From Branchiostoma floridae (Eukaryota; Chordata; Leptocardii; Amphioxiformes; Branchiostomatidae): 64,000 nt of DNA. The notes beneath the pieces were generated by a model. That model was not told the DNA's origin, made no database searches, and saw only the letters and a list, made by a program, of their open reading frames with translations. Of the stretch, positions 1-64,000 are shown piece after piece. The stretch covers positions 8,080,189 through 8,144,188 of the forward strand of contig NC_049982.1 of assembly GCF_000003815.2 (NCBI RefSeq), read 5' to 3'. The translations under genes and the position numbers were made by a program. Position 1 is the first letter of the stretch; each line of letters opens with the position of its first letter.

Positions 1-94
1 AGAGGCTATACAATATGGACCAGAGCCTAACCTGATATGTAAAATTACGGTAGCTAGAACAGTAAAAGATCACGTAAGGCGGAAATTGTCCAAC

Positions 95-1535
95 CTGTTG
101 GCAGGATTGTCCTCCACACCCTCCACATCCGCCAGACGGACCGGGAGGACCCGGCGGACCGGGAACACCATCACGGCCGTCCCGCCCGTCTCGTCCGGCC
201 GGTCCCTCAGGACCTCGGAAGGGACCTGCGGCAGTTGCAGTGAGGTTTATATTACTCTTTTTTACAAGAAAATACATGGCCGCACAATGTACAAACTGCC
301 CATTTATAGTGTTAATGGTGTAAGATGTGACGTAATATTGGTAAGACCATTAATCTCCCAATGAACTGCAACTGGGAGAGTCCGCCTGACGGAGAGGAGC
401 AGGGGGCCAGTCCCTGGCCTAAGCACTTAGGCAGGTAGGCAGGCATTATCCTCAGAATTCCACTCTGTCACCACTGCAGTCAAAAGACACGTGGCCCGTA
501 TTCTCAAAAAGATAACTTGAGTAAGTAAACACCGACCAACGTCTATTCATTCCTGGTGTGTTTAGATATTATAGGAAAGAATCCATATCTGCCCACCTGA
601 GCCGTAGGGTGTTGTGACAGTGCTGGCCGATCTCTTAGACCGCCGCATGAGGGCGCTGTGATCTCCAAGCTTGACGTCATCACCGACTTGACTCGGTTTC
701 ACATCGGGGTCAGTCTCCTGTTGTAAAATGTTCGAAATTTTACTCCGCAAATGTATATAGTCAGAACGTATTGTTGTTTTCGAGAAAATATGAGACAATT
801 GCAGTTCTGATCTATCACATTGCTTCCCACGCGATGGTAAATTTTAGCGTAAAGATGATTGGAGGCTGACACAGACATATCCAAAACGTGAGATAATACC
901 ATTGTAGCTTAAATCTGGTATATTCAACACAATACACTGGTCTGAATATAAAAAGACTGAAGAACTGTTAACTAAAGCTCACTATGCTATGATGTCATGC
1001 TGTACATGTTGTCAACAGTGAGGTATCGAAGCACTGAGAAGAATCTATGCTAACCCCTTACCTCATGAGATGTTACGTAGGTTGGTTCTTGTTCATTTCC
1101 CAATCCGAGTTGGAACATGGTTTCCAGCACAGCCAGTCTCTCTCTCAAAGACGCCCCGTCAGCTTTCTCCTGCTGTAACTCCGCACGTTCGCTGTCTAGT
1201 CGAGTCTTCATAGACGACAGTTGGATTTTCAGGGCCGCCACTTCCTCCTTGTCTTTAGCGGCGGCGTCTTGCTTGATCTCCATGGCCAAGGTACGATCCC
1301 TCAGTGCCAGGATCTGGTCTTTCAGTTGAGACACTTCTTGGAAGCAGTCAGACACTTCTTGATAGGACTTCTCTCGCACATATTTGACCTCGTGAGCGAG
1401 GAAGACGAGGGCCGCCACCACCAGCACCCCCGCCACGGCCACCACGGCCACCGTCACCTGTTGGGCCGCGCCGGGTCGGTCTCGGCCGGCCCGGCCGGTA
1501 ACTTCGCTTACGTTAAGCAGCTTCTCCGAGTTCAT
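95..1535 (-). CDS. Gene A: type II membrane collagen-stalk protein, partial (3' end off the left edge)
   Basis: Three exons are seen: 1062-1535, 597-717 and 95-225, joined in phases 0 and 1 with GT/AG borders. They encode 242 residues, after which the gene leaves the window. Exon 1 begins [12 protein letters not shown], has a basic stretch (RAGRDR) before a hydrophobic helix at about residues 27-48, then a coiled coil to about residue 145. The basic N-terminal side argues for a type II membrane protein. Exon 2 carries RRSKR, a furin-like R-X-K-R site. Exon 3 encodes Gly-X-Y triplets including [10 protein letters not shown] and ends [13 protein letters not shown] in phase 0. The intron left of exon 3 resembles the one in gene F that leads to an F5/8C exon, so the missing head is probably F5/8C (inference). 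An in-frame upstream extension (MVTPSHILA) is ignored because all paralogues align at M-S/N-S-E-K. Confidence 0.8.
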
Positions 1536-2585
1536 GGCGAGAATGTGACTTGGCGTGACCAAAATTTTCTTACTGTGGACAATTTTCCACCGACCGAGGA
1601 CAGTGTGGCAGTGGCAGATACCGAAATGCGCAGCTTGTATGAAGAATACCCGTGGTCGAAGGTCATTAGTTAGAACACCTGTGGCATTAAATTATATTAT
1701 CATATAGCCAGGGGACGTGGGCCAATCAGAAGGCCCCATTTCATGCTGGTTATGACGCCGTAACAGCCGTGCATTAAATTTTTTATTATTGCACGTGTGC
1801 ATTAATGACTTTTGAAAGTTTAAACCAATCAGAAGGACAGATAAACAGGACGCTGGCCAATCATAATGAGATATCCAGGAATCGTCCATCTGCCAAGATA
1901 GGGGAATAAGTACAGGCACGGCAAGGGGGATGGCTCCCTCTATCAACATCGGTAGTGCGTGTTTCTTTTTTTAAAGAAAACATTTGCCGTCTTAAAACAA
2001 CATTGAATTACCTATAATATTTAAGACAATAAAATCTATTTCAAGTCATGTCCAATTTAAACTGCAAATGGAAAATAAAATTACTTGTACCCCCGCCCAT
2101 TCAAGTTCAGACGACAATAACACCACGGTCCGCCATTGAGAAGCGGTCATGGCGCTGGAGGACCAAAATGCTACCTTTCTTCGGAGAAGTCGTGTCTGAG
2201 TTCGTAGTGAACGAGATTCTCAAGAGCTGTGAAGCACAGGGATCCCGGAATACCTCAGGAAAGCCGGCAGAGATTTAGCGCCTGATACGAACGAACTCGA
2301 CAAACTGGAGAATGGGCGAGTGGAGAAATACGGAGCGTGCAACAGTTTGTAACATAATGAATCGACTTTGTTCTTATTTCAAGCCTTGGAACAAAAATAC
2401 ATTTCACGTACAAGTTTTATGTTGTTCAAATTCACTGTTCAAATTTATGTACTGAACAAAAGATGTATGTTTTATAAAGGAATTTGTCGCTCCTACTCAA
2501 CCGGAAACTCTACTCTACGTACTCTACTCTTAAATGGGTCAGTGTGGGTAGGCTGTATGATAATAGGGTTAATGACCCACCTGTT

Positions 2586-2827
2586 CCTCGGTATACATGG
2601 TGTCATAACGCCTGGTCCTTTGCTTTTACCTCCGAATAGAGCCACCGGAGGAGCGAAGCGAACGAGGTGGTTTTATTCGGTGGTTATAGNNNNNNNNNNN
2701 NNNNNNNNNNNNNNNNNNNNNNNNNNNNNNNNNNNNNNNNNNNNNNNNNNNNNNNNNNNNNNNNNNNNNNNNNNNNNNNNNNNNNNNNNGCAAAGGACCA
2801 GGCGTTATGACACCATATACACCTCGG
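2586..2827. mobile_element. Foldback element with terminal inverted repeats, interrupted by the gap
   Basis: The left arm (about 2586-2623, containing ggtgtcataacgcctggtcc) and the right arm (2790-2827, containing ggaccaggcgttatgacacc) are near-perfect reverse complements of about 38 bp. The 100 N lie between them. This is typical of a small non-autonomous DNA transposon. The interior and the superfamily cannot be judged. Confidence 0.65.
2690..2789. other. Assembly gap (100 N)
   Basis: There are exactly 100 N, the usual placeholder for a gap of unknown length. It sits inside an inverted repeat. Confidence 0.99.
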
Positions 2828-3607
2828 GGCGGGCCATTAACCCTTAATTCATGCATGACATGTGTTTAGTTGGCTGGTGTTATGTAAAACCTTTTACTAA
2901 ACGCTTTTAAGTACTTAGTACGCCCGCCTCCTGGCGGCTTTACAGAAAACTGCACGCTTTTTCTCTTTTACACATCTAATGATTTAACGTGTCATTCAAC
3001 TGTCATAATTCCCCCTTCGTGAAAGGTTTCGTTCCTATCCGTTCAGCATAAGGAGGTCCTTCCGCCCTTAACCATGAATTTCCTCTTAGAAATTACAACA
3101 CTGCACCACTACACTAATCCTGTCTACTAGTAGGTAAACACTCGCATGTATACGTGACCTTTTCCTGCTTGAATAAAGACGCCGGCACACAATGGCTAAA
3201 TGTTCTAAGGTCTTGCAATGTTCACTGAATGCTTGAATCAATTTTTAAAACATGGCCCTGTAGAGAAAGGCAGAAGAGAAAAGCACATTAACTTATTGCC
3301 TTCCATCAAAACCACGATGAAAGAAAAGAAAATTAGGCGAGTTGAAAAACGCAGCAGCCTGGGCTAGCTCAGATAGATCGAGACGTGTCGGAAAGGCGAA
3401 AGTATATTCTTTTCGAAGATCTATTATCAGAAAAAAATAGGCGATTACACAACACAAAGAGGGAGACAGACCAAGATTCCTAACTTTTGCTCAGTTTGAA
3501 ATACATGAGTTGATTTCTGTTGCAATATTTAGCTAGATTATGTGATCGATAATACATTCGTTAGCGTTATGTTAACATGACATGGCAGAGACAAACCAAG
3601 ATTTCTA

Positions 3608-5216
3608 GTAGTAAAATCATTCTTTATTCATAGTAAAGAAAGGTACACGGAGCCCAGGACACGATGGTCATTATTGACCAAACATGCAGGGGGGGACAAA
3701 GGACATAACATAGATAGTATTGCACAATGTGGGTATTGCTTATCATTACTTTTAAAAAAACATTATATTTAGTTTAGTTCGGTTTTCATATTTCTAAATT
3801 TAATCTAAAATCACAACATTTCAATCATCAATATTGTCCATACAGATGCTCTACATTTCTCAGCCTTGTGGGTTTCTACAATAGCGTTTCTGACTCCCAA
3901 TACGGTTCGTGGCGTGAGTTCCAAATAGCATATGACGATAACATCGCAATGCGGCTAATATCAGTAAACAGAGTCTTCGGTGGTTTGGCTTTAACTATTT
4001 TGAACAGTGTTCTAAGCCTGGTCTTGTTCTCTGGCGTGACGAGTCCTCTTGATCCGACTTCAAAGCAGGTTAGTGTAGCGGAAATGCCAGCAGTTTCTAA
4101 ATCTGCCGCTAGGGTGCTGTATTTGTTGACCTTTCGGTCATGACTTGTTTTGATGTTCTTTTCAAAGGGTACAGTCAGTTCATGGATGTGGAGGGTCTTC
4201 TGTTCTGGTAAATATATGATCAGGTCTGGTTTCTGGGTAGTGGGTATTGTATGGACCGGGATGGTACCTCCGTTAGTTGTGTAACCTTGTATGTCCGCAT
4301 AGATGGTGGCGTTGATCCGAGAGGTGTCAATGGACTCTATGATGGTGTCTGTTAAGGTCTTTCAATACCGAGTTGTGTCGGAATGTGTACCGTCCTTGTT
4401 GGAGAGCGACACCGCAGTGGTTCAGAACGTGGTGGAGTGTTTCCCGGTTGCCACACAGTTTACATTTGTCAGTGTTACGTTTTCCCCAGGTGGTCAGGTT
4501 ACAGAGTGTGGGGAGGGCGTCGATGGAGGCACGCACAGCGAAACTGAGGATGCCCCTCGGCAGGTTGTACATAGCGGACCGCCATGTCAGGTCGCATTTT
4601 TCTTCCTCCAGCAGTTGTAGCATCTGCCCTTGCTGTAGAAGGTTTTCCTGATGTTTACTCCAGACGTCATGACGCATATCTGTGACTTGTTGTTTGACAT
4701 GTTTACGTACTGATGTCCATTCTGAGTCCTTTGCTGCATGGATGACTTGCTGGTGGATGGTGTGACACTTTCCAATACCCCATTTCTGCATTTTCCTAGT
4801 CCATTGCGATTCGCGATCCAGTTTGGCTTGTAAAGCGTGTTTTACCTTCTCATCTGCTTTGAGGACTGACCTACTGTAGGCCAGAGCGTGGGCTTCTAGG
4901 TACAGGTCTGAGATGCTTTTGAAGTTGAGACCCCTTGTGTTGTACAGAATTGCATTTGTTGCACTAGGTTGCATTTTGAGCCATGTTTTGATCGCCTTTG
5001 TGTGGATAGAATCAAGCTTTTGTAGCTGGGTGTCTGTCAGGTCGTGCACCATCAGCATGTACCTCCAAGATGGGAAGGCGTACTCCATGTAAACCCTGAG
5101 TTTGTATTCGTTCCTTATCGCTGATTTGTTTGTTTTCAACAGTCGTTTCTATTGTCTTTGCTAGGATGTCATAGGTCTCTTTTGTTTTACTCAGGAAGGT
5201 GATGTAGCCACCTAAC
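3608..5216 (-). mobile_element. 5'-truncated non-LTR retrotransposon, RLE type
   Basis: The minus strand has a degenerate reading frame. From about 5216 to 5140 it encodes the end of a reverse transcriptase region (YITFLSKTKETYDILA). After a 1-nt shift it continues through 5139-4327 with a zinc-knuckle-like CKLCGNRETLHHVLNHC. After a second shift near 4360 it continues to a stop at 3876, with KPDLIIYLPEQK, HELTVPFEKN and EVGSRGL. The CCHC knuckle followed by a PD...ELTVPFE..K..KY segment fits the restriction-enzyme-like endonuclease of early-branching clades (R2/R4/NeSL/Hero type; exact clade not resolved). An AATAAA lies near 3612-3625. Frameshifts and 5' truncation show it is dead. Similar 80-bp segments flank it (about 3480-3560 and 5217-5290). 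Confidence 0.75.
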
Positions 5217-5419
5217 TTTCGCTCACTGGAAATTACAGTGAGTCAATTTCTGTTGTAATGGCTAGATTATCTGAGATAATACATGTGTGCTATGTATTTA
5301 TTAAGTACATGTATCTTTATGGTTTTATCGGGAGATATTATTCTGAACATTGTTGAGAACATTTGGGCATGGAAAAATAATTCCAGGCAAGCGTATGACC
5401 TTTCAAGTGCTTAAGATTG

Positions 5420-5425
5420 TTTATT
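5420..5425 (-). terminator. Poly(A) signal AATAAA of gene B
   Basis: Minus-strand AATAAA lies about 350 bp after the stop codon of gene B. The same setting (CACAATAAACAATCTT) recurs after genes I and J. Confidence 0.55.
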
Positions 5426-5776
5426 GTGCAGCACACCGAATTTACACAATTGCAAACTTTGAAGAGACAATATTGACATACAAATTTCTCTCTTGGTTAT
5501 TGTACAGCACGTCGAACTGACAAAGTCACGTAGTCGTAGAAGCAATTACAAAATAACTTGAGTAATACTCAGAAAAATTCTTCCAGGTTCAAGTGATCAA
5601 AATTAATTAATGGATACAGCAAAGGAAACATGTCTTAAAGTTTCTATTGAATTATTATCAGAAACAAAAGAACATAACCTAAGAATTGAATACATCTGGA
5701 TTTGAAAGATATTGGTTAGACGCGCTGTTTGATATATATTCACTTGACAATCTCTAATCTTGGGAAGATGCTAGAG

Positions 5777-6035
5777 CTAGCGAACGCGGCAGCAACAGTA
5801 GTTTGGCCCGCAGATGTTAGCCGCAAAGGCACAGCCACCGATGAAATAGCGAAATGCTGCAGGGCCAACTTTTCCAGCGTCAGTGTTGTGGTCGGATGAA
5901 AGGACAGGCCGACCTCCGTACACATGTACGGCATCAAAGCACTCTGAGGTGCTGTGGAAAAGAAATCATCATCAACAAATCATGATACTAACGTTATACG
6001 AGATATCATATAGTGGCTAAATGTTCACACATACG

Positions 6036-6075
<40 letters not shown>

Positions 6076-6117
6076 CACACACATAAATATTGCATAAATA
6101 GACATATGTCTGTATGA

Positions 6118-6157
<40 letters not shown>

Positions 6158-8652
6158 GTCGTGTACAAAAGGACTGGTGCATTCAAAGATTCAAAGAAGA
6201 AAGAATCACTGTCTGCTGAGAACTGGTAGTTTTGTAATTGAAAATTTAAACATTTCGACATTCAATTACAACATTGTAGCACAAACCTTCCCTGCTTGAA
6301 AACATCTTCCTGGGAGGTGCATATGTCGTTGCACGTCTGACCGTCCCCGTTACGACTACAATCCCGACGGATGGCGAAGATGTATGCTCCTCGGTCGGTG
6401 ACCGCTGTACAGATGCTCTGTGCCAGCATATCACGGTAGTTGTGGTCTGGTTGAGGAAACGTAGAGAAAATGTGGAAGGTGCAAAAATAGACAGTAAATC
6501 ATTCAATATTCATTCAAAGTGTGGAATATCCATAAGCATGGCAACTTAAGCGTGTAGATGGAACAGTATAACATATGTACTGAAAATGATTTTGACTACC
6601 TACTCCTAGCCTGTTTGCTACATGTATACATGTATACACCTATATCCGAAGTATTTACAAAGCAGCACAAATGTTGAAGTGTGTATAGACCATGATACTG
6701 TGAACGAGAGCAGGACGCATATGTGGTTACAAATTTAAACATGCAACTTACTCGATCCATTTACTCCAGGTGGTCCGGGTGGGCCCTCTGGTCCAGGAGG
6801 ACCCTAAGGACATTTGTGATTAGCTGTAATTTTTCTTTCTTCAACAAACTCTACATTTACAAATATGTCAGAGAGCACTAGTTGATTTATACGGAAGAAG
6901 ATGATGGCGATGCATGTGCTGCTCAAAGTTTGCCAAAATGTGACGCCAAAACAAACTACAGAATTTCAGACCTTCTTAAGAGCTGTTTTTGACAATATAA
7001 ATTTTATATTCAATTTTTGCTTCTTGGATTTGGAAACCACAATGGCAACGGGTCACAATGATCATAAAACAACTCCGCCCAATGTTCAATAATACACAAA
7101 CCTATACTTGAAATTATATTTTTTCACAAAACGCTTACACAAAAATGTCCTACCTGTTCGCAAGACGGCTCCCCACACCCCCCACATCCGCACGGAGGCC
7201 CGGGAGGCCCGGGAACACCATCACGGCCGTCCCGCCCGTCTCGTCCGGCCGGTCCTTCGGGACAGCGGAAGGGACCTGCAAAATTTGAATATCGATTGAA
7301 TATCTAACGAAAACGTAACATGAAAATTTTCCAATACTGCAATAGAAAACGTAATACAACATAACAACTATATATTGTGAATTTGACACAAGACGTATGT
7401 CAAGTACTGACAGTGCAAGCTTCGAGTCTAAGAACGCGAAAACTGTGAATAAGATAGAATAGGAAAGGGGCACAAAAAGAAATGTTACATAAACACATAC
7501 TTTCAATTGTGACGGAATCGTCGGATCGCCTGTACACCGTCAGCTTGGTTCGACTTTATAAAAAAAAGCAGATTTAGACTTTTTGTTTAGCTGCTTATCT
7601 TGGCTATTGAATGTTCCTAATTGCTATAACATCTCAAGAAGGCAATAAAATGGGGAACCATGTGTAATCATAGTGTGGTAGCAGATTGTACATATTCCTA
7701 GGGCTTAGGCTCAATATTTTGACCAATGTACTACTGGTATTTGTCTTTTCTGATTGTTCAACTACCCATGTACTACATGTACATGGAAATTTACCCATGT
7801 AATTCGTCCAGACACACCAGTATATGCTATTCCGCCATGTGTAATAGCACTAGACTGTAGAAACACTAAGTTCCTTAGTTTTTTTATTTGACAAATGTAC
7901 TATTGTTGTTGTTTTTTTATTTAAAAAAGAAGGCAATTAAACATTGGCCTAAACATTTGCCGCAAACCACGTCACATCCTCTGTATGTTGATAGTATCTA
8001 AGACACACAAGAAGTGGAACAAAAACTCAATTTTCTTCTAACTACAGACCTAATGCCGAGATGTTAAGACTCAGAAGCCAGTGTTTTTATAGGGTTGACT
8101 TCAAAACAGGAGCATATTCACGGTTCATTGAACTTACAGCCATGCACTGTTCTTTGTTGTAGCAAGCTACTGACAAAAAAGTACCTCTCGAAAGTTCCCC
8201 AAGTTGTGTTCCTCAGCATGCCCGAGTTGGAACTTGGTTTCCAGCACAGCCAGTCTCTCCCTCAAAGACGCCCCGTCAGCTTTCTCCTTCTGTAACTCCG
8301 CACGTTCGCTGTCTAGTTGAGTCTGCAGGGACGACAGGTGGATTTTCAGGGCCGTCACTTCCTCGTTGTCTCCAGTAGCGGCGTTTTGCTGGATCTCCAT
8401 GGCCAAGGTACGATCCTTCAGCGCCAGGATCTGGTCTTTCAGTTGGGACACTTCTTGGGAGCAGTGAGACACTTCTTGGGAGGACTTTTCTCGCACATAT
8501 TTGACCTCGTGAGCGAGGAAGACGAGGGCCGCCACTACCAGCACCCCCACCCCGGCCGCCACGGCCACCGTCACCGGTCGGGCCGCACCGGGTCGGTCTC
8601 GGCGGGCCCGGCCGGTAACTTCGATTACGTTAAGCAGCTTCTCCGAGCTCAT
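5777..8652 (-). CDS. Gene B: collagen-stalk membrane protein with CGPNYCCC head, exon 2 damaged
   Basis: Exons: 8185-8652 ([12 protein letters not shown], transmembrane helix, coiled coil ending NFRE), 7501-7553 (damaged), 7154-7275 (collagen, [10 protein letters not shown], ends GCGGCGEPSCEQ), 6752-6803 (five further Gly-X-Y triplets), 6287-6446 and 5777-5951 (cysteine-rich head). The head reads YRDMLAQSICTAV, IRRDC, TCNDICTS, ECFDAVHVY and CGPNYCCCRVR before TAG. Against gene D, exon 2 has lost 29 bp, which removes the R-Y-R-R site and shifts the frame to a stop. It has also lost 9 bp at its 5' edge. Skipping the exon does not restore frame, but a cryptic donor at 7537 would (330 residues, no cleavage site). 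The first collagen glycine is Cys (FRCPEG). This is a pseudogene or a re-spliced gene. The head is most like that of gene I. Confidence 0.65.
6033..6156. repeat. Microsatellites (CG)n(CA)n and (TA)n
   Basis: Alternating GC then AC dinucleotides run over about 6033-6086, and pure TA over about 6120-6156. Both lie in the intron between the two head exons of gene B. The tyrosine/isoleucine-rich open frames across them are repeat artefacts. Confidence 0.95.
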
Positions 8653-8783
8653 TGTTAGCTTGTAGCGAGAACAGACTGACAGAGAAAGGAAAAATCTATA
8701 ACGTCACTTTCTGTTGCCCGAGATCACTTCCACCCTTCCACAGTCGGGACTTGAAGTAAGAATAAAATACCCTATAAGAATGA

Positions 8784-9770
8784 ATGACCTTTATTGTACA
8801 TTTGTGCTCAAACAAGCTAAGTACAGGTCGTAGCGCTAGTGATAAGGTACAATTTTGACAAAAAAGGTATCTTATCATCTCTACATATGCTAATACATTC
8901 AAGTATGTACAAGTTCAACTTCTTCTCGCTTCTTAAAACAGTTATAAACATAAGGACAAATGGAATCGGTAATATATGGCTTATCTAATTGCATGAGAAA
9001 TATAAATTTTTCCGTGGTATTCAAGTATCGGAAATTTGGGAACATAAGTTGTATATTTTCAAAAAGGACGTTTCTTTCGTTGTTGTATAAAGTACATTCA
9101 ACAATAAAGTGACACTCATCCTCTATCTTATTCAAGTTACAGTATTGGCAGATTCTTTCTTCCAGAGGAATGTGGTTATGTCGGCCTTTTTCAATGTGGA
9201 GTCTATGTGAACTAATGCGGAGCTTTGTGATGGCTGTTCTGTGCCGAATGTTTGCAATCTTTAAGTAATTCTCGTCGTTGTAAGTAGTTTTAAGTAATCT
9301 GTATGTTCGTAATTTGTTGTTGCTGCGCATTGCTGTTACGAAAGATTGAAGGTACATATCTTTTAAACGTTGGTCGATGGATGGAATTATTTGTGATGGA
9401 TTTAGGACAGATGATATGGGAGAGTGCCAGACATAGCCAAAACCACATTCCTCTAGCGTCTTGCGGACTCCAGAAGCCCAGCATTTAGCGCCTAATGTGT
9501 CCAGTTTACGTTGACACAAAAGAGCGTCTGCTGATAGACTATCAGCTGGCACGTTCTGGCGTACTCTAATATACTGTTTGATGGCGTTAAGGGATGCTTC
9601 TAGTTTAAGAGGGTGTCTTCCGAGTTCTGCCATTACGGCCAGGTTACATCCGGATCTGGGGACATTCAATGATTGTTTACAAAATTTTAAATGGATAGCT
9701 TCAATTGGTGATGATTTTGGAGTTTTGAATGAACCCCATATTTCCGAACCATATAAGAGTAAATACCCTG
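8784..9770 (-). mobile_element. 5'-truncated non-LTR retrotransposon fragment upstream of gene B
   Basis: An open frame (stop at 8899, open upstream to about 9765) encodes a reverse-transcriptase C-terminal region: SYGSEIWGSF, PRSGCNLAVMAELGRHPL, KLRISSHRLHIEKGRHNH and a zinc-knuckle-like CQYCNLNKIEDECHFIVEC. The 3' end has ACAATAAAGGTCATTCATTC. It splits sequence that is contiguous upstream of genes C, D, E and G. The bases at the two ends (aataccctataagaatg at about 8768, aataccctgtaagaagaatg at about 9773) look like a diverged target-site duplication of about 20 bp. Confidence 0.75.
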
Positions 9771-10830
9771 TAAGAAGAATGCGTAATTTACAGCAACGTT
9801 TCAGAGTACAGAAGCATTGATTGGTTGAGGTGTACAGGTGGTGTGATTTCCCAACAATGCCATCTTTGCACTTGACGTCACAACGTCAACACGGCAGCAG
9901 TTGGTAAACAGCCGTGTACGTCTTTGTTCAGACGAATGTTCCTTGCCAATAGTTTGGAAAGGAACGAGGAAACGCGGTGTCATAAAGTGAGACAAGGGTT
10001 TGTTTTGCAAAGAGCTGGTGTAGTCGCTCTTACGGTCTTCACCCCGACTTTATTATAATATAGGACTTGATTTTCACAGTAATTTTCGAGTTAGTATGAA
10101 CATGAAGGCATATTTATATTCCATTGCCAGTGTTTTGAATTTGCCCAAGGTTTTGACCTCCAAAACACACTTCATTTCATCGACTATCACATGTGAAGCA
10201 ATATTGGCCGCGAGTCAAGCTTGTGAAAAAAACTCACCCCATTCTGACTATAACTAGCTACCCTTGTCAAAGATTTTGATATGAGTCGAATAAGTTGTAT
10301 TGTGTGCCCTGACTGGCCGAAATGTAACCTCCAAGCAGATCTACTGTGGTACGTGGGCAGTATCCATGGTCCAAAACAATCTCATTTGCCACCGGAATTG
10401 TCTCGGCCCATCTGCTTAGCTTGGAGATTAGCCGAACTGTGCCCTTCACTGGAGCGGCTCCTGCCCTCGAGACCCAGAAAAACCTGAGTACCAAGTTGAA
10501 CTTTGTTGATGAAAAGCAAGATGTCGTGCAGATGGAACCAATATTAAACTACAGAATATGGAATATTTGAAATACGATGGAGACAGGAAGAGGCACAGTT
10601 GCATTACTGGTATATATGTCTTTTAATAAGTCAAATGCACTGTTTATAAATAGGTGTGAACGTCATTGCACGGAGATGTCACGTTATCGGCGTCGCAAGG
10701 TACCAAAACATTGATGGGGGGGGTGTAGGGGGCAGGTGTATCTTACACCTGTACTCCCGCAGTCATTTTAAGGTGTACAGAATTCGAAATGTTGCAATAC
10801 AAGAGTCTATATGTATGTGGAACAGTCTGC
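9771..10830. other. Spacer between genes B and C
   Basis: This is homologous to the C-D, D-E and E-F spacers. It starts with a promoter-proximal block that includes minus-strand CCAAT (9820-9824) and the left arm of the spacer inverted repeat (about 9850-10060). The right arm is mostly deleted here. A G-rich run (ttgatgggggggg) lies near 10711-10735, just beyond the poly(A) region of gene C. No gene is seen. Confidence 0.6.
9820..9824 (-). promoter_or_regulatory. CCAAT motif upstream of gene B
   Basis: Minus-strand CCTCAACCAATCAATGC is shared with genes C, D and E, where it lies about 150-190 bp before the ATG. Here a retroelement has pushed it to about 1.17 kb. Promoter function is inferred from conservation and position only. 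Confidence 0.4.
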
Positions 10831-10836
10831 TTTATT
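10831..10836 (-). terminator. Poly(A) signal AATAAA of gene C
   Basis: Minus-strand AATAAAGCAG is the same context as after genes D, E and G. It is about 4 kb from the stop codon of gene C because of an insertion in the 3' UTR. Confidence 0.5.
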
Positions 10837-12678
10837 TCGGAATATAAATGCCTGAAAGGTTCTGAGTGCACATGTACAAATGAAGTAGCTACATTTTTGA
10901 AAACATTAGTCAAAATTTCTCCACGACTAAAGGCAGTGTAGTAACTAAGTACAGCAACACCAGCATATAAAAACAAGGAATGTAGTCATCCTTCTTTACA
11001 TCATGAAGCCATTGACATTTTCATCAAGCACTACACAATACACGTCGGCTACAATATAAAATGTAATGCTGTAATCACCAGGACATGATATTAATATAAA
11101 ATAGGCTGAACATTGTTGTCACAAGTTTTAAATCGGTAACCCAAAATACGTTAAGTAACTCTCAGTGTAGCCATGACTCGTGAGATACATGTAGTGTTTC
11201 TGAACCCACCTAGGCCACCTCAAATAACTGCAAACACATAGCTAAACCAAACAAACGTACCAAAAACAATGTTACTTTTTTTACCGAGATGATAACCAAA
11301 GATGATAACAGTTTTAAGAAAACACATCATAGGTGTGAACTATCACAATAAGTAACTAGAAAGGCCGACATTTGCTTAAGAGCAAATACAGCATATTTCA
11401 GCCATACCCCTTCCCACGCAACATTGGACTGTTCCAAATCACCCCTGCGCAAAAATGGAACATCCTCTTAACAGTACATTATCCCCCAAAGTGGACTGGT
11501 ATTGTGAATTGATTCCAGGTAAAAACAGAGCTTGCTTCTATTTTTCAGAAAATGACAATAATCACACCTTCCATTCAGAAAATTTTCATCATGACTGAAA
11601 ATTGTTGAATGACTTCATGTAATGTCATTAACAATTTTCAGTACGATAACTAGGTGTAAGTTTAAAAAAGTATAAGCTCCTTGTGATGTGGGTACATTTA
11701 TTATTGCAGTGAACTTTTTTTATTCAACTAAGGTATATGATTTAATAATTATCAAGCAGGTGCAGGTACTGTAGGAGCGTTTGTTTTCTTCAAGCTGTAA
11801 AACTGTTAAACTGTTTTACTTTGTATGCAATCAGCCATCGAGCCTATTCTTATTTTAGTTTAACAACTTCCTGCCAGACCCGGAAGATACGATTGAACCT
11901 TGTTCGAGGATTTATTTTCGTCTGTCTGGTCAGTCTGTTCATACCCTGGCGCTGAGAGTGTTTTATTGGGCTGAAACTCTAGCAGTTTAAAGTTACTTAC
12001 AATTTAAATGTTCAAAGTTTATGTCAAACAACAACAGCACTAGGAACACATACATTTACTCTGGAGAAAATGGAGCAGTTTTCGCAAGTTCCAGTCCAGT
12101 GATAGAAATGTGGCCACTATAGACAGGTGGTCACTATAGAGAAAATGCTGATCTATTGACTAGGAGCGATACGTTACACATGATTTCAGTACACTGATCA
12201 TTAATCATATAAACATTGCACAGGTAAGCCAATTGTTTAGATGTACAATTAAGTTCAAATAATTCTGAAGAGAAATATTTATGAGAAAATAATCATTCTC
12301 GCCACTGTCTAACTTATAATTGGGGTGGTTTGGGCCACAGGGGTCAAAACTAAACGCAGATTTTCTAACTAACGCACCTTTCGCCGACTTCATCAAAGGA
12401 CCGCCGGCTATCAATCAAACACGGCTGTTGATTAGACTTAGAGTTTCAAACAGTCATGTGCTGTGTGCCAGTTGACAGCGAACTTCATGCTACGTGATGT
12501 TTTACATTACTTGGACCTTCTTTCCTACAGCGGTGCTTCTACAAAATATTTAGACTGTAACACTGAGTCCCACATGTTTTATAGAATAGAATTTGACGCA
12601 GAACAGCGTTTTTTGCTGGGTATTTTTCTTGAAACATGTCCGTGGGAATATCAGCGAGGCGGCGACGTAGGGATATCA

Positions 12679-13830
12679 GACCGTCAACAAAAGTCGCACG
12701 GCGGCTAACGGCGCAGCGAAGATACTAGCGCTATAAATAAGCGCTTCAACTAAGGATGGCAACCCGTACAATATTTTTGTATACTGTTGAGCTAAGTAAA
12801 GTTTGTTGTTTCTGAGGTTTTAGTTGTCTTTGAAGCTTTGACCCGAAATATTTTAAAGTCAAACTGCTGAAGAGAAGTAAGTGACTGCTACGATTATCGT
12901 AGATATGGCCCTAAAAAAACTGATAAAAGAAGCCTTCTCAATAGTCTAAAATGCAAGAGCTTCCGGGGGGGCTTCGCCCACCTGGGTCCCCCCCACAGTG
13001 GCCCTGCCCCTGGACCCCGCCAGGGACATTCGGCGGCCCCCGGACCCCTGTCCGACGCTTTGAAAAAATCCTGGCGAGAAGTCTGTACGGCCTGAGTCTT
13101 CAAGTTAACGTATTGTGTGGTCCCGCTTATGAATATTAATTAGCCTTCGCTTTCCTCTTCGCTGATTGGCCAAACCATTAATTGAATCAACTCTTCCTGC
13201 CGGCTAGATGCAGGTGCAGATGTCGGCTCTGTGGGGTGAACGTCCGAAAGGTCATGGCATGGAGAACGAAAGAAAACCAATTTCCCCTCAAAAAAGTGCT
13301 GTAATTAAGCCTTTTACAGTACTTTATGCCAAAAATTTTACTTGGATCATTTTACCAACTATCTTATGCCTATCTATACCAAATGTTACTCATACCAGGG
13401 TACAGGGGTGCAAAATATACCGTTATAAGACCGTCAACAACAGTCGCACGGAGCTAACAGCGCAGCGAAAATACCATCGCTAGCGTTTCAACTTCGGATA
13501 ACAAGTTATAAGTACTGTTGAACTCAGTAACGTTAAAGTTTGTTTTTAGTTGCCTTTGACGGTTTGACCTGAAATAGTGTTACGCTAAACTCCTGAAGAG
13601 AAGTTAAGTGACTGCTGCGATTATCATAGATATGCCCCTAAGAACTGATACAATATAAAGCCTTCTGAATAGTCTAATATTCGAGAGCCTTAGGCGGGCT
13701 TCGCTCCCCCTGGCGGGAACACTGCTATATACGGGATCATGAGGCCCCGCTTATGAATATTAAATAGCCTTTGGCCTCCTCTTCGCTGATTGGCTAGGTC
13801 TTTGATTCAATTAACTCTCCGGCTGACGCG
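12679..13830. repeat. Tandem duplication with a period of about 750 bp
   Basis: The block beginning gaccgtcaacaaaagtcgca at 12679 recurs, diverged, at 13428. Both copies share ctgaagagaagt..agtgactgct, the agcctt...ggcttcgc stretch and ttatgaatatta..tagcctt. The GC-rich open frames inside it are not conserved between the copies. Confidence 0.7.
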
Positions 13831-13959
13831 CACAGGTGTGGCTCTGTGCGGGGTCACGGAAGGTCACGTCAGGAGGCCAAAAGAAAACAAATTTCCCCTC
13901 AGAAAAGTGCCAAAATTAATCATTTTAAAGTTGTTTATGTCAAAAATTTTACTTGAATC

Positions 13960-14650
13960 TTGTTATCAAGTATCTAATGCCTATCTATACCAAATTTCAG
14001 GTCATTTAATTGTAATACCAGGGTACAGGAGCCAAAAGTGTCCTTTTTTGGTCAAAAATTGGCCAAAAATCGCAAAAATAAGCATTTTGTTGCACTGTAC
14101 ACCAAAAGTGTTATTGAATTTATATGAAGGGATTATCACGGCACATCTGTGTCAAATTTCAGCTCATTCGGTTGCAATACCAAGGTACAGGAGCCAAAAG
14201 TGTCCTTTTTTGGTCAAAAATTGGTAAAAAAATCGCAAAAATAAGCATTTTGTTGTACTGTACACCAAAAGTGTTATTGAATTTATATGGGGGCATTATC
14301 AAGGCACATCTCTGTCAAATTTCAGCTCTTTTGGTTGTAATACCAGGGTACAGGGGCCCAAAGTGTCCTTTTTTGGTCAAAAATTGGTCAAAAAATCGCA
14401 AAAATAAGCATTTTGTTGTACTGTACACCAAAAGTGTTATCGAATTTATATTGGAGCATTATCAAGGCACATCTCTGTCAAATTTCAGCTCATTTGGTTG
14501 TAATACCAGGGTACAGGGGCCAAAATATACAGTTTTGGTCTAAAATTGACCAAAAAATCTCAATAAAATCATTTTAGAGGCAGATATGAAAAAACTGAGA
14601 AAAAAGCATCAAGGTATTGGCCCATTCTACCCCTGTGCCAAATTTCAGGT
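13960..14650. repeat. 162-163 bp tandem repeat, about four copies
   Basis: The phrase ccaaaagtgtccttttttgg starts near 14033, 14195 and 14358, and a degenerate fourth copy near 14520. The spacing is 162-163 bp. Each unit includes tgtcaaatttcag, gtaataccagggtacagg and gcaaaaataagcattttgtt. The open frame read through it is a repeat artefact. The cluster ends in (GAAA)n. Confidence 0.9.
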
Positions 14651-14876
14651 CATTCGGTCAAGGAACGGCGGAGATGAATCACTCTGAAGATTTGACAGGA
14701 GAAAGAAAGAAAGAAAGAAAGAAACATTACGAATACAATATATTTCACCATACTATGTATGGCTGAAATATAATTATAAGAAAATGTGCTTCAGTTCAAA
14801 CTGCGAAGCAGATACATTATGTATCCTGTTATGTGCAAATCTGTGCTTTGGAAATCTCCACGTCTGCATGCTGTGT

Positions 14877-17800
14877 CTAGTCACCGGTGCAGTCCCTACA
14901 GAGGAGAACAAAAATGATTTGTTGTAGAGTTGTACATCAGTTAATGCACAATGAAAATCTTCAATTGCTTTTACTGGCACATTTTGTTGCGTGTTGTTCA
15001 CCTTGTCATAGATCATCAAGTTTCCTTGTTGTTTCTGTACCAGGGTTTACTTTTACAGGAAGGGGTTGCTTGCGCCTCGTCGAGTGACAGTGGACCCGGG
15101 CCCCCATTTCATGTTTTTTTTTCTTTCCGAAAGACGGGTGCCGCCCCAACTGATATGCCCTTCCCCTAATCTATTGAAAATCACCTTATGTGAAGTCATA
15201 TGGAGAGAGGAGACTCCAGTAGTGTACTTACTGCCCCAAGACCTCCACCCGCATGCTGACGTGATGAACCCATGTCTGCGGCCAGAACCTGACATAACGT
15301 GCAGTTACCGGTGGGTCCAACAGGTGGCGCACTTCGGTGTCCTGATCAGAGTTGCCAGCGAAGATCTAGGATCAGGATGGTAACGTTACATGTATTGTGA
15401 ACGAACAGCCTATCAGAAACCCCGTTCATAAAAATCAACGTTGTAGGCACACATTAAATGACAGACACAATTTCTAATACTGAACTAGAACAATTACAAT
15501 ATTTACTTAGATTGAATGACTATTCATACCTGCAAGTGCGAGAGAAAACTTTATCAATTCTGTAACGTTAACTACTGTAATTGACTTGATTATGTAAGAC
15601 AATGGTTACCAACCTTCTCACGTCCAAGTTTGTCCAGGTATGTAGACCACGTGATTCCATCTCTGCTGAAGCGTAGTTTGTAGGAGGTCACCCTTTGTGG
15701 ATAAGTGTTACTGGACCTACCCTGGGTGATAACTCCAGCTACAGTAGTCTCTGCTCCCACGTCAACCTGGACAGGAATAACACGTAACCCTGATAAACAT
15801 CAGCGCGGTACAAAATGCCTGCGGTGTTCAAAATGCCATACGTAGTTGCATGATTGTAAGTGTGATTGGTCAACTATGAAGCTTGAATTGGACATTTGTC
15901 CACTAAATTTTCCATGCTGACATTTGAATCCATATCTTCTGGTTTCCTATATTCTATATGTTCTTTTAAAAAAACAACAAAGATTACACAAATAATTATA
16001 ATTAGAAAGTGCTGACATGAAACTGCGTGAGTCTGCGTCAACAAATATCAAGCAAGTGGCTGTCAGTGGAACTATAGGTTACGCCTGGGAGGGAGCGAGA
16101 AGCGAGCACTGGATAGAGGAAAGTGGCGGGGTGGCGCCAGATGAATTTGTTGTGAAGAGGAGGAGAAGGGAGTGCAAGTACTGTATTATGACGATGAGGA
16201 TGAAAAAAACATGCCAGAAGATGTGCACGACACAGGACAAAAATTATTTGATATGATAAAAACAATATAATTTATACCCTGCAGGCTCCACTTACCTGTA
16301 ACCATTGCTTGTTGTTGTTCTGTGCAGCGCACCAGGCTCCGGCGCCCTCCTGGGAATGAAGGCGAGCTTTGCTGGCGTCATGAGCTGAACTTCCATACGA
16401 AGTGGATGCAGTAAGGTGGCTATCAGGAATAGCGCCGCTCTCCATACCTAGAGGTACTGCAGTGCACGGCTGCTACATATACAGAATGAGATATGCATTC
16501 ACTGACGGTAAATGTCATGTTACCCATCATCCCTGGACCATCGGGCACAATACAAAGGTGTCCAGATACATACATTTGTAGCTTGATATGAATTTACCGC
16601 TTTCTTCCGAAAAACGTTGGCCTCGAGCTCAAGTTTGGCTCGGAACACATGAATGAATGACATTTCATGGGGGTAATAAATGAATGAATGAAAACATCAC
16701 GTTATCATACGATAATAACTACAGAGTACAGAGCACACGCTACCTGTGGGCAGGATTGTCCTCCACACCCTCCACATCCACCAGTCGGACCAGGAGGCCC
16801 TGGCGGCCCGGGAGCACCATCGCGGCCGTCCCGCCCGTCTCGTCCGGCCGGTCCTTCAGGACCCCGGAAGAGGCCTGTAACAGTTGCAGTGATCAAGGAT
16901 TACACCGTGTAAAGTTGACATCATTACCAGCTCGGATATCGTGAAGTTATTCGTCCGATCGCCCCGTTTCATCAAAAAGAAATAGCAAAAAATTTCATTC
17001 ATAGAAATAGCGAAAAAGACACCTTTTTGAAGTTTTTCTATTTATCCAACATAAAACGTAGCATAACACATAGGACGCGCCAAACGAAAATCCATTTGGC
17101 TGGGGAAGCCACATGCATGTCTCACTACTAGAGTTGGACGATCACTGATCTATTGTTTGGAGGGCTATTGTAGAATTTCCCCGGGGCATATCGGACAATA
17201 GCGCCAATTTTAGAATTTAACGACGTGGAAAATGTTTATACTAAAAGGGGATCCGGAAATGATCACAATATGCCAAATTTACATCAACAAGCATAATTCT
17301 CTCTCAAAACTCAACTAACGTTCATACCTGCAGTTGTCGTGACCGAGTTGTCGGATCGCCTGTACCTCCGCAAGGTGGCGTTGTGTTCAGGGACACCGTC
17401 AGCTTGGTTCGGCTTCCCGCCCTTCAGACATAAAGAAAGTTAAGTCGATGGAGGTTAGACATGCAGCTAATAAGATACGTTAGATAACAGTTCATTCAAG
17501 AACTGGATAAAAAAGGAGTGAAAATTCTATTCCCTTCCGAGGGAAAAGCCATTATTGTTATAGGGATGAATTAAAAACAAGAACGTATTCACGCTTCATT
17601 GAACTTAGAGCCATGCACGGAAAGAATTAACCCCCGTGTTGTAGCAACATGAGCAAGCTACTGGCAAAAAATACCTCTCGAAAGTTCCCGAAGTTGTGTT
17701 CCTCAGCATGCCCGAGTTGGAACTTGGTTTCCAGCACAGCCAGTCTCTCCCTCAAAGACGCCCCGTCAGCTTTCTCCTTCTGTAACTCCGCACGTTCGCT

Positions 17801-18172
17801 GTCTAGTTGAGTCTGCAGGGACGACATGTGGATTTTCAGGGCCGTCATTTCCTCCTTCTGCGAGGACAGTTGGATTTTCAGGGCCGTCATTTCCTCCTTG
17901 TGAGAGGACGCTTCCTCCTTGTCTTTAGCGGCGACGTCTTGCTTGATCTCCATGGCCAAGGTACGATCCTTCAGCGCCAGGATCTGGTCTTTCAGTTGAG
18001 CGGAGTTTTCACGGACATGCTTTACCCCATGAAAGAGGAAGACGAGGGCCGCCACCACCAGCACCCCCGCCCCGGCCGCCACGGCCACCGTCACCGGTCG
18101 GGCCGCGCCGGGTCGGTCTCGGCGGGCCCGGCCGGCAACTTCGCCTGCGTATGCAGCCTTCTCCGAGCTCAT
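14877..18172 (-). CDS. Gene C: type II membrane collagen-stalk protein with F5/8C head
   Basis: Seven exons: 17675-18172, 17328-17421, 16744-16874, 16296-16469, 15614-15766, 15232-15365 and 14877-14895. They total 1203 nt (400 residues) in continuous frame. Residues 1-166: MSSEKAAYAGEV, basic RARRDR, helix at about 27-47, then a coiled coil with a tandem 14-residue repeat (EEMTALKI..). Residues 167-197: RRYRR, furin-like. Residues 198-241: collagen ([10 protein letters not shown]) and Gly/Cys knot. Residues 242-400: F5/8C (discoidin) domain starting [16 protein letters not shown], with [19 protein letters not shown] and [10 protein letters not shown]. The last 19-nt exon adds DCTGD, giving the cysteine that normally pairs with the first one in this fold. 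F5/8C domains bind membrane lipids or glycans. The protein would be a plasma-membrane, possibly shed, trimer (inference). Confidence 0.87.
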
Positions 18173-18325
18173 TGTCAGCAAAGAAAGGACAAATCTATAA
18201 CGTCACTTCCACCCTTCAAAACACTTCCACCCTTCAAAAGTCGGGACTTGAAGTAAGAAAAAATACTAGTACCCTGTTAGAAGAATGCGTAGTTTACAGC
18301 AACGTCACAGGGTACAGAAGCGTTG

Positions 18326-18330
18326 ATTGG
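18326..18330 (-). promoter_or_regulatory. CCAAT motif upstream of gene C
   Basis: Minus-strand CCTCAACCAATCAACGC lies 154 bp before the ATG and is conserved upstream of D and E. A GTGACGTTG (CRE-like) follows. Function is inferred. Confidence 0.45.
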
Positions 18331-18360
18331 TTGAGGTGTACAGGTGAGGTGTCATTTCCC

Positions 18361-19163
18361 AACAATGCCACCCGTGCGTCACAACATATAAAGACGACAG
18401 CAGTTGGTTAACAGCAGTGTCTTTGTTCAGACAAACGTTCCATGTCAATAGTTTTGAAAGGAAAGAATGAGGAAACGTCGTGTCATATTTCTCTTCCGCG
18501 AAGCAAAGTGAGACAAGGGTTTGTTTTGTAAAGAGCTGGCGTAGTCACTCTTACGAACATTTACCCCGACTTATAGGACAACTTGAATTCACAGCAATTT
18601 TCAAGTACGAACATAGATGTTTTTGGATTGTCTATTATCAGTATCTTCAATTTGGCCAAGGTTTTGACCCCCAGAACACATTTCATTTCATCGACTATCA
18701 CGTGTGAAGCAATATTGGAACCGAGTCAAGCTTGTGAAAGAAGCTTATATCTCACCCATTCTGACTTCCTGCTCGTTTCAAAGATTAAATTTGGTATGAG
18801 TTGGATAAGTTGAATCGTGTGCCCTGACGTGACGTAGCCGAACTGTAATCTCCAAGCAGATCTACTGTTGGAGGTGGGAAGTATCCATGGGCCGAAACAA
18901 TATCCATTTCCCACCAGGATTGCCTGTGAACTTCTGTGGCTGACACAAAATTGTCCTATAAGTCGGGGTTAACGACCGTAAGAGCGAGTACACCGGCTCT
19001 TTACAAAACAAACCCTTTTCTCACTTTGTTTCACAGAAAAGAAAACATGACACCAAATTTCCTCGTTCCTTGCTGTCGGCTATTGGCAAGGAACATTCGT
19101 CTGAACACAGACTGCTGTTTATCAACTGCTGCCGTATGCACAGGTGGCATTGAACATTGGGCT
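18361..19163. repeat. Long spacer inverted repeat (C-D)
   Basis: The left arm (about 18361-18590) and right arm (about 18951-19163) are diverged reverse complements. Both contain, in opposite orientation, aaacaaaccctt, a form of ccccgacttataggacaa and ttgttcagacaaacgttcc. The arms are about 215-230 bp with a loop of about 360 bp. Equivalent pairs lie upstream of D and E. Confidence 0.75.
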
Positions 19164-19543
19164 GCTCCTGCCACTGGGGCCGGAAATAACGAGGAACAAG
19201 TTGAACGTTCTTGATGGAAAGTGAGATGGTGCGCAGATGGAACCCATAATTACAGAACATGTAGTCACATTTGAAAAACGATGGTGACAGGTAGAGTCAC
19301 AGTTGGATTTCTGGAATGTCTTTCACTAAGTCAAATACACAGCAGTTTATAGCAAGATGACATCAGTTGGTGAACGTCATTGCATGGAGATGTCACGTTA
19401 TCGACGTCACAAGGTACAAAAACATTGATGGGGGAGGGGGCGCTGGGGTCAGGTGTATCTTACACCTGTACTCCCGCAGTCATTTTAAGGTGTACAGAAA
19501 TATGTTACAATACAAGAGTCCATATGTATGTGGAACAATCTGC

Positions 19544-19549
19544 TTTATT
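19544..19549 (-). terminator. Poly(A) signal AATAAA of gene D
   Basis: Minus-strand AATAAAGCAGATTG lies about 600 bp after the stop of gene D, at the same place as in the paralogues. Confidence 0.6.
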
Positions 19550-20146
19550 TCTGGCTATAAATGCCTGATAGGTTCTGAGTGCACAAATGAAGTAGCTGCA
19601 TTTTGTATTTTATCATCTCCTTGCTTGCAAACATTAGTCAAAATTTCTCCACGACTAAAGACAGTGTAGTAACAAAGGACAGCAACACCAGCATATAAAA
19701 ACAAGGAATGTAGTCATTCTTCTTTACATCATGAAGCCATTGACATTTTCATCAAGCACTACACAATACACGTCGGCTACAATATAAAAGTGTAATGCTG
19801 TAATCATTAGGACATTGTATTAATATAAAATAGGCTGAACATTGTTGTCACAAGCTTTAAATCGGTAACCCTAAATACGTCAAGTAACTCTCAGTGTAGC
19901 CATGACTCATGAGATACATACTGTTTCTGAACCCACCTAGGCCACCTCAAATAACTGCGAAAAACAAGCCAAACAAACATACCAAAAACAATATCACTAT
20001 TTTCACCGAGATGATAATCTAATAATAACTATCACCATAAGTAAAAGCCAAAATTGGTCTTTCACTTAAAACTGTGAAGCAGATACATGTGTATCCTGTT
20101 GTGTGCAAATCTGTGCTTTGGATATCTCCAAGTCTGCATGCTGTGT

Positions 20147-23100
20147 CTAGTCACCGGTGCAGTCCCTACAGAGGAGAACAAAAATGATTTGTTGTTAAGT
20201 GCATCAGTGAATGCGCAGTGAAAATCTTTTTTCAATGCATTTACTGGCACATTGTGTCGTGTTGTTCATCTTGTATTGAGCCAAAGGTCAGCAGGTTTCC
20301 TTGCTGTTTCCGTTTCAGGGTATTCAGGAAGGGTTGCTTGCACCTCCTCGAACACGGACAGTATTTCATGTCTTTTCGAGAGACGTGTGTAGCCTAGCCC
20401 AAGATGCCCTTCTCCGAATTAATTCAAAACCGTCTTAATGGAAGTCACACGGAAAGAAGAGAAGACTTCAATAGTGTACTTACTGTCCCAAGACCTCCAC
20501 CCGCATACTGAGGTGAGAGTTCCATGCCTGTGGCCAGAACCGGACGTAACGTGCAGTTACCGGCGGCTCCAACAGGTGGCGCACTTCGGTGTCTCGATCA
20601 GAGTTGCCAGAGAAGACCTGGGATGATATTTTGAAGAAAAAAAACAATGGAGCCGGCTAGCAGCAATGCTACATGGAAACAGATGGTAAAATCTTGCAGT
20701 AACACATATATGATTTATTAGACTAAAGAAGCCTAAGAACACGTACATCTACATAACCTGAAATATCAGAAAAAACTCTATCTAATCTGGAAAAAAATCA
20801 TATATGACTTCCGTCAGTTCATATCAACTATGGTAAAATCCTAGTTAACATCAGCCATACAGTATCGGTTATAGATTATTAGTAATATTCGAGAATGACA
20901 GTCTCTGCTACGCTGCATCAGTCACATCTGTAAGCTGTCTCAGGTCTTACAAATGTCTTTTTCTGCAAAGTGGCCTAGTCAGCAAAATCCTTGGAAATAT
21001 CAAACTTGTGAAGAAGACAATGGTTACCGACCCTATCACGTCCCAGTTTGTCCAGGTATGTAGACCACATGCTTCCGTCTCTGCTGAAGCGCAGTTTGTA
21101 GGAGGTCACCCACTGATTTGACGAACCAGGTCTACCCTGGGTGATAACTCCGGCTACAGTAGTCTCTGCTCCCACGTCAACCTGAACAGGAGGAAAACGC
21201 CATCCTGGTACGTTATTCAGGGTACCTATTCTACATTTGTATCTGTACATATTCTACATTTGCGTCAAGTTTTTCACCCAATATATTAACAACGTAAGCT
21301 ACGTAACCAGGTCTCACGTACATTCACGGTGTCTTGTTAGATACTCCGGGATATGGTGTTAGTCGTTGTCTTCTAATAGCTCGTGATTTACTAAGTGTAT
21401 ATATGATAAAAACTATATCAAACTGTTGTTCAAACATGAACAGAAAATGCGACAGTACATGGCAACATACAATCAATGTACAATGTACAATCAATGGCAG
21501 CAAAAAAGAAAGAAACTGGTCAGAAGATGTTAACCGGGGGAAGAAAAATAATTTGACGAAAGCCAAAGAACTTAGTGTAACGACATATGAATCAAGGGCA
21601 CAATTACAAAGCAAGTTACACCATGCCCTCTTACCTGTAGCCACTGGTTGGTGTTCAGCGGGTGGTTAGCGCACCAGGCTCCTGCCCATCCGCCCTGGCT
21701 TGTCTGGCTGTCCTCCCGGGAATGAAGGCGAGCTTTGCTGGTGGCACAACCCGGGTGTGTGGAGGATGCAGTGATGTGGCCATCAGGAATAGCGCCGCTC
21801 TCCATACCCAGTGGTACTGCAATGCACGGCTGCTACATACAGGATGTGACCAAGGCGGTTAGAATAAGACAAAACGTCATGTATTCACTGATGGTGAATG
21901 TCATGTCACCCATTATCATTTGCCCATACGGTACAATACAAGGTTGTCCAAAGTTATAAGCTCGATATAAATTTACAGCCTCCAAAAGATGTTGGCCTCA
22001 AGTTTGAAAGCACAAGAACACGTCACGCAATCATGCGATAATACCTGTTGGCAAGATTGTCCTCCACACCCTCCACATCCACCAGCCGGACCGGGAGGCC
22101 CGGGCGGCCCGGGAACACCATCACGGCCGTCCCGCCCGTCTCGTCCGGCCGGCCCTTCAGGACCACGAAAGAGGCCTGTATTTTTAAACATTTGCAGTTA
22201 CAGTTTCAGAGGTTTACACCGTATACAGTCATTGATATCATTGCCAGCTTGGATAGAAATGTGGTAAAGTTATTCATTAGATCTCCTCGTTGCAGGAAAA
22301 AGTGCAGGCACCGTGTAAAAGACATTTTGGAACTTATCCAATATAAAAGGTCAAACAAATAAATGCCAGGCAGGGCATCAAACATTCGAAAGCCCCTTCG
22401 AATGGGGAAGTCATACATGACTTGTATGCCTCGCTAATGCTATACTAGAGTTGGCCCTAGAGCTAAAGAGGTCATCCGTTAAGGCCCTGGAAAATAGCCT
22501 GGCATTCAGGATCCACAAATATCAGTCAGAATTCGAAATCTATTTCGAAGACTAAGCGACTTTGACGCAAATAAAGCAAAGGTGAAATAACACATATTTT
22601 AGAATTCAACGACGTGGAAAATTAATACTAAAAGGGGAAATATCATAATTGGACAATATTACAACAACAAGCACAATCCTCTCTATTTTATTCACGCGTA
22701 TTTACGTTAAGTCAGCTTTGACGACGGTCCTACATACCTGCAGGTGTCGTAACCGAGTTGTCGGAGCGCCTGTACCTCCGCAAGGTGACGTTGTGTTCAG
22801 GGACACCGTCAGCTTGGTTCGGCTTCTCGTCCTTTAGACATAAAGAAAGTTACGTCGATGAAGGTTAGGCATCCAGCTAATACACGTAAGGTTCATTCAA
22901 GACACTGACGGAAGGTAGCGAATGAAACACCTGACCGCTTCAAATTTAAAATTTTATCAAAATCTTGCGTAGCCGTAGGATGAAGTTGGTTTAGCTTAGA
23001 TATTTTTTATGAAACCTCGGTCTTGTACATCGTTATATGTTGATAGCAGTTCAGACACGAAAGAAGAGGGAATTCTATTCCCTTCCGACTTAAGACCCAA

Positions 23101-23657
23101 TGCCCAGATTTTCAGACTAAGAAGCCATTATTGTTATAAGGTTGGAACAGGAACATATGCACGCTTCACTGAACTTAGGGCCATGCATGGAAAGAATTTA
23201 CTTCCGTGTTGTAGCAACGTGAGCAAGCTACTGAGACAAATACCTCTCGAAAGTTCCCAAAGTTGTGTTCCTCAGCATGCCCGAGTTGGAACTTGGTTTC
23301 CAGCACAGCCAGTCTCTCCCTCAGAGACGCCCCGTCAGCTTTCTCCTGCTGCAACTCTGTCTTTAGGGCCGTCATTTCCTCCTTGTCTCTCGCAGCGGCG
23401 TCCTGCTTGATCTCCATGGCCAGGGTACGATCCTTCAGCGCCAGGATCTCGTCATTTGCCTTTGCTAGTTTATTTTGCAACTGATCTCCGTTCTCTCGCA
23501 CATATTTGACTTCGTGAGCGAGGAAGACCAGGGCCGCCACCACCAGCACCCCCGCCCCGGCCGCCACGGCCACCGTCACCGGTCGGGCCGCGCCGGGTCG
23601 GTCTCGGCGGACCCGGCCGGCAACTTCGCCTCCGTATGCGGCCTTCTCCAAACTCAT
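20147..23657 (-). CDS. Gene D: type II membrane collagen-stalk protein with F5/8C head
   Basis: Exons 23244-23657, 22738-22831, 22045-22175, 21635-21829, 21032-21181, 20484-20617 and 20147-20165 total 1137 nt (378 residues). Residues 1-138 start MSLEKAAYGGEV and hold the transmembrane helix and a short coiled coil (QLQNKLAKANDEI); the block present in other members between LKTE and LQQEK is missing. Residues 139-169 carry RRYRR. Residues 170-213 are the collagen segment, ending [13 protein letters not shown]. Residues 214-378 are the F5/8C domain ([46 protein letters not shown]), closed by the DCTGD mini-exon. The middle of the gene (21640-23170) is almost identical to that of gene E. One exon border (21032) uses a weaker donor, GTCGGT. 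Confidence 0.87.
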
Positions 23658-23846
23658 TGTCAGCTTGTACCGAGAACAGACTGACAGAGAAAGGACAAAT
23701 CTATAACGTCACTTTCCGCTGCCCGAGAGCACTTCCACTCTTCAACAGACGAGACTTGAATAAGAAGTAAGGAAAAATACTCAGGCCCTGTAACTTGTAA
23801 GAAGATTGTGTAGTTTACAGCAACGTCACAGGGTACAGAAGCGTTG

Positions 23847-23851
23847 ATTGG
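23847..23851 (-). promoter_or_regulatory. CCAAT motif upstream of gene D
   Basis: It lies 190 bp before the ATG in the same context as in genes B, C and E. Function is inferred. Confidence 0.45.
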
Positions 23852-23880
23852 TTGAGGTGTACAGGTGAGGTGTCATTTCC

Positions 23881-24686
23881 CAACAATGCCACCCGTGCGT
23901 CACAACATATAAAGACGACAGCAGTTGGTTAACAGCAGTGTCTTTGTTCAGACAAACGTTCCATGCCAATAGTTTTGAAAGGAAAGAATGAGGAAACGTC
24001 GTGTCATATTTCTCTTCCGCGAAGCAAAGTGAGACAAGGGTTTGTGTTGTAAAGAGCTGGTGTAGTCACTCTTACGAACATTTACCCCGACTTATAGGAC
24101 AACTTGAATTCACAGCAATTTTCAAGTACGAACATAGATGTTTTTGGATTGTTCATTATCATTATCTTCAATTTGCCCAAGGTTTTGACCCCCAAAACAC
24201 ATTTCATTTCATTGACTACCACATGTGAAGCAATGCTAGCCCAGTCAAGAGTCAAGAAGTTGTGAAAGAAGCTCATATCTCATCCCATTCTGACTACCTG
24301 CTCGTTTCAAAGATTTAATTTGGTATGAGTTGGATAAGTTGAATCGTGTGCCCTGACGTGACGCGGCTGTAATCTCCAAGCAGATCTACTGTGGGAGGTG
24401 GGCAGTATCCATGGGCCGAAACAACCTCCATTTCCCACCGAGATTGTCTGTGAACTTCTGTGGCTGACACAAAGTTGTCCTATAAGTCGGGGTTAACGAC
24501 CGTAAGAGCGACCACACCAGCTCTTTACAAAACAATCCCTTGTCTCACTTTGTTTCGCGGAAAAGAAAACATGACACCAAATTTCCTCGTTCCTTGCTGT
24601 CGGACTATTGGCAAGGAACATTTGTCTGAACACAGACTGCTGTTTATCAACTGCTGCCGTATACACAGGTGGCATTGAACATTGGG
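23881..24686. repeat. Long spacer inverted repeat (D-E)
   Basis: The arms are homologous to those of the C-D spacer. Each holds aaacaa-ccctt and ccgacttataggacaa in opposite orientation. Confidence 0.75.
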
Positions 24687-25060
24687 CTGCTCCTGCCACT
24701 GGGGCCGGAAATAACGAGGAACAAGTTGAACGTACTTGATGGAAAGTACCGATGGGACCCATAACTACAGAATATGTACTCACATTTGAAATACGACGGT
24801 AACAGGTAGATGCACAGTTGGATTACTAGAATGCCTTTCAGTTGTCAAATGCAATGTTTGTAGCAAGATGACATCAGTTGGTGAACGTCATTGTATGAAG
24901 ATGTCACGTTATCGGTGTCACAAGGCACAAAAACATTGATTGGGGGGGGGGGGCGGTGTGTCAGGTGTATCTTACACCTGTACTCCCGCAGTCATGTTAT
25001 AAGGTGTACAGTACAGAAATGTTGCAATAAAAGAGTCCATATTGATGTGGAACAGTCTGC

Positions 25061-25066
25061 TTTATT
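25061..25066 (-). terminator. Poly(A) signal AATAAA of gene E
   Basis: Minus-strand AATAAAGCAGACTG lies about 650 bp after the stop of gene E. Confidence 0.6.
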
Positions 25067-25709
25067 TCTGACCATAAATACCTGATAGGTTCTGAGTGCA
25101 CAAATGAAGTAACTACATTTGTATTTTATCATCTCCTTGTTTGCAAACATAAGTCAAAATTTCTCCACGACTAAAGACAGTGTAGTAACTAGGAACAGAC
25201 AGCAGCACCAGGATATAGAAACAAGGAATTTAGTAATCCTTTTTAACGTCATCATTTAAAGCCATTGACATCTTCATCAAGCCAGTACACAATACCCATC
25301 GGCTACAATACAAAATGTAATGCTGTAATCACCAGGGCATGGTATTAGTATAAAATAGGCTGAACATTGTTGTCACAAGCTTTAAATGGGTAAACCTAAA
25401 TACGTCAAGTAACTCTTAGTGTAGCCATGACTCATGAGGTACATGTACTGTTTCTGAACCCACCTAGGCCACCTCAAATAACTGCAAACACAAAACCAAA
25501 CAAACAAACCAAAAACAATATTACTTTTTTTACTGAGATGATAATCAAAGGTGATAACAATAAGAAAACACTAAATGCTGTAAACTATCACAATAAGTAA
25601 AAGAAGAAACCTGGAGGTTCACTTCAAACTGCGAAACAGATACATGCACATATATATATACATCCTGTTATGTGCAAATCTGTGCTTTGGAAATCTCTAC
25701 ATGCTGCGT

Positions 25710-28700
25710 CTAGTCACCGGTGCAGTCCCTACAGAGGAAAACAAAAATGATTTGTTGTATAGTTGTACGTCAGCTAATGCACAATGAAATTCTTCAAATG
25801 CCTAAACTGGTACATTTTGTTGTGTGTTGTTCACCTTGTCAAAGGTCATCAAGTTTCCTTGCTGTTTCTGTACCAAGGTTTATTTTTACAGGAAGGGGTT
25901 GCTTGCGCCTCGTCGAACAGTGGACCCCCATTTCATGCGTTTTTTTCCGAAAGACGGGTGCTTCTGAGGTGCCCTTCCCAGATCTATTGAAAATCACCTT
26001 ATGTGAAGTCACATGGAAAGAGAAGACTCCAGTAGTGTACTTACTGTCCCAAGACCTCCACCCGCATGCTGAGGTGAGAATTCCATGTCTGCGGCCAGAA
26101 CCTGACGTAACGTGCAGTTACCGGCAGATCCAACAGGTGGCGCACTTCGGTGTCCTGATCGGAGTTGCCAGGGAAAACCTGGGATGATATTGTGAGAAAA
26201 ACAGCGATGCTACAAGGAATTGTGGAATGAAATCTTTGCTGTAACACATAAATGATTTCTTAGACCAAAGAAAAACTGGAAATATCATATATTGCTATTA
26301 TTTCATATTGACTATGGTAAAATACTAATTAGCATCAACCTACAGTATTGACTAAAGCTAAACAGTCCTATTCGAGAATGACAGTCTCTGCTACGCTGCA
26401 TCAGTTTCATCAGTAAAGCTAAGGGCACAACCCGCCGTACGTGCAAATACGTGCTGTCTACGTGCCACAACGTGGGGGGCAATCTTTGGGGATCCGTAAG
26501 TGGTAAGTACCGCCTCCGTACGAACTCGTAGGGAATCCGACGGATTTTGGAGCACGCCCCCGTACGTGCCAGTACAGGCGACGCGTCTGCCCTGTACAAC
26601 CTAAACGTTTTCAGAAATACGTGTCCGACGTAGCCTAAAAAAAAAAGGCGTACGGACAAATTGCACGTACGGCGGGTTGTGCCCTTAGCTTAAGCTGACC
26701 CAGGTCTAGATCTGTTACAAACTTCTTTTGCTGAGAACGTGGCCTGGTCAGCAAAATGTCTTAGTGGAAACATATTCTTGGAATTATCAAACTAGTGCAG
26801 AAGACAATGTTTACCACCGACCCTCTCACGTCCCAGTTTGTCCAGGTATGTAGACCAGGTGACTCCGTCTCTGCTGAAGCGTAGTTTGTAGGAGGTCACC
26901 CACTGATTTGACGAACCAGGTCTACCCTGAGTGATAACTCCAGCTACAGTAGTCTCTGCTCCCACGTCAACCTGAACAGGAGGAAAACGGCATCTTGGTA
27001 CGGTAGTCAGCGTACATGTTCTACATTAAATTTTTTACCTGTACATATTCTATATTTGCGTACATACAAGTGTTTCACACAATACGTGACAACGCAACCA
27101 AGTTTCACGTACACTGTGTCTTGTTAGTGAAACGACAAGAGGTCGAGTAGAACAAAAAGAAACAATATATACAAATATCCTGTCAGGCTTTTGGCCAAAT
27201 CGGTTGCGCTGCTAGGTTTATGATCTGACGGCCCGGGTTCCATTTCCGGGAGAATCGATCATCAATAATTTGATGAAAAGAAACACGCATCATCTGAATC
27301 AAGGGCACAATTAAAACTGATTGGCAATAATTAAAGCAAGTTACGCCATGCGGTGTCCTCTCACCTGTAGCCACTGGTTGGTGTTCAGCGGGCCGTTGGC
27401 GCACCAGGCTCCTGCCCATCCGCCCTGGCTTGTGCGACTCTCCTCCCGGGAATGAAGGCGAGCTTTGCTGGTGGCACAATCCGGGTGCGTGGAGGATGCA
27501 GTGATGTGGCCATCAGGAATAGCGCCGCTCTCCATACCCAGTGGTACTGCAATGCACGGCTGCTACATACAGGATGTGACCAAGGCGGTTAGAATAAGAC
27601 AAAACGTCATGCATTCACTGATGGTAAATATCATGTCACCCTTTATCATTTGCCCATACGGTACAATACAAGGTTGTCCAAAGTTATAAGCTCGATATAA
27701 ATCTACAGCCTCCAAAAGATGTTGGCCTCAAGTTCCATAGCACAAGAACACGTCACGCAATCATGCGATAATAACTACAGAGTACAGAACACACCCTACC
27801 TGTTGGCAGGATTGTCCTCCACACCCTCCACATCCACCAGGCGGACCGGGAGGCCCGGGCGGACCGGGAACACCATCACGGCCGTCCCGCCCGTCTCGTC
27901 CGGCCGGCCCTTCAGGACCACGAAAGAGGCCTGTATTTTTAAACATTTGCAGTTACAGTTTCAGAGGTTTACACCGTATACAGTCATTGATGTCATTGCC
28001 AGCTAGGATAGAAATTTCAGGACCACGAAAGAGGCCTGTATTTTTAAACATTTGCAGTTACAGTTTCAGAGGTTTACACCGTATACAGTCATTGATGTCA
28101 TTGCCAGCTAGGATAGAAATATGGTAAAGTTATTCATTAGATCTCCCCGTTGCAGGAAAAAGTGCAGGCACCGTGTAAAAGACATTTTGGAACTTATCCA
28201 ATATAAAAGGTCAAACAAATAAATGCCAGGCAGGGCACCAAACATTCGAAAGCCCCTTCGAATGGGGAAGTCATACATGATTTGTATACCTCGCTAATGC
28301 TATACTAGAGTTGGCCCTAGAGCTAAAGAGGTCATCCATTAAGGCCCTGGAAAATAGCCTGGCATTCAGGATCCACAAATATCAGTCAGAAATCTATTTC
28401 GAAGACTAAGCGACTTTGACGCAAATAAAGCAAAGGTGAAATAACACATATTTCAGAATTGAATGACGTGGAAAATTAATACTAAAAGGGGAATATCATA
28501 ATTGGACAATATTACACCAACAAGCACAATCCTCTCTATTTTATTCACGCGTATTTACGTTAAGTCAGCTTTGACGGTCCTACATACCTGCAGGTGTCGT
28601 AACCGAGTTGTCGGAGCGCCTGTACCTCCGCAAGGTGACGTTGTGTTCAGGGACACTGTCAGCTTGGTTCGGCTTCTCGTCCTTTAGACGAAAGAAAGTT

Positions 28701-29537
28701 ACGTCGATGAAGGTTAGACATCCAGCTAATAAGATACGTAAGGTAACAGTTCATTCAAGACACTGACGGAAGGTAGCGAATGAAACACCTGACCGCTTCA
28801 AATTTAAAATTTTATCAAAATCTTGCGTAGCCGTAGGATGAAGTTGGTTTAGCTTAGATATTTTTTATGAAACCTCGGTCTTGTACATCGTTATATGTTG
28901 ATAGTAGTTCAGACACGAAAGAAGAGGGAATTCTATTCCCTTCCGACTTAAGACCCAATGCCCAGATTTTCAGACAAAGAAGCCATTATTGTTATAGGGT
29001 TGGAACAGGAACATATGCACGCTTCATTGAACTTTGAGCCATGCACGGTAAGAATTTACTTCCAGTGTTCTAGCAATATTAACAAGCTACTGGTCAATGT
29101 ACCTCTCGAAATTTCCCAAAGCTGTGTTCCTCAGCATGCCCGAGTTGGAACTTGGTTTCCAGCACAGCCAGTCTCTCCCTCAAAGACGCGCCGTCAGCTT
29201 TCTCCTGCTGTAACTCCGTCTTCAGAGACGACAGGTGGATTTTCAGGGCCGTCACTTCCTCCTTGTGCGAGGACGCTTCCTCCTTGTCTCCAGCAGCGGC
29301 GTCTTGCTTGATCTCCATGGCCAAGGTACGATCCTTCAGCGCCAGGATCTGGTCTTTGAGCTGAGCGGAGTTTTCACGGACATGCTTAACCCCATGAAAG
29401 AGGAAAGCGAGAGCCGCCACCACCAGCACCCCCACCCCGGCCGCCACGGCCACCGTCACCAGTCGGGCCGCGCCGGGTCGGTCTCGGCGGGCCCGACCGA
29501 TAACCTCGCCTCCGTGTACAACCTTCTCCGAGCTCAT
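25710..29537 (-). CDS. Gene E: type II membrane collagen-stalk protein with F5/8C head (mosaic copy)
   Basis: Exons 29103-29537, 28588-28681, 27800-27930, 27365-27559, 26822-26971, 26045-26178 and 25710-25728 total 1158 nt (385 residues). Residues 1-145: [14 protein letters not shown], transmembrane helix, coiled coil. Residues 146-176: RRYRR site. Residues 177-220: collagen with Gly/Cys knot. Residues 221-385: F5/8C, closed by DCTGD. Its 5' two thirds (27370-29030) match gene D and its 3' third matches gene F, so the copy is a recombinant. A 105-bp tandem duplication at 27911-28120 repeats the acceptor of the collagen exon; the inner copy keeps the frame. The ATG at 29537 is chosen over an upstream in-frame extension that lacks paralogue support. 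Confidence 0.87.
26417..26690. mobile_element. MITE with TAA target duplication, PIF/Harbinger-like
   Basis: It has terminal inverted repeats of about 30 bp (AGCTAAGGGCACAACCC... / ...GGGTTGTGCCCTTAGCT) and is flanked by TAA on both sides. Gene D has the empty site near 20927 (catctgTAAgctgtc). A 3-bp TAA duplication is the signature of the PIF/Harbinger superfamily. No transposase is encoded. The same insertion is in gene F. Confidence 0.85.
27186..27250 (+). repeat. tRNA-derived-looking (SINE-like) segment in an intron of gene E
   Basis: ttggccaaatcggttgcg resembles a pol III A box and cgggttccatttccggg resembles a B box with its T-arm stem, at tRNA-like spacing. A complete cloverleaf could not be confirmed. 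Its copy in gene F is at about 33070-33132. Gene D lacks it. Confidence 0.4.
27911..28120. repeat. 105-bp tandem duplication
   Basis: ttcaggaccacgaaagaggc starts at 27911 and again at 28016. The two 105-bp units are essentially identical and cover the first 20 bp of the collagen exon plus its acceptor and upstream intron. Gene D has a single copy. Confidence 0.9.
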
Positions 29538-29713
29538 TGTCAGCTTGTAGCGAGAACAGACTAACAAAGAAAGGACAAATCTATAACGTCACTTCCTGTT
29601 GCCCGAGAGCACTTCCACCCTTCAACAGTCGGGGCTTGAATAAGAAGTAAGAAAAAGTACCCTGTAAGAAGAATGCATATTTTACAGCAACGTCACGGGG
29701 TACAGAAGCATTG

Positions 29714-29718
29714 ATTGG
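29714..29718 (-). promoter_or_regulatory. CCAAT motif upstream of gene E
   Basis: It lies 177 bp before the ATG in the conserved context. Function is inferred. Confidence 0.45.
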
Positions 29719-29750
29719 TTGAGGTGTGCAGGTGAGGTGTCATTTCCCAT

Positions 29751-30590
29751 GGCCAATGCCACCTGTGCATACGACAGCAGTTGGTTAACAGCAGTGTCTT
29801 TGTTCAGACGAATGTTCCATGCCAATACTCCGAAAGGAAGGAACGAGGAAATTTGGTATCAAATTTTTTTCCCGCGAAACCGTGAGACAGGTGGTTGTTT
29901 TGTAAAGAGCTGGTGTAGTCACTCTTACGGTCCTTCACCCCCGACTTATAGGACAACTTGAATTCACAGTAATTTTCAAGTTAGTACGAACATGAAGGCT
30001 TTTGTATAGTCCATTACCAGTATCTTTAATTTGGCCATGGTTTTGACCCCCGAAACACACTTCATTTCATTGATTGCAACATGTGAAGCAATATTGGCAC
30101 CGAGTCAAGCTTGCAAAAGAAGCTCATATCTCACCCCATTCTGACTACCTGCTCGTTTCAAAGATTAAATTTGGTATGAGTTGGATAAGTTGAATCGTGT
30201 GCCCTGACGTGACGTGGCCTAACTGTAATCTCCAACCGGATGTGGCAGGAGGGCAGGATCCATGGGCCGAAACAATCTCCATTTCCCACCGGGATTGTCT
30301 CGGCCCGTGGATACTAACTGGCACCTGTATATCTGCTTGGAGATTAGTAGAACTTTGAACGTCTGAGGCTGACACAAAGTTGTCCTCTAAGTCGGGGTTA
30401 ACGACCGTGAGAGCGACTACACCAGCTCTTTACAAAACAAACCCTTGTCTCACTCTGTTTCACAGAAAAGAAAACATGACACCAAATTTCCTCGTTCGTT
30501 CCTTTTTGACTATTGGCAAGGAACATTCGTCTGAACACAGACTGCTGTTTATCAACTATTGCCGTATGCACAGGTGGCATTGAACATTGG
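29751..30590. repeat. Long spacer inverted repeat (E-F)
   Basis: This is the third example of the spacer foldback. The arms match those upstream of C and D. Confidence 0.7.
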
Positions 30591-31359
30591 GCTGCTCCTG
30601 CCTGCTCTGGGGCCCGGAAAAAACACGTGGAACAAGTTGAACGTACTTGATGGAAAGTACCAATGGGACCCATAACTACAGAATATGTACTCACATTTGA
30701 AACACGACGGTAACAGGTAGATGCACAGTTGGATTACTAGAATGTCTTTCAGTAGTCAAATGCACTGTTTATAGCAAGATGACATCAGTTGGTGGACGTC
30801 ATTGCCTGCAGATGTCACGTTATCAGCGTCGCAAGATACGAAAACATTGATGGAGGGGGTGGTGGGGGTGTCAGGTGTATCTTACATCTGTACTCCCGCA
30901 GTCATTTTAAGGTGTACAGAAATGTTGCAATAAAAGAGTCTATATGTATATGGAACAGTCTGCTTTGTTTCGGAATATAAATACCTGATAGGTTCTGAGT
31001 GCACAAATGAAGTAGCTGCATTTTGTATTTTATCATCTCCTTGTTTGCAAACATTAGTCAAAATTTCTCCACGACTAAAGGCAGTGTAGTAACTAAGGAC
31101 AGCAACACCAGCATATAAAAACAAGGAATGTAGTCATTCTTCTTTACATCATGAAGCCATTGACATTTTCATCAAGCACTACACAATACACGTCGGCTAC
31201 AATATAAAAATGTAATGCTGTAATCATTAGGACATTGTAGTAATATAGAATAGGCTGAACATTGTTGTCACAAGCTTTAAATGGGTAACCCTAAATACGC
31301 CATGTAACTCTCAGTGTAGCCATGATCATGACTCATGAGGTACATGTTCAGTTTCTGAA

Positions 31360-33240
31360 CCCACCTAGGCCACCTCAAATAACTGCAAACACAAAACCAA
31401 ACAAACAAACCAAAAACAATATTACTTTTTTTACTGAGATGATAATCAAAGGTGATAACAATAAGAAAACACTAAATGCTGTAAACTATCACAATAAGTA
31501 AAAGAAGAAACCTGGAGGTTCACTTCAAACTGCGAAACAGATACATGCACATATATATATACATCCTGTTATGTGCAAATCTGTGCTTTGGAAATCTCTA
31601 CATGCTGCGTCTAGTCACCGGTGCAGTCCCTACAGAGGAAAACAAAAATGATTTGTTGTATAGTTGTACGTCAGCTAATGCACAGTGAAATTCTTCAAAT
31701 GCCTAAACTGGTACATTTTGTTGTGTGTTGTTCACCTTGTCAAAGGTCATCAAGTTTCCTTGCTGTTTCTGTACCAAGGTTTATTTTTACAGGAAGGGGT
31801 TGCATGCGCCTCGTCGAACAGTGGACCCCCATTTCATGCGTTTTTTTCCGAAAGACGGGTGCTTCTGAGGTGCCCTTCCCAGATCTATTGAAAATCACCT
31901 TATGTGAAGTCACATGGAAAGAGAAGACTCCAGTAGTGTACTTACTGTCCCAAGACCTCCACCCGCATGCTGAGGTGAGAATTCCATGTCTGCGGCCAGA
32001 ACCTGACGTAACGTGCAGTTACCGGCAGATCCAACAGGTGGCGCACTTCGGTGTCCTGATCGGAGTTGCCAGGGAAAACCTGGGATGATATTGTGAGAAA
32101 AACAGCAATGCTACAAGGAATTGTGGAATGAAATCCTTGCTGTAACACATAAATGATTTCTTAGACCAAAGAAAAACTGGAAATATCATATATTGCTATT
32201 ATTTCATATTGACTATGGTAAAATACTAATTAGCATCAACCTACAGTATTGACTAAAGCTAAACAGTCCTATTCGAGAATGACAGTCTCTGCTACGCTGC
32301 ATCAGTTACATCAGTAAAGCTAAGGGCACAACCCGCCGTACGTGCAAATACGTGCTGTCTACGTGCCACAACGTGGGCAATCTTTGGGGATCCGTAAGTG
32401 GTAAGTACCGCCTCCGTACGAACTCGTAGGGAATCCGACGGATTTTGGAGCACGCCCCCGTACGTGCCAGTACAGGCGACGCGTCTGCCCTGTACAACCT
32501 AAACGTTTTCAGAAATACGTGTCCGACGTAGCCTAAAAAAAAAAGGCGTACGGACAAATTGCACGTACGGTGGGTTGTGCCCTTAGCTTAAGCTGACCCA
32601 GGTCTAGATCTGTTACAAACTTCTTTTGCTGAGAACGTGGCCTGGTCAGCAAAATGTCTTAGTGGAAACATATTCTTGGAATTATCAAACTAGTGCAGAA
32701 GACAATGTTTACCACCGACCCTCTCACGTCCCAGTTTGTCCAGGTATGTAGACCACATGACTCCGTCTCTGCTGAAGCGCAGTTTGTAGGAGGTCACCCA
32801 CTGATTTGACGAACCAGGTCTACCCTGGGTGATAACTCCAGCTACAGTAGTCTCTGCTCCCACGTCAACCTGAACAGGAGGAAAACGGCATCTTGGTACG
32901 GTAGTCAGCGTACATGTTCTACATTAAATTTTGTACTATATTTGCGTACATACAAGTGTTTCACACAATACGTGACAACGCAACCAAGTTTCACGTACAC
33001 TGTGTCTTGTTAGTGAAACGACAAGAGGTCGAGTAGAACAAAAAGAAACAATATATACAAATATCCTGTCAGGCTTTTGGCCAAATCAGTTGCGCTGCTA
33101 GGTTTATGATCTGACGGCCCGGGTTCCATTTCCGGGAGTATCGATCATCAATAATTTGATGAAAAGAAACACGCGTCATGTGAATCAAGGGCACAATTAA
33201 AACTTATTGGCAATAATTAAAGCAAGTTACGCCATGCGGT
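31360..33240. repeat. Near-identical duplicated tract, copy 2 (partner 25460-27350)
   Basis: See copy 1. The right border falls at the intron/F5/8C-exon-1 junction, where E becomes D-like and F keeps a different exon. Confidence 0.85.
32318..32588. mobile_element. MITE, second copy (shared insertion in gene F)
   Basis: It has the same ends and same flanking TAA as the element at 26417-26690 and was copied with the surrounding tract. It is 3 bp shorter internally. Confidence 0.85.
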
Positions 33241-33605
33241 GTCATCTCACCTGTAGCCACTGGTTGGTGTTCAGCGGGTTGTTGGCACACCACGCTTGGC
33301 TGGAATGAAGGCGAGCTTCGCTGGTGGCACAAACCTGGTGCGTAGTGGATGCAGTAATGTAGCCATCAGGAATAGCGCCGCTCTCCATACCCAGTGGTAC
33401 TGCAGTGCACGGCGGCTACGGAAAATGATGACATTTGACGACATGTGTCTGATCGAAACATCGTTTACATTGATTGTAAACGTCACACCACCCATTTCCA
33501 ATAGTACAACATGCATGGCCATGAATCAGAGCCTAACATAATATGTAAGATTACACTAGTAACGGTTGGTGTAGTAACAGGTAACGAGGGCTGAAAATGT
33601 CCAAC

Positions 33606-33647
33606 CTGTGGGCAGGATTGTCCTCCACACCCTCACGGCTTCTCGTC
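33606..33647 (-). pseudogene. Fused exon 2/collagen exon of gene F
   Basis: On the plus strand ggcaggattgtcctccacac runs directly into cggcttctcgtccttcag. In intact paralogues these two parts are about 0.6-0.8 kb apart in different exons. Acceptor and donor are both present. The hybrid frame contains one TGA at the join. Confidence 0.85.
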
Positions 33648-34361
33648 CTTCAGACACATGATAGGGGAACATTACGTCGATGTAGTGTGGGTAATAAGAT
33701 ACGTTAGGTGACAGTTCACTCAAGAACTGGATAAAAAAAGAGTGGAAATTCTATTCCCTTCCGAGGGGGAAGCCATTATTGTTCTAGGGTTGAATCAAAA
33801 AACAAGAATGTATTAACGCTTCATTGAACTTAAGAGCCATGCACGGAAAGAATTTACTTCCGTATACTGTAGACAGTGTAGTAGCAACAAAAGCAAGCTA
33901 CTGGCCAAAAATACCTCTCGAAAGTTGTGTTCCTTAGCATGCCCGAGTTGGAACTTGGTTTCTAGCACAGCCAGTCTCTCCCTCAGAGACGCCCCGTCAA
34001 CTTTCTCCTTCTGTAATTCCGCACGTTCGCTGTCTAGTTGAGTCTGCAGAGACGACAGTTGGATTTTCATTTCCGTCATTTCCTCCTTGTGCGAGGACGC
34101 TTCCTCGTTGACTCTGGCAGCGGTTTCTTGCTTGATCTCCATGGCCAAGGTACGATCCTTCAGCGCCAGGATCTGGTCTTTCAGTTGAGCGGAGTTTTCA
34201 CGGACATACTTAGCTTCGTGAGTCAGGAAGACGAGGGCCGCCAAAACCGCCACCCCCGCCCCGGCAGCCACGGCCACCGTCACCGGTCGGGCCGCGCCGG
34301 GTCGGTCTAGGCGGGCCCGGCCGGTAACCTCGCCTCCGTAGGCAGCCTTCTCTGTGCTCAT

Positions 34362-35683
34362 TGCCAGCTTGTAGCGAGGACGGTCTACAAACTAGAGTCC
34401 AAGTGGATAACGTCACTTTCTGTTACCTACGAGCACTTCCACCCTTCAACAGTAACGAAGGAATGTCTTTCAGTAATTCAAATGCACTGGTTTATAGCAA
34501 GATGACATCGGTGAGCGTCGTTGCCTGGAGAGGCACAAAAATATTGATGGGGGTGGGGGGTGGTGGTTATATTTTGCACCTGTCCCGTTCTCCCACAGTC
34601 ATTGTAAGGTGTAAGGTGTCAATTCCCAACAATGACTCAGCGGCAAAATGTCAACACCACAGTGGCTGGTAAACAGCGGTGCCTTTCATAGTGTCCAGAC
34701 GAGTGTTCCATGTCAATAGGAAGAACGAGGAAATTTGCTTCGTGGAGAACAAGCTGGTGTCACGTTCACTGTCACTGCTGACTTACCCTCCCAATGTCTT
34801 GTCAACTGTAAAGCCAAGATCATTGCTTGTTGTGCAATTGGCAATTAGACTATTTATTCAAATGTATGATAGCTTGGATACCATCTGATTTCTACCGGGG
34901 GCTCCTTATACTCGCTACCACCCCACCCCCCCCCCACACACATACAAAAGATTTTTTTGAAATCGGATGGTACCCGGACCACACTGAGAGAGAGAGAGAG
35001 AGTGAATGGTTTATTCATTTCACATCCATCTTGCGGCTCGAAAGCCGAATTATCAGGCTGTTTACATTGAGTATCGCACTTTATTGCTACACACAAGAAC
35101 ATATTGTACAATTATAACATAAACAATACAATAAGACGTGTGCAGATTCGAGTTCAATATCTAAAAGGCAAATTAAAATAGGGTTAAAACTATACATATT
35201 AAAAGTCTGATCATGCTAATACTGGTTGACTTGGACTATATACAACGTTAGCTAAAAACAGATTGTCCTGACTCCAGGTGGAGTATATACATTGAGTCTA
35301 CAGTTCGTTCAACGACATCAGTGACCAAAATCGGTTGTGTTTGACCCTGGTATCATAATGGGAATATGATACAACATGCAATGGTATGATTTTAAAGAAA
35401 ATGTAACACACAGGGTTTTTTCTAATCCGTTCTTTATCTGTGAAATTCTCATCGTAGTTGTTCAGCAGTCACCCTGAGCATCCAGTGTATTGTTACCACA
35501 ATACCTTCTTGTACATGCTTCGCTGAGCACATTGTCAGGCATAACGTTTGGTCAAGTGGCTGTTTGTGCTGTTTCTTTATTGTATATGATGTGATGTAAA
35601 TACAATAGACAATGCGTTTAAGTAAAGCTACAGCTGTACAGAAATGTTGCAATAAAAGAGCCTATATGTGTGAAACAGTCTGC
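34362..35683. other. Spacer between genes F and G
   Basis: It is much shorter than the other spacers. The gene F upstream block jumps at about 34445 to sequence normally about 0.9-1 kb further out (tgtctttcagtaattcaaat). A small foldback (about 34869-34976, gataccatctgatttc / gaaatcggatggtac), a C-run/(CA)n (34918-34945) and (GA)n (34985-35001) follow. Nothing is recognised in 35010-35640. Confidence 0.5.
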
Positions 35684-35689
35684 TTTATT
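35684..35689 (-). terminator. Poly(A) signal AATAAA of gene G
   Basis: Minus-strand AATAAAGCAGACTG lies about 570 bp after the stop of gene G. Confidence 0.6.
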
Positions 35690-36253
35690 ACTGACTATAG
35701 TTAAATGCCTGATAAGTTCTGCACAATTAATGAATTAGCTAACGTAACATTTGTATTGTTATATTGTTTCACCTCCTTGTGTACATACATAAGTCAAGAT
35801 TTCTCCACTGACAGTGTAGTAACTAAGGACAGCAACACCAGCATACAAAAAGACAAGAATTTATTCATTCTTCTTCACATCATGAAGCCATTGACATGTT
35901 CATCTAGCCACATCGGCTACAATATCAAGCGTAATGCTGTAATCACCAGGACATGGTATTAATATAAAATAGGCTGAACATTGTTGTCACAAGCTCTAAT
36001 CTAAATGGCTATTTCTGAACCCAGCTAGGCCACCTAAAAAAAGCGCAGATAAACACCAAGACAAACGAAAAGACCAGAAACAATGTTTCCATTTCTACTG
36101 AGTTAATTAAATATCAAAGGTAAGACAAAAATGAAGAAAAATACAAAAACTGGTGTTTCACTTCAAACTGCAAAGCAGATACATGTACATGTGCGTCCTG
36201 TTATGTTATGTGTAAATCTGTGCTTTGGAAATCTCCATGTCTGCATGCTGCGT

Positions 36254-39200
36254 CTAGTCACTGGTGCAGTCCCTACAGAGGAGAACAAAAAATGATTTGT
36301 TGTACAGTTGTACATCACTTAATGCACGGTGAAAATCTTCAAATGCCTTTACCGACACTTCCTCTTCTGTGTTGTTCACCTTGTCATAGGTCATCAAGTT
36401 TCCTTGCTGTTTTTGTACCAGGGTTTATTTTTACAGGAAGGGGTTGCTTGCGCCTCGTCGAACAGTGGAACCCATTTCATACGTTTTTTCCGAAAGACGG
36501 GTGCCGCCCCAACCGAGGTGCCCTTCCCCTATAATCTATTGAAAATCACCTTATGTGAAGTCACGTGGAAAGAGAAGACTCCAGTAGTGTACTTACTGTC
36601 CCAAGACCTCCACCCGCATGCTGATGCGATCATTCCATGTCTGCGGCCAGAACCGGACGTGACGTGCAGTTACCGGCGGATCCAACAGGTGGCGCACTTC
36701 AGTGTCCTGATCAGAGTTGCCTGAGAAGACCTGGGATGATATTGTGAAGAGAGGAAAGACGGAAAATGATGGCAAACTATAAAAAGGATTTTTAGAAACA
36801 CATAATGTAATACACACATAATTTCTAAAATTAAAGTAGAACAAGTATATGAATCATAATTGACTAATGTGCCTAAAAGTACGAGAAAATGTGTTTGTTT
36901 GAACTTTTGTTTATTAATGAAATGGTCTAATCGGCCTGAAGGCCGCTTTCATTCAGGTGATGAGGAATAGTTATAAGGGTTAAACAACATATGGCAAAGA
37001 TACAGATTACATAATTTCTAGTCCTAGTAAATATATACACATACACATCATCATCATAGTCACACGGCGTATAACAGCACCGTTGGGGTGGCATACCATT
37101 TCTTCTAGCTGAATACGAGACGGGTATGCGCCAGGTCTTCCGTCCGGGTTTTATTATTATTACACATAAATGTTACAAAACTCATAACAGGGTGCAAGCT
37201 TGAATGTTGGGTTCGTGACCAGCCATCATGGTGGTTTCTCCTTAAGAGTTGAAGATAAGATTTACCAACCTTCTCACGTCCGAATTTGTCCAGATATGTA
37301 GACCACGTGACTCCGTCTGTGCTGAAGCGCAGTTTGTAGGAGGTCACCCACTCAGTCTGATGTCCCGACGAACTGGCAGCTCTACCCTGGGTGATAACTC
37401 CAGCCACAGTAGTCTCTGCTCCCACGTCAACCTTCACAGGAAGAACACGTCATACTGAGAAACATCACTGTCATCAGCGCGGTACAAAATGCCTGCGGTG
37501 TTCAAAATGTCGTCTGTAGTTGCATGATTGTAAGTGTGATTGGTCAACCCTTAAACTTCAATTGGTCATTTGTCCACTAAATTGTCCATGCTGACATTTG
37601 AATCCATATCTTCTGGTTTTTGATATGTTCTACATGTTCTATTAAGAAACAAAGATTACACAAATAATTAGAAAATAAAATAGATAACTGCGTGAGTCAA
37701 CATATATCAATCAAGTGGCTGTCAGTGGAGCTAGGTTATGCCTAGCAGGGAGCGGAAAGCGAACACTGGATAGAGGAAAGTAGCGGGCTGGCGCTAGCTG
37801 AATTGCTGTGAAGAGGAGGAGAAGGGAGTGCAAGTATTTGTACTATGACGATGAGGATACAAAAACATGCCAGAAGACTTGCATGGCACTATTGACATAG
37901 AACAAAAATTATTTGATATGATCAAAAGAGTAATCTATACCCTACAGACTCCACCTACCTGTAGCCATTGCTGCTTGTTGAATTGTTCAGCACACCAGGC
38001 TCCGGCGCCCTCCTGGGAATGAAGGCGAGCTTTGCTGGCGGCACAACTGCCAGTATTGTACTGACTGGATGTAGTAATGTGGCCATCAGGAATAGCGCCG
38101 CTCTCCATACCCAGTGGTACTGCAGTGCACGGCTTCTATATACAGGATATGCATTCACTGATGGTAAATGCCATGTTACCCATCATCCCTGGACCATCGG
38201 GCACAATACAAAGTTGTCCAGATACAAACATTTGTAGCTTGATATGAATTTACGACTTCCTTAAAAACGTTCCCCTCGAGCTCAAGTTTAGCTCCGAACA
38301 AATGAATGGCATCCTCCTAACGCCCGGTCCCCAACGGCATTATTAACACAAGTCGTTTTGACACGACTGTGGTCCCTCTGCGTAGGAGAATGAATGAATG
38401 AATGAATGAATGAATGAATGAATGAATGAATGAATGAATGAATGAATGAATGAATGAATGAATGAATGAATGAATGAATGAATGAATGAATGAATGAATG
38501 AATGAATGAATGAATGAATGAATGAATGAATGACATTACCATGAAATAATAACTAAAGAACACACCCTACCTGTTGGCAGGATTGTCCTCCACACCCTCC
38601 ACATACACCAGCCGGCCCGGCAGGACCTGGAGGCCCGGGAACACCATCACGGCCGTCCCGCCCGTCTCGTCCGGCCGGTCCCTCAGGACCCCGGAAGGGA
38701 CCTGCAAAATTTGAATATCGATTTATATCTACACTGTTTATATCATTAGTGGCAAAAGGATATTGGTGACAGTGCGTTTCATGTCGCCACTTCTTAACAA
38801 AGTAAAGGTACGTACAGACACCTAAGGGGCTACGTCGACGAGCACTTTAATTTGGGATTTTAGAAAACGTAACAGAAAACTTTTCCAATACTGCAATAGA
38901 AAACGTAACACAACATAACAACCATATATCGTGAATTTGACACAAGACGTATGTCAAGTACTGACAGTGCAAGCTTCGAGTCTAACAAGGCGAAATTGTG
39001 AATAAGAATCGGAAAGGGACATATATAATAAGAAACGTTACATAAAAACGAACTTTCAAGTCAAGTCCCAACAAAACGCCGATAACCTACATACCGTATG
39101 GTGTGACGGAGTTGGGGGATCGCCTGTACCTCCACAAGGTGGCGTTGTGTTCAGGGACACTGTCAACTTTGTTCGACTTCTCGCCCTTTATAAAAAAAAA

Positions 39201-40014
39201 TGCAGGTTTATAAGACTTTTTATTTAGCTGCTTGTCTTGGCTCTTGAGTATTCCTAATTGCTATAACATCTCAAGAAGGCAAATAAACAGGGAACCAATG
39301 GCCTAAACATTTGCCGGTAAACATTTACAAACCACCGTGCATCGCTGTATGATGATAGCATTTCAGACACACAAGAAGTAGAACAAAAACTCAATTTTCT
39401 TCTAACTACAGACCTAATGCCGAGATGTTAAGGCTAAGAAGCCAGTGTTGTTATAAGGTTAACTTTAAAACAGCAACATATTCACGGTTCATTGAACTTA
39501 CAGCCATGCACTGTCAGAATTTACTTCCGTGTTGTAGCGAGCTACTGGCAAAAAGTACCTCTCGAAAGTTGTGTTCCTCAGCATGCCCGAGTTGGAACTT
39601 GGTTTCCAGCACAGCCAGTCTCTCCCTCAGAGACGCCCCGTCAGCTTTCTCCTTCTGTAACTCCGCACGTTCGCTGTCTAATTGAGTCTGCAGGGACGAC
39701 AGGTGGATTTTCAGGGCCGTCACTTCCTCCTTGTGCGAGGACGCTTCCTCCTTGTCTCCTCTAGCGGCGCTTTGCTTGATCTCCATGGCCAAGGTACGAT
39801 CCTTCAGCATCAGGATCTGGTCTTTCAGTTGAGACACGTCTTTCGAGGACTTCTCACGGACATGCTTAACTTCGTGAGCGAGGAAGACGAGGGCCGCCAC
39901 CAGCAGCACCCCCGCCCCGGCCGCCACGGCCACCGTCACCGGTCGGGCCGCGGGTCGGTCTCGGCGGGCCCGGCCGGTAACTTCGCTTACGTTAAGCAGC
40001 TTCTCCGAGCTCAT
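36254..40014 (-). CDS. Gene G: type II membrane collagen-stalk protein with F5/8C head
   Basis: Exons 39559-40014, 39095-39185, 38571-38701, 37959-38132, 37270-37431, 36597-36730 and 36254-36272 total 1167 nt (388 residues). Residues 1-152: [12 protein letters not shown], basic RARRDR, transmembrane helix, coiled coil. Residues 153-182: WRYRR, still R-X-R-R. Residues 183-226: collagen; one knot Gly is Val ([11 protein letters not shown]). Residues 227-388: F5/8C domain ([50 protein letters not shown]). The mini-exon reads DCTSD, keeping the closing cysteine. The head is closest to gene C (same 58-codon first exon and similar introns). The upstream CCAAT is changed to TCAAT. Confidence 0.87.
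38388..38533. repeat. (GAAT)36 microsatellite in an intron of gene G
   Basis: There are 146 bp of perfect GAAT repeat between the collagen exon and F5/8C exon 1. The same place in gene C (about 16650-16690) has only short gaatgaatga runs. The FIHS-repeat frame on the other strand is an artefact. Confidence 0.97.
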
Positions 40015-40518
40015 TGTCAGCTTGTAGCGAGAACAGACTGACAGAGAAAGGACAAATCTATAACGTCACTTTCTGTTACCTGAGAGCACTTCCACTTTCA
40101 ACAGTTGGGACTTGAAGTAAGAATAAATACCCTGTGAGAATAGTGCGCATTTTACAGCAACGTTTCAGGGTATAGAAGCATTGACTGATTGAGGTGTACA
40201 GGTATAAGGTGTCATTTCCCAACAATGCCAACTGTGCACCTGACTCCACAAAATCAACACGACAGCAGGTTGTAAACAGTAGTGTCTTTTTCCAAACGAT
40301 TGTTCCATGCCAATAATCTGAAAGGAACGGACGATGAAATTTGGTGTCATCGTTCCATTTCCCCGATACAATGTGAGACAATGGTTTGTTTTGTAAAGAG
40401 CTGGTACTCTCCAAGCAGAACATGTTATTTCAAGTTGTTAACGTCCCATTTTCAGAAATTGACGTACAATTCCTCATCAGTATATCAAATGATCAACATT
40501 TACCCGTCTGTCCCCTAA

Positions 40519-41036
40519 GGCCACAGCAAGTAAATTTTATGGATGACATCCTCTGCAGACTGCAAAATAGTGCGATAGGGCGAAAAAAACAAGATGGGTG
40601 AAAAAAAAAAACAAGATGGTTACATTTTCAAAAATAGGCACTATAAAGTTGTGATTACTGTTGTAAAAAGAATTAATGGGACAAAACATGGTATCAGAGC
40701 CAACAAGGCATTAATTCCTATATGTACTGGTGTGGTAAAAGTGACACTAGTGTGGTAGACTGGCATCACCAACAAAGTCGGTAACCACACTCATAGCTTA
40801 CATATTGGTGTCGCTTTTACAACTATCCAATAACTTTCATTTCTACAATTACAGTCCTCGGTACCTTGCAAGTGTCACTTCTACAAGTACAATTATTAGG
40901 CTATATAACACAATATATTTGCACATTTTGTACTTTATCGTCATGTTGACCATCCCTCCTTGTTTTGTTTTTTTCTGAAATCAGGCGAAAATTAATGCGC
41001 GCGTGATGTCATCCATAACATTTACTTGCTGTGGCC
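40519..41036. mobile_element. MITE, GGCCACAGCAA family, copy 1
   Basis: Inverted ends GGCCACAGCAAGTAAATTTT / ..TTTACTTGCTGTGGCC are flanked by TAA on both sides; 518 bp with no coding frame. A TAA target duplication and GG-starting ends fit PIF/Harbinger. A related copy is at 57351-57862. Confidence 0.85.
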
Positions 41037-41108
41037 TAATTTACAAAACCTGAAACGCGTGATGTATGACACGTATAGCGTCCGTAAATAGGTCCAGATA
41101 ATGAAATC

Positions 41109-41114
41109 TTTATT
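41109..41114 (-). terminator. Poly(A) signal AATAAA of gene H
   Basis: Minus-strand GTCAATAAAGATTTC lies about 680 bp after the stop of gene H, with no other coding signal between. Confidence 0.5.
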
Positions 41115-41794
41115 GACACGACAAAAGTACAGCAACTTTCGCAAGGTCTATAATAACTACTTATACAACTAAGCAGACATATGTGAATATCTACAGGTAT
41201 GAATAAGTCAACATATTGGGTCTAGCATTTCATTTACGCTATTGGTTCTACGGTATAAAGATATACACACACACGAGTACGGGTCTACAAGTGTTCACAG
41301 TACCTAATGTTTGGTATTGCGACTATGATTAGTACACCTTATGGAATATATCAAAGGGCATTTCTATCTACCCAAAGATGTGGTATTCGGTATTTACACT
41401 AAAATTGCCATTAGCTAACTATCTTCTTCAGTAGAACTCGAAGCGTAGTGCTTGAGACGACGCGTTCTGCTTTTCTCTTTACCTTGCAATGCGGCTTTAA
41501 TTTGCTACGAAAATATCATGCACACGGGATAAGCACCATATGAACTACACATCTCTTTATGTGTGTTGTGTTCTGATATTAAACACCACAATCAAGTTAG
41601 TGTGCTTGTGAAAAATCAAGGTATATCATAATTAATAGATACATTTGCAAACTGATTTTCTCAGCCTATGAAGCATCGAATGAAGATTCTAAAGCCGCGC
41701 CAGGCCACGATGAGAATCCTGAAATATATGGCTCTCTTCATACTTCCAGGGTCGTACTCAATTGCTGGCCTGTAAACAATGTACCAGTGATCGT

Positions 41795-44700
41795 CTAACT
41801 GTACACATCGTCCTGTCCACGCGCCCGGTTACAGTTAGGGCCGTTGCTGCTGCAGTCAAACGTGTCGAGCATGTTATCGAAATCCTGCACCATGGACGGC
41901 ATCGCCTCGGGGGCGGTGGCAGGGTTGTTATTGAAGCCCACCACATCTGCTCGCAGGCTTGCAACAGGACCTACGGAGATTAAATGTCAAGGCTTTAAGC
42001 TAGTCACCTATACCTTTTACATAAGATCAGGCCTACATGGCTTCTTCTTACCTCCACATTTGGTAGACGGCTTTGAAGAGGACATAAGGAATGTCTCTTC
42101 GAAAAAAATCACATTGTCGACTCAGGAAAAAATGTGTAAACAGCCAGTTTACTAGCACCTTCGACAGGAAGGTTATGTTTCCGGCAATGTTCTTGCGCGT
42201 GCGCGCATGTGTGCTTGTGTGTATGTGTGTGTCTGTGCCTGTATCTATAACGTTATCTATATCTGTGTGTCTATATGATCATGATAACAATCAAAGGTAC
42301 CCACCTTGAAGATAGTCGTCCTCACCAAGATTTTCCAAATCTGGAGCGGCAAAAGCCACCAGTCGCTCCTCTCCACCACTGTCCGCGTCGTAGACTAGGC
42401 TTGTCACATTCCCTACACGGCTCCAGTGTGTGGCTTCTCTTCTGCGCCTGGTCCCATTGCCGCCCGTGATAGGTCCTTCCCTTCCGCTGAAGGGAATCAA
42501 GCCTACCAAAAGTCAGGAAAAGTGAGACGTTGCAATATTATCTAAAGATAAGTGGAAAGCTTCTAATTCAAAAGGTAACAACTATTAAAAACTGTAACGT
42601 TAGACATTTAAATTGGAGAATAATATACCGGATGATATTCCTTTTGAAATATCGACTTACCCACATCACGTAAGTCTTCAAGGTCCCTCAGCACATTGCT
42701 CAGCCCGAGTTTCCTAAGAAACCCCGGAGAAGACCTTGTCAGAGCCGTTATTTCAGGGTGTAAGACGTCGTAGTTAACACATGCGTCTGTGGAGTAGTTG
42801 TCGTCTGCTGACGGACCGTAGAGAGGACGCACCAGACAGGACGCTGTGGCAAGATTATCATAAGGAATGAGCTAAGATCTGATTCCAATGCCGTGGAACA
42901 TCCTGGAGAAATTTTAAAAATTGAGTTGCAATAATATGTAATTAAAATCTATTTCACAGTGAAATCCTTCATAGCCATCAGCACAGTAGCAGGTGTAACC
43001 GCCAGCGCGGTCGATACAAAATCCGCCATTTTAATTTGAAACGTCGAAGAATGACTGGGGGGCACTCCTAGTATCCGGTAGTCCAAGGGGACAAATTTGT
43101 GGCTTCGTAGCCCGACCGGGGCTACATCCCTGGCGGGCACCAGTGCTGTGAGTGTGAATGCTTCTTGAACAACAAATCGTGTACATGATTTTCAAAAGTA
43201 AGAAAAGAAATGTCTCATTAGGAAAGTAATATCTGTATATGGTGCAGAATAAAGTGTTTTTTTTCTATTTCAGAACTAACCTGTTTGATAGCTGTGACTT
43301 CTTCCACACACCCCGCAGCACCCACCAGGAGGCCCGGGCGGCCCGGGAACACCATCACGGCCGTCCCGCCCGTCTCGTCCGGACGGTCCCTCAGGACCCC
43401 GGAAGGGACCTGTGGCAGTTGTAGTGAGGTTTACAGTTACATTTGACAGATACACAGGTACAGATGGTGTAGCAGTAGCATCCGTTAGTGTATAAATCGT
43501 TATAAATACATCAGCCCGGGACAAACTACACTACACTAGCTAATGGCAGTTTTTAAGGTGAGACGAGTAACAATATCAACAATTCCCTTCACCCTGCCAC
43601 CAGTTGTAAAACGTTAGCGTCTTCGTAAAAAATGCAGAGATCAAGTGATCTTTATTTTTGAAATATCACTGTTGTTATTCCAGGTGTGTTCGAGTGGAAA
43701 GAACCATGTCTGCCCACCTAAGCCGTAGGGTGTTGTGATGGTGTTTGCAGCTCTCTTGGACCGTCGCATGGGGGCGCTGTGATCTCCAAGCTTGACGTCA
43801 TCACCGACATGACTCGGTTTCACGTCGGGATCAGTCTCCTGTTGTAAAACAAACAAATGTTCAAAATTTACGATCAGACAGTATATACAACAAGTTCTCT
43901 TACAATTCCATACCATCACCGCAATACTAACACTGTTTACAGCTATCTAAAGTTGAAAAACCAGACATGTCGAGTTTTTGCCGGATGGTTACCTTTGAGG
44001 TATGGGTGACCCAACGTGCCCAATTAATCTGCGGTGTTCATGCGTATGATATATACATGAATACATATTCAGACATTATTGTTGTTTTCAATGATATGAG
44101 ACAATTGTGATTCTGAGCGCTATCACAGAATTTTACCATAAAGTAAGGGAAAGGTTATGTAAAATTCTAAGAGTTGATGGAAGAATGACATATCTAAGGT
44201 GTGAGATTATAGCATTATGTATGCTTAAGTATGCTGTATTGAACACCCTAACCTGGTCATAATAAGCAAATCTAATATAAATGGAGTGAAGAACTTTACC
44301 TAAAGCTTACTATGATGTAACATTGTGTTAACATTGTTGTTATCGAAACGGAAGAATCTGTGTTGCATCCTTACCTCATGAGAGGTTCGGTAGATTGGTT
44401 GTTCTTCATTTTTGAATCCGAGTTGGAACTTGGTTTCCAGCACAGCCAGTCTCTCTCTCAAAGACGTCCCGTCAGCTTTCTCCTTCTGTAACTCCGTCTT
44501 CAGTAACGACAGTTGAATTTTTAGGGCCGTCACTTCCTCGTTGTCTCCAGTAGCGGCGTCCTGCTTGATCTCCATAGCCAAGGTACGCTCCTTCAGCGCC
44601 AGGATCTGGTCATTTGCCTTTACTAGTTGATCCTCCAGTTGAATTGCGTTCCCCCGAATATATTTGACTTCGTGAGCTAGGAAGGCAAGGGCCGCCACCA

Positions 44701-44812
44701 CCAGCGCCCCCGCCCCGGCCGCCACGGCTACCGTCACCGGTCGGGCCGCGGGTCGGTCTCGGCGGGCCCGGCCGGCAACTTCGCTTACGTGTAGCAGCTT
44801 CTCCGAGCTCAT
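41795..44812 (-). CDS. Gene H: type II membrane collagen-stalk protein with an unrecognised head
   Basis: Exons 44375-44812, 43718-43838, 43281-43409, 42661-42843, 42305-42502 and 41795-41970 total 1245 nt (414 residues) in continuous frame. Residues 1-146: MSSEKLLHVSEV, transmembrane helix, coiled coil. Residues 147-187: RRSKR site. Residues 188-229: collagen, ending GGCCGVCGRSHSYQT in phase 1. The head (230-414) spans three phase-1 exons: CLVRPLYGPSADDNYSTDAC; GNGTRRRREATHWSRV with ERLVAFAAPDLENLGEDD; ADVVGFNNNPATAPEAMPS, ending DCSSNGPNCNRARGQDDVYS. It has four cysteines, acidic stretches and a second basic RRRR run. I do not recognise this module. Frame continuity over three exons argues that it is real. 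Confidence 0.72.
42951..43029 (-). pseudogene. EGF-like domain relic in an intron of gene H
   Basis: One frame reads NGGFCIDRAGGYTCYCADGY then EGFHCEI, a clear second half of an EGF module (C-x8-C-x-C-x8-C). Immediately upstream is an in-frame TAA, the first cysteines are out of frame (GAGTGCCCC), and no donor follows GAAATAG. It is therefore not a usable exon. Confidence 0.6.
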
Positions 44813-46437
44813 AGCGAGAATGTGACTTGGCGTGACAACAAACCCTTAAATTTCTCACGTTGACTGTAGACAATTTTCTACCTGACTGAGGACAGTGTGG
44901 CAGTGTCAGATACCGAAATGCGCAGCTGATATGAAGAATACCAGTGGTCGAAGGTCATTGGTTAGAACACCTGTGGCATTCAATTATATTCATGCATGAC
45001 ATCTGATTAGTTGGTTGGTGTTACGTAAAACGTTTTACTAACGATGTGAACTATGCTCTTCTCATGACGGTTTACATAAAACTCTGAGACAATTTCTTGA
45101 CACATCTTATGACGGCGCAGGCGACGTATCATAATTCCTCCTTCGTGAAAAGTTTCGTTCCGATCCGTTCAGCATTAGGAGGTCCTTCGGCGGTCTTAAG
45201 CATACATTTTCTCTTGAAAATTACAACACTGCATCAGTAAACTAATTCTGTCCAGGTAAACACTCGCATGTATACGTGACCTTTTCCTACTTGAATGAAT
45301 ACACCGGCACATCATGACTCGATGTTCACTGCCACTGGCCCAATCCCAACACATAGCGCAGATCGGTCCGAGAGTTAACTGAACACACCATTTCATTTCA
45401 AACAAACCTGACGAACGAAGAAGAGAAAGGCACACTTACATCCATTAACGAGGAAACGACGGCAGAAAGAAAATAAAATAAGTCAAGTCGAAAATTACTA
45501 AATCACAGCAGCCTGGGGCCAGATTGAGACGTTTTAGGAAGGTCAGAAAGGCGAGAAAATATTTCTTTCAAAGATCTAATTTGTTATTGGAGACGTGCAG
45601 TCACAGTTACTAAGTTTCCCAAACGTACAGTCCATGTCATGTTTTAAATACACGTATAAAGACAGGAGGATAAAACCTGCTTTTAGCATGTGTCCTTGAT
45701 GTCTGATATACAGCATTCCCATTAGGAATTCATGACCTCCTCGTTTACAATCATGAACATACCCCCTACGAATCAAGTATTTGCCTTCTTGGAACCTGCT
45801 TGGTATGAAGCGATAAAGGTTCTTCTTCGAAGTGCTAAGCGAAGGAGAGGGGGAAATGGTGGCGTGATGCCATCAGTATGTAGTGTCTTCGTCTGATTTG
45901 AACAGGTTTTTAGACACTGGCACCTATCCGGTCTTTGTGTTTTATGGACCTATGCTAGTCTATCACGACATAAGGCGTGTAACTGTTACTAGTACTTAAA
46001 CTCCGCAAGTATGGCTTCAGCTAAGCAGCAGATGCAGACGTAGTAATGTAATGAATAACAGGCGATCAGACAACTTTATGAAGTTCTACCCAACATCTGC
46101 TTAGAGATTACTGACAAGCACGTAAAGAGAGAGGCAACAAAGATCAGCAGCAGAGCTGACTTTTGCTCACTACAAAATACATTTCTGATGCCATGGCTAG
46201 ATTATCTGAGAGATAATACATTTTAACAATTAGTATACATGAAATCATATGCTATGTATTCTTACTTACATGTATCTTTAAGGTTTTAAGGTTTTTTTAT
46301 CCAGAAGAAAGCTGGAGCTTCAAGATGCAATGAGGTATTGAGGTATTTGAAGATGTGGTGAGCATAGGGGCACCTTTGGATTAACTACGTACAAATGATT
46401 CCAGCCAAGCATATGACAATACAAGTGCTGAAGATTG
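44813..46437. other. Spacer between genes H and I
   Basis: The first part (about 44990-45300) is a block conserved upstream of genes A, I and J (ttagttggttggtgttacg, ggaggtcctt, cactcgcatgtatacgtgac). It probably contains the promoter. No coding or repeat structure is recognised in 45300-46430. Confidence 0.5.
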
Positions 46438-46443
46438 TTTATT
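46438..46443 (-). terminator. Poly(A) signal AATAAA of gene I
   Basis: Minus-strand AATAAACAATCTTCAGCAC, as after genes B and J. The 3' UTR would be about 1.07 kb because of a foldback insertion. Confidence 0.55.
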
Positions 46444-46974
46444 GCGTAGTACATGGAATTCGCACAAATCTTCCAGAGACAAAATGAACATACAAAAATG
46501 AAACAATACTCACTTGTTTACTGTATAGCACGATAAAAATCATGTTGAAACAATTCCAAAATGACTAAAGAAATATGCCTTTGTTGATAGAGCATGCAGC
46601 ACTTAAATCCCACAAAGACCACCAACAAACTTAAGGACCACAGAATACTGCATTGTCAATTGTACAGCATAGTTTTCCTGTTCACAAATTAACAATAAAT
46701 TGTTCTAGTTTCTTTCCAAGTTGAGGTGATGAAAAGCATCTTGATTATGAATAGTTGCACACAGCAAAGGAAACGTGTCTGAAACTAGTGTCTAATGAAG
46801 GAGTAATATTTTGAAACAAAAGTAGATTCAGAATAGATCTATATCTAGCTTTATAGGGCCTTCACACTGAAACCGAATTAACAGGGATCAAGCAGAACCA
46901 GTCGGAATGAAGTATTTGCAAAATTCCTGCCACATTCGGGGTCATTCGGGTGGGAATTCCAAATGGACCTTATA

Positions 46975-47450
46975 TCCCCTTCACACGAGAAGGAATGAGC
47001 CCAAATGCCGTCAGAATGAAAATTCTTTTCTATTCCTGGGAATTCGTAGTGTATTCTAGAAATTCTCACTGCATTCCAGATATTCTTTTGGCCACATTCT
47101 AACAGGATTCGAAGTGGCTTGCCATTTCGGTTCTCCATCGAATGAGATAAGAATGTTTCGAATAATGTTGGAATGCCGTAGAATGCGGTCATACTGCAGT
47201 TAGAATAGTTAGAATACACTTAGAATATACCTTGAATGACATTCGATATCTCTCCACTTCAAATGTATCTCGACAGTTTTTAACATGTCAAAATCTGTCG
47301 GGCCAGCCAAGAGAACGGGCACAAATAGCTGGAACGCAGTGAGAATTTCTGGAACACACTACGAATTGCCAGGAAATGACAGGAATAGAAAAAAAATACA
47401 TTCTGACGGCATTCCGCGTGATTCTTGCTCTCGTGTGAAGGGGGCTTTAA
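46975..47450. mobile_element. Foldback element in the 3' UTR of gene I
   Basis: The left end ccccttcacacgag with atgccgtcagaatg is mirrored by the right end cattctgacggcatt with ctcgtgtgaagggg. The ends form inverted repeats of about 45 bp around about 380 bp rich in GAATTC/GAATG words. A related end (agggccttcacactg, about 46857) lies just outside, suggesting nesting. No transposase is seen. Confidence 0.65.
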
Positions 47451-47516
47451 AAGACGACTTACTGTTTTGTATAGATTTACTTGACAATCTCTAATTTTGG
47501 GAAGATGCCAGAGCTA

Positions 47517-51610
<4,094 letters not shown>

Positions 51611-52126
51611 TGCGAGAATGTGACTTGGCGTTACCAAGATTGTAGACAATTTTCTAGACGACCGAGGACAAAATGGCAGTGTCGGATACCGATATGCGCA
51701 GCTAATATGAGGGATACCAGTGGTCGAAGGTCATTGGTTAGAACACCATTGGCATCATTCATGCATTCATTCATGCATGACATCTGATTAGTTGGTTGGT
51801 GTTACGTAAAACTTTTTACTAAACGACGTAAGCTATCCACGTCTCCTGGCGGCTTTACAGAAAACTGCACACCTTTTCTCTGAGACAATTACTTGACACA
51901 TCTTCAATATGACGGCGCAGGCGACGTATCATAATTCCTCCTTCGTTCCTAAATTTTCGTTCCTATCCGGTCAGCATTAGGAGGTGCTTCGGCCCTTAAC
52001 CAAACATCCCAACACTGCCTCTCTGCACTAACCCTGTCCTCAAGATTTGGTGAGCAACTTTGGGATGATTACACACAGATAGTTCCAGCCAAGCATGAGA
52101 CATTAGATGTACGTGCTGAAGATTTT
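51611..52126. other. Spacer between genes I and J
   Basis: It contains the upstream block conserved with A, H and J (gattagttggttggtgttacg at about 51785; attaggaggtgcttcgg at about 51976). No gene is seen. Confidence 0.5.
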
Positions 52127-52132
52127 TTTATT
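52127..52132 (-). terminator. Poly(A) signal AATAAA of gene J
   Basis: Minus-strand CACAATAAAAAAATCTTCAG lies about 860 bp after the stop of gene J, in the context seen after B and I. Confidence 0.5.
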
Positions 52133-52988
52133 GTGTAGAACATCGACTTTGACGTAACGTTGCCGACAAAATAACATAGATAGAAATACTCTCGTACTTT
52201 TTGTACATCCCGATAAAGTCATCTCGGAACAATCATAAAATGACTGATAGAAATGCTCCATTGTTTACAGAAGAGCACGCCAAAACAAACTAAAGGACCA
52301 TAGAGTACAGTCTTGTCAATTGTACAGCAAAGGTATCCTGTTACCAACCAAAAGGTATATGGAAATAGTTCCTTTCCAAGACGAAGTGATAAAAAGCTTG
52401 TTGATTATGAACAATATCATACAGCAAAGGAAACTTGTCAGCAAGTGTCTAATGAAATAGATCTGAACTGAAAAGGTGATGTTAAGGTAATGTTAGACAT
52501 GTTATTAGATATGAAGATTGAATTGCTTTGCGCTTGTTGGAGGTACACATGTCATTTACTGTATTTGAAAAACACAGCTCAGGGTATCCAGATTGGCATG
52601 GCATCAACAACATTTACAATATCATTTAAGATTGTTACTAATGTTAGTACTCCTTAAAAAAAATTTAAAAGCGACATAATCAATTCCTCTCAGTAAATCA
52701 AATAAGCGTTTTGATAATAAGCGACCCATCTATATCTAACTTGACCTTCCTTTTTGCTACCCCTACCCATCCATTAAATATTATGTGGAACCATTCACTG
52801 CTTCTCAAGTTTGGTTGTGCACAAACTTTTTACACCTGCTATCTGCCTACCAAATATCAGATAAAGATTCATTCACAGCTTCTCGAGTTAAGATGTTGAC
52901 ATACATACAGACGCACAGCATAGCTACTACACCCTGGCGCAACTGAAAACGTAACCTTCTTGGCTAATGTAATAAGTTGGGTACAGTA

Positions 52989-55900
52989 CTAACTGCAGCG
53001 ATATTGATACATAGTGGCCAGTCCAAAAACATTGATGTTAGTGGTTGCCCAGTCAATCACGTTGCCATGATGACCACAGAAGACTGACCAGTCTGTCCCT
53101 ATCTCAGCTGGAGTCAGCACGCGGTCCCAAAGGTTCACCTGTGACAGTTCTCCGATGAACGCTTGATCCGGCTGGAACCCTCCCCCGACTCTGTCTTGAT
53201 CTTGTGCAAGGATCCATGTTCCACCACTGCGCACTGCCCCTCCTACGCTCAGCCCCGAGCCGGAAGCCTGAAGAGCGCCGTCAATGTAGACCTGCCAGGC
53301 TCCGTTGGTGCTGCGCCAGGTGGCACATACTGCATGCCTCTCACCATCCCAAACAGGCAAGACACCAACGGCAGCCTGATTACCTTGTACGAACAACTGA
53401 AAAATACATTCCAAGGGCATTGACTGTTATCTTGGGAAATTTACCATGTGTTTGTAAGTTAAGTATTGAGAAATTAAAGATCATCAGAGTGGCGAGTTAG
53501 ATAACAGAGGTTTGTGATTGTCAACTTACTAAGAATCCGCCCGCTCCGTTTTTGAGGATGAGTATCTCATTGTGATGTTGTTGTACAGCATAGCTGACCA
53601 AACCTGCTGCACTGTTGGAACTCATGTCGCTACGCATTTGCAGACATAAAGTAAAACTTCTTAAGTTCTGAGACCATGTTGTTCCCAGCTTGGCGTAGTT
53701 ACCGACGCTTTGTGGAGCCGGAAAGGTTGTCTTTTGCAAATAAGTTGCTGTATTTGACAGAAAAGACATATCTTTGTCAAAGCTTTATTTTCGGTCAAAT
53801 ACTTTCCTCGGGATGCCAAGTCGCAGGTTGAGGACACTATGGGTGATCGTAAAGTCTGGTTGGACGTCCTTGGTTGGACGTAGTCCGGGCAGCACGCTCG
53901 AAATCACAACGATGATGGCATCTTTGGAGTTGCGGTGGAGTAAAACTCCTCTGCCGGCTAAACTCCTTGCCCAGCTCATGTTACTGTCTTAAACCACCGC
54001 AAGATCTGCTTGGAGATTAATGTACAGTATCTATAGGTTCATTGACATTGTGGTAATTCCTTCCGACAAATACATGTATACAGCAAAATTTTTAGTCTTA
54101 TTCGTGTATTACCAAAATAGTGTGAGTCCTACGGGTATTTTGAGATCCCAAGACTCAGTACTCAAAGAAGAAGGGAGGCTTGTCTCAAAGAAGAAGGGAA
54201 GTTGTAGAAGGAGAATGTGTGTATAATTTGAGTAGATCCCTTTCCATACCATGAGGTATCTGACCCCTAGCCTGGGCTATTCCATTTATGTCTCAGGGGT
54301 TTTCACTCTTCACAGCTTCTCGAATTATGCTGTGTATACAGGCACACAACACATCATGGCACAGCTGAAAACATAACCCTCTTGGCGAAGGTAACTAACC
54401 TGTTTCATAGTTACCTCGTTCACAAATCCCGCAGCATCCGCCAGCAGGACCAGGAGGACCGGGAGGCCCGGCAACACCATCACGGCCGTCCCGCCCGTCT
54501 CGTCCGGCCGGTCCCTCGGGACCCCGGAAGGGACCTGCGGCAGTTGCAGTGAGGTTCATAGTTACATTTAAAGGATACATGATGGTGTGGCAGTAGCAAC
54601 CGTTAGTGTAAAGATCGTTATAAGTTACAAACACCTCAAGGACAAACTACACAAGATAATGACATTTGTCGACGAGTAACAACATTAAGAACTCATCCTG
54701 CGCATGCGCACCATTGCAGTAGTAAAGAGTTGTTGTCCTCTTAAAAACAATGGCAAAGTTCAAGTGATCTTTATGTTTAAAAAATCAATTTCGTTAATCG
54801 ATTAGTGGAAAGAACCCATGCTTGCCCACCTGAGCCGTAGGGTGTTGTGATGGTGTTGGCCGCTCTCTTAGACCGCCGCAAGGGGGCGCTGTGATCACCA
54901 AGCTTGACGTCATCACCAACTTCACTCGGTTTCACATCGGGGTCAGTCTCCTGTTGTAAAATGCTTAAAATTTTACTCCGCATCCGCACTTCTCGGTTCA
55001 ATAGATAGATAAATCATACTTAAAGTACGTCCATTAGATCAATTTGTGATGGCCATTTCGTTTTAGCCCAGTCAGGATTTCATCCAACCAGAGCTCCGCG
55101 GAAATTTTGCCGCTGATTCTCAAGTGTTTTGAATTTTTGTCTTCTGATCACTTCATTCAACATGGAAGATCACACCCTATTATATCATGTATGCTTCAAT
55201 CTTCTTTCCGTATGTCCAAATTAATCACGTTACGTTTCTGAGATAAGATTCTGCTCCTTTTCTCCTCCCTAATTCGACATGTCTCCGTCGGCCTTGCCTC
55301 TCATAGTAATAATCATAGCACTACTAATGTACGTACGTGTTTACGTATATTATCATTATACTACTTTCAGACATTTTATACAAACAAGCCCCCAACAATT
55401 CTACATCATCGCCGCGCACATAAACGCTGTTTACTGCTTCACCCTTAACCTCTGAAAGGGTCGTTACTTACAGCTATCTAAAGTTGAAAGACCAGACATG
55501 TTGAGTTTTTGCCCGAGGCAAGTTACCTGTCAGTGCGGGTGACCCAACCTGCCCAATTATTCGCGGTGTTTATGTGCATGATATATACATGGCAGCTTAA
55601 CATGTACAAAGGGAAAACATTCTGCGCTTTCCCGAAAATGTTTGTTTCGTAGTTGAATTTTCAATCTGCTGTATTGAACACCCTTCCCTGGCCATAACAG
55701 GCAAAATTGAATATGGAAATGGCGAATAACTTTTTACGAAACTTTCCTGTAATGTGATGAGTCGGGAGCGTTAGCAGGAAAGGCGGGGAGTGTTATTGAA
55801 TAAGAAAAAATATGTTGCCCCCTTACCTCATGAGAGGTTCCGTAGGTTGGTTGTTGTTCGTTTTCGACACCGAGTTGGAACTTGGTTTCCAGCACAGCCA

Positions 55901-56306
55901 GTCTCTCCCTCAGAGACGCCCCGTCAACTTTCTCCTTCTGCAACTCCGCACGTTCGCTGTCTAGTTGATTCTGCAGGGACGACAGGTGGATTTTCAGGGC
56001 CGTCATTTCCTCCTTGTGCGAGGACACTTCCTCCTTGTCTCTCGCAGCGGTTTCTTGTTTGATCTCCATGGCCAAGGTACGATCCTTCAGCGCCAGGATC
56101 TGGTCATTTGCCTTCGCTAGTTGATCTTGCAGGTGACTTGCGTTCTCTCGGACATATTTGACCTCGTGAGCGAGGAAGACGAGGGCCGCCACCACCAGCA
56201 CCCCCGCCCCGGCCGCCACGGCCACCGTCACCGGTCGGGCCGCGGGTCGGTCTCGGCGGGCCCGGCCGGTAACTTCGCTTACGTTAAGCAGCTTCTCTGA
56301 GCTCAT
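52989..56306 (-). CDS. Gene J: type II membrane collagen-stalk protein with pentraxin head
   Basis: Exons 55827-56306, 54830-54950, 54400-54534, 53530-53747 and 52989-53396 total 1362 nt (453 residues). Residues 1-160: [18 protein letters not shown], transmembrane helix, coiled coil. Residues 161-200: RRSKR. Residues 201-245: collagen, with GGCCGICERGNYETG. Residues 246-453: pentraxin domain, with FPAPQSVGNYAKL, SFTLCLQMRSDMSS, NEILILKNGAGGFL, RHAVCATWRST, WILAQDQDRVGGGF and IGELSQVNLWDRVLTPAEIG. The C-A-T-W-R-S core matches the family signature H-x-C-x-[ST]-W-x-[ST] except that His is one residue early. QDQD aligns with the calcium-binding QEQD of C-reactive protein. Pentraxins are usually secreted pattern-recognition proteins; here the domain is tethered through a cleavable collagen stalk. 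Confidence 0.88.
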
Positions 56307-56492
56307 TGCGAGGATACGACGAGACGGAACCGCCAAACCCTCAGATATCTCACTGTAGACAACTTTCTGCCGGACCGAGGACGATATGGCAGTGTAGTCC
56401 ACAATTGTCCCACTCCACCGACTAAAAAAAGTGCGTAGAGCTAGTAGGATATAAGAATCCCCAGTGATTGAATGTCGATGACATGTAATCTG

Positions 56493-56497
56493 ATTGG
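56493..56497 (-). promoter_or_regulatory. CCAAT motif upstream of gene J
   Basis: Minus-strand ACCAACCAATCAGATTAC lies 187 bp before the ATG. H and I have the related CTAATCAG. Function is inferred. Confidence 0.4.
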
Positions 56498-57350
56498 TTG
56501 GTATAGCGTCAAACCTTTCACTAAACGATTTAAACTACGCCCATCACCTGGCGGTTTTGCAGAAAACTGCACGCCTTTTCTCTGAGACAACGTAACGATG
56601 ACGCAGGCAAAGGCCTACGTCACATTTCCAAACCGGGGCCCAGCCGGGCAGCTTTCGGGAACGAAAAGTATTATATAAACGACACCAAACTACACAAGAC
56701 GTTTTACTACATTGATGAAAAGTATCACTCCACTGCCCCTGTAAGCATTCACATGTGAACTTTTTCCACTCGGTTGAATGAACACAGTGGCACATAATGG
56801 CTGACATGTCACTTTCTCAGGATTTGTCAGCTGCATTCTACTGCATTTCTAGTCAGCAGATCGCTACAAGAGTTCACTGAATATTTGCTCACACCATTTC
56901 AAACAAACCTTGTAAAACTGAACAGCAAAGTATTCTTAGTTCAATCAAACCTACGAGGAAACGACTGTCCAAAATAACAGAATCAGTCTAGCGGAAAATT
57001 GCTGAAGACTACAAAAAAGCCAAGGGCTAGATTGAGAGATATTGTCATTAAGGCGAGGACCAGGCAGAAAATATTTGTTCCCATGATCTGCTTCGTGTAC
57101 GTGATGATGGATATACAGCACTTATACAGGCTTGGATGATTCTCATGTGTAAAGTCTATTTCAGATTTTTTTCAGTCATGTTCAGTCAGAGTCATGTTCT
57201 CTAAAATAATTACTAGTACGCCATCAGGTCACATATATCAGTCGATGACCCTGAAATAATGCGTCTGAAGAGAACTCCAATGAAGCACCCCCAGTGTAAA
57301 TCATGATTCGGGAGGGGGAGGGGTGGTACCGTAAGTGGTGTTATATGTAA

Positions 57351-57862
57351 GGCCACAGCAAATAAATTTTATGAATGACATCCTCTGCAGACTGCAAAAA
57401 TAGCGAGGTAGGGCGAAAAAAAGGTGGGTAAAATACTGCTAAATTATCAAAATAGACACCATAAACATTGTAACAAGAACTAAAGCAATAAAACACAGTA
57501 TCACAGCCAAAAAGGCATTCAATCCTGTATTTAACCCGTGCACTGGTGTAGTAAAGGTGACACTAGTGTAGTGTCACTTAGTTACCAAGTTGGCAACTAC
57601 ACTCGTGGCTTCCATATTGGTGCCAGCTCCACAACTGTCTGACTAATTTCACTTCTACAGCTTAAGTCATGGTTACCTTGTTAGTTTCACTCATACAAGT
57701 GCAACCGTTAGGCTAGAACATAACTATGATATTTTCTCATTTTGGTTATTTCTCGTCATGTTGACCATCTCCATAGAAGAAAATTTCTTGATTTTTTCTC
57801 TGAAATCATGCAAAAATTGATTAGCGAGCTGATGTCATCCATAAAGTTTACTTGCTGTGGCT
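57351..57862. mobile_element. MITE, GGCCACAGCAA family, copy 2
   Basis: It is diverged from copy 1 (40519-41036) over its whole length, with the same inverted ends and flanking TAA duplication. It has no coding capacity. Confidence 0.85.
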
Positions 57863-58450
57863 TAAGCTGTAATCTACAGGGTATATAAATGAACAATTCA
57901 TGATACAATCGTTCACAATTATGTACTACTTTTAGTGCATGATAATTGTACTGCCTCTTCTATTTCGTTCTTATGTGGATAATGCAGTTATTGGAGTGGA
58001 CGCACAATGTGGGTCTGGCACACCTGCACCACAGACATGCCTGATGTAGGTGGCGTTAGGTATGGTATTGATAACGTTACCAAAGTTTAGTCTAGTGTGG
58101 CATATTCAACTTCTCCAAGAAAGTTATATTTTCGGTGCTGTAGTTTTGTTTGTTTCTTTGGTTGTTTGGATATTGTGTTAACTTGCGTCTTTGTGAACAG
58201 CATAACTCAAGGAGTCATTGTTGGATCCGTCTCAGATATAGATTTAGATATGTGTATATGTGTAGGAAAAACGAAGGTCGGGCTCGATCATGGACCTCCT
58301 AGCGGCTATCTTTCGTGATGCAGCACGAGTCAACGGATCGTCATGATTTTTGGTAGGCAGATAGGTGAAGAAATGATTAACTTAAGTAGATACCAATTAA
58401 TGACATCATTTTATAGATTCGCTGCGTTTCATGACAGGAGTATTTGATAA

Positions 58451-58456
58451 TTTATT
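58451..58456 (-). terminator. Possible poly(A) signal of the NB-ARC/WD40 gene
   Basis: The nearest minus-strand AATAAA sits about 460 bp past the stop codon, in A/T-rich DNA. Support is weak. Confidence 0.3.
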
Positions 58457-58913
58457 ATTGAAATAAAGAGTAATATCGGACGTTCATATTCTTTAAGTTA
58501 AGAAAAGACAATATACATAGTCAAATAATTGTCACATTTATATAAATGATGTAATACTACAAGAGCCTTCTTGGCTGAGATATAAATATTTCCATACTTT
58601 GAACAACTTGTACCATTTGGGTGGAGAAGACTATCAACTGATGATAGAATTTTTGCAACTGAGGACCTTATTTGCATACTCAAAGAGAAACATTTTTGAC
58701 ACGTCAGTCGTTAAGGTTAACATCATTTGGCAGGGTTGTTTCCTGTCGCTCATGAGAACCGGCTTATGTACAATACGCCTCGACATGAGTTCATGGACCA
58801 AAGGATCCAAAGTGAATGATCGATTGGAGTGCACGATAATCGGTAGAGGGTACGTTGCCATAATTCATGGCCGTTTGACACCGTACTTAACGAGAGTCAC
58901 CAGACTGTAAACG

Positions 58914-61900
58914 TTATTTTAAAGGACTTGATGGATTTTTCAGTTGTAGAAAGCACACTTGTCCATTTCTCAACCCCACGCATATTTTCCCGTCTTTCGC
59001 CACGGCCACCGCGAGAGGTTGATGCTCGAATGTAAACCGACAAAGCTGGAAGAACTTCTCCCGCTTGACGCACCAGACCCTGACAGACTTGTCTGCCGAT
59101 CCGGAAACCACCAGGCGTCCGTCTGACGTCACTGTCACGCAAGTGACATCCTGTTGGCTCCTGGTGACTTCTGCTTGGTACGGACCTAGAGGCTCCTGCT
59201 CACTCAGTACAGAGCCGCTCATGCGGTCCCAGATGATCAGTTTGTTGAGAGAATTTCCAGTCACGACTGTTGCGCTGTCCCCAGCGATGGCCGAGAAGTG
59301 GCACCACGTCCCGAACCCTCGCGAACAGAAGTCCTGTTTAAGTGTCGAGCTTTCCGCAGTGTTGAAGTTCCAGGCTTCGAGGTAGCTGCCGTTGTAGCTG
59401 CACATGAGTTCGCCGTCGTCACCCGTGAAGCCCACACAGTTGACGCCGTAAAATTCGGACGTGTACTCTCTGAGTAGTGCTCCATTGTTCACGTCATACG
59501 CACGAAGCTTGTTGTCAGCAGAGCCGGTGACGACGTAGGATCCACCTGATGTTACTGACAAATGGGTGGGAGCTGGACAGGAATCTGGTACGAGTATGGT
59601 TCTCAGTGGTCTTCCATACCGCGTAGTGGCATTCACAGACCATATCTTTACGGTGTGATCCAGGGATGAGCTGAGAACGACAGGTTCGTGCTCTAGCGTG
59701 GTGGCTACTACCGAGGTCACATCCCCTGTGTGTGCTCCCCAACACTCGGTTTGTCGAGATGCCTTGCGGATATCCCAGACAGCGAGGAACCCGCCAGCGC
59801 TACCCGACAACACACTGCTGTCTCCTACGTCACAAAAACATGTTATCCTCCCCGGCGTTTTTCCGATGTTAATAACAGCCATTTCCCCGACAGGAGCGCG
59901 ACTTCTGTTGCAATGCCAGAACCGAACAGCTCCCTCTGTATCTCCGGTCAGGAATGATACCCCGTCCTCATGCCGTGTGAATAGTATTGCACTGACGTAA
60001 CTAGCAGATTCTTCGACGTTACTGACGTAGTGGATGGCTTGACTGTCCCCACAAAGACTTACGGTCGTGATAGTGCCACCTGTTGATGCCGACAGGAGGA
60101 GATCATATTTATGGTCTACCGCCAACGCCGTGATGACAGCGCCGTCAGGATGGCCGCAGTAGCCCCGGGACTCCCTCCCCGTCTCGTCCCAAACACGGTA
60201 CCGCCCTTCCTCGGGGCAGCCGCTTACGATCTTCTTCTGATGAGGAAGTACTAGAGCTGGATAAGACAGCCACCTTGCTTCAGGCCCATGGACTGTTGAA
60301 GTGGGACGTGTCACTGTTGTACCCACCAAGCTCCATTCACAGGATATGTTGTCCCTCGAGCAAGCTAATATGGTGTCATCCCCCGAAAAAGCAACAGACA
60401 TGACACCGTAACTCACATGACGGAACGTCTGTACAACCTCCGCTGTTTGAATGTTCCAGACAACAACAATTCCGTCCCATCCCCCTGACGCAGCGAGCTT
60501 CGAGTCTTTAGAAATGGCAACAGCTTGGACCGTTCCCCCGTGACAAGTGAGGACGTGCTTCCGGATAAGTCTGAAGGTTCCAGGTTTGTCTGGTTGCGGT
60601 AGCAAGGACCAAACTTTCACCTGCCGATCCTTGGAGCCGGAAACAAAGGTGTTTCCGTCCTGAGCCACCGCCACTGCGCGAATTGACCTAGAGTGGGCAC
60701 TTGTACGGATGGCAACGAGTTCCCCTGTACGAGCATTCCAAGCCCTCAGTTCGCCGTTCCGGGACCCCGACACCGCTCGGCTCCCATTCACACTAATGGC
60801 TACAGCGTAGGTGGCGAGGTCGTGTCCTGGCAATCGATGTACTTCCTGTAAGCTTCCTTCCATACGCCAGAGTCTGCAAGTGGTGTCCAAAGACCCGGAG
60901 AGTAACAGCGCACCCTGTGCCGACTTCACCACTCTGACGCACCGTATGCTGTCGCTGTGTCCTCTGTACACACACACCTGCTTCCCCTCTCCGAGACTCC
61001 AAATCCTGATGGTATCATCGTCCATTCCCCCTCCTGACACAATTCTGGTATCGTCCGGTGACAATGTGACAGAGTACACGGAGTTTGTGTGGCCGTGCAG
61101 TTTATGTATCAGCTCGCGCCTGTTCGTGCCCCACACCCCAACTGATCGGTCACCTGAGGCCGATACCAAGTACTTGTCGTCATTTGTTATGGCTAGGCTG
61201 AAGACAATGCCGTCGTGCCCTGTCAATTTGGAAGAGCTAAAGTTGCGCATGTTCCATATCCTGATGGTGTTGTCACTCGAACCAGACGCCACGTTGTTGC
61301 TGCGGTGAAAGGCGCACAAAGCTCGCACCTGTCCAGTGTGACCTGTCAACACCTTTGACGTCGACGTAGAGGTGAGATCCCAAACCCTAACTGTTTTGTC
61401 ACTTGATCCTGAAACGACTCTTTTACCATCATCGACGAACGCGACAGCATTGACTTTATCACTATGTGATGTCAAAGTCCAGAGATTTTCCAACTTGTCA
61501 GCATCCCAGATTTTGACGGTCGTGTCATAAGAAGCCGAGGCCAGCCGACGGTCATCTCTAGACAGAGCCATGGCGTACACATGGCTGCAATGCCCACGCA
61601 GTATGCCGAGATCCCTCAGTGATTCCAGTTCCCACGCCCTGATAGTGAAGTCTGCGGATCCGGTGAAGACTCGCTTGGTGCGGTCAGAGGTGACGGCGAT
61701 GCACAGCACAGCGTCCGTGTGTCTGTCGTATGTCTTCACAATGGGTCCACCTGGGGCGACCAGACACGATTGGCAAGGGTGCAACACAGATATGTCCCTC
61801 TCGCTGTCGTTCCGCCGCACCTGCTCCACCAACCCTCTCACCGCCTCCTCGGGTGAATCTGACAACCTGCCGAGCAGCTGGCCACCTAACTGTGACTTGT

Positions 61901-63526
61901 CTGTAGACAGCACGTGTCCCGACAAGTGGAGAGCCTTGCATACCTGATCAACGAAATGGCTTGGTTGGACAACCTGAGAGAAGTCTGATAACAGCGAGGC
62001 TATGTCTGTCTTCTCAAGCTTCCTTTTAAGCCACCGAAAGTCAGTCAGCAGTGATGCCATCTCGTCATGAAGACAAGCGCAGCTCATGTGGTACATCACG
62101 TAGTGAAAGAAATATCCGTCATTAGGGTACTCCCTCTGTTTACTGAGGTACTCAGATTTGTAAGCCTTGAGTAGTTTTCTGTGCGTAGACGCCTGTTTTC
62201 TAAGCCTGTTTCTCGCATAATCTCTAACGATCCTGTGAATCCGGTAGCTATTTTCGTTTGTTCCTGTCGTCAAGAGTGACCGATGATAGAGACGACAGGC
62301 AGTCCTTTTGGCCCTAAGCTGCAGAAGAGATAAATCTGCATCTCCAGCAGCTTCGAGCTGCTGGCAAGTTGAATCTGGGTAGCACCAAAGTAGGACCAGC
62401 GTTTCCTCCGGAATGTCTGTGTCTTCTGGGAAAATGCCGCACATGACGAACCGTTTCTGGTCGATGTTGGAGGAAAGCGCCCTGTAGCTGACATCAATGG
62501 ACGCCTCGACGATTCTTTCTTTATCCCCACCTAAAGCATCTATTCCGACCTTATCCAGCTCATCTGCTGTGTCGATCCACTGCTGCACATTCTCGGGTTT
62601 TGTTACAGAGGACGCGACAACAGAAAGGGCCAATGGATTGCACTGACAGGCCTTAAGTATCCGCTGTACCGACCGTGACAGTTCCTGGTCCCTATGGTCA
62701 GATGCATCCGAGAAGCCAGCCGCATTGAACACGAATTTCTCCGCGTCGGATTTTGTCAGCGGTTTCAGCTCGAAGAGATGGCGTACTTTGAGACTGACGA
62801 GTACATCTTTGTTTCTGGTGATGACCAGTACTTGACACGTGCCCGACACGGCCTCGGTGATGACCTGTGCTTCGTTCAAGTTCCAAACGTCGTCCAGGAC
62901 GATCAGGTCATCTTTATACTGAGTTTGCTGAAAAATATCGCTTACTGCGTCGCTGATGTTGCTGAAGGACCTGGGTGTGTTGGCCATGCCGCTGGCGAGA
63001 AGGGCGAGATTCTCAAGGACGCGTGGTCTCTGTTCCCCCATGGTGACCCAGAAAACCTGGAGAACAGTAGAGAAATGTTTAGATTTTGTATATATACTAG
63101 TGAAATGTGAAATATACCATACTGTGAAACACACCATCGCTGCACTAAATACATGTTCACCATGAGAATGGCTCAGTAGGGCAACATGTGAAGGGCTATC
63201 CTTGATGATACATGAGTACTGTGTGGAATACGGTCTTTTGTCATCTGTTTTGACGTGCAAGGAAAACAGCAATCTTCCTACCTGTCTACTCTTTTCCAGT
63301 TTTTGGGCCACCATCAGCGCTAGGACCGTTTTGCCAGCTCCTCCCATTCCCCAGATCCCCACAACGTTGTCCCCAGTCTGGCGGATGAGAGACTCCACTG
63401 ACAGCTCTCTTGTGGATGCAGCAATAAGCGTTGTCACCTCGGCGATAGCGGCATCCCTGCCGAAACACCTGGATGGCAGCTTCGGGAGCAGTATTCTCTG
63501 CGCCGGTTGTGTGGGGGTCCGGTGAC
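58914..63526 (-). CDS. NB-ARC ATPase with about 21 WD40 repeats (APAF1-like), 5' partial
   Basis: Two exons are seen: 63282-63526 (81 residues, entered in phase 1 after TTTCAG, so the gene continues to the right) and 58914-63056 (1380 residues plus stop). The 225-bp intron 63057-63281 has no stop and keeps frame, so an uninterrupted ORF crosses it. Splicing gives EKSRQ-VFWVTMGEQ, the normal NB-ARC order. Motifs: CFGRDAAIAEV, P-loop GMGGAGKT, FWVTMG (RNBS-A), DDLIVLDDVW (Walker B), VLVITRN (RNBS-B), CNPLALSVV (GLPL), winged helix HRIVRDYARNRL. From IVKTYDRHTDAVLC to the end there are about 21 WD-type repeats (SGSSDKTVRVWD, SASYDTTVKIWD and so on), enough for three seven-bladed propellers. Related proteins such as APAF1 oligomerise on ligand binding. 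Any N-terminal death-fold domain would lie beyond the window. Confidence 0.9.
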
Positions 63527-63828
63527 CTGAAACTGCGAGTATATTGTGCTTTAGATTTATAGCGGAGACCAGATTAATTATTGTAAGTTAAGGTATCTCG
63601 GTCGGCTAAATTGGCATTTTGACCTTCCACAGTTTTCTTATTTATAAATTAAGAAAGAATGGAGCCGTAACGAATGTTGATAGATGGGCATTAGAGAATT
63701 CTAGATCTGATTTTTTGGGGGCCGAATTGATGACGTCATCATTTTTATTACCTCTGATATCATTTTTTCTATGACAAAATACAACACTTTGGTACACACC
63801 ACTGTAATGAAACTTCGTTTTTCGTTAC
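63527..63828. other. Intron of the NB-ARC gene
   Basis: This is A/T-rich sequence upstream of the acceptor at 63526, with a palindromic gatgacgtcatc near 63730. No exon is recognised. Confidence 0.5.
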
Positions 63829-64000
63829 ATAATGATGCAAGCTACAAACGTAGTGTTGCGCAAATTGATATCTACTAATGATCTGTAGTAATTAGAAATT
63901 GTTTGTTTTCATCTAAATAAGAAAAATTAATTCTTAATAACTACAGATCGTTAGTAGATATCAGTTTGCGCAACACTACGTTTGTAGCTTGCATCATTAT
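63829..64000. mobile_element. Foldback element at the right edge
   Basis: 63829-63890 (ataatgatgcaagctacaaa.. ) and 63938-64000 (..tttgtagcttgcatcattat) are reverse complements with few mismatches, separated by about 47 bp. It is a MITE-like hairpin lying in an intron. Its right arm may extend past the window. Confidence 0.85.

Follow-up and report, generated by a model that had tools for sequence, protein, structure and literature searches.

The MACIT collagens XIII, XXIII and XXV and COL-99 are type II membrane proteins with a coiled coil; a furin site lies in a juxtamembrane position ahead of their first collagen domain, and their ectodomain is shed, according to the available sections of two sources (PMC4678570, PMC7848082). 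No MACIT was found in Branchiostoma floridae or B. belcheri, as far as the available text of the first source goes (PMC4678570). According to the available part of the second source, the colmedins (gliomedin, UNC-122) and ectodysplasin A are type II proteins with a collagen segment, a C-terminal globular head and a released ectodomain, and the class A scavenger receptors (SR-A, MARCO, COLEC12) are type II proteins with a collagen segment (PMC7848082). Unlike in the array described here, the head is fixed in each case, as olfactomedin in the colmedins and as TNF in ectodysplasin A (PMC7848082, same part).

We analysed a 64,000-nucleotide stretch of B. floridae DNA (the window). The genes of this array are predicted from the sequence to encode type II proteins with a coil and a furin motif ahead of collagen, like the MACIT collagens. 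The MACIT collagens have several collagen domains, 34 conserved C-terminal residues, one gene in invertebrates and no separate head, whereas the array genes join a short collagen segment to an F5/8C, pentraxin, CGPNYCCC or H-type head; the distinction is made by domain plan. To our knowledge, colmedins and ectodysplasin A are not known as gene arrays. Some class A scavenger receptors have a coil, a C-terminal recognition head and an innate immune use; their heads are SRCR or lectin domains, their genes are dispersed, and furin release does not define them. The neuronal pentraxin receptor is a single gene that joins a membrane-anchored coil to a pentraxin head, with no collagen or furin exon.

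We recognised no published description of the locus among open-licence PubMed Central titles and abstract openings, which is a weak negative. New here are the heptad-step coil lengths, the kept furin motif, the conflict between stalk and head genealogies and between segments within each of them, a supported six-gene stalk group with all four heads, the loop bias and the capture of the gene H head. We know of few cases where head swapping is visible inside a single array. Lancelets have the fastest exon shuffling reported among metazoans, according to the available text of PMC4284660.

Gene models and extent of the array

Exon 1 (e1) encodes the tail, the transmembrane helix and the coil. Ten copies stand in tandem in the window, all on the minus strand, starting at 56306, 51610, 44812, 40014, 34361, 29537, 23657, 18172, 8652 and 1535. 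In a genome search, nine of them gave whole-exon matches (E 4e-76 to 4e-42), and that of gene C was split over two match rows, the stronger with E 1.5e-36. Thus the tandem array of ten copies proposed in the initial annotation is real and not due to chance. The furin-type exon is e2a or e2b, the collagen exon is e3, and the genes are as follows.

52989..56306, minus strand: gene J, pentraxin head, 453 aa; exons 56306-55827 (e1), 54950-54830 (e2a, RSKR), 54534-54400 (e3 collagen), 53747-53530 and 53396-52989 (pentraxin)
47517..51610, minus strand: gene I, CGPNYCCC head, 440 aa; exons 51610-51173 (e1), 49618-49495 (e2a), 49219-49098 (e3), 48665-48383 (long Gly-X-Y), 48204-48027 (h1), 47694-47517 (h2)
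41795..44812, minus strand: gene H, unclassified head, 414 aa; exons 44812-44375, 43838-43718, 43409-43281, 42843-42661 (x1), 42502-42305 (x2), 41970-41795 (x3)
36593..40014, minus strand: gene G, F5/8C head, 384 aa; exons 40014-39559, 39185-39095 (e2b, RYRR), 38701-38571, 38135-37959 (f1), 37431-37270 (f2), 36730-36593 (f3)
31942..34361, minus strand: gene F, F5/8C head but neither furin nor collagen exon, 299 aa; exons 34361-33915, 33415-33251, 32869-32720, 32079-31942
26041..29537, minus strand: gene E, F5/8C head, 381 aa; exons 29537-29103, 28681-28588, 27930-27800, 27562-27365, 26971-26822, 26178-26041
20480..23657, minus strand: gene D, F5/8C head, 374 aa; exons 23657-23244, 22831-22738, 22175-22045, 21832-21635, 21181-21032, 20617-20480
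15228..18172, minus strand: gene C, F5/8C head, 396 aa; exons 18172-17675, 17421-17328, 16874-16744, 16472-16296, 15766-15614, 15365-15228
5780..8652, minus strand: gene B, CGPNYCCC head; e1 8652-8185, e2b from 7553, e3 7275-7154, and, as match spans, short Gly-X-Y 6803-6756, h1 6447-6307 and h2 5950-5780
95..1535, minus strand: gene A, head beyond the window; e1 1535-1062, e2a from 717, e3 225-95

The models have consistent GT-AG sites and phases, which supports the description as a constant anchor and stalk with differing heads. Intron phases are 0,1,1,0 in gene J (GT-AG, ending in a stop), 0,1,0,1,2 in gene I and 0,1,1,1,1 in gene H (both ending in a stop), and 0,1,0,0,0 in gene G. Seven genes (C, D, E, G, H, I and J) have complete frames with a stop, as had been claimed; they use five or six exons and none uses seven, and gene F also closes, with four, its e1 (phase 0) being spliced in frame onto f1 (phase 0). 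The Gly-X-Y exon is present in nine of the ten genes and only as a scrap near 33638 in gene F, and the furin-type exon was detected in eight (A, C, D, E, G, H, I and J). The claim that all genes but F carry both exons stands for the collagen exon and for the loss in F; the furin exon of gene B is broken, its e2b having an internal deletion leading to a stop ahead of the usual donor, and gene B is probably damaged. Beyond e3 of gene A, 4.4 kb of N lie just past the window edge (C4:8075825-8080188), followed by an F5/8C last exon at C4:8075195-8075061, so that the earlier assignment of A as probably F5/8C is fair.

The ten-member array is correct for the window, which is one end of a larger array of about 305 kb with 43 exon-1 loci on a single strand of a single contig; no exon-1 locus was found outside it at E<=1e-3 in the genome search. 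The heads over the 43 loci are F5/8C in 25, CGPNYCCC in 13, pentraxin in one and H-type in one, and none was found in three. Outside the array, 150 of 955 F5/8C candidates were scored, and the counts are lower bounds.

Uncollapsed haplotypes or mis-joins could have raised the copy number and created chimeric genes, making the array partly an assembly effect. Repeated blocks share 97% identity over up to 5.6 kb and 98% over up to 4.8 kb, within the range possible for lancelet alleles, and Ns are present at C4:8007453-8007619, 8075825-8080188 and 8082878-8082977. In the part of the array sequence that was compared, however, the three longest blocks are in reversed relative order and not collinear. 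In this comparison the window holds only one block of at least 1.5 kb at >=90% identity, and its only gap (100 bases at 2690) falls between A and B. We therefore consider an assembly effect quite improbable.

Stalk

In gene G, the hydrophobic peak starts at residue 28 and the tail has a net charge of +3. AF2 predicted exon 1 of gene J, as one chain, to be a single helix at 26-150 with a mean pLDDT of 71.5; the other four models have means of 52-58, and residues 1-29 are below 50. The length from the transmembrane helix to the anchor pattern, taken modulo 7, is 1 in 16, 5 in 14 and 0 in one of the 31 stalk exons measured among 35 complete ones; the pattern did not fit the other four. Thus the coil length shifts mostly by heptad steps. 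Hydropathy, charge, heptad steps and the single predicted helix all point to a type II membrane protein with a coil, as in the MACIT collagens.

The motif R-X-[KR]-R is kept in all 34 e2 exons detected (38 exon-1 5' ends examined), a count that is biased because the probes include the motif and the damaged B exon escaped detection. Its position is juxtamembrane and ahead of collagen, as in the MACIT collagens, and it is a predicted cut site. As the motif is conserved, a shed product is at least as well indicated as a receptor. The collagen segments are short (about 11 triplets) except in the CGPNYCCC genes; the collagen repeats and the coil suggest trimerization. The dN/dS values of 0.36 for e1 and 0.23 for the head core indicate constraint.

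Heads

The head types are those first assigned: genes C-G have F5/8C, genes B and I the CGPNYCCC head, gene J has pentraxin, and the head of gene H belongs to no known family. The gene G head matches PF00754 (8e-31, 107 bits against a gathering score of 28.2), the gene J head matches PF00354 (9e-40, 137 bits against 25), and the collagen of gene I matches PF01391 (2e-16). The CGPNYCCC head gave no Pfam match at E<=5 in five of five members, a search in which HMMER filters discard most matches above about 0.1; its PDB profile matches (E 0.14 and 0.45; amicyanin) are taken as chance. The H-type head has no match in Pfam or PDB. The Pfam scans of the G, I, J and H heads gave F5/8C, pentraxin or nothing, with no olfactomedin, TNF, SRCR or C-type lectin domain.

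The solved structures nearest to the gene J head are NPTX2, NPTX1 and CRP, and a pentraxin relative at 83% is on another contig, which speaks for the capture of heads. Gene J is like the neuronal pentraxin receptor in its membrane coil and pentraxin head, and differs in having collagen and furin exons. A single-locus relative on contig C3 of the same genome (C3:28964-28966.7 kb) has a hydrophobic stretch with a short coil-like end, an open frame with R-A-K-R and the 13 residues after it, and then the CGPNYCCC head; its first exon and the R-A-K-R motif, ahead of the collagen repeat, were read by eye. It has a different tail and a much shorter stalk than the array genes, and is probably near the ancestral plan.

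The solved structures nearest to the F5/8C head are FV/FVIII and neuropilin, with DDR2 and lactadherin also among them. DDR2, lactadherin and neuropilin bind host ligands. These relatives would suit structural or adhesive matrix proteins, in which lancelet membrane collagens of an epithelial or mucous coat would bind host glycans, lipids or matrix with no immune role, and so would the closest plan-mates, which include the MACIT collagens and colmedins among matrix and adhesion proteins (PMC7848082, available part). In our judgement, however, so many copies with mosaic genealogies and with changes focused on loops are more usual in recognition families, and structural parts are a poor fit for four unrelated head kinds on one stalk. 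We regard a matrix role as unlikely.

Genealogies of stalk and head exons

The stalk and head trees of 14 complete F5/8C genes reject each other (AU p 8e-76 and 4e-54), and the correlation of stalk with head identity is 0.18 over 91 pairs. These are the complete-exon genes among the 25 F5/8C loci; the others are incomplete, gapped or not included. On one side of a 100/100 branch of the stalk tree, a group of six genes includes pentraxin, H-type, CGPNYCCC and F5/8C heads; it is a clade only if the root of this midpoint-rooted tree falls outside it, and its sole CGPNYCCC member (7859251) has a stop within exon 1. The head type is nevertheless strongly clustered on the stalk tree, with 6 changes against a shuffled mean of 12.5 (0 of 200 shuffles as low). 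The heads had been called exchangeable; in the sense of slow germline reassortment, the six-gene group and the tree rejection support this. Alternative splicing of a single stalk to different heads is rejected, as the copies have their own e1, e2, e3 and head exons in order, except that F is without e2 and e3 and e2 of B is damaged.

When two segments of e1 and the three head exons were cross-tested, the foreign tree gave AU p <0.05 in 20 of 20 tests, the weakest being 0.045 (f3 tree on f2 data). Odd/even codon controls gave 0.015, 0.016, 0.056 and 0.14; as two of four are below 0.05, small AU p values on short segments need caution. Since the conflict is also found inside the stalk and inside the head, the mosaicism spans the whole gene, and there is no support for a preferred site of exchange where the stalk meets the head. 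Genes E and F are more alike in a head tract than in their stalk exons.

24448..27410, minus strand: gene E head tract, starting within f1 and ending beyond f3, with 94.9% identity to gene F 30353-33296; E and F stalk exons are 88% identical

A self-marker or gamete/allorecognition locus, with variable heads labelling individuals or gametes, is another candidate explanation: array growth and mosaicism would produce differences between individuals, and near-identical blocks point to recent turnover. The four head kinds, however, suggest many ligands rather than one matching pair, and we give this explanation little credence.

Variation in the F5/8C loops

We used five FVIII C2 contact sites, fixed before the test. 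The 29 columns within 3 of these sites have 2.07 extra residue types against 0.44 elsewhere, and only one of 150 circular shifts was as high. The F5/8C residue changes thus concentrate at loops matching the FVIII C2 contact sites, and this suggests diversity at putative ligand-contact sites, as in immune receptors with constant and variable parts. Positive selection by dN/dS >1 was not borne out. The loop dN/dS is 0.70 at the FVIII sites and 0.79 at three variable loops of an earlier test, which were chosen on the alignment itself, so that the FVIII-site test alone used preset sites; only one 4-codon loop gives 1.23. Synonymous differences are also higher at the loops.

Origin of the gene H head

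Relatives of the H-type head are located at C4:8.86-8.90 Mb, 0.75 Mb from gene H, and in this 8.88-Mb family an EGF sits ahead of the H-type module. A corresponding remnant is found in gene H.

42953..43030, minus strand: decayed EGF exon in the gene H intron before x1; 54% identity over 26 aa to the EGF of the 8.88-Mb family, E 1e-7 (within the window)

A stop was seen by eye upstream of this fossil. These similarities show that the gene H head was captured from the EGF-linked family, with the decayed EGF exon left behind.

Proposed function

In the reading that we consider fairly probable, this germline array encodes type II membrane proteins giving rise to furin-sheddable oligomeric recognition proteins. 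The analysis establishes the gene anatomy with its reading frames, the array, the mosaic genealogies, the loop bias, the furin motif and the capture of one head; oligomerization, shedding, ligand binding and an immune role are what we infer, and the words 'receptor' and 'innate recognition' in the initial annotation would describe a putative role. A typical chain would start with some 25 cytosolic residues and a single transmembrane helix; a coiled-coil stalk and a furin site would come next, then a short stretch of collagen and, at the C terminus, the binding head. Chains may assemble via coil and collagen and reach the cell surface, where many would be cut by a furin-type protease just ahead of collagen, releasing soluble collagen-plus-head oligomers of ficolin/collectin-like form. 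The gene F product, a head without furin or collagen exon, would stay anchored. The ligands would differ between the heads, with microbial or altered-self surfaces being the most likely ones. Diversity would come from tandem duplication, from recombination giving exons separate genealogies, from new heads captured now and then from other parts of the genome, and from residue changes concentrated in the F5/8C binding loops.

We propose, tentatively, that one sheddable collagen anchor serves as a chassis for unrelated heads; germline recombination would re-pair stalks and heads and capture heads, and the gain or loss of coil heptads would tune reach, so that soluble, multivalent binders would form a repertoire independent of antibodies. 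As the stalk, the donor family of at least one head, the fossil exon of its capture and the loop diversity are all visible, the question of repertoire in animals without rearranging receptors is testable at one locus. From the furin motif, each binder is predicted to occur both in the membrane and as a soluble form. With its reshuffled heads, the locus is a good site to study the possible diversification of surface or shed binding proteins in an animal without antibodies.

Gene models in the window

Translated searches recovered ten copies of exon 1, which encodes the tail, the membrane helix and the coil, as the initial annotation had claimed. Nine copies are 76–82% identical to that of gene J (alignment of 181 columns). 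Splice sites were read by hand and the exons were then joined; the junctions use AG acceptors and GT donors. Seven members had been said to close in frame. In these models C, D, E, G, H, I and J do so, and gene F closes as well.

Joined-exon models with closed frames
Gene J, minus strand, 453 residues
Gene I, minus strand, 440 residues
Gene H, minus strand, 414 residues
Gene G, minus strand, 384 residues
Gene F, minus strand, 299 residues
Gene E, minus strand, 381 residues
Gene D, minus strand, 374 residues
Gene C, minus strand, 396 residues

Gene F had been described as having lost most of its furin and collagen exons; the furin exon is indeed absent, and the collagen exon is a scrap. Its frame closes, since the end of exon 1 and the start of the first head exon are both in phase 0. 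In gene B, an internal deletion in the furin exon puts a stop ahead of the usual donor, and this stop is avoidable via either of two earlier GTs. Gene A is truncated by the window edge, with 4.4 kb of N beyond. A long CATT tetranucleotide repeat lies at about 38390–38535, in the gene G intron before the first F5/8C head exon (f1).

Other elements in the window
3879–5148, minus strand, retroelement-like, between genes A and B
8902–9885, minus strand, retroelement-like, upstream of gene B
58917–63587, minus strand, open frame of 1557 residues with many WD40 repeats

For the 4330–5148 fragment there is a match (4e-6) to the zinc-binding part of reverse transcriptase, and no clear match was obtained for the remaining retroelement-like fragments within 3879–5148 and 8902–9885. 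The WD40 frame contains, by eye, the nucleotide-binding loop GIWGMGGAGKT and resembles a gene of the APAF1 type; an unspliced intron may account for a segment close to its beginning.

Extent of the array

When the whole genome (513 Mb, 431 contigs) was searched in translation with exon 1 as the query, each of the 56 rows obtained fell on the minus strand of contig NC_049982.1 (C4; the window is C4:8080189-8144188), from 7831290 to 8136494, and clustering reduced them to 43 loci. Every array gene is on the minus strand. F5/8C exons were assigned to 25 of the 43 loci and exons of the CGPNYCCC cysteine-rich (CGP) head to 13. The pentraxin head and the module of gene H (H-type) occupy one locus each, with no second copy of either within the array, and no head was found among the assigned head-exon matches at three loci. 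Downstream of each of loci 17, 22 and 34 there is an extra F5/8C head set that includes a collagen exon and has no exon 1 of its own. They are either remnants without a stalk or genes split through rearrangement.

F5/8C head sets without exon 1
C4:8019873-8016674
C4:7987316-7979777
C4:7899091-7881649

The 5' ends of exon 1 were read as sequence at 38 of the 43 loci; 35 are complete, two of these with a stop. The data represent a single assembly of one species, the sequence read covers little of some 100 kb of the array, and near-identical blocks could include uncollapsed alleles.

Identity and origin of the heads

The gene G head matches PF00754 (8e-31, Pfam), and its nearest solved structures are the factor V/VIII C domains, neuropilins and lactadherin. 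The gene J head matches PF00354 (9e-40, Pfam), with neuronal pentraxins and CRP nearest in structure. Many other pentraxin exons are present in the genome, the best (contig C3) being 83% identical. The CGP head has no Pfam match, and its profile gave only chance-level rows against the PDB; the H-type head has no match in Pfam or the PDB.

Relatives of the H-type module form a plus-strand cluster of about five exon sets at C4:8859533-8901264, and weaker ones are located on C2, C7 and C362. In the one cluster copy read, an EGF exon precedes the module. The gene H intron before the module retains the second half of a decayed EGF exon (E 1e-7), which is strong sequence evidence that the module was captured together with part of its upstream neighbour. 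The last exon of gene H, read by eye against the relative at C4 8.86–8.90 Mb, shifts frame near its end, and the head is therefore about 45 residues shorter.

For the CGP head, a gene at C3 28.964–28.967 Mb combines three parts: an exon that encodes a hydrophobic stretch and ends in a short coil-like piece, an open frame with the furin-type motif R-A-K-R immediately ahead of a 13-residue segment, and a CGPNYCCC head. This gene may be close to the ancestral plan. Exons with a 12-residue cysteine-rich sequence also occur outside the array at C3:18631696-18632210, C11:9478271-9479077, C13:17581301, C7:23047484-23048456, C327:5846 and C4:10028159-10028768; Pfam recognised none of the five members of this family scanned.

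Stalk

In gene G, exon 1 encodes a single strong hydrophobic stretch that starts at residue 28, behind a tail with a net charge of +3, the arrangement expected for a type II protein. AlphaFold2, given exon 1 of gene J with the ten window rows, predicted one helix at residues 26–150 (mean pLDDT 71.5 in the best model, 52–58 in the other four); the model is a single chain, in which oligomers cannot appear.

The distance from the membrane helix to a conserved 13-residue anchor could be taken for 31 of the 35 exons, which are related copies and hence not 31 independent events. Sixteen exons give 64, 78, 85 or 92 residues, 14 give 75, 82, 89 or 103, and one gives 70. By eye, an offset of four residues close to the membrane separates the two main classes; apart from that, lengths change in steps of seven. 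Such steps are what a coiled coil forced to hold register would produce.

The furin exons are of two types, e2a (RSKR) and e2b (RYRR), each pairing with its own exon-1 ending among copies with a readable end. R-X-[KR]-R is kept in 34 of 34 detected furin exons, a count that leans towards the motif since the probes themselves contain it.

Reassortment of stalks and heads

In the stalk tree of 35 genes, rooted by midpoint only, a branch with 100/100 support sets six genes apart from the rest; they form a clade only if the root falls outside the group. Their heads are pentraxin (J), H-type (H), CGP (locus 7859251, with a stop in exon 1) and F5/8C (D, 8039826 and 7838525). The four heads require 6 changes on the tree, against a mean of 12.5 for shuffled labels (as low in 0 of 200 shuffles). 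Thus, heads mostly travel with their stalk, with occasional swaps. The furin-exon type requires 5 changes on the same tree, which indicates that exon 1 itself was re-paired. Among the 35 genes, both e2a and e2b are found with F5/8C and with CGP heads, e2a with CGP in gene I alone.

In the 14 complete F5/8C genes, the stalk and head trees reject each other (AU p 8e-76 and 4e-54), and stalk and head identities correlate at 0.18 over 91 pairs. As a control, the halves of exon 1 were found to conflict, as were single head exons: all 20 cross-tests are below 0.05, the weakest being f2 with f3 (0.045). Conflict between the odd and the even codons within a segment is much weaker (AU p 0.015, 0.016, 0.056 and 0.14). 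Exchange has therefore affected the gene over its full length. A case visible within the window is the pair E and F, with 94.9% identity over 3 kb from inside f1 to past f3 and 88% in the stalk exons.

Diversity of the F5/8C loops

Five contact sites, which we take to be those of the factor VIII C2 domain (M2199/F2200, R2215, K2227, L2251/L2252 and H2315), were placed on the heads through the structure-search alignment, and the site numbers are mutually consistent on that sequence. Columns no more than three positions from a site, 29 in all, have a mean of 2.07 extra residue types, versus 0.44 in the other 122 kept columns; a sum as high as that of the site columns arose in 1 of 150 circular shifts and in none of 20,000 random column sets. 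The dN/dS ratio is 0.70 at site columns and 0.30 elsewhere, and 0.70 demonstrates no selection above neutrality at these columns. Synonymous differences are likewise higher there (0.37 versus 0.157), so mosaic ancestry or alignment contributes to the loop pattern.

Working model and known systems

The array, frames, domains, furin motif, heptad steps, mosaicism, loop bias and captured head are the observations on which a working model can be drawn. The coil and collagen would bring chains together, a furin-type protease would free the collagen-plus-head portion, the heads would attach to surfaces, and the whole set may work in innate recognition. Proteins of this plan are already known, namely MACIT collagens, colmedins, ectodysplasin and class A scavenger receptors. 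A survey of MACIT collagens reported none in two lancelets (PMC4678570). The array family differs from the MACIT collagens in its heads and its short collagen, and through these falls outside that group. Its unusual features are the copy number, a single array in which one stalk carries four unrelated heads, and the traces of exchange that are recorded there.
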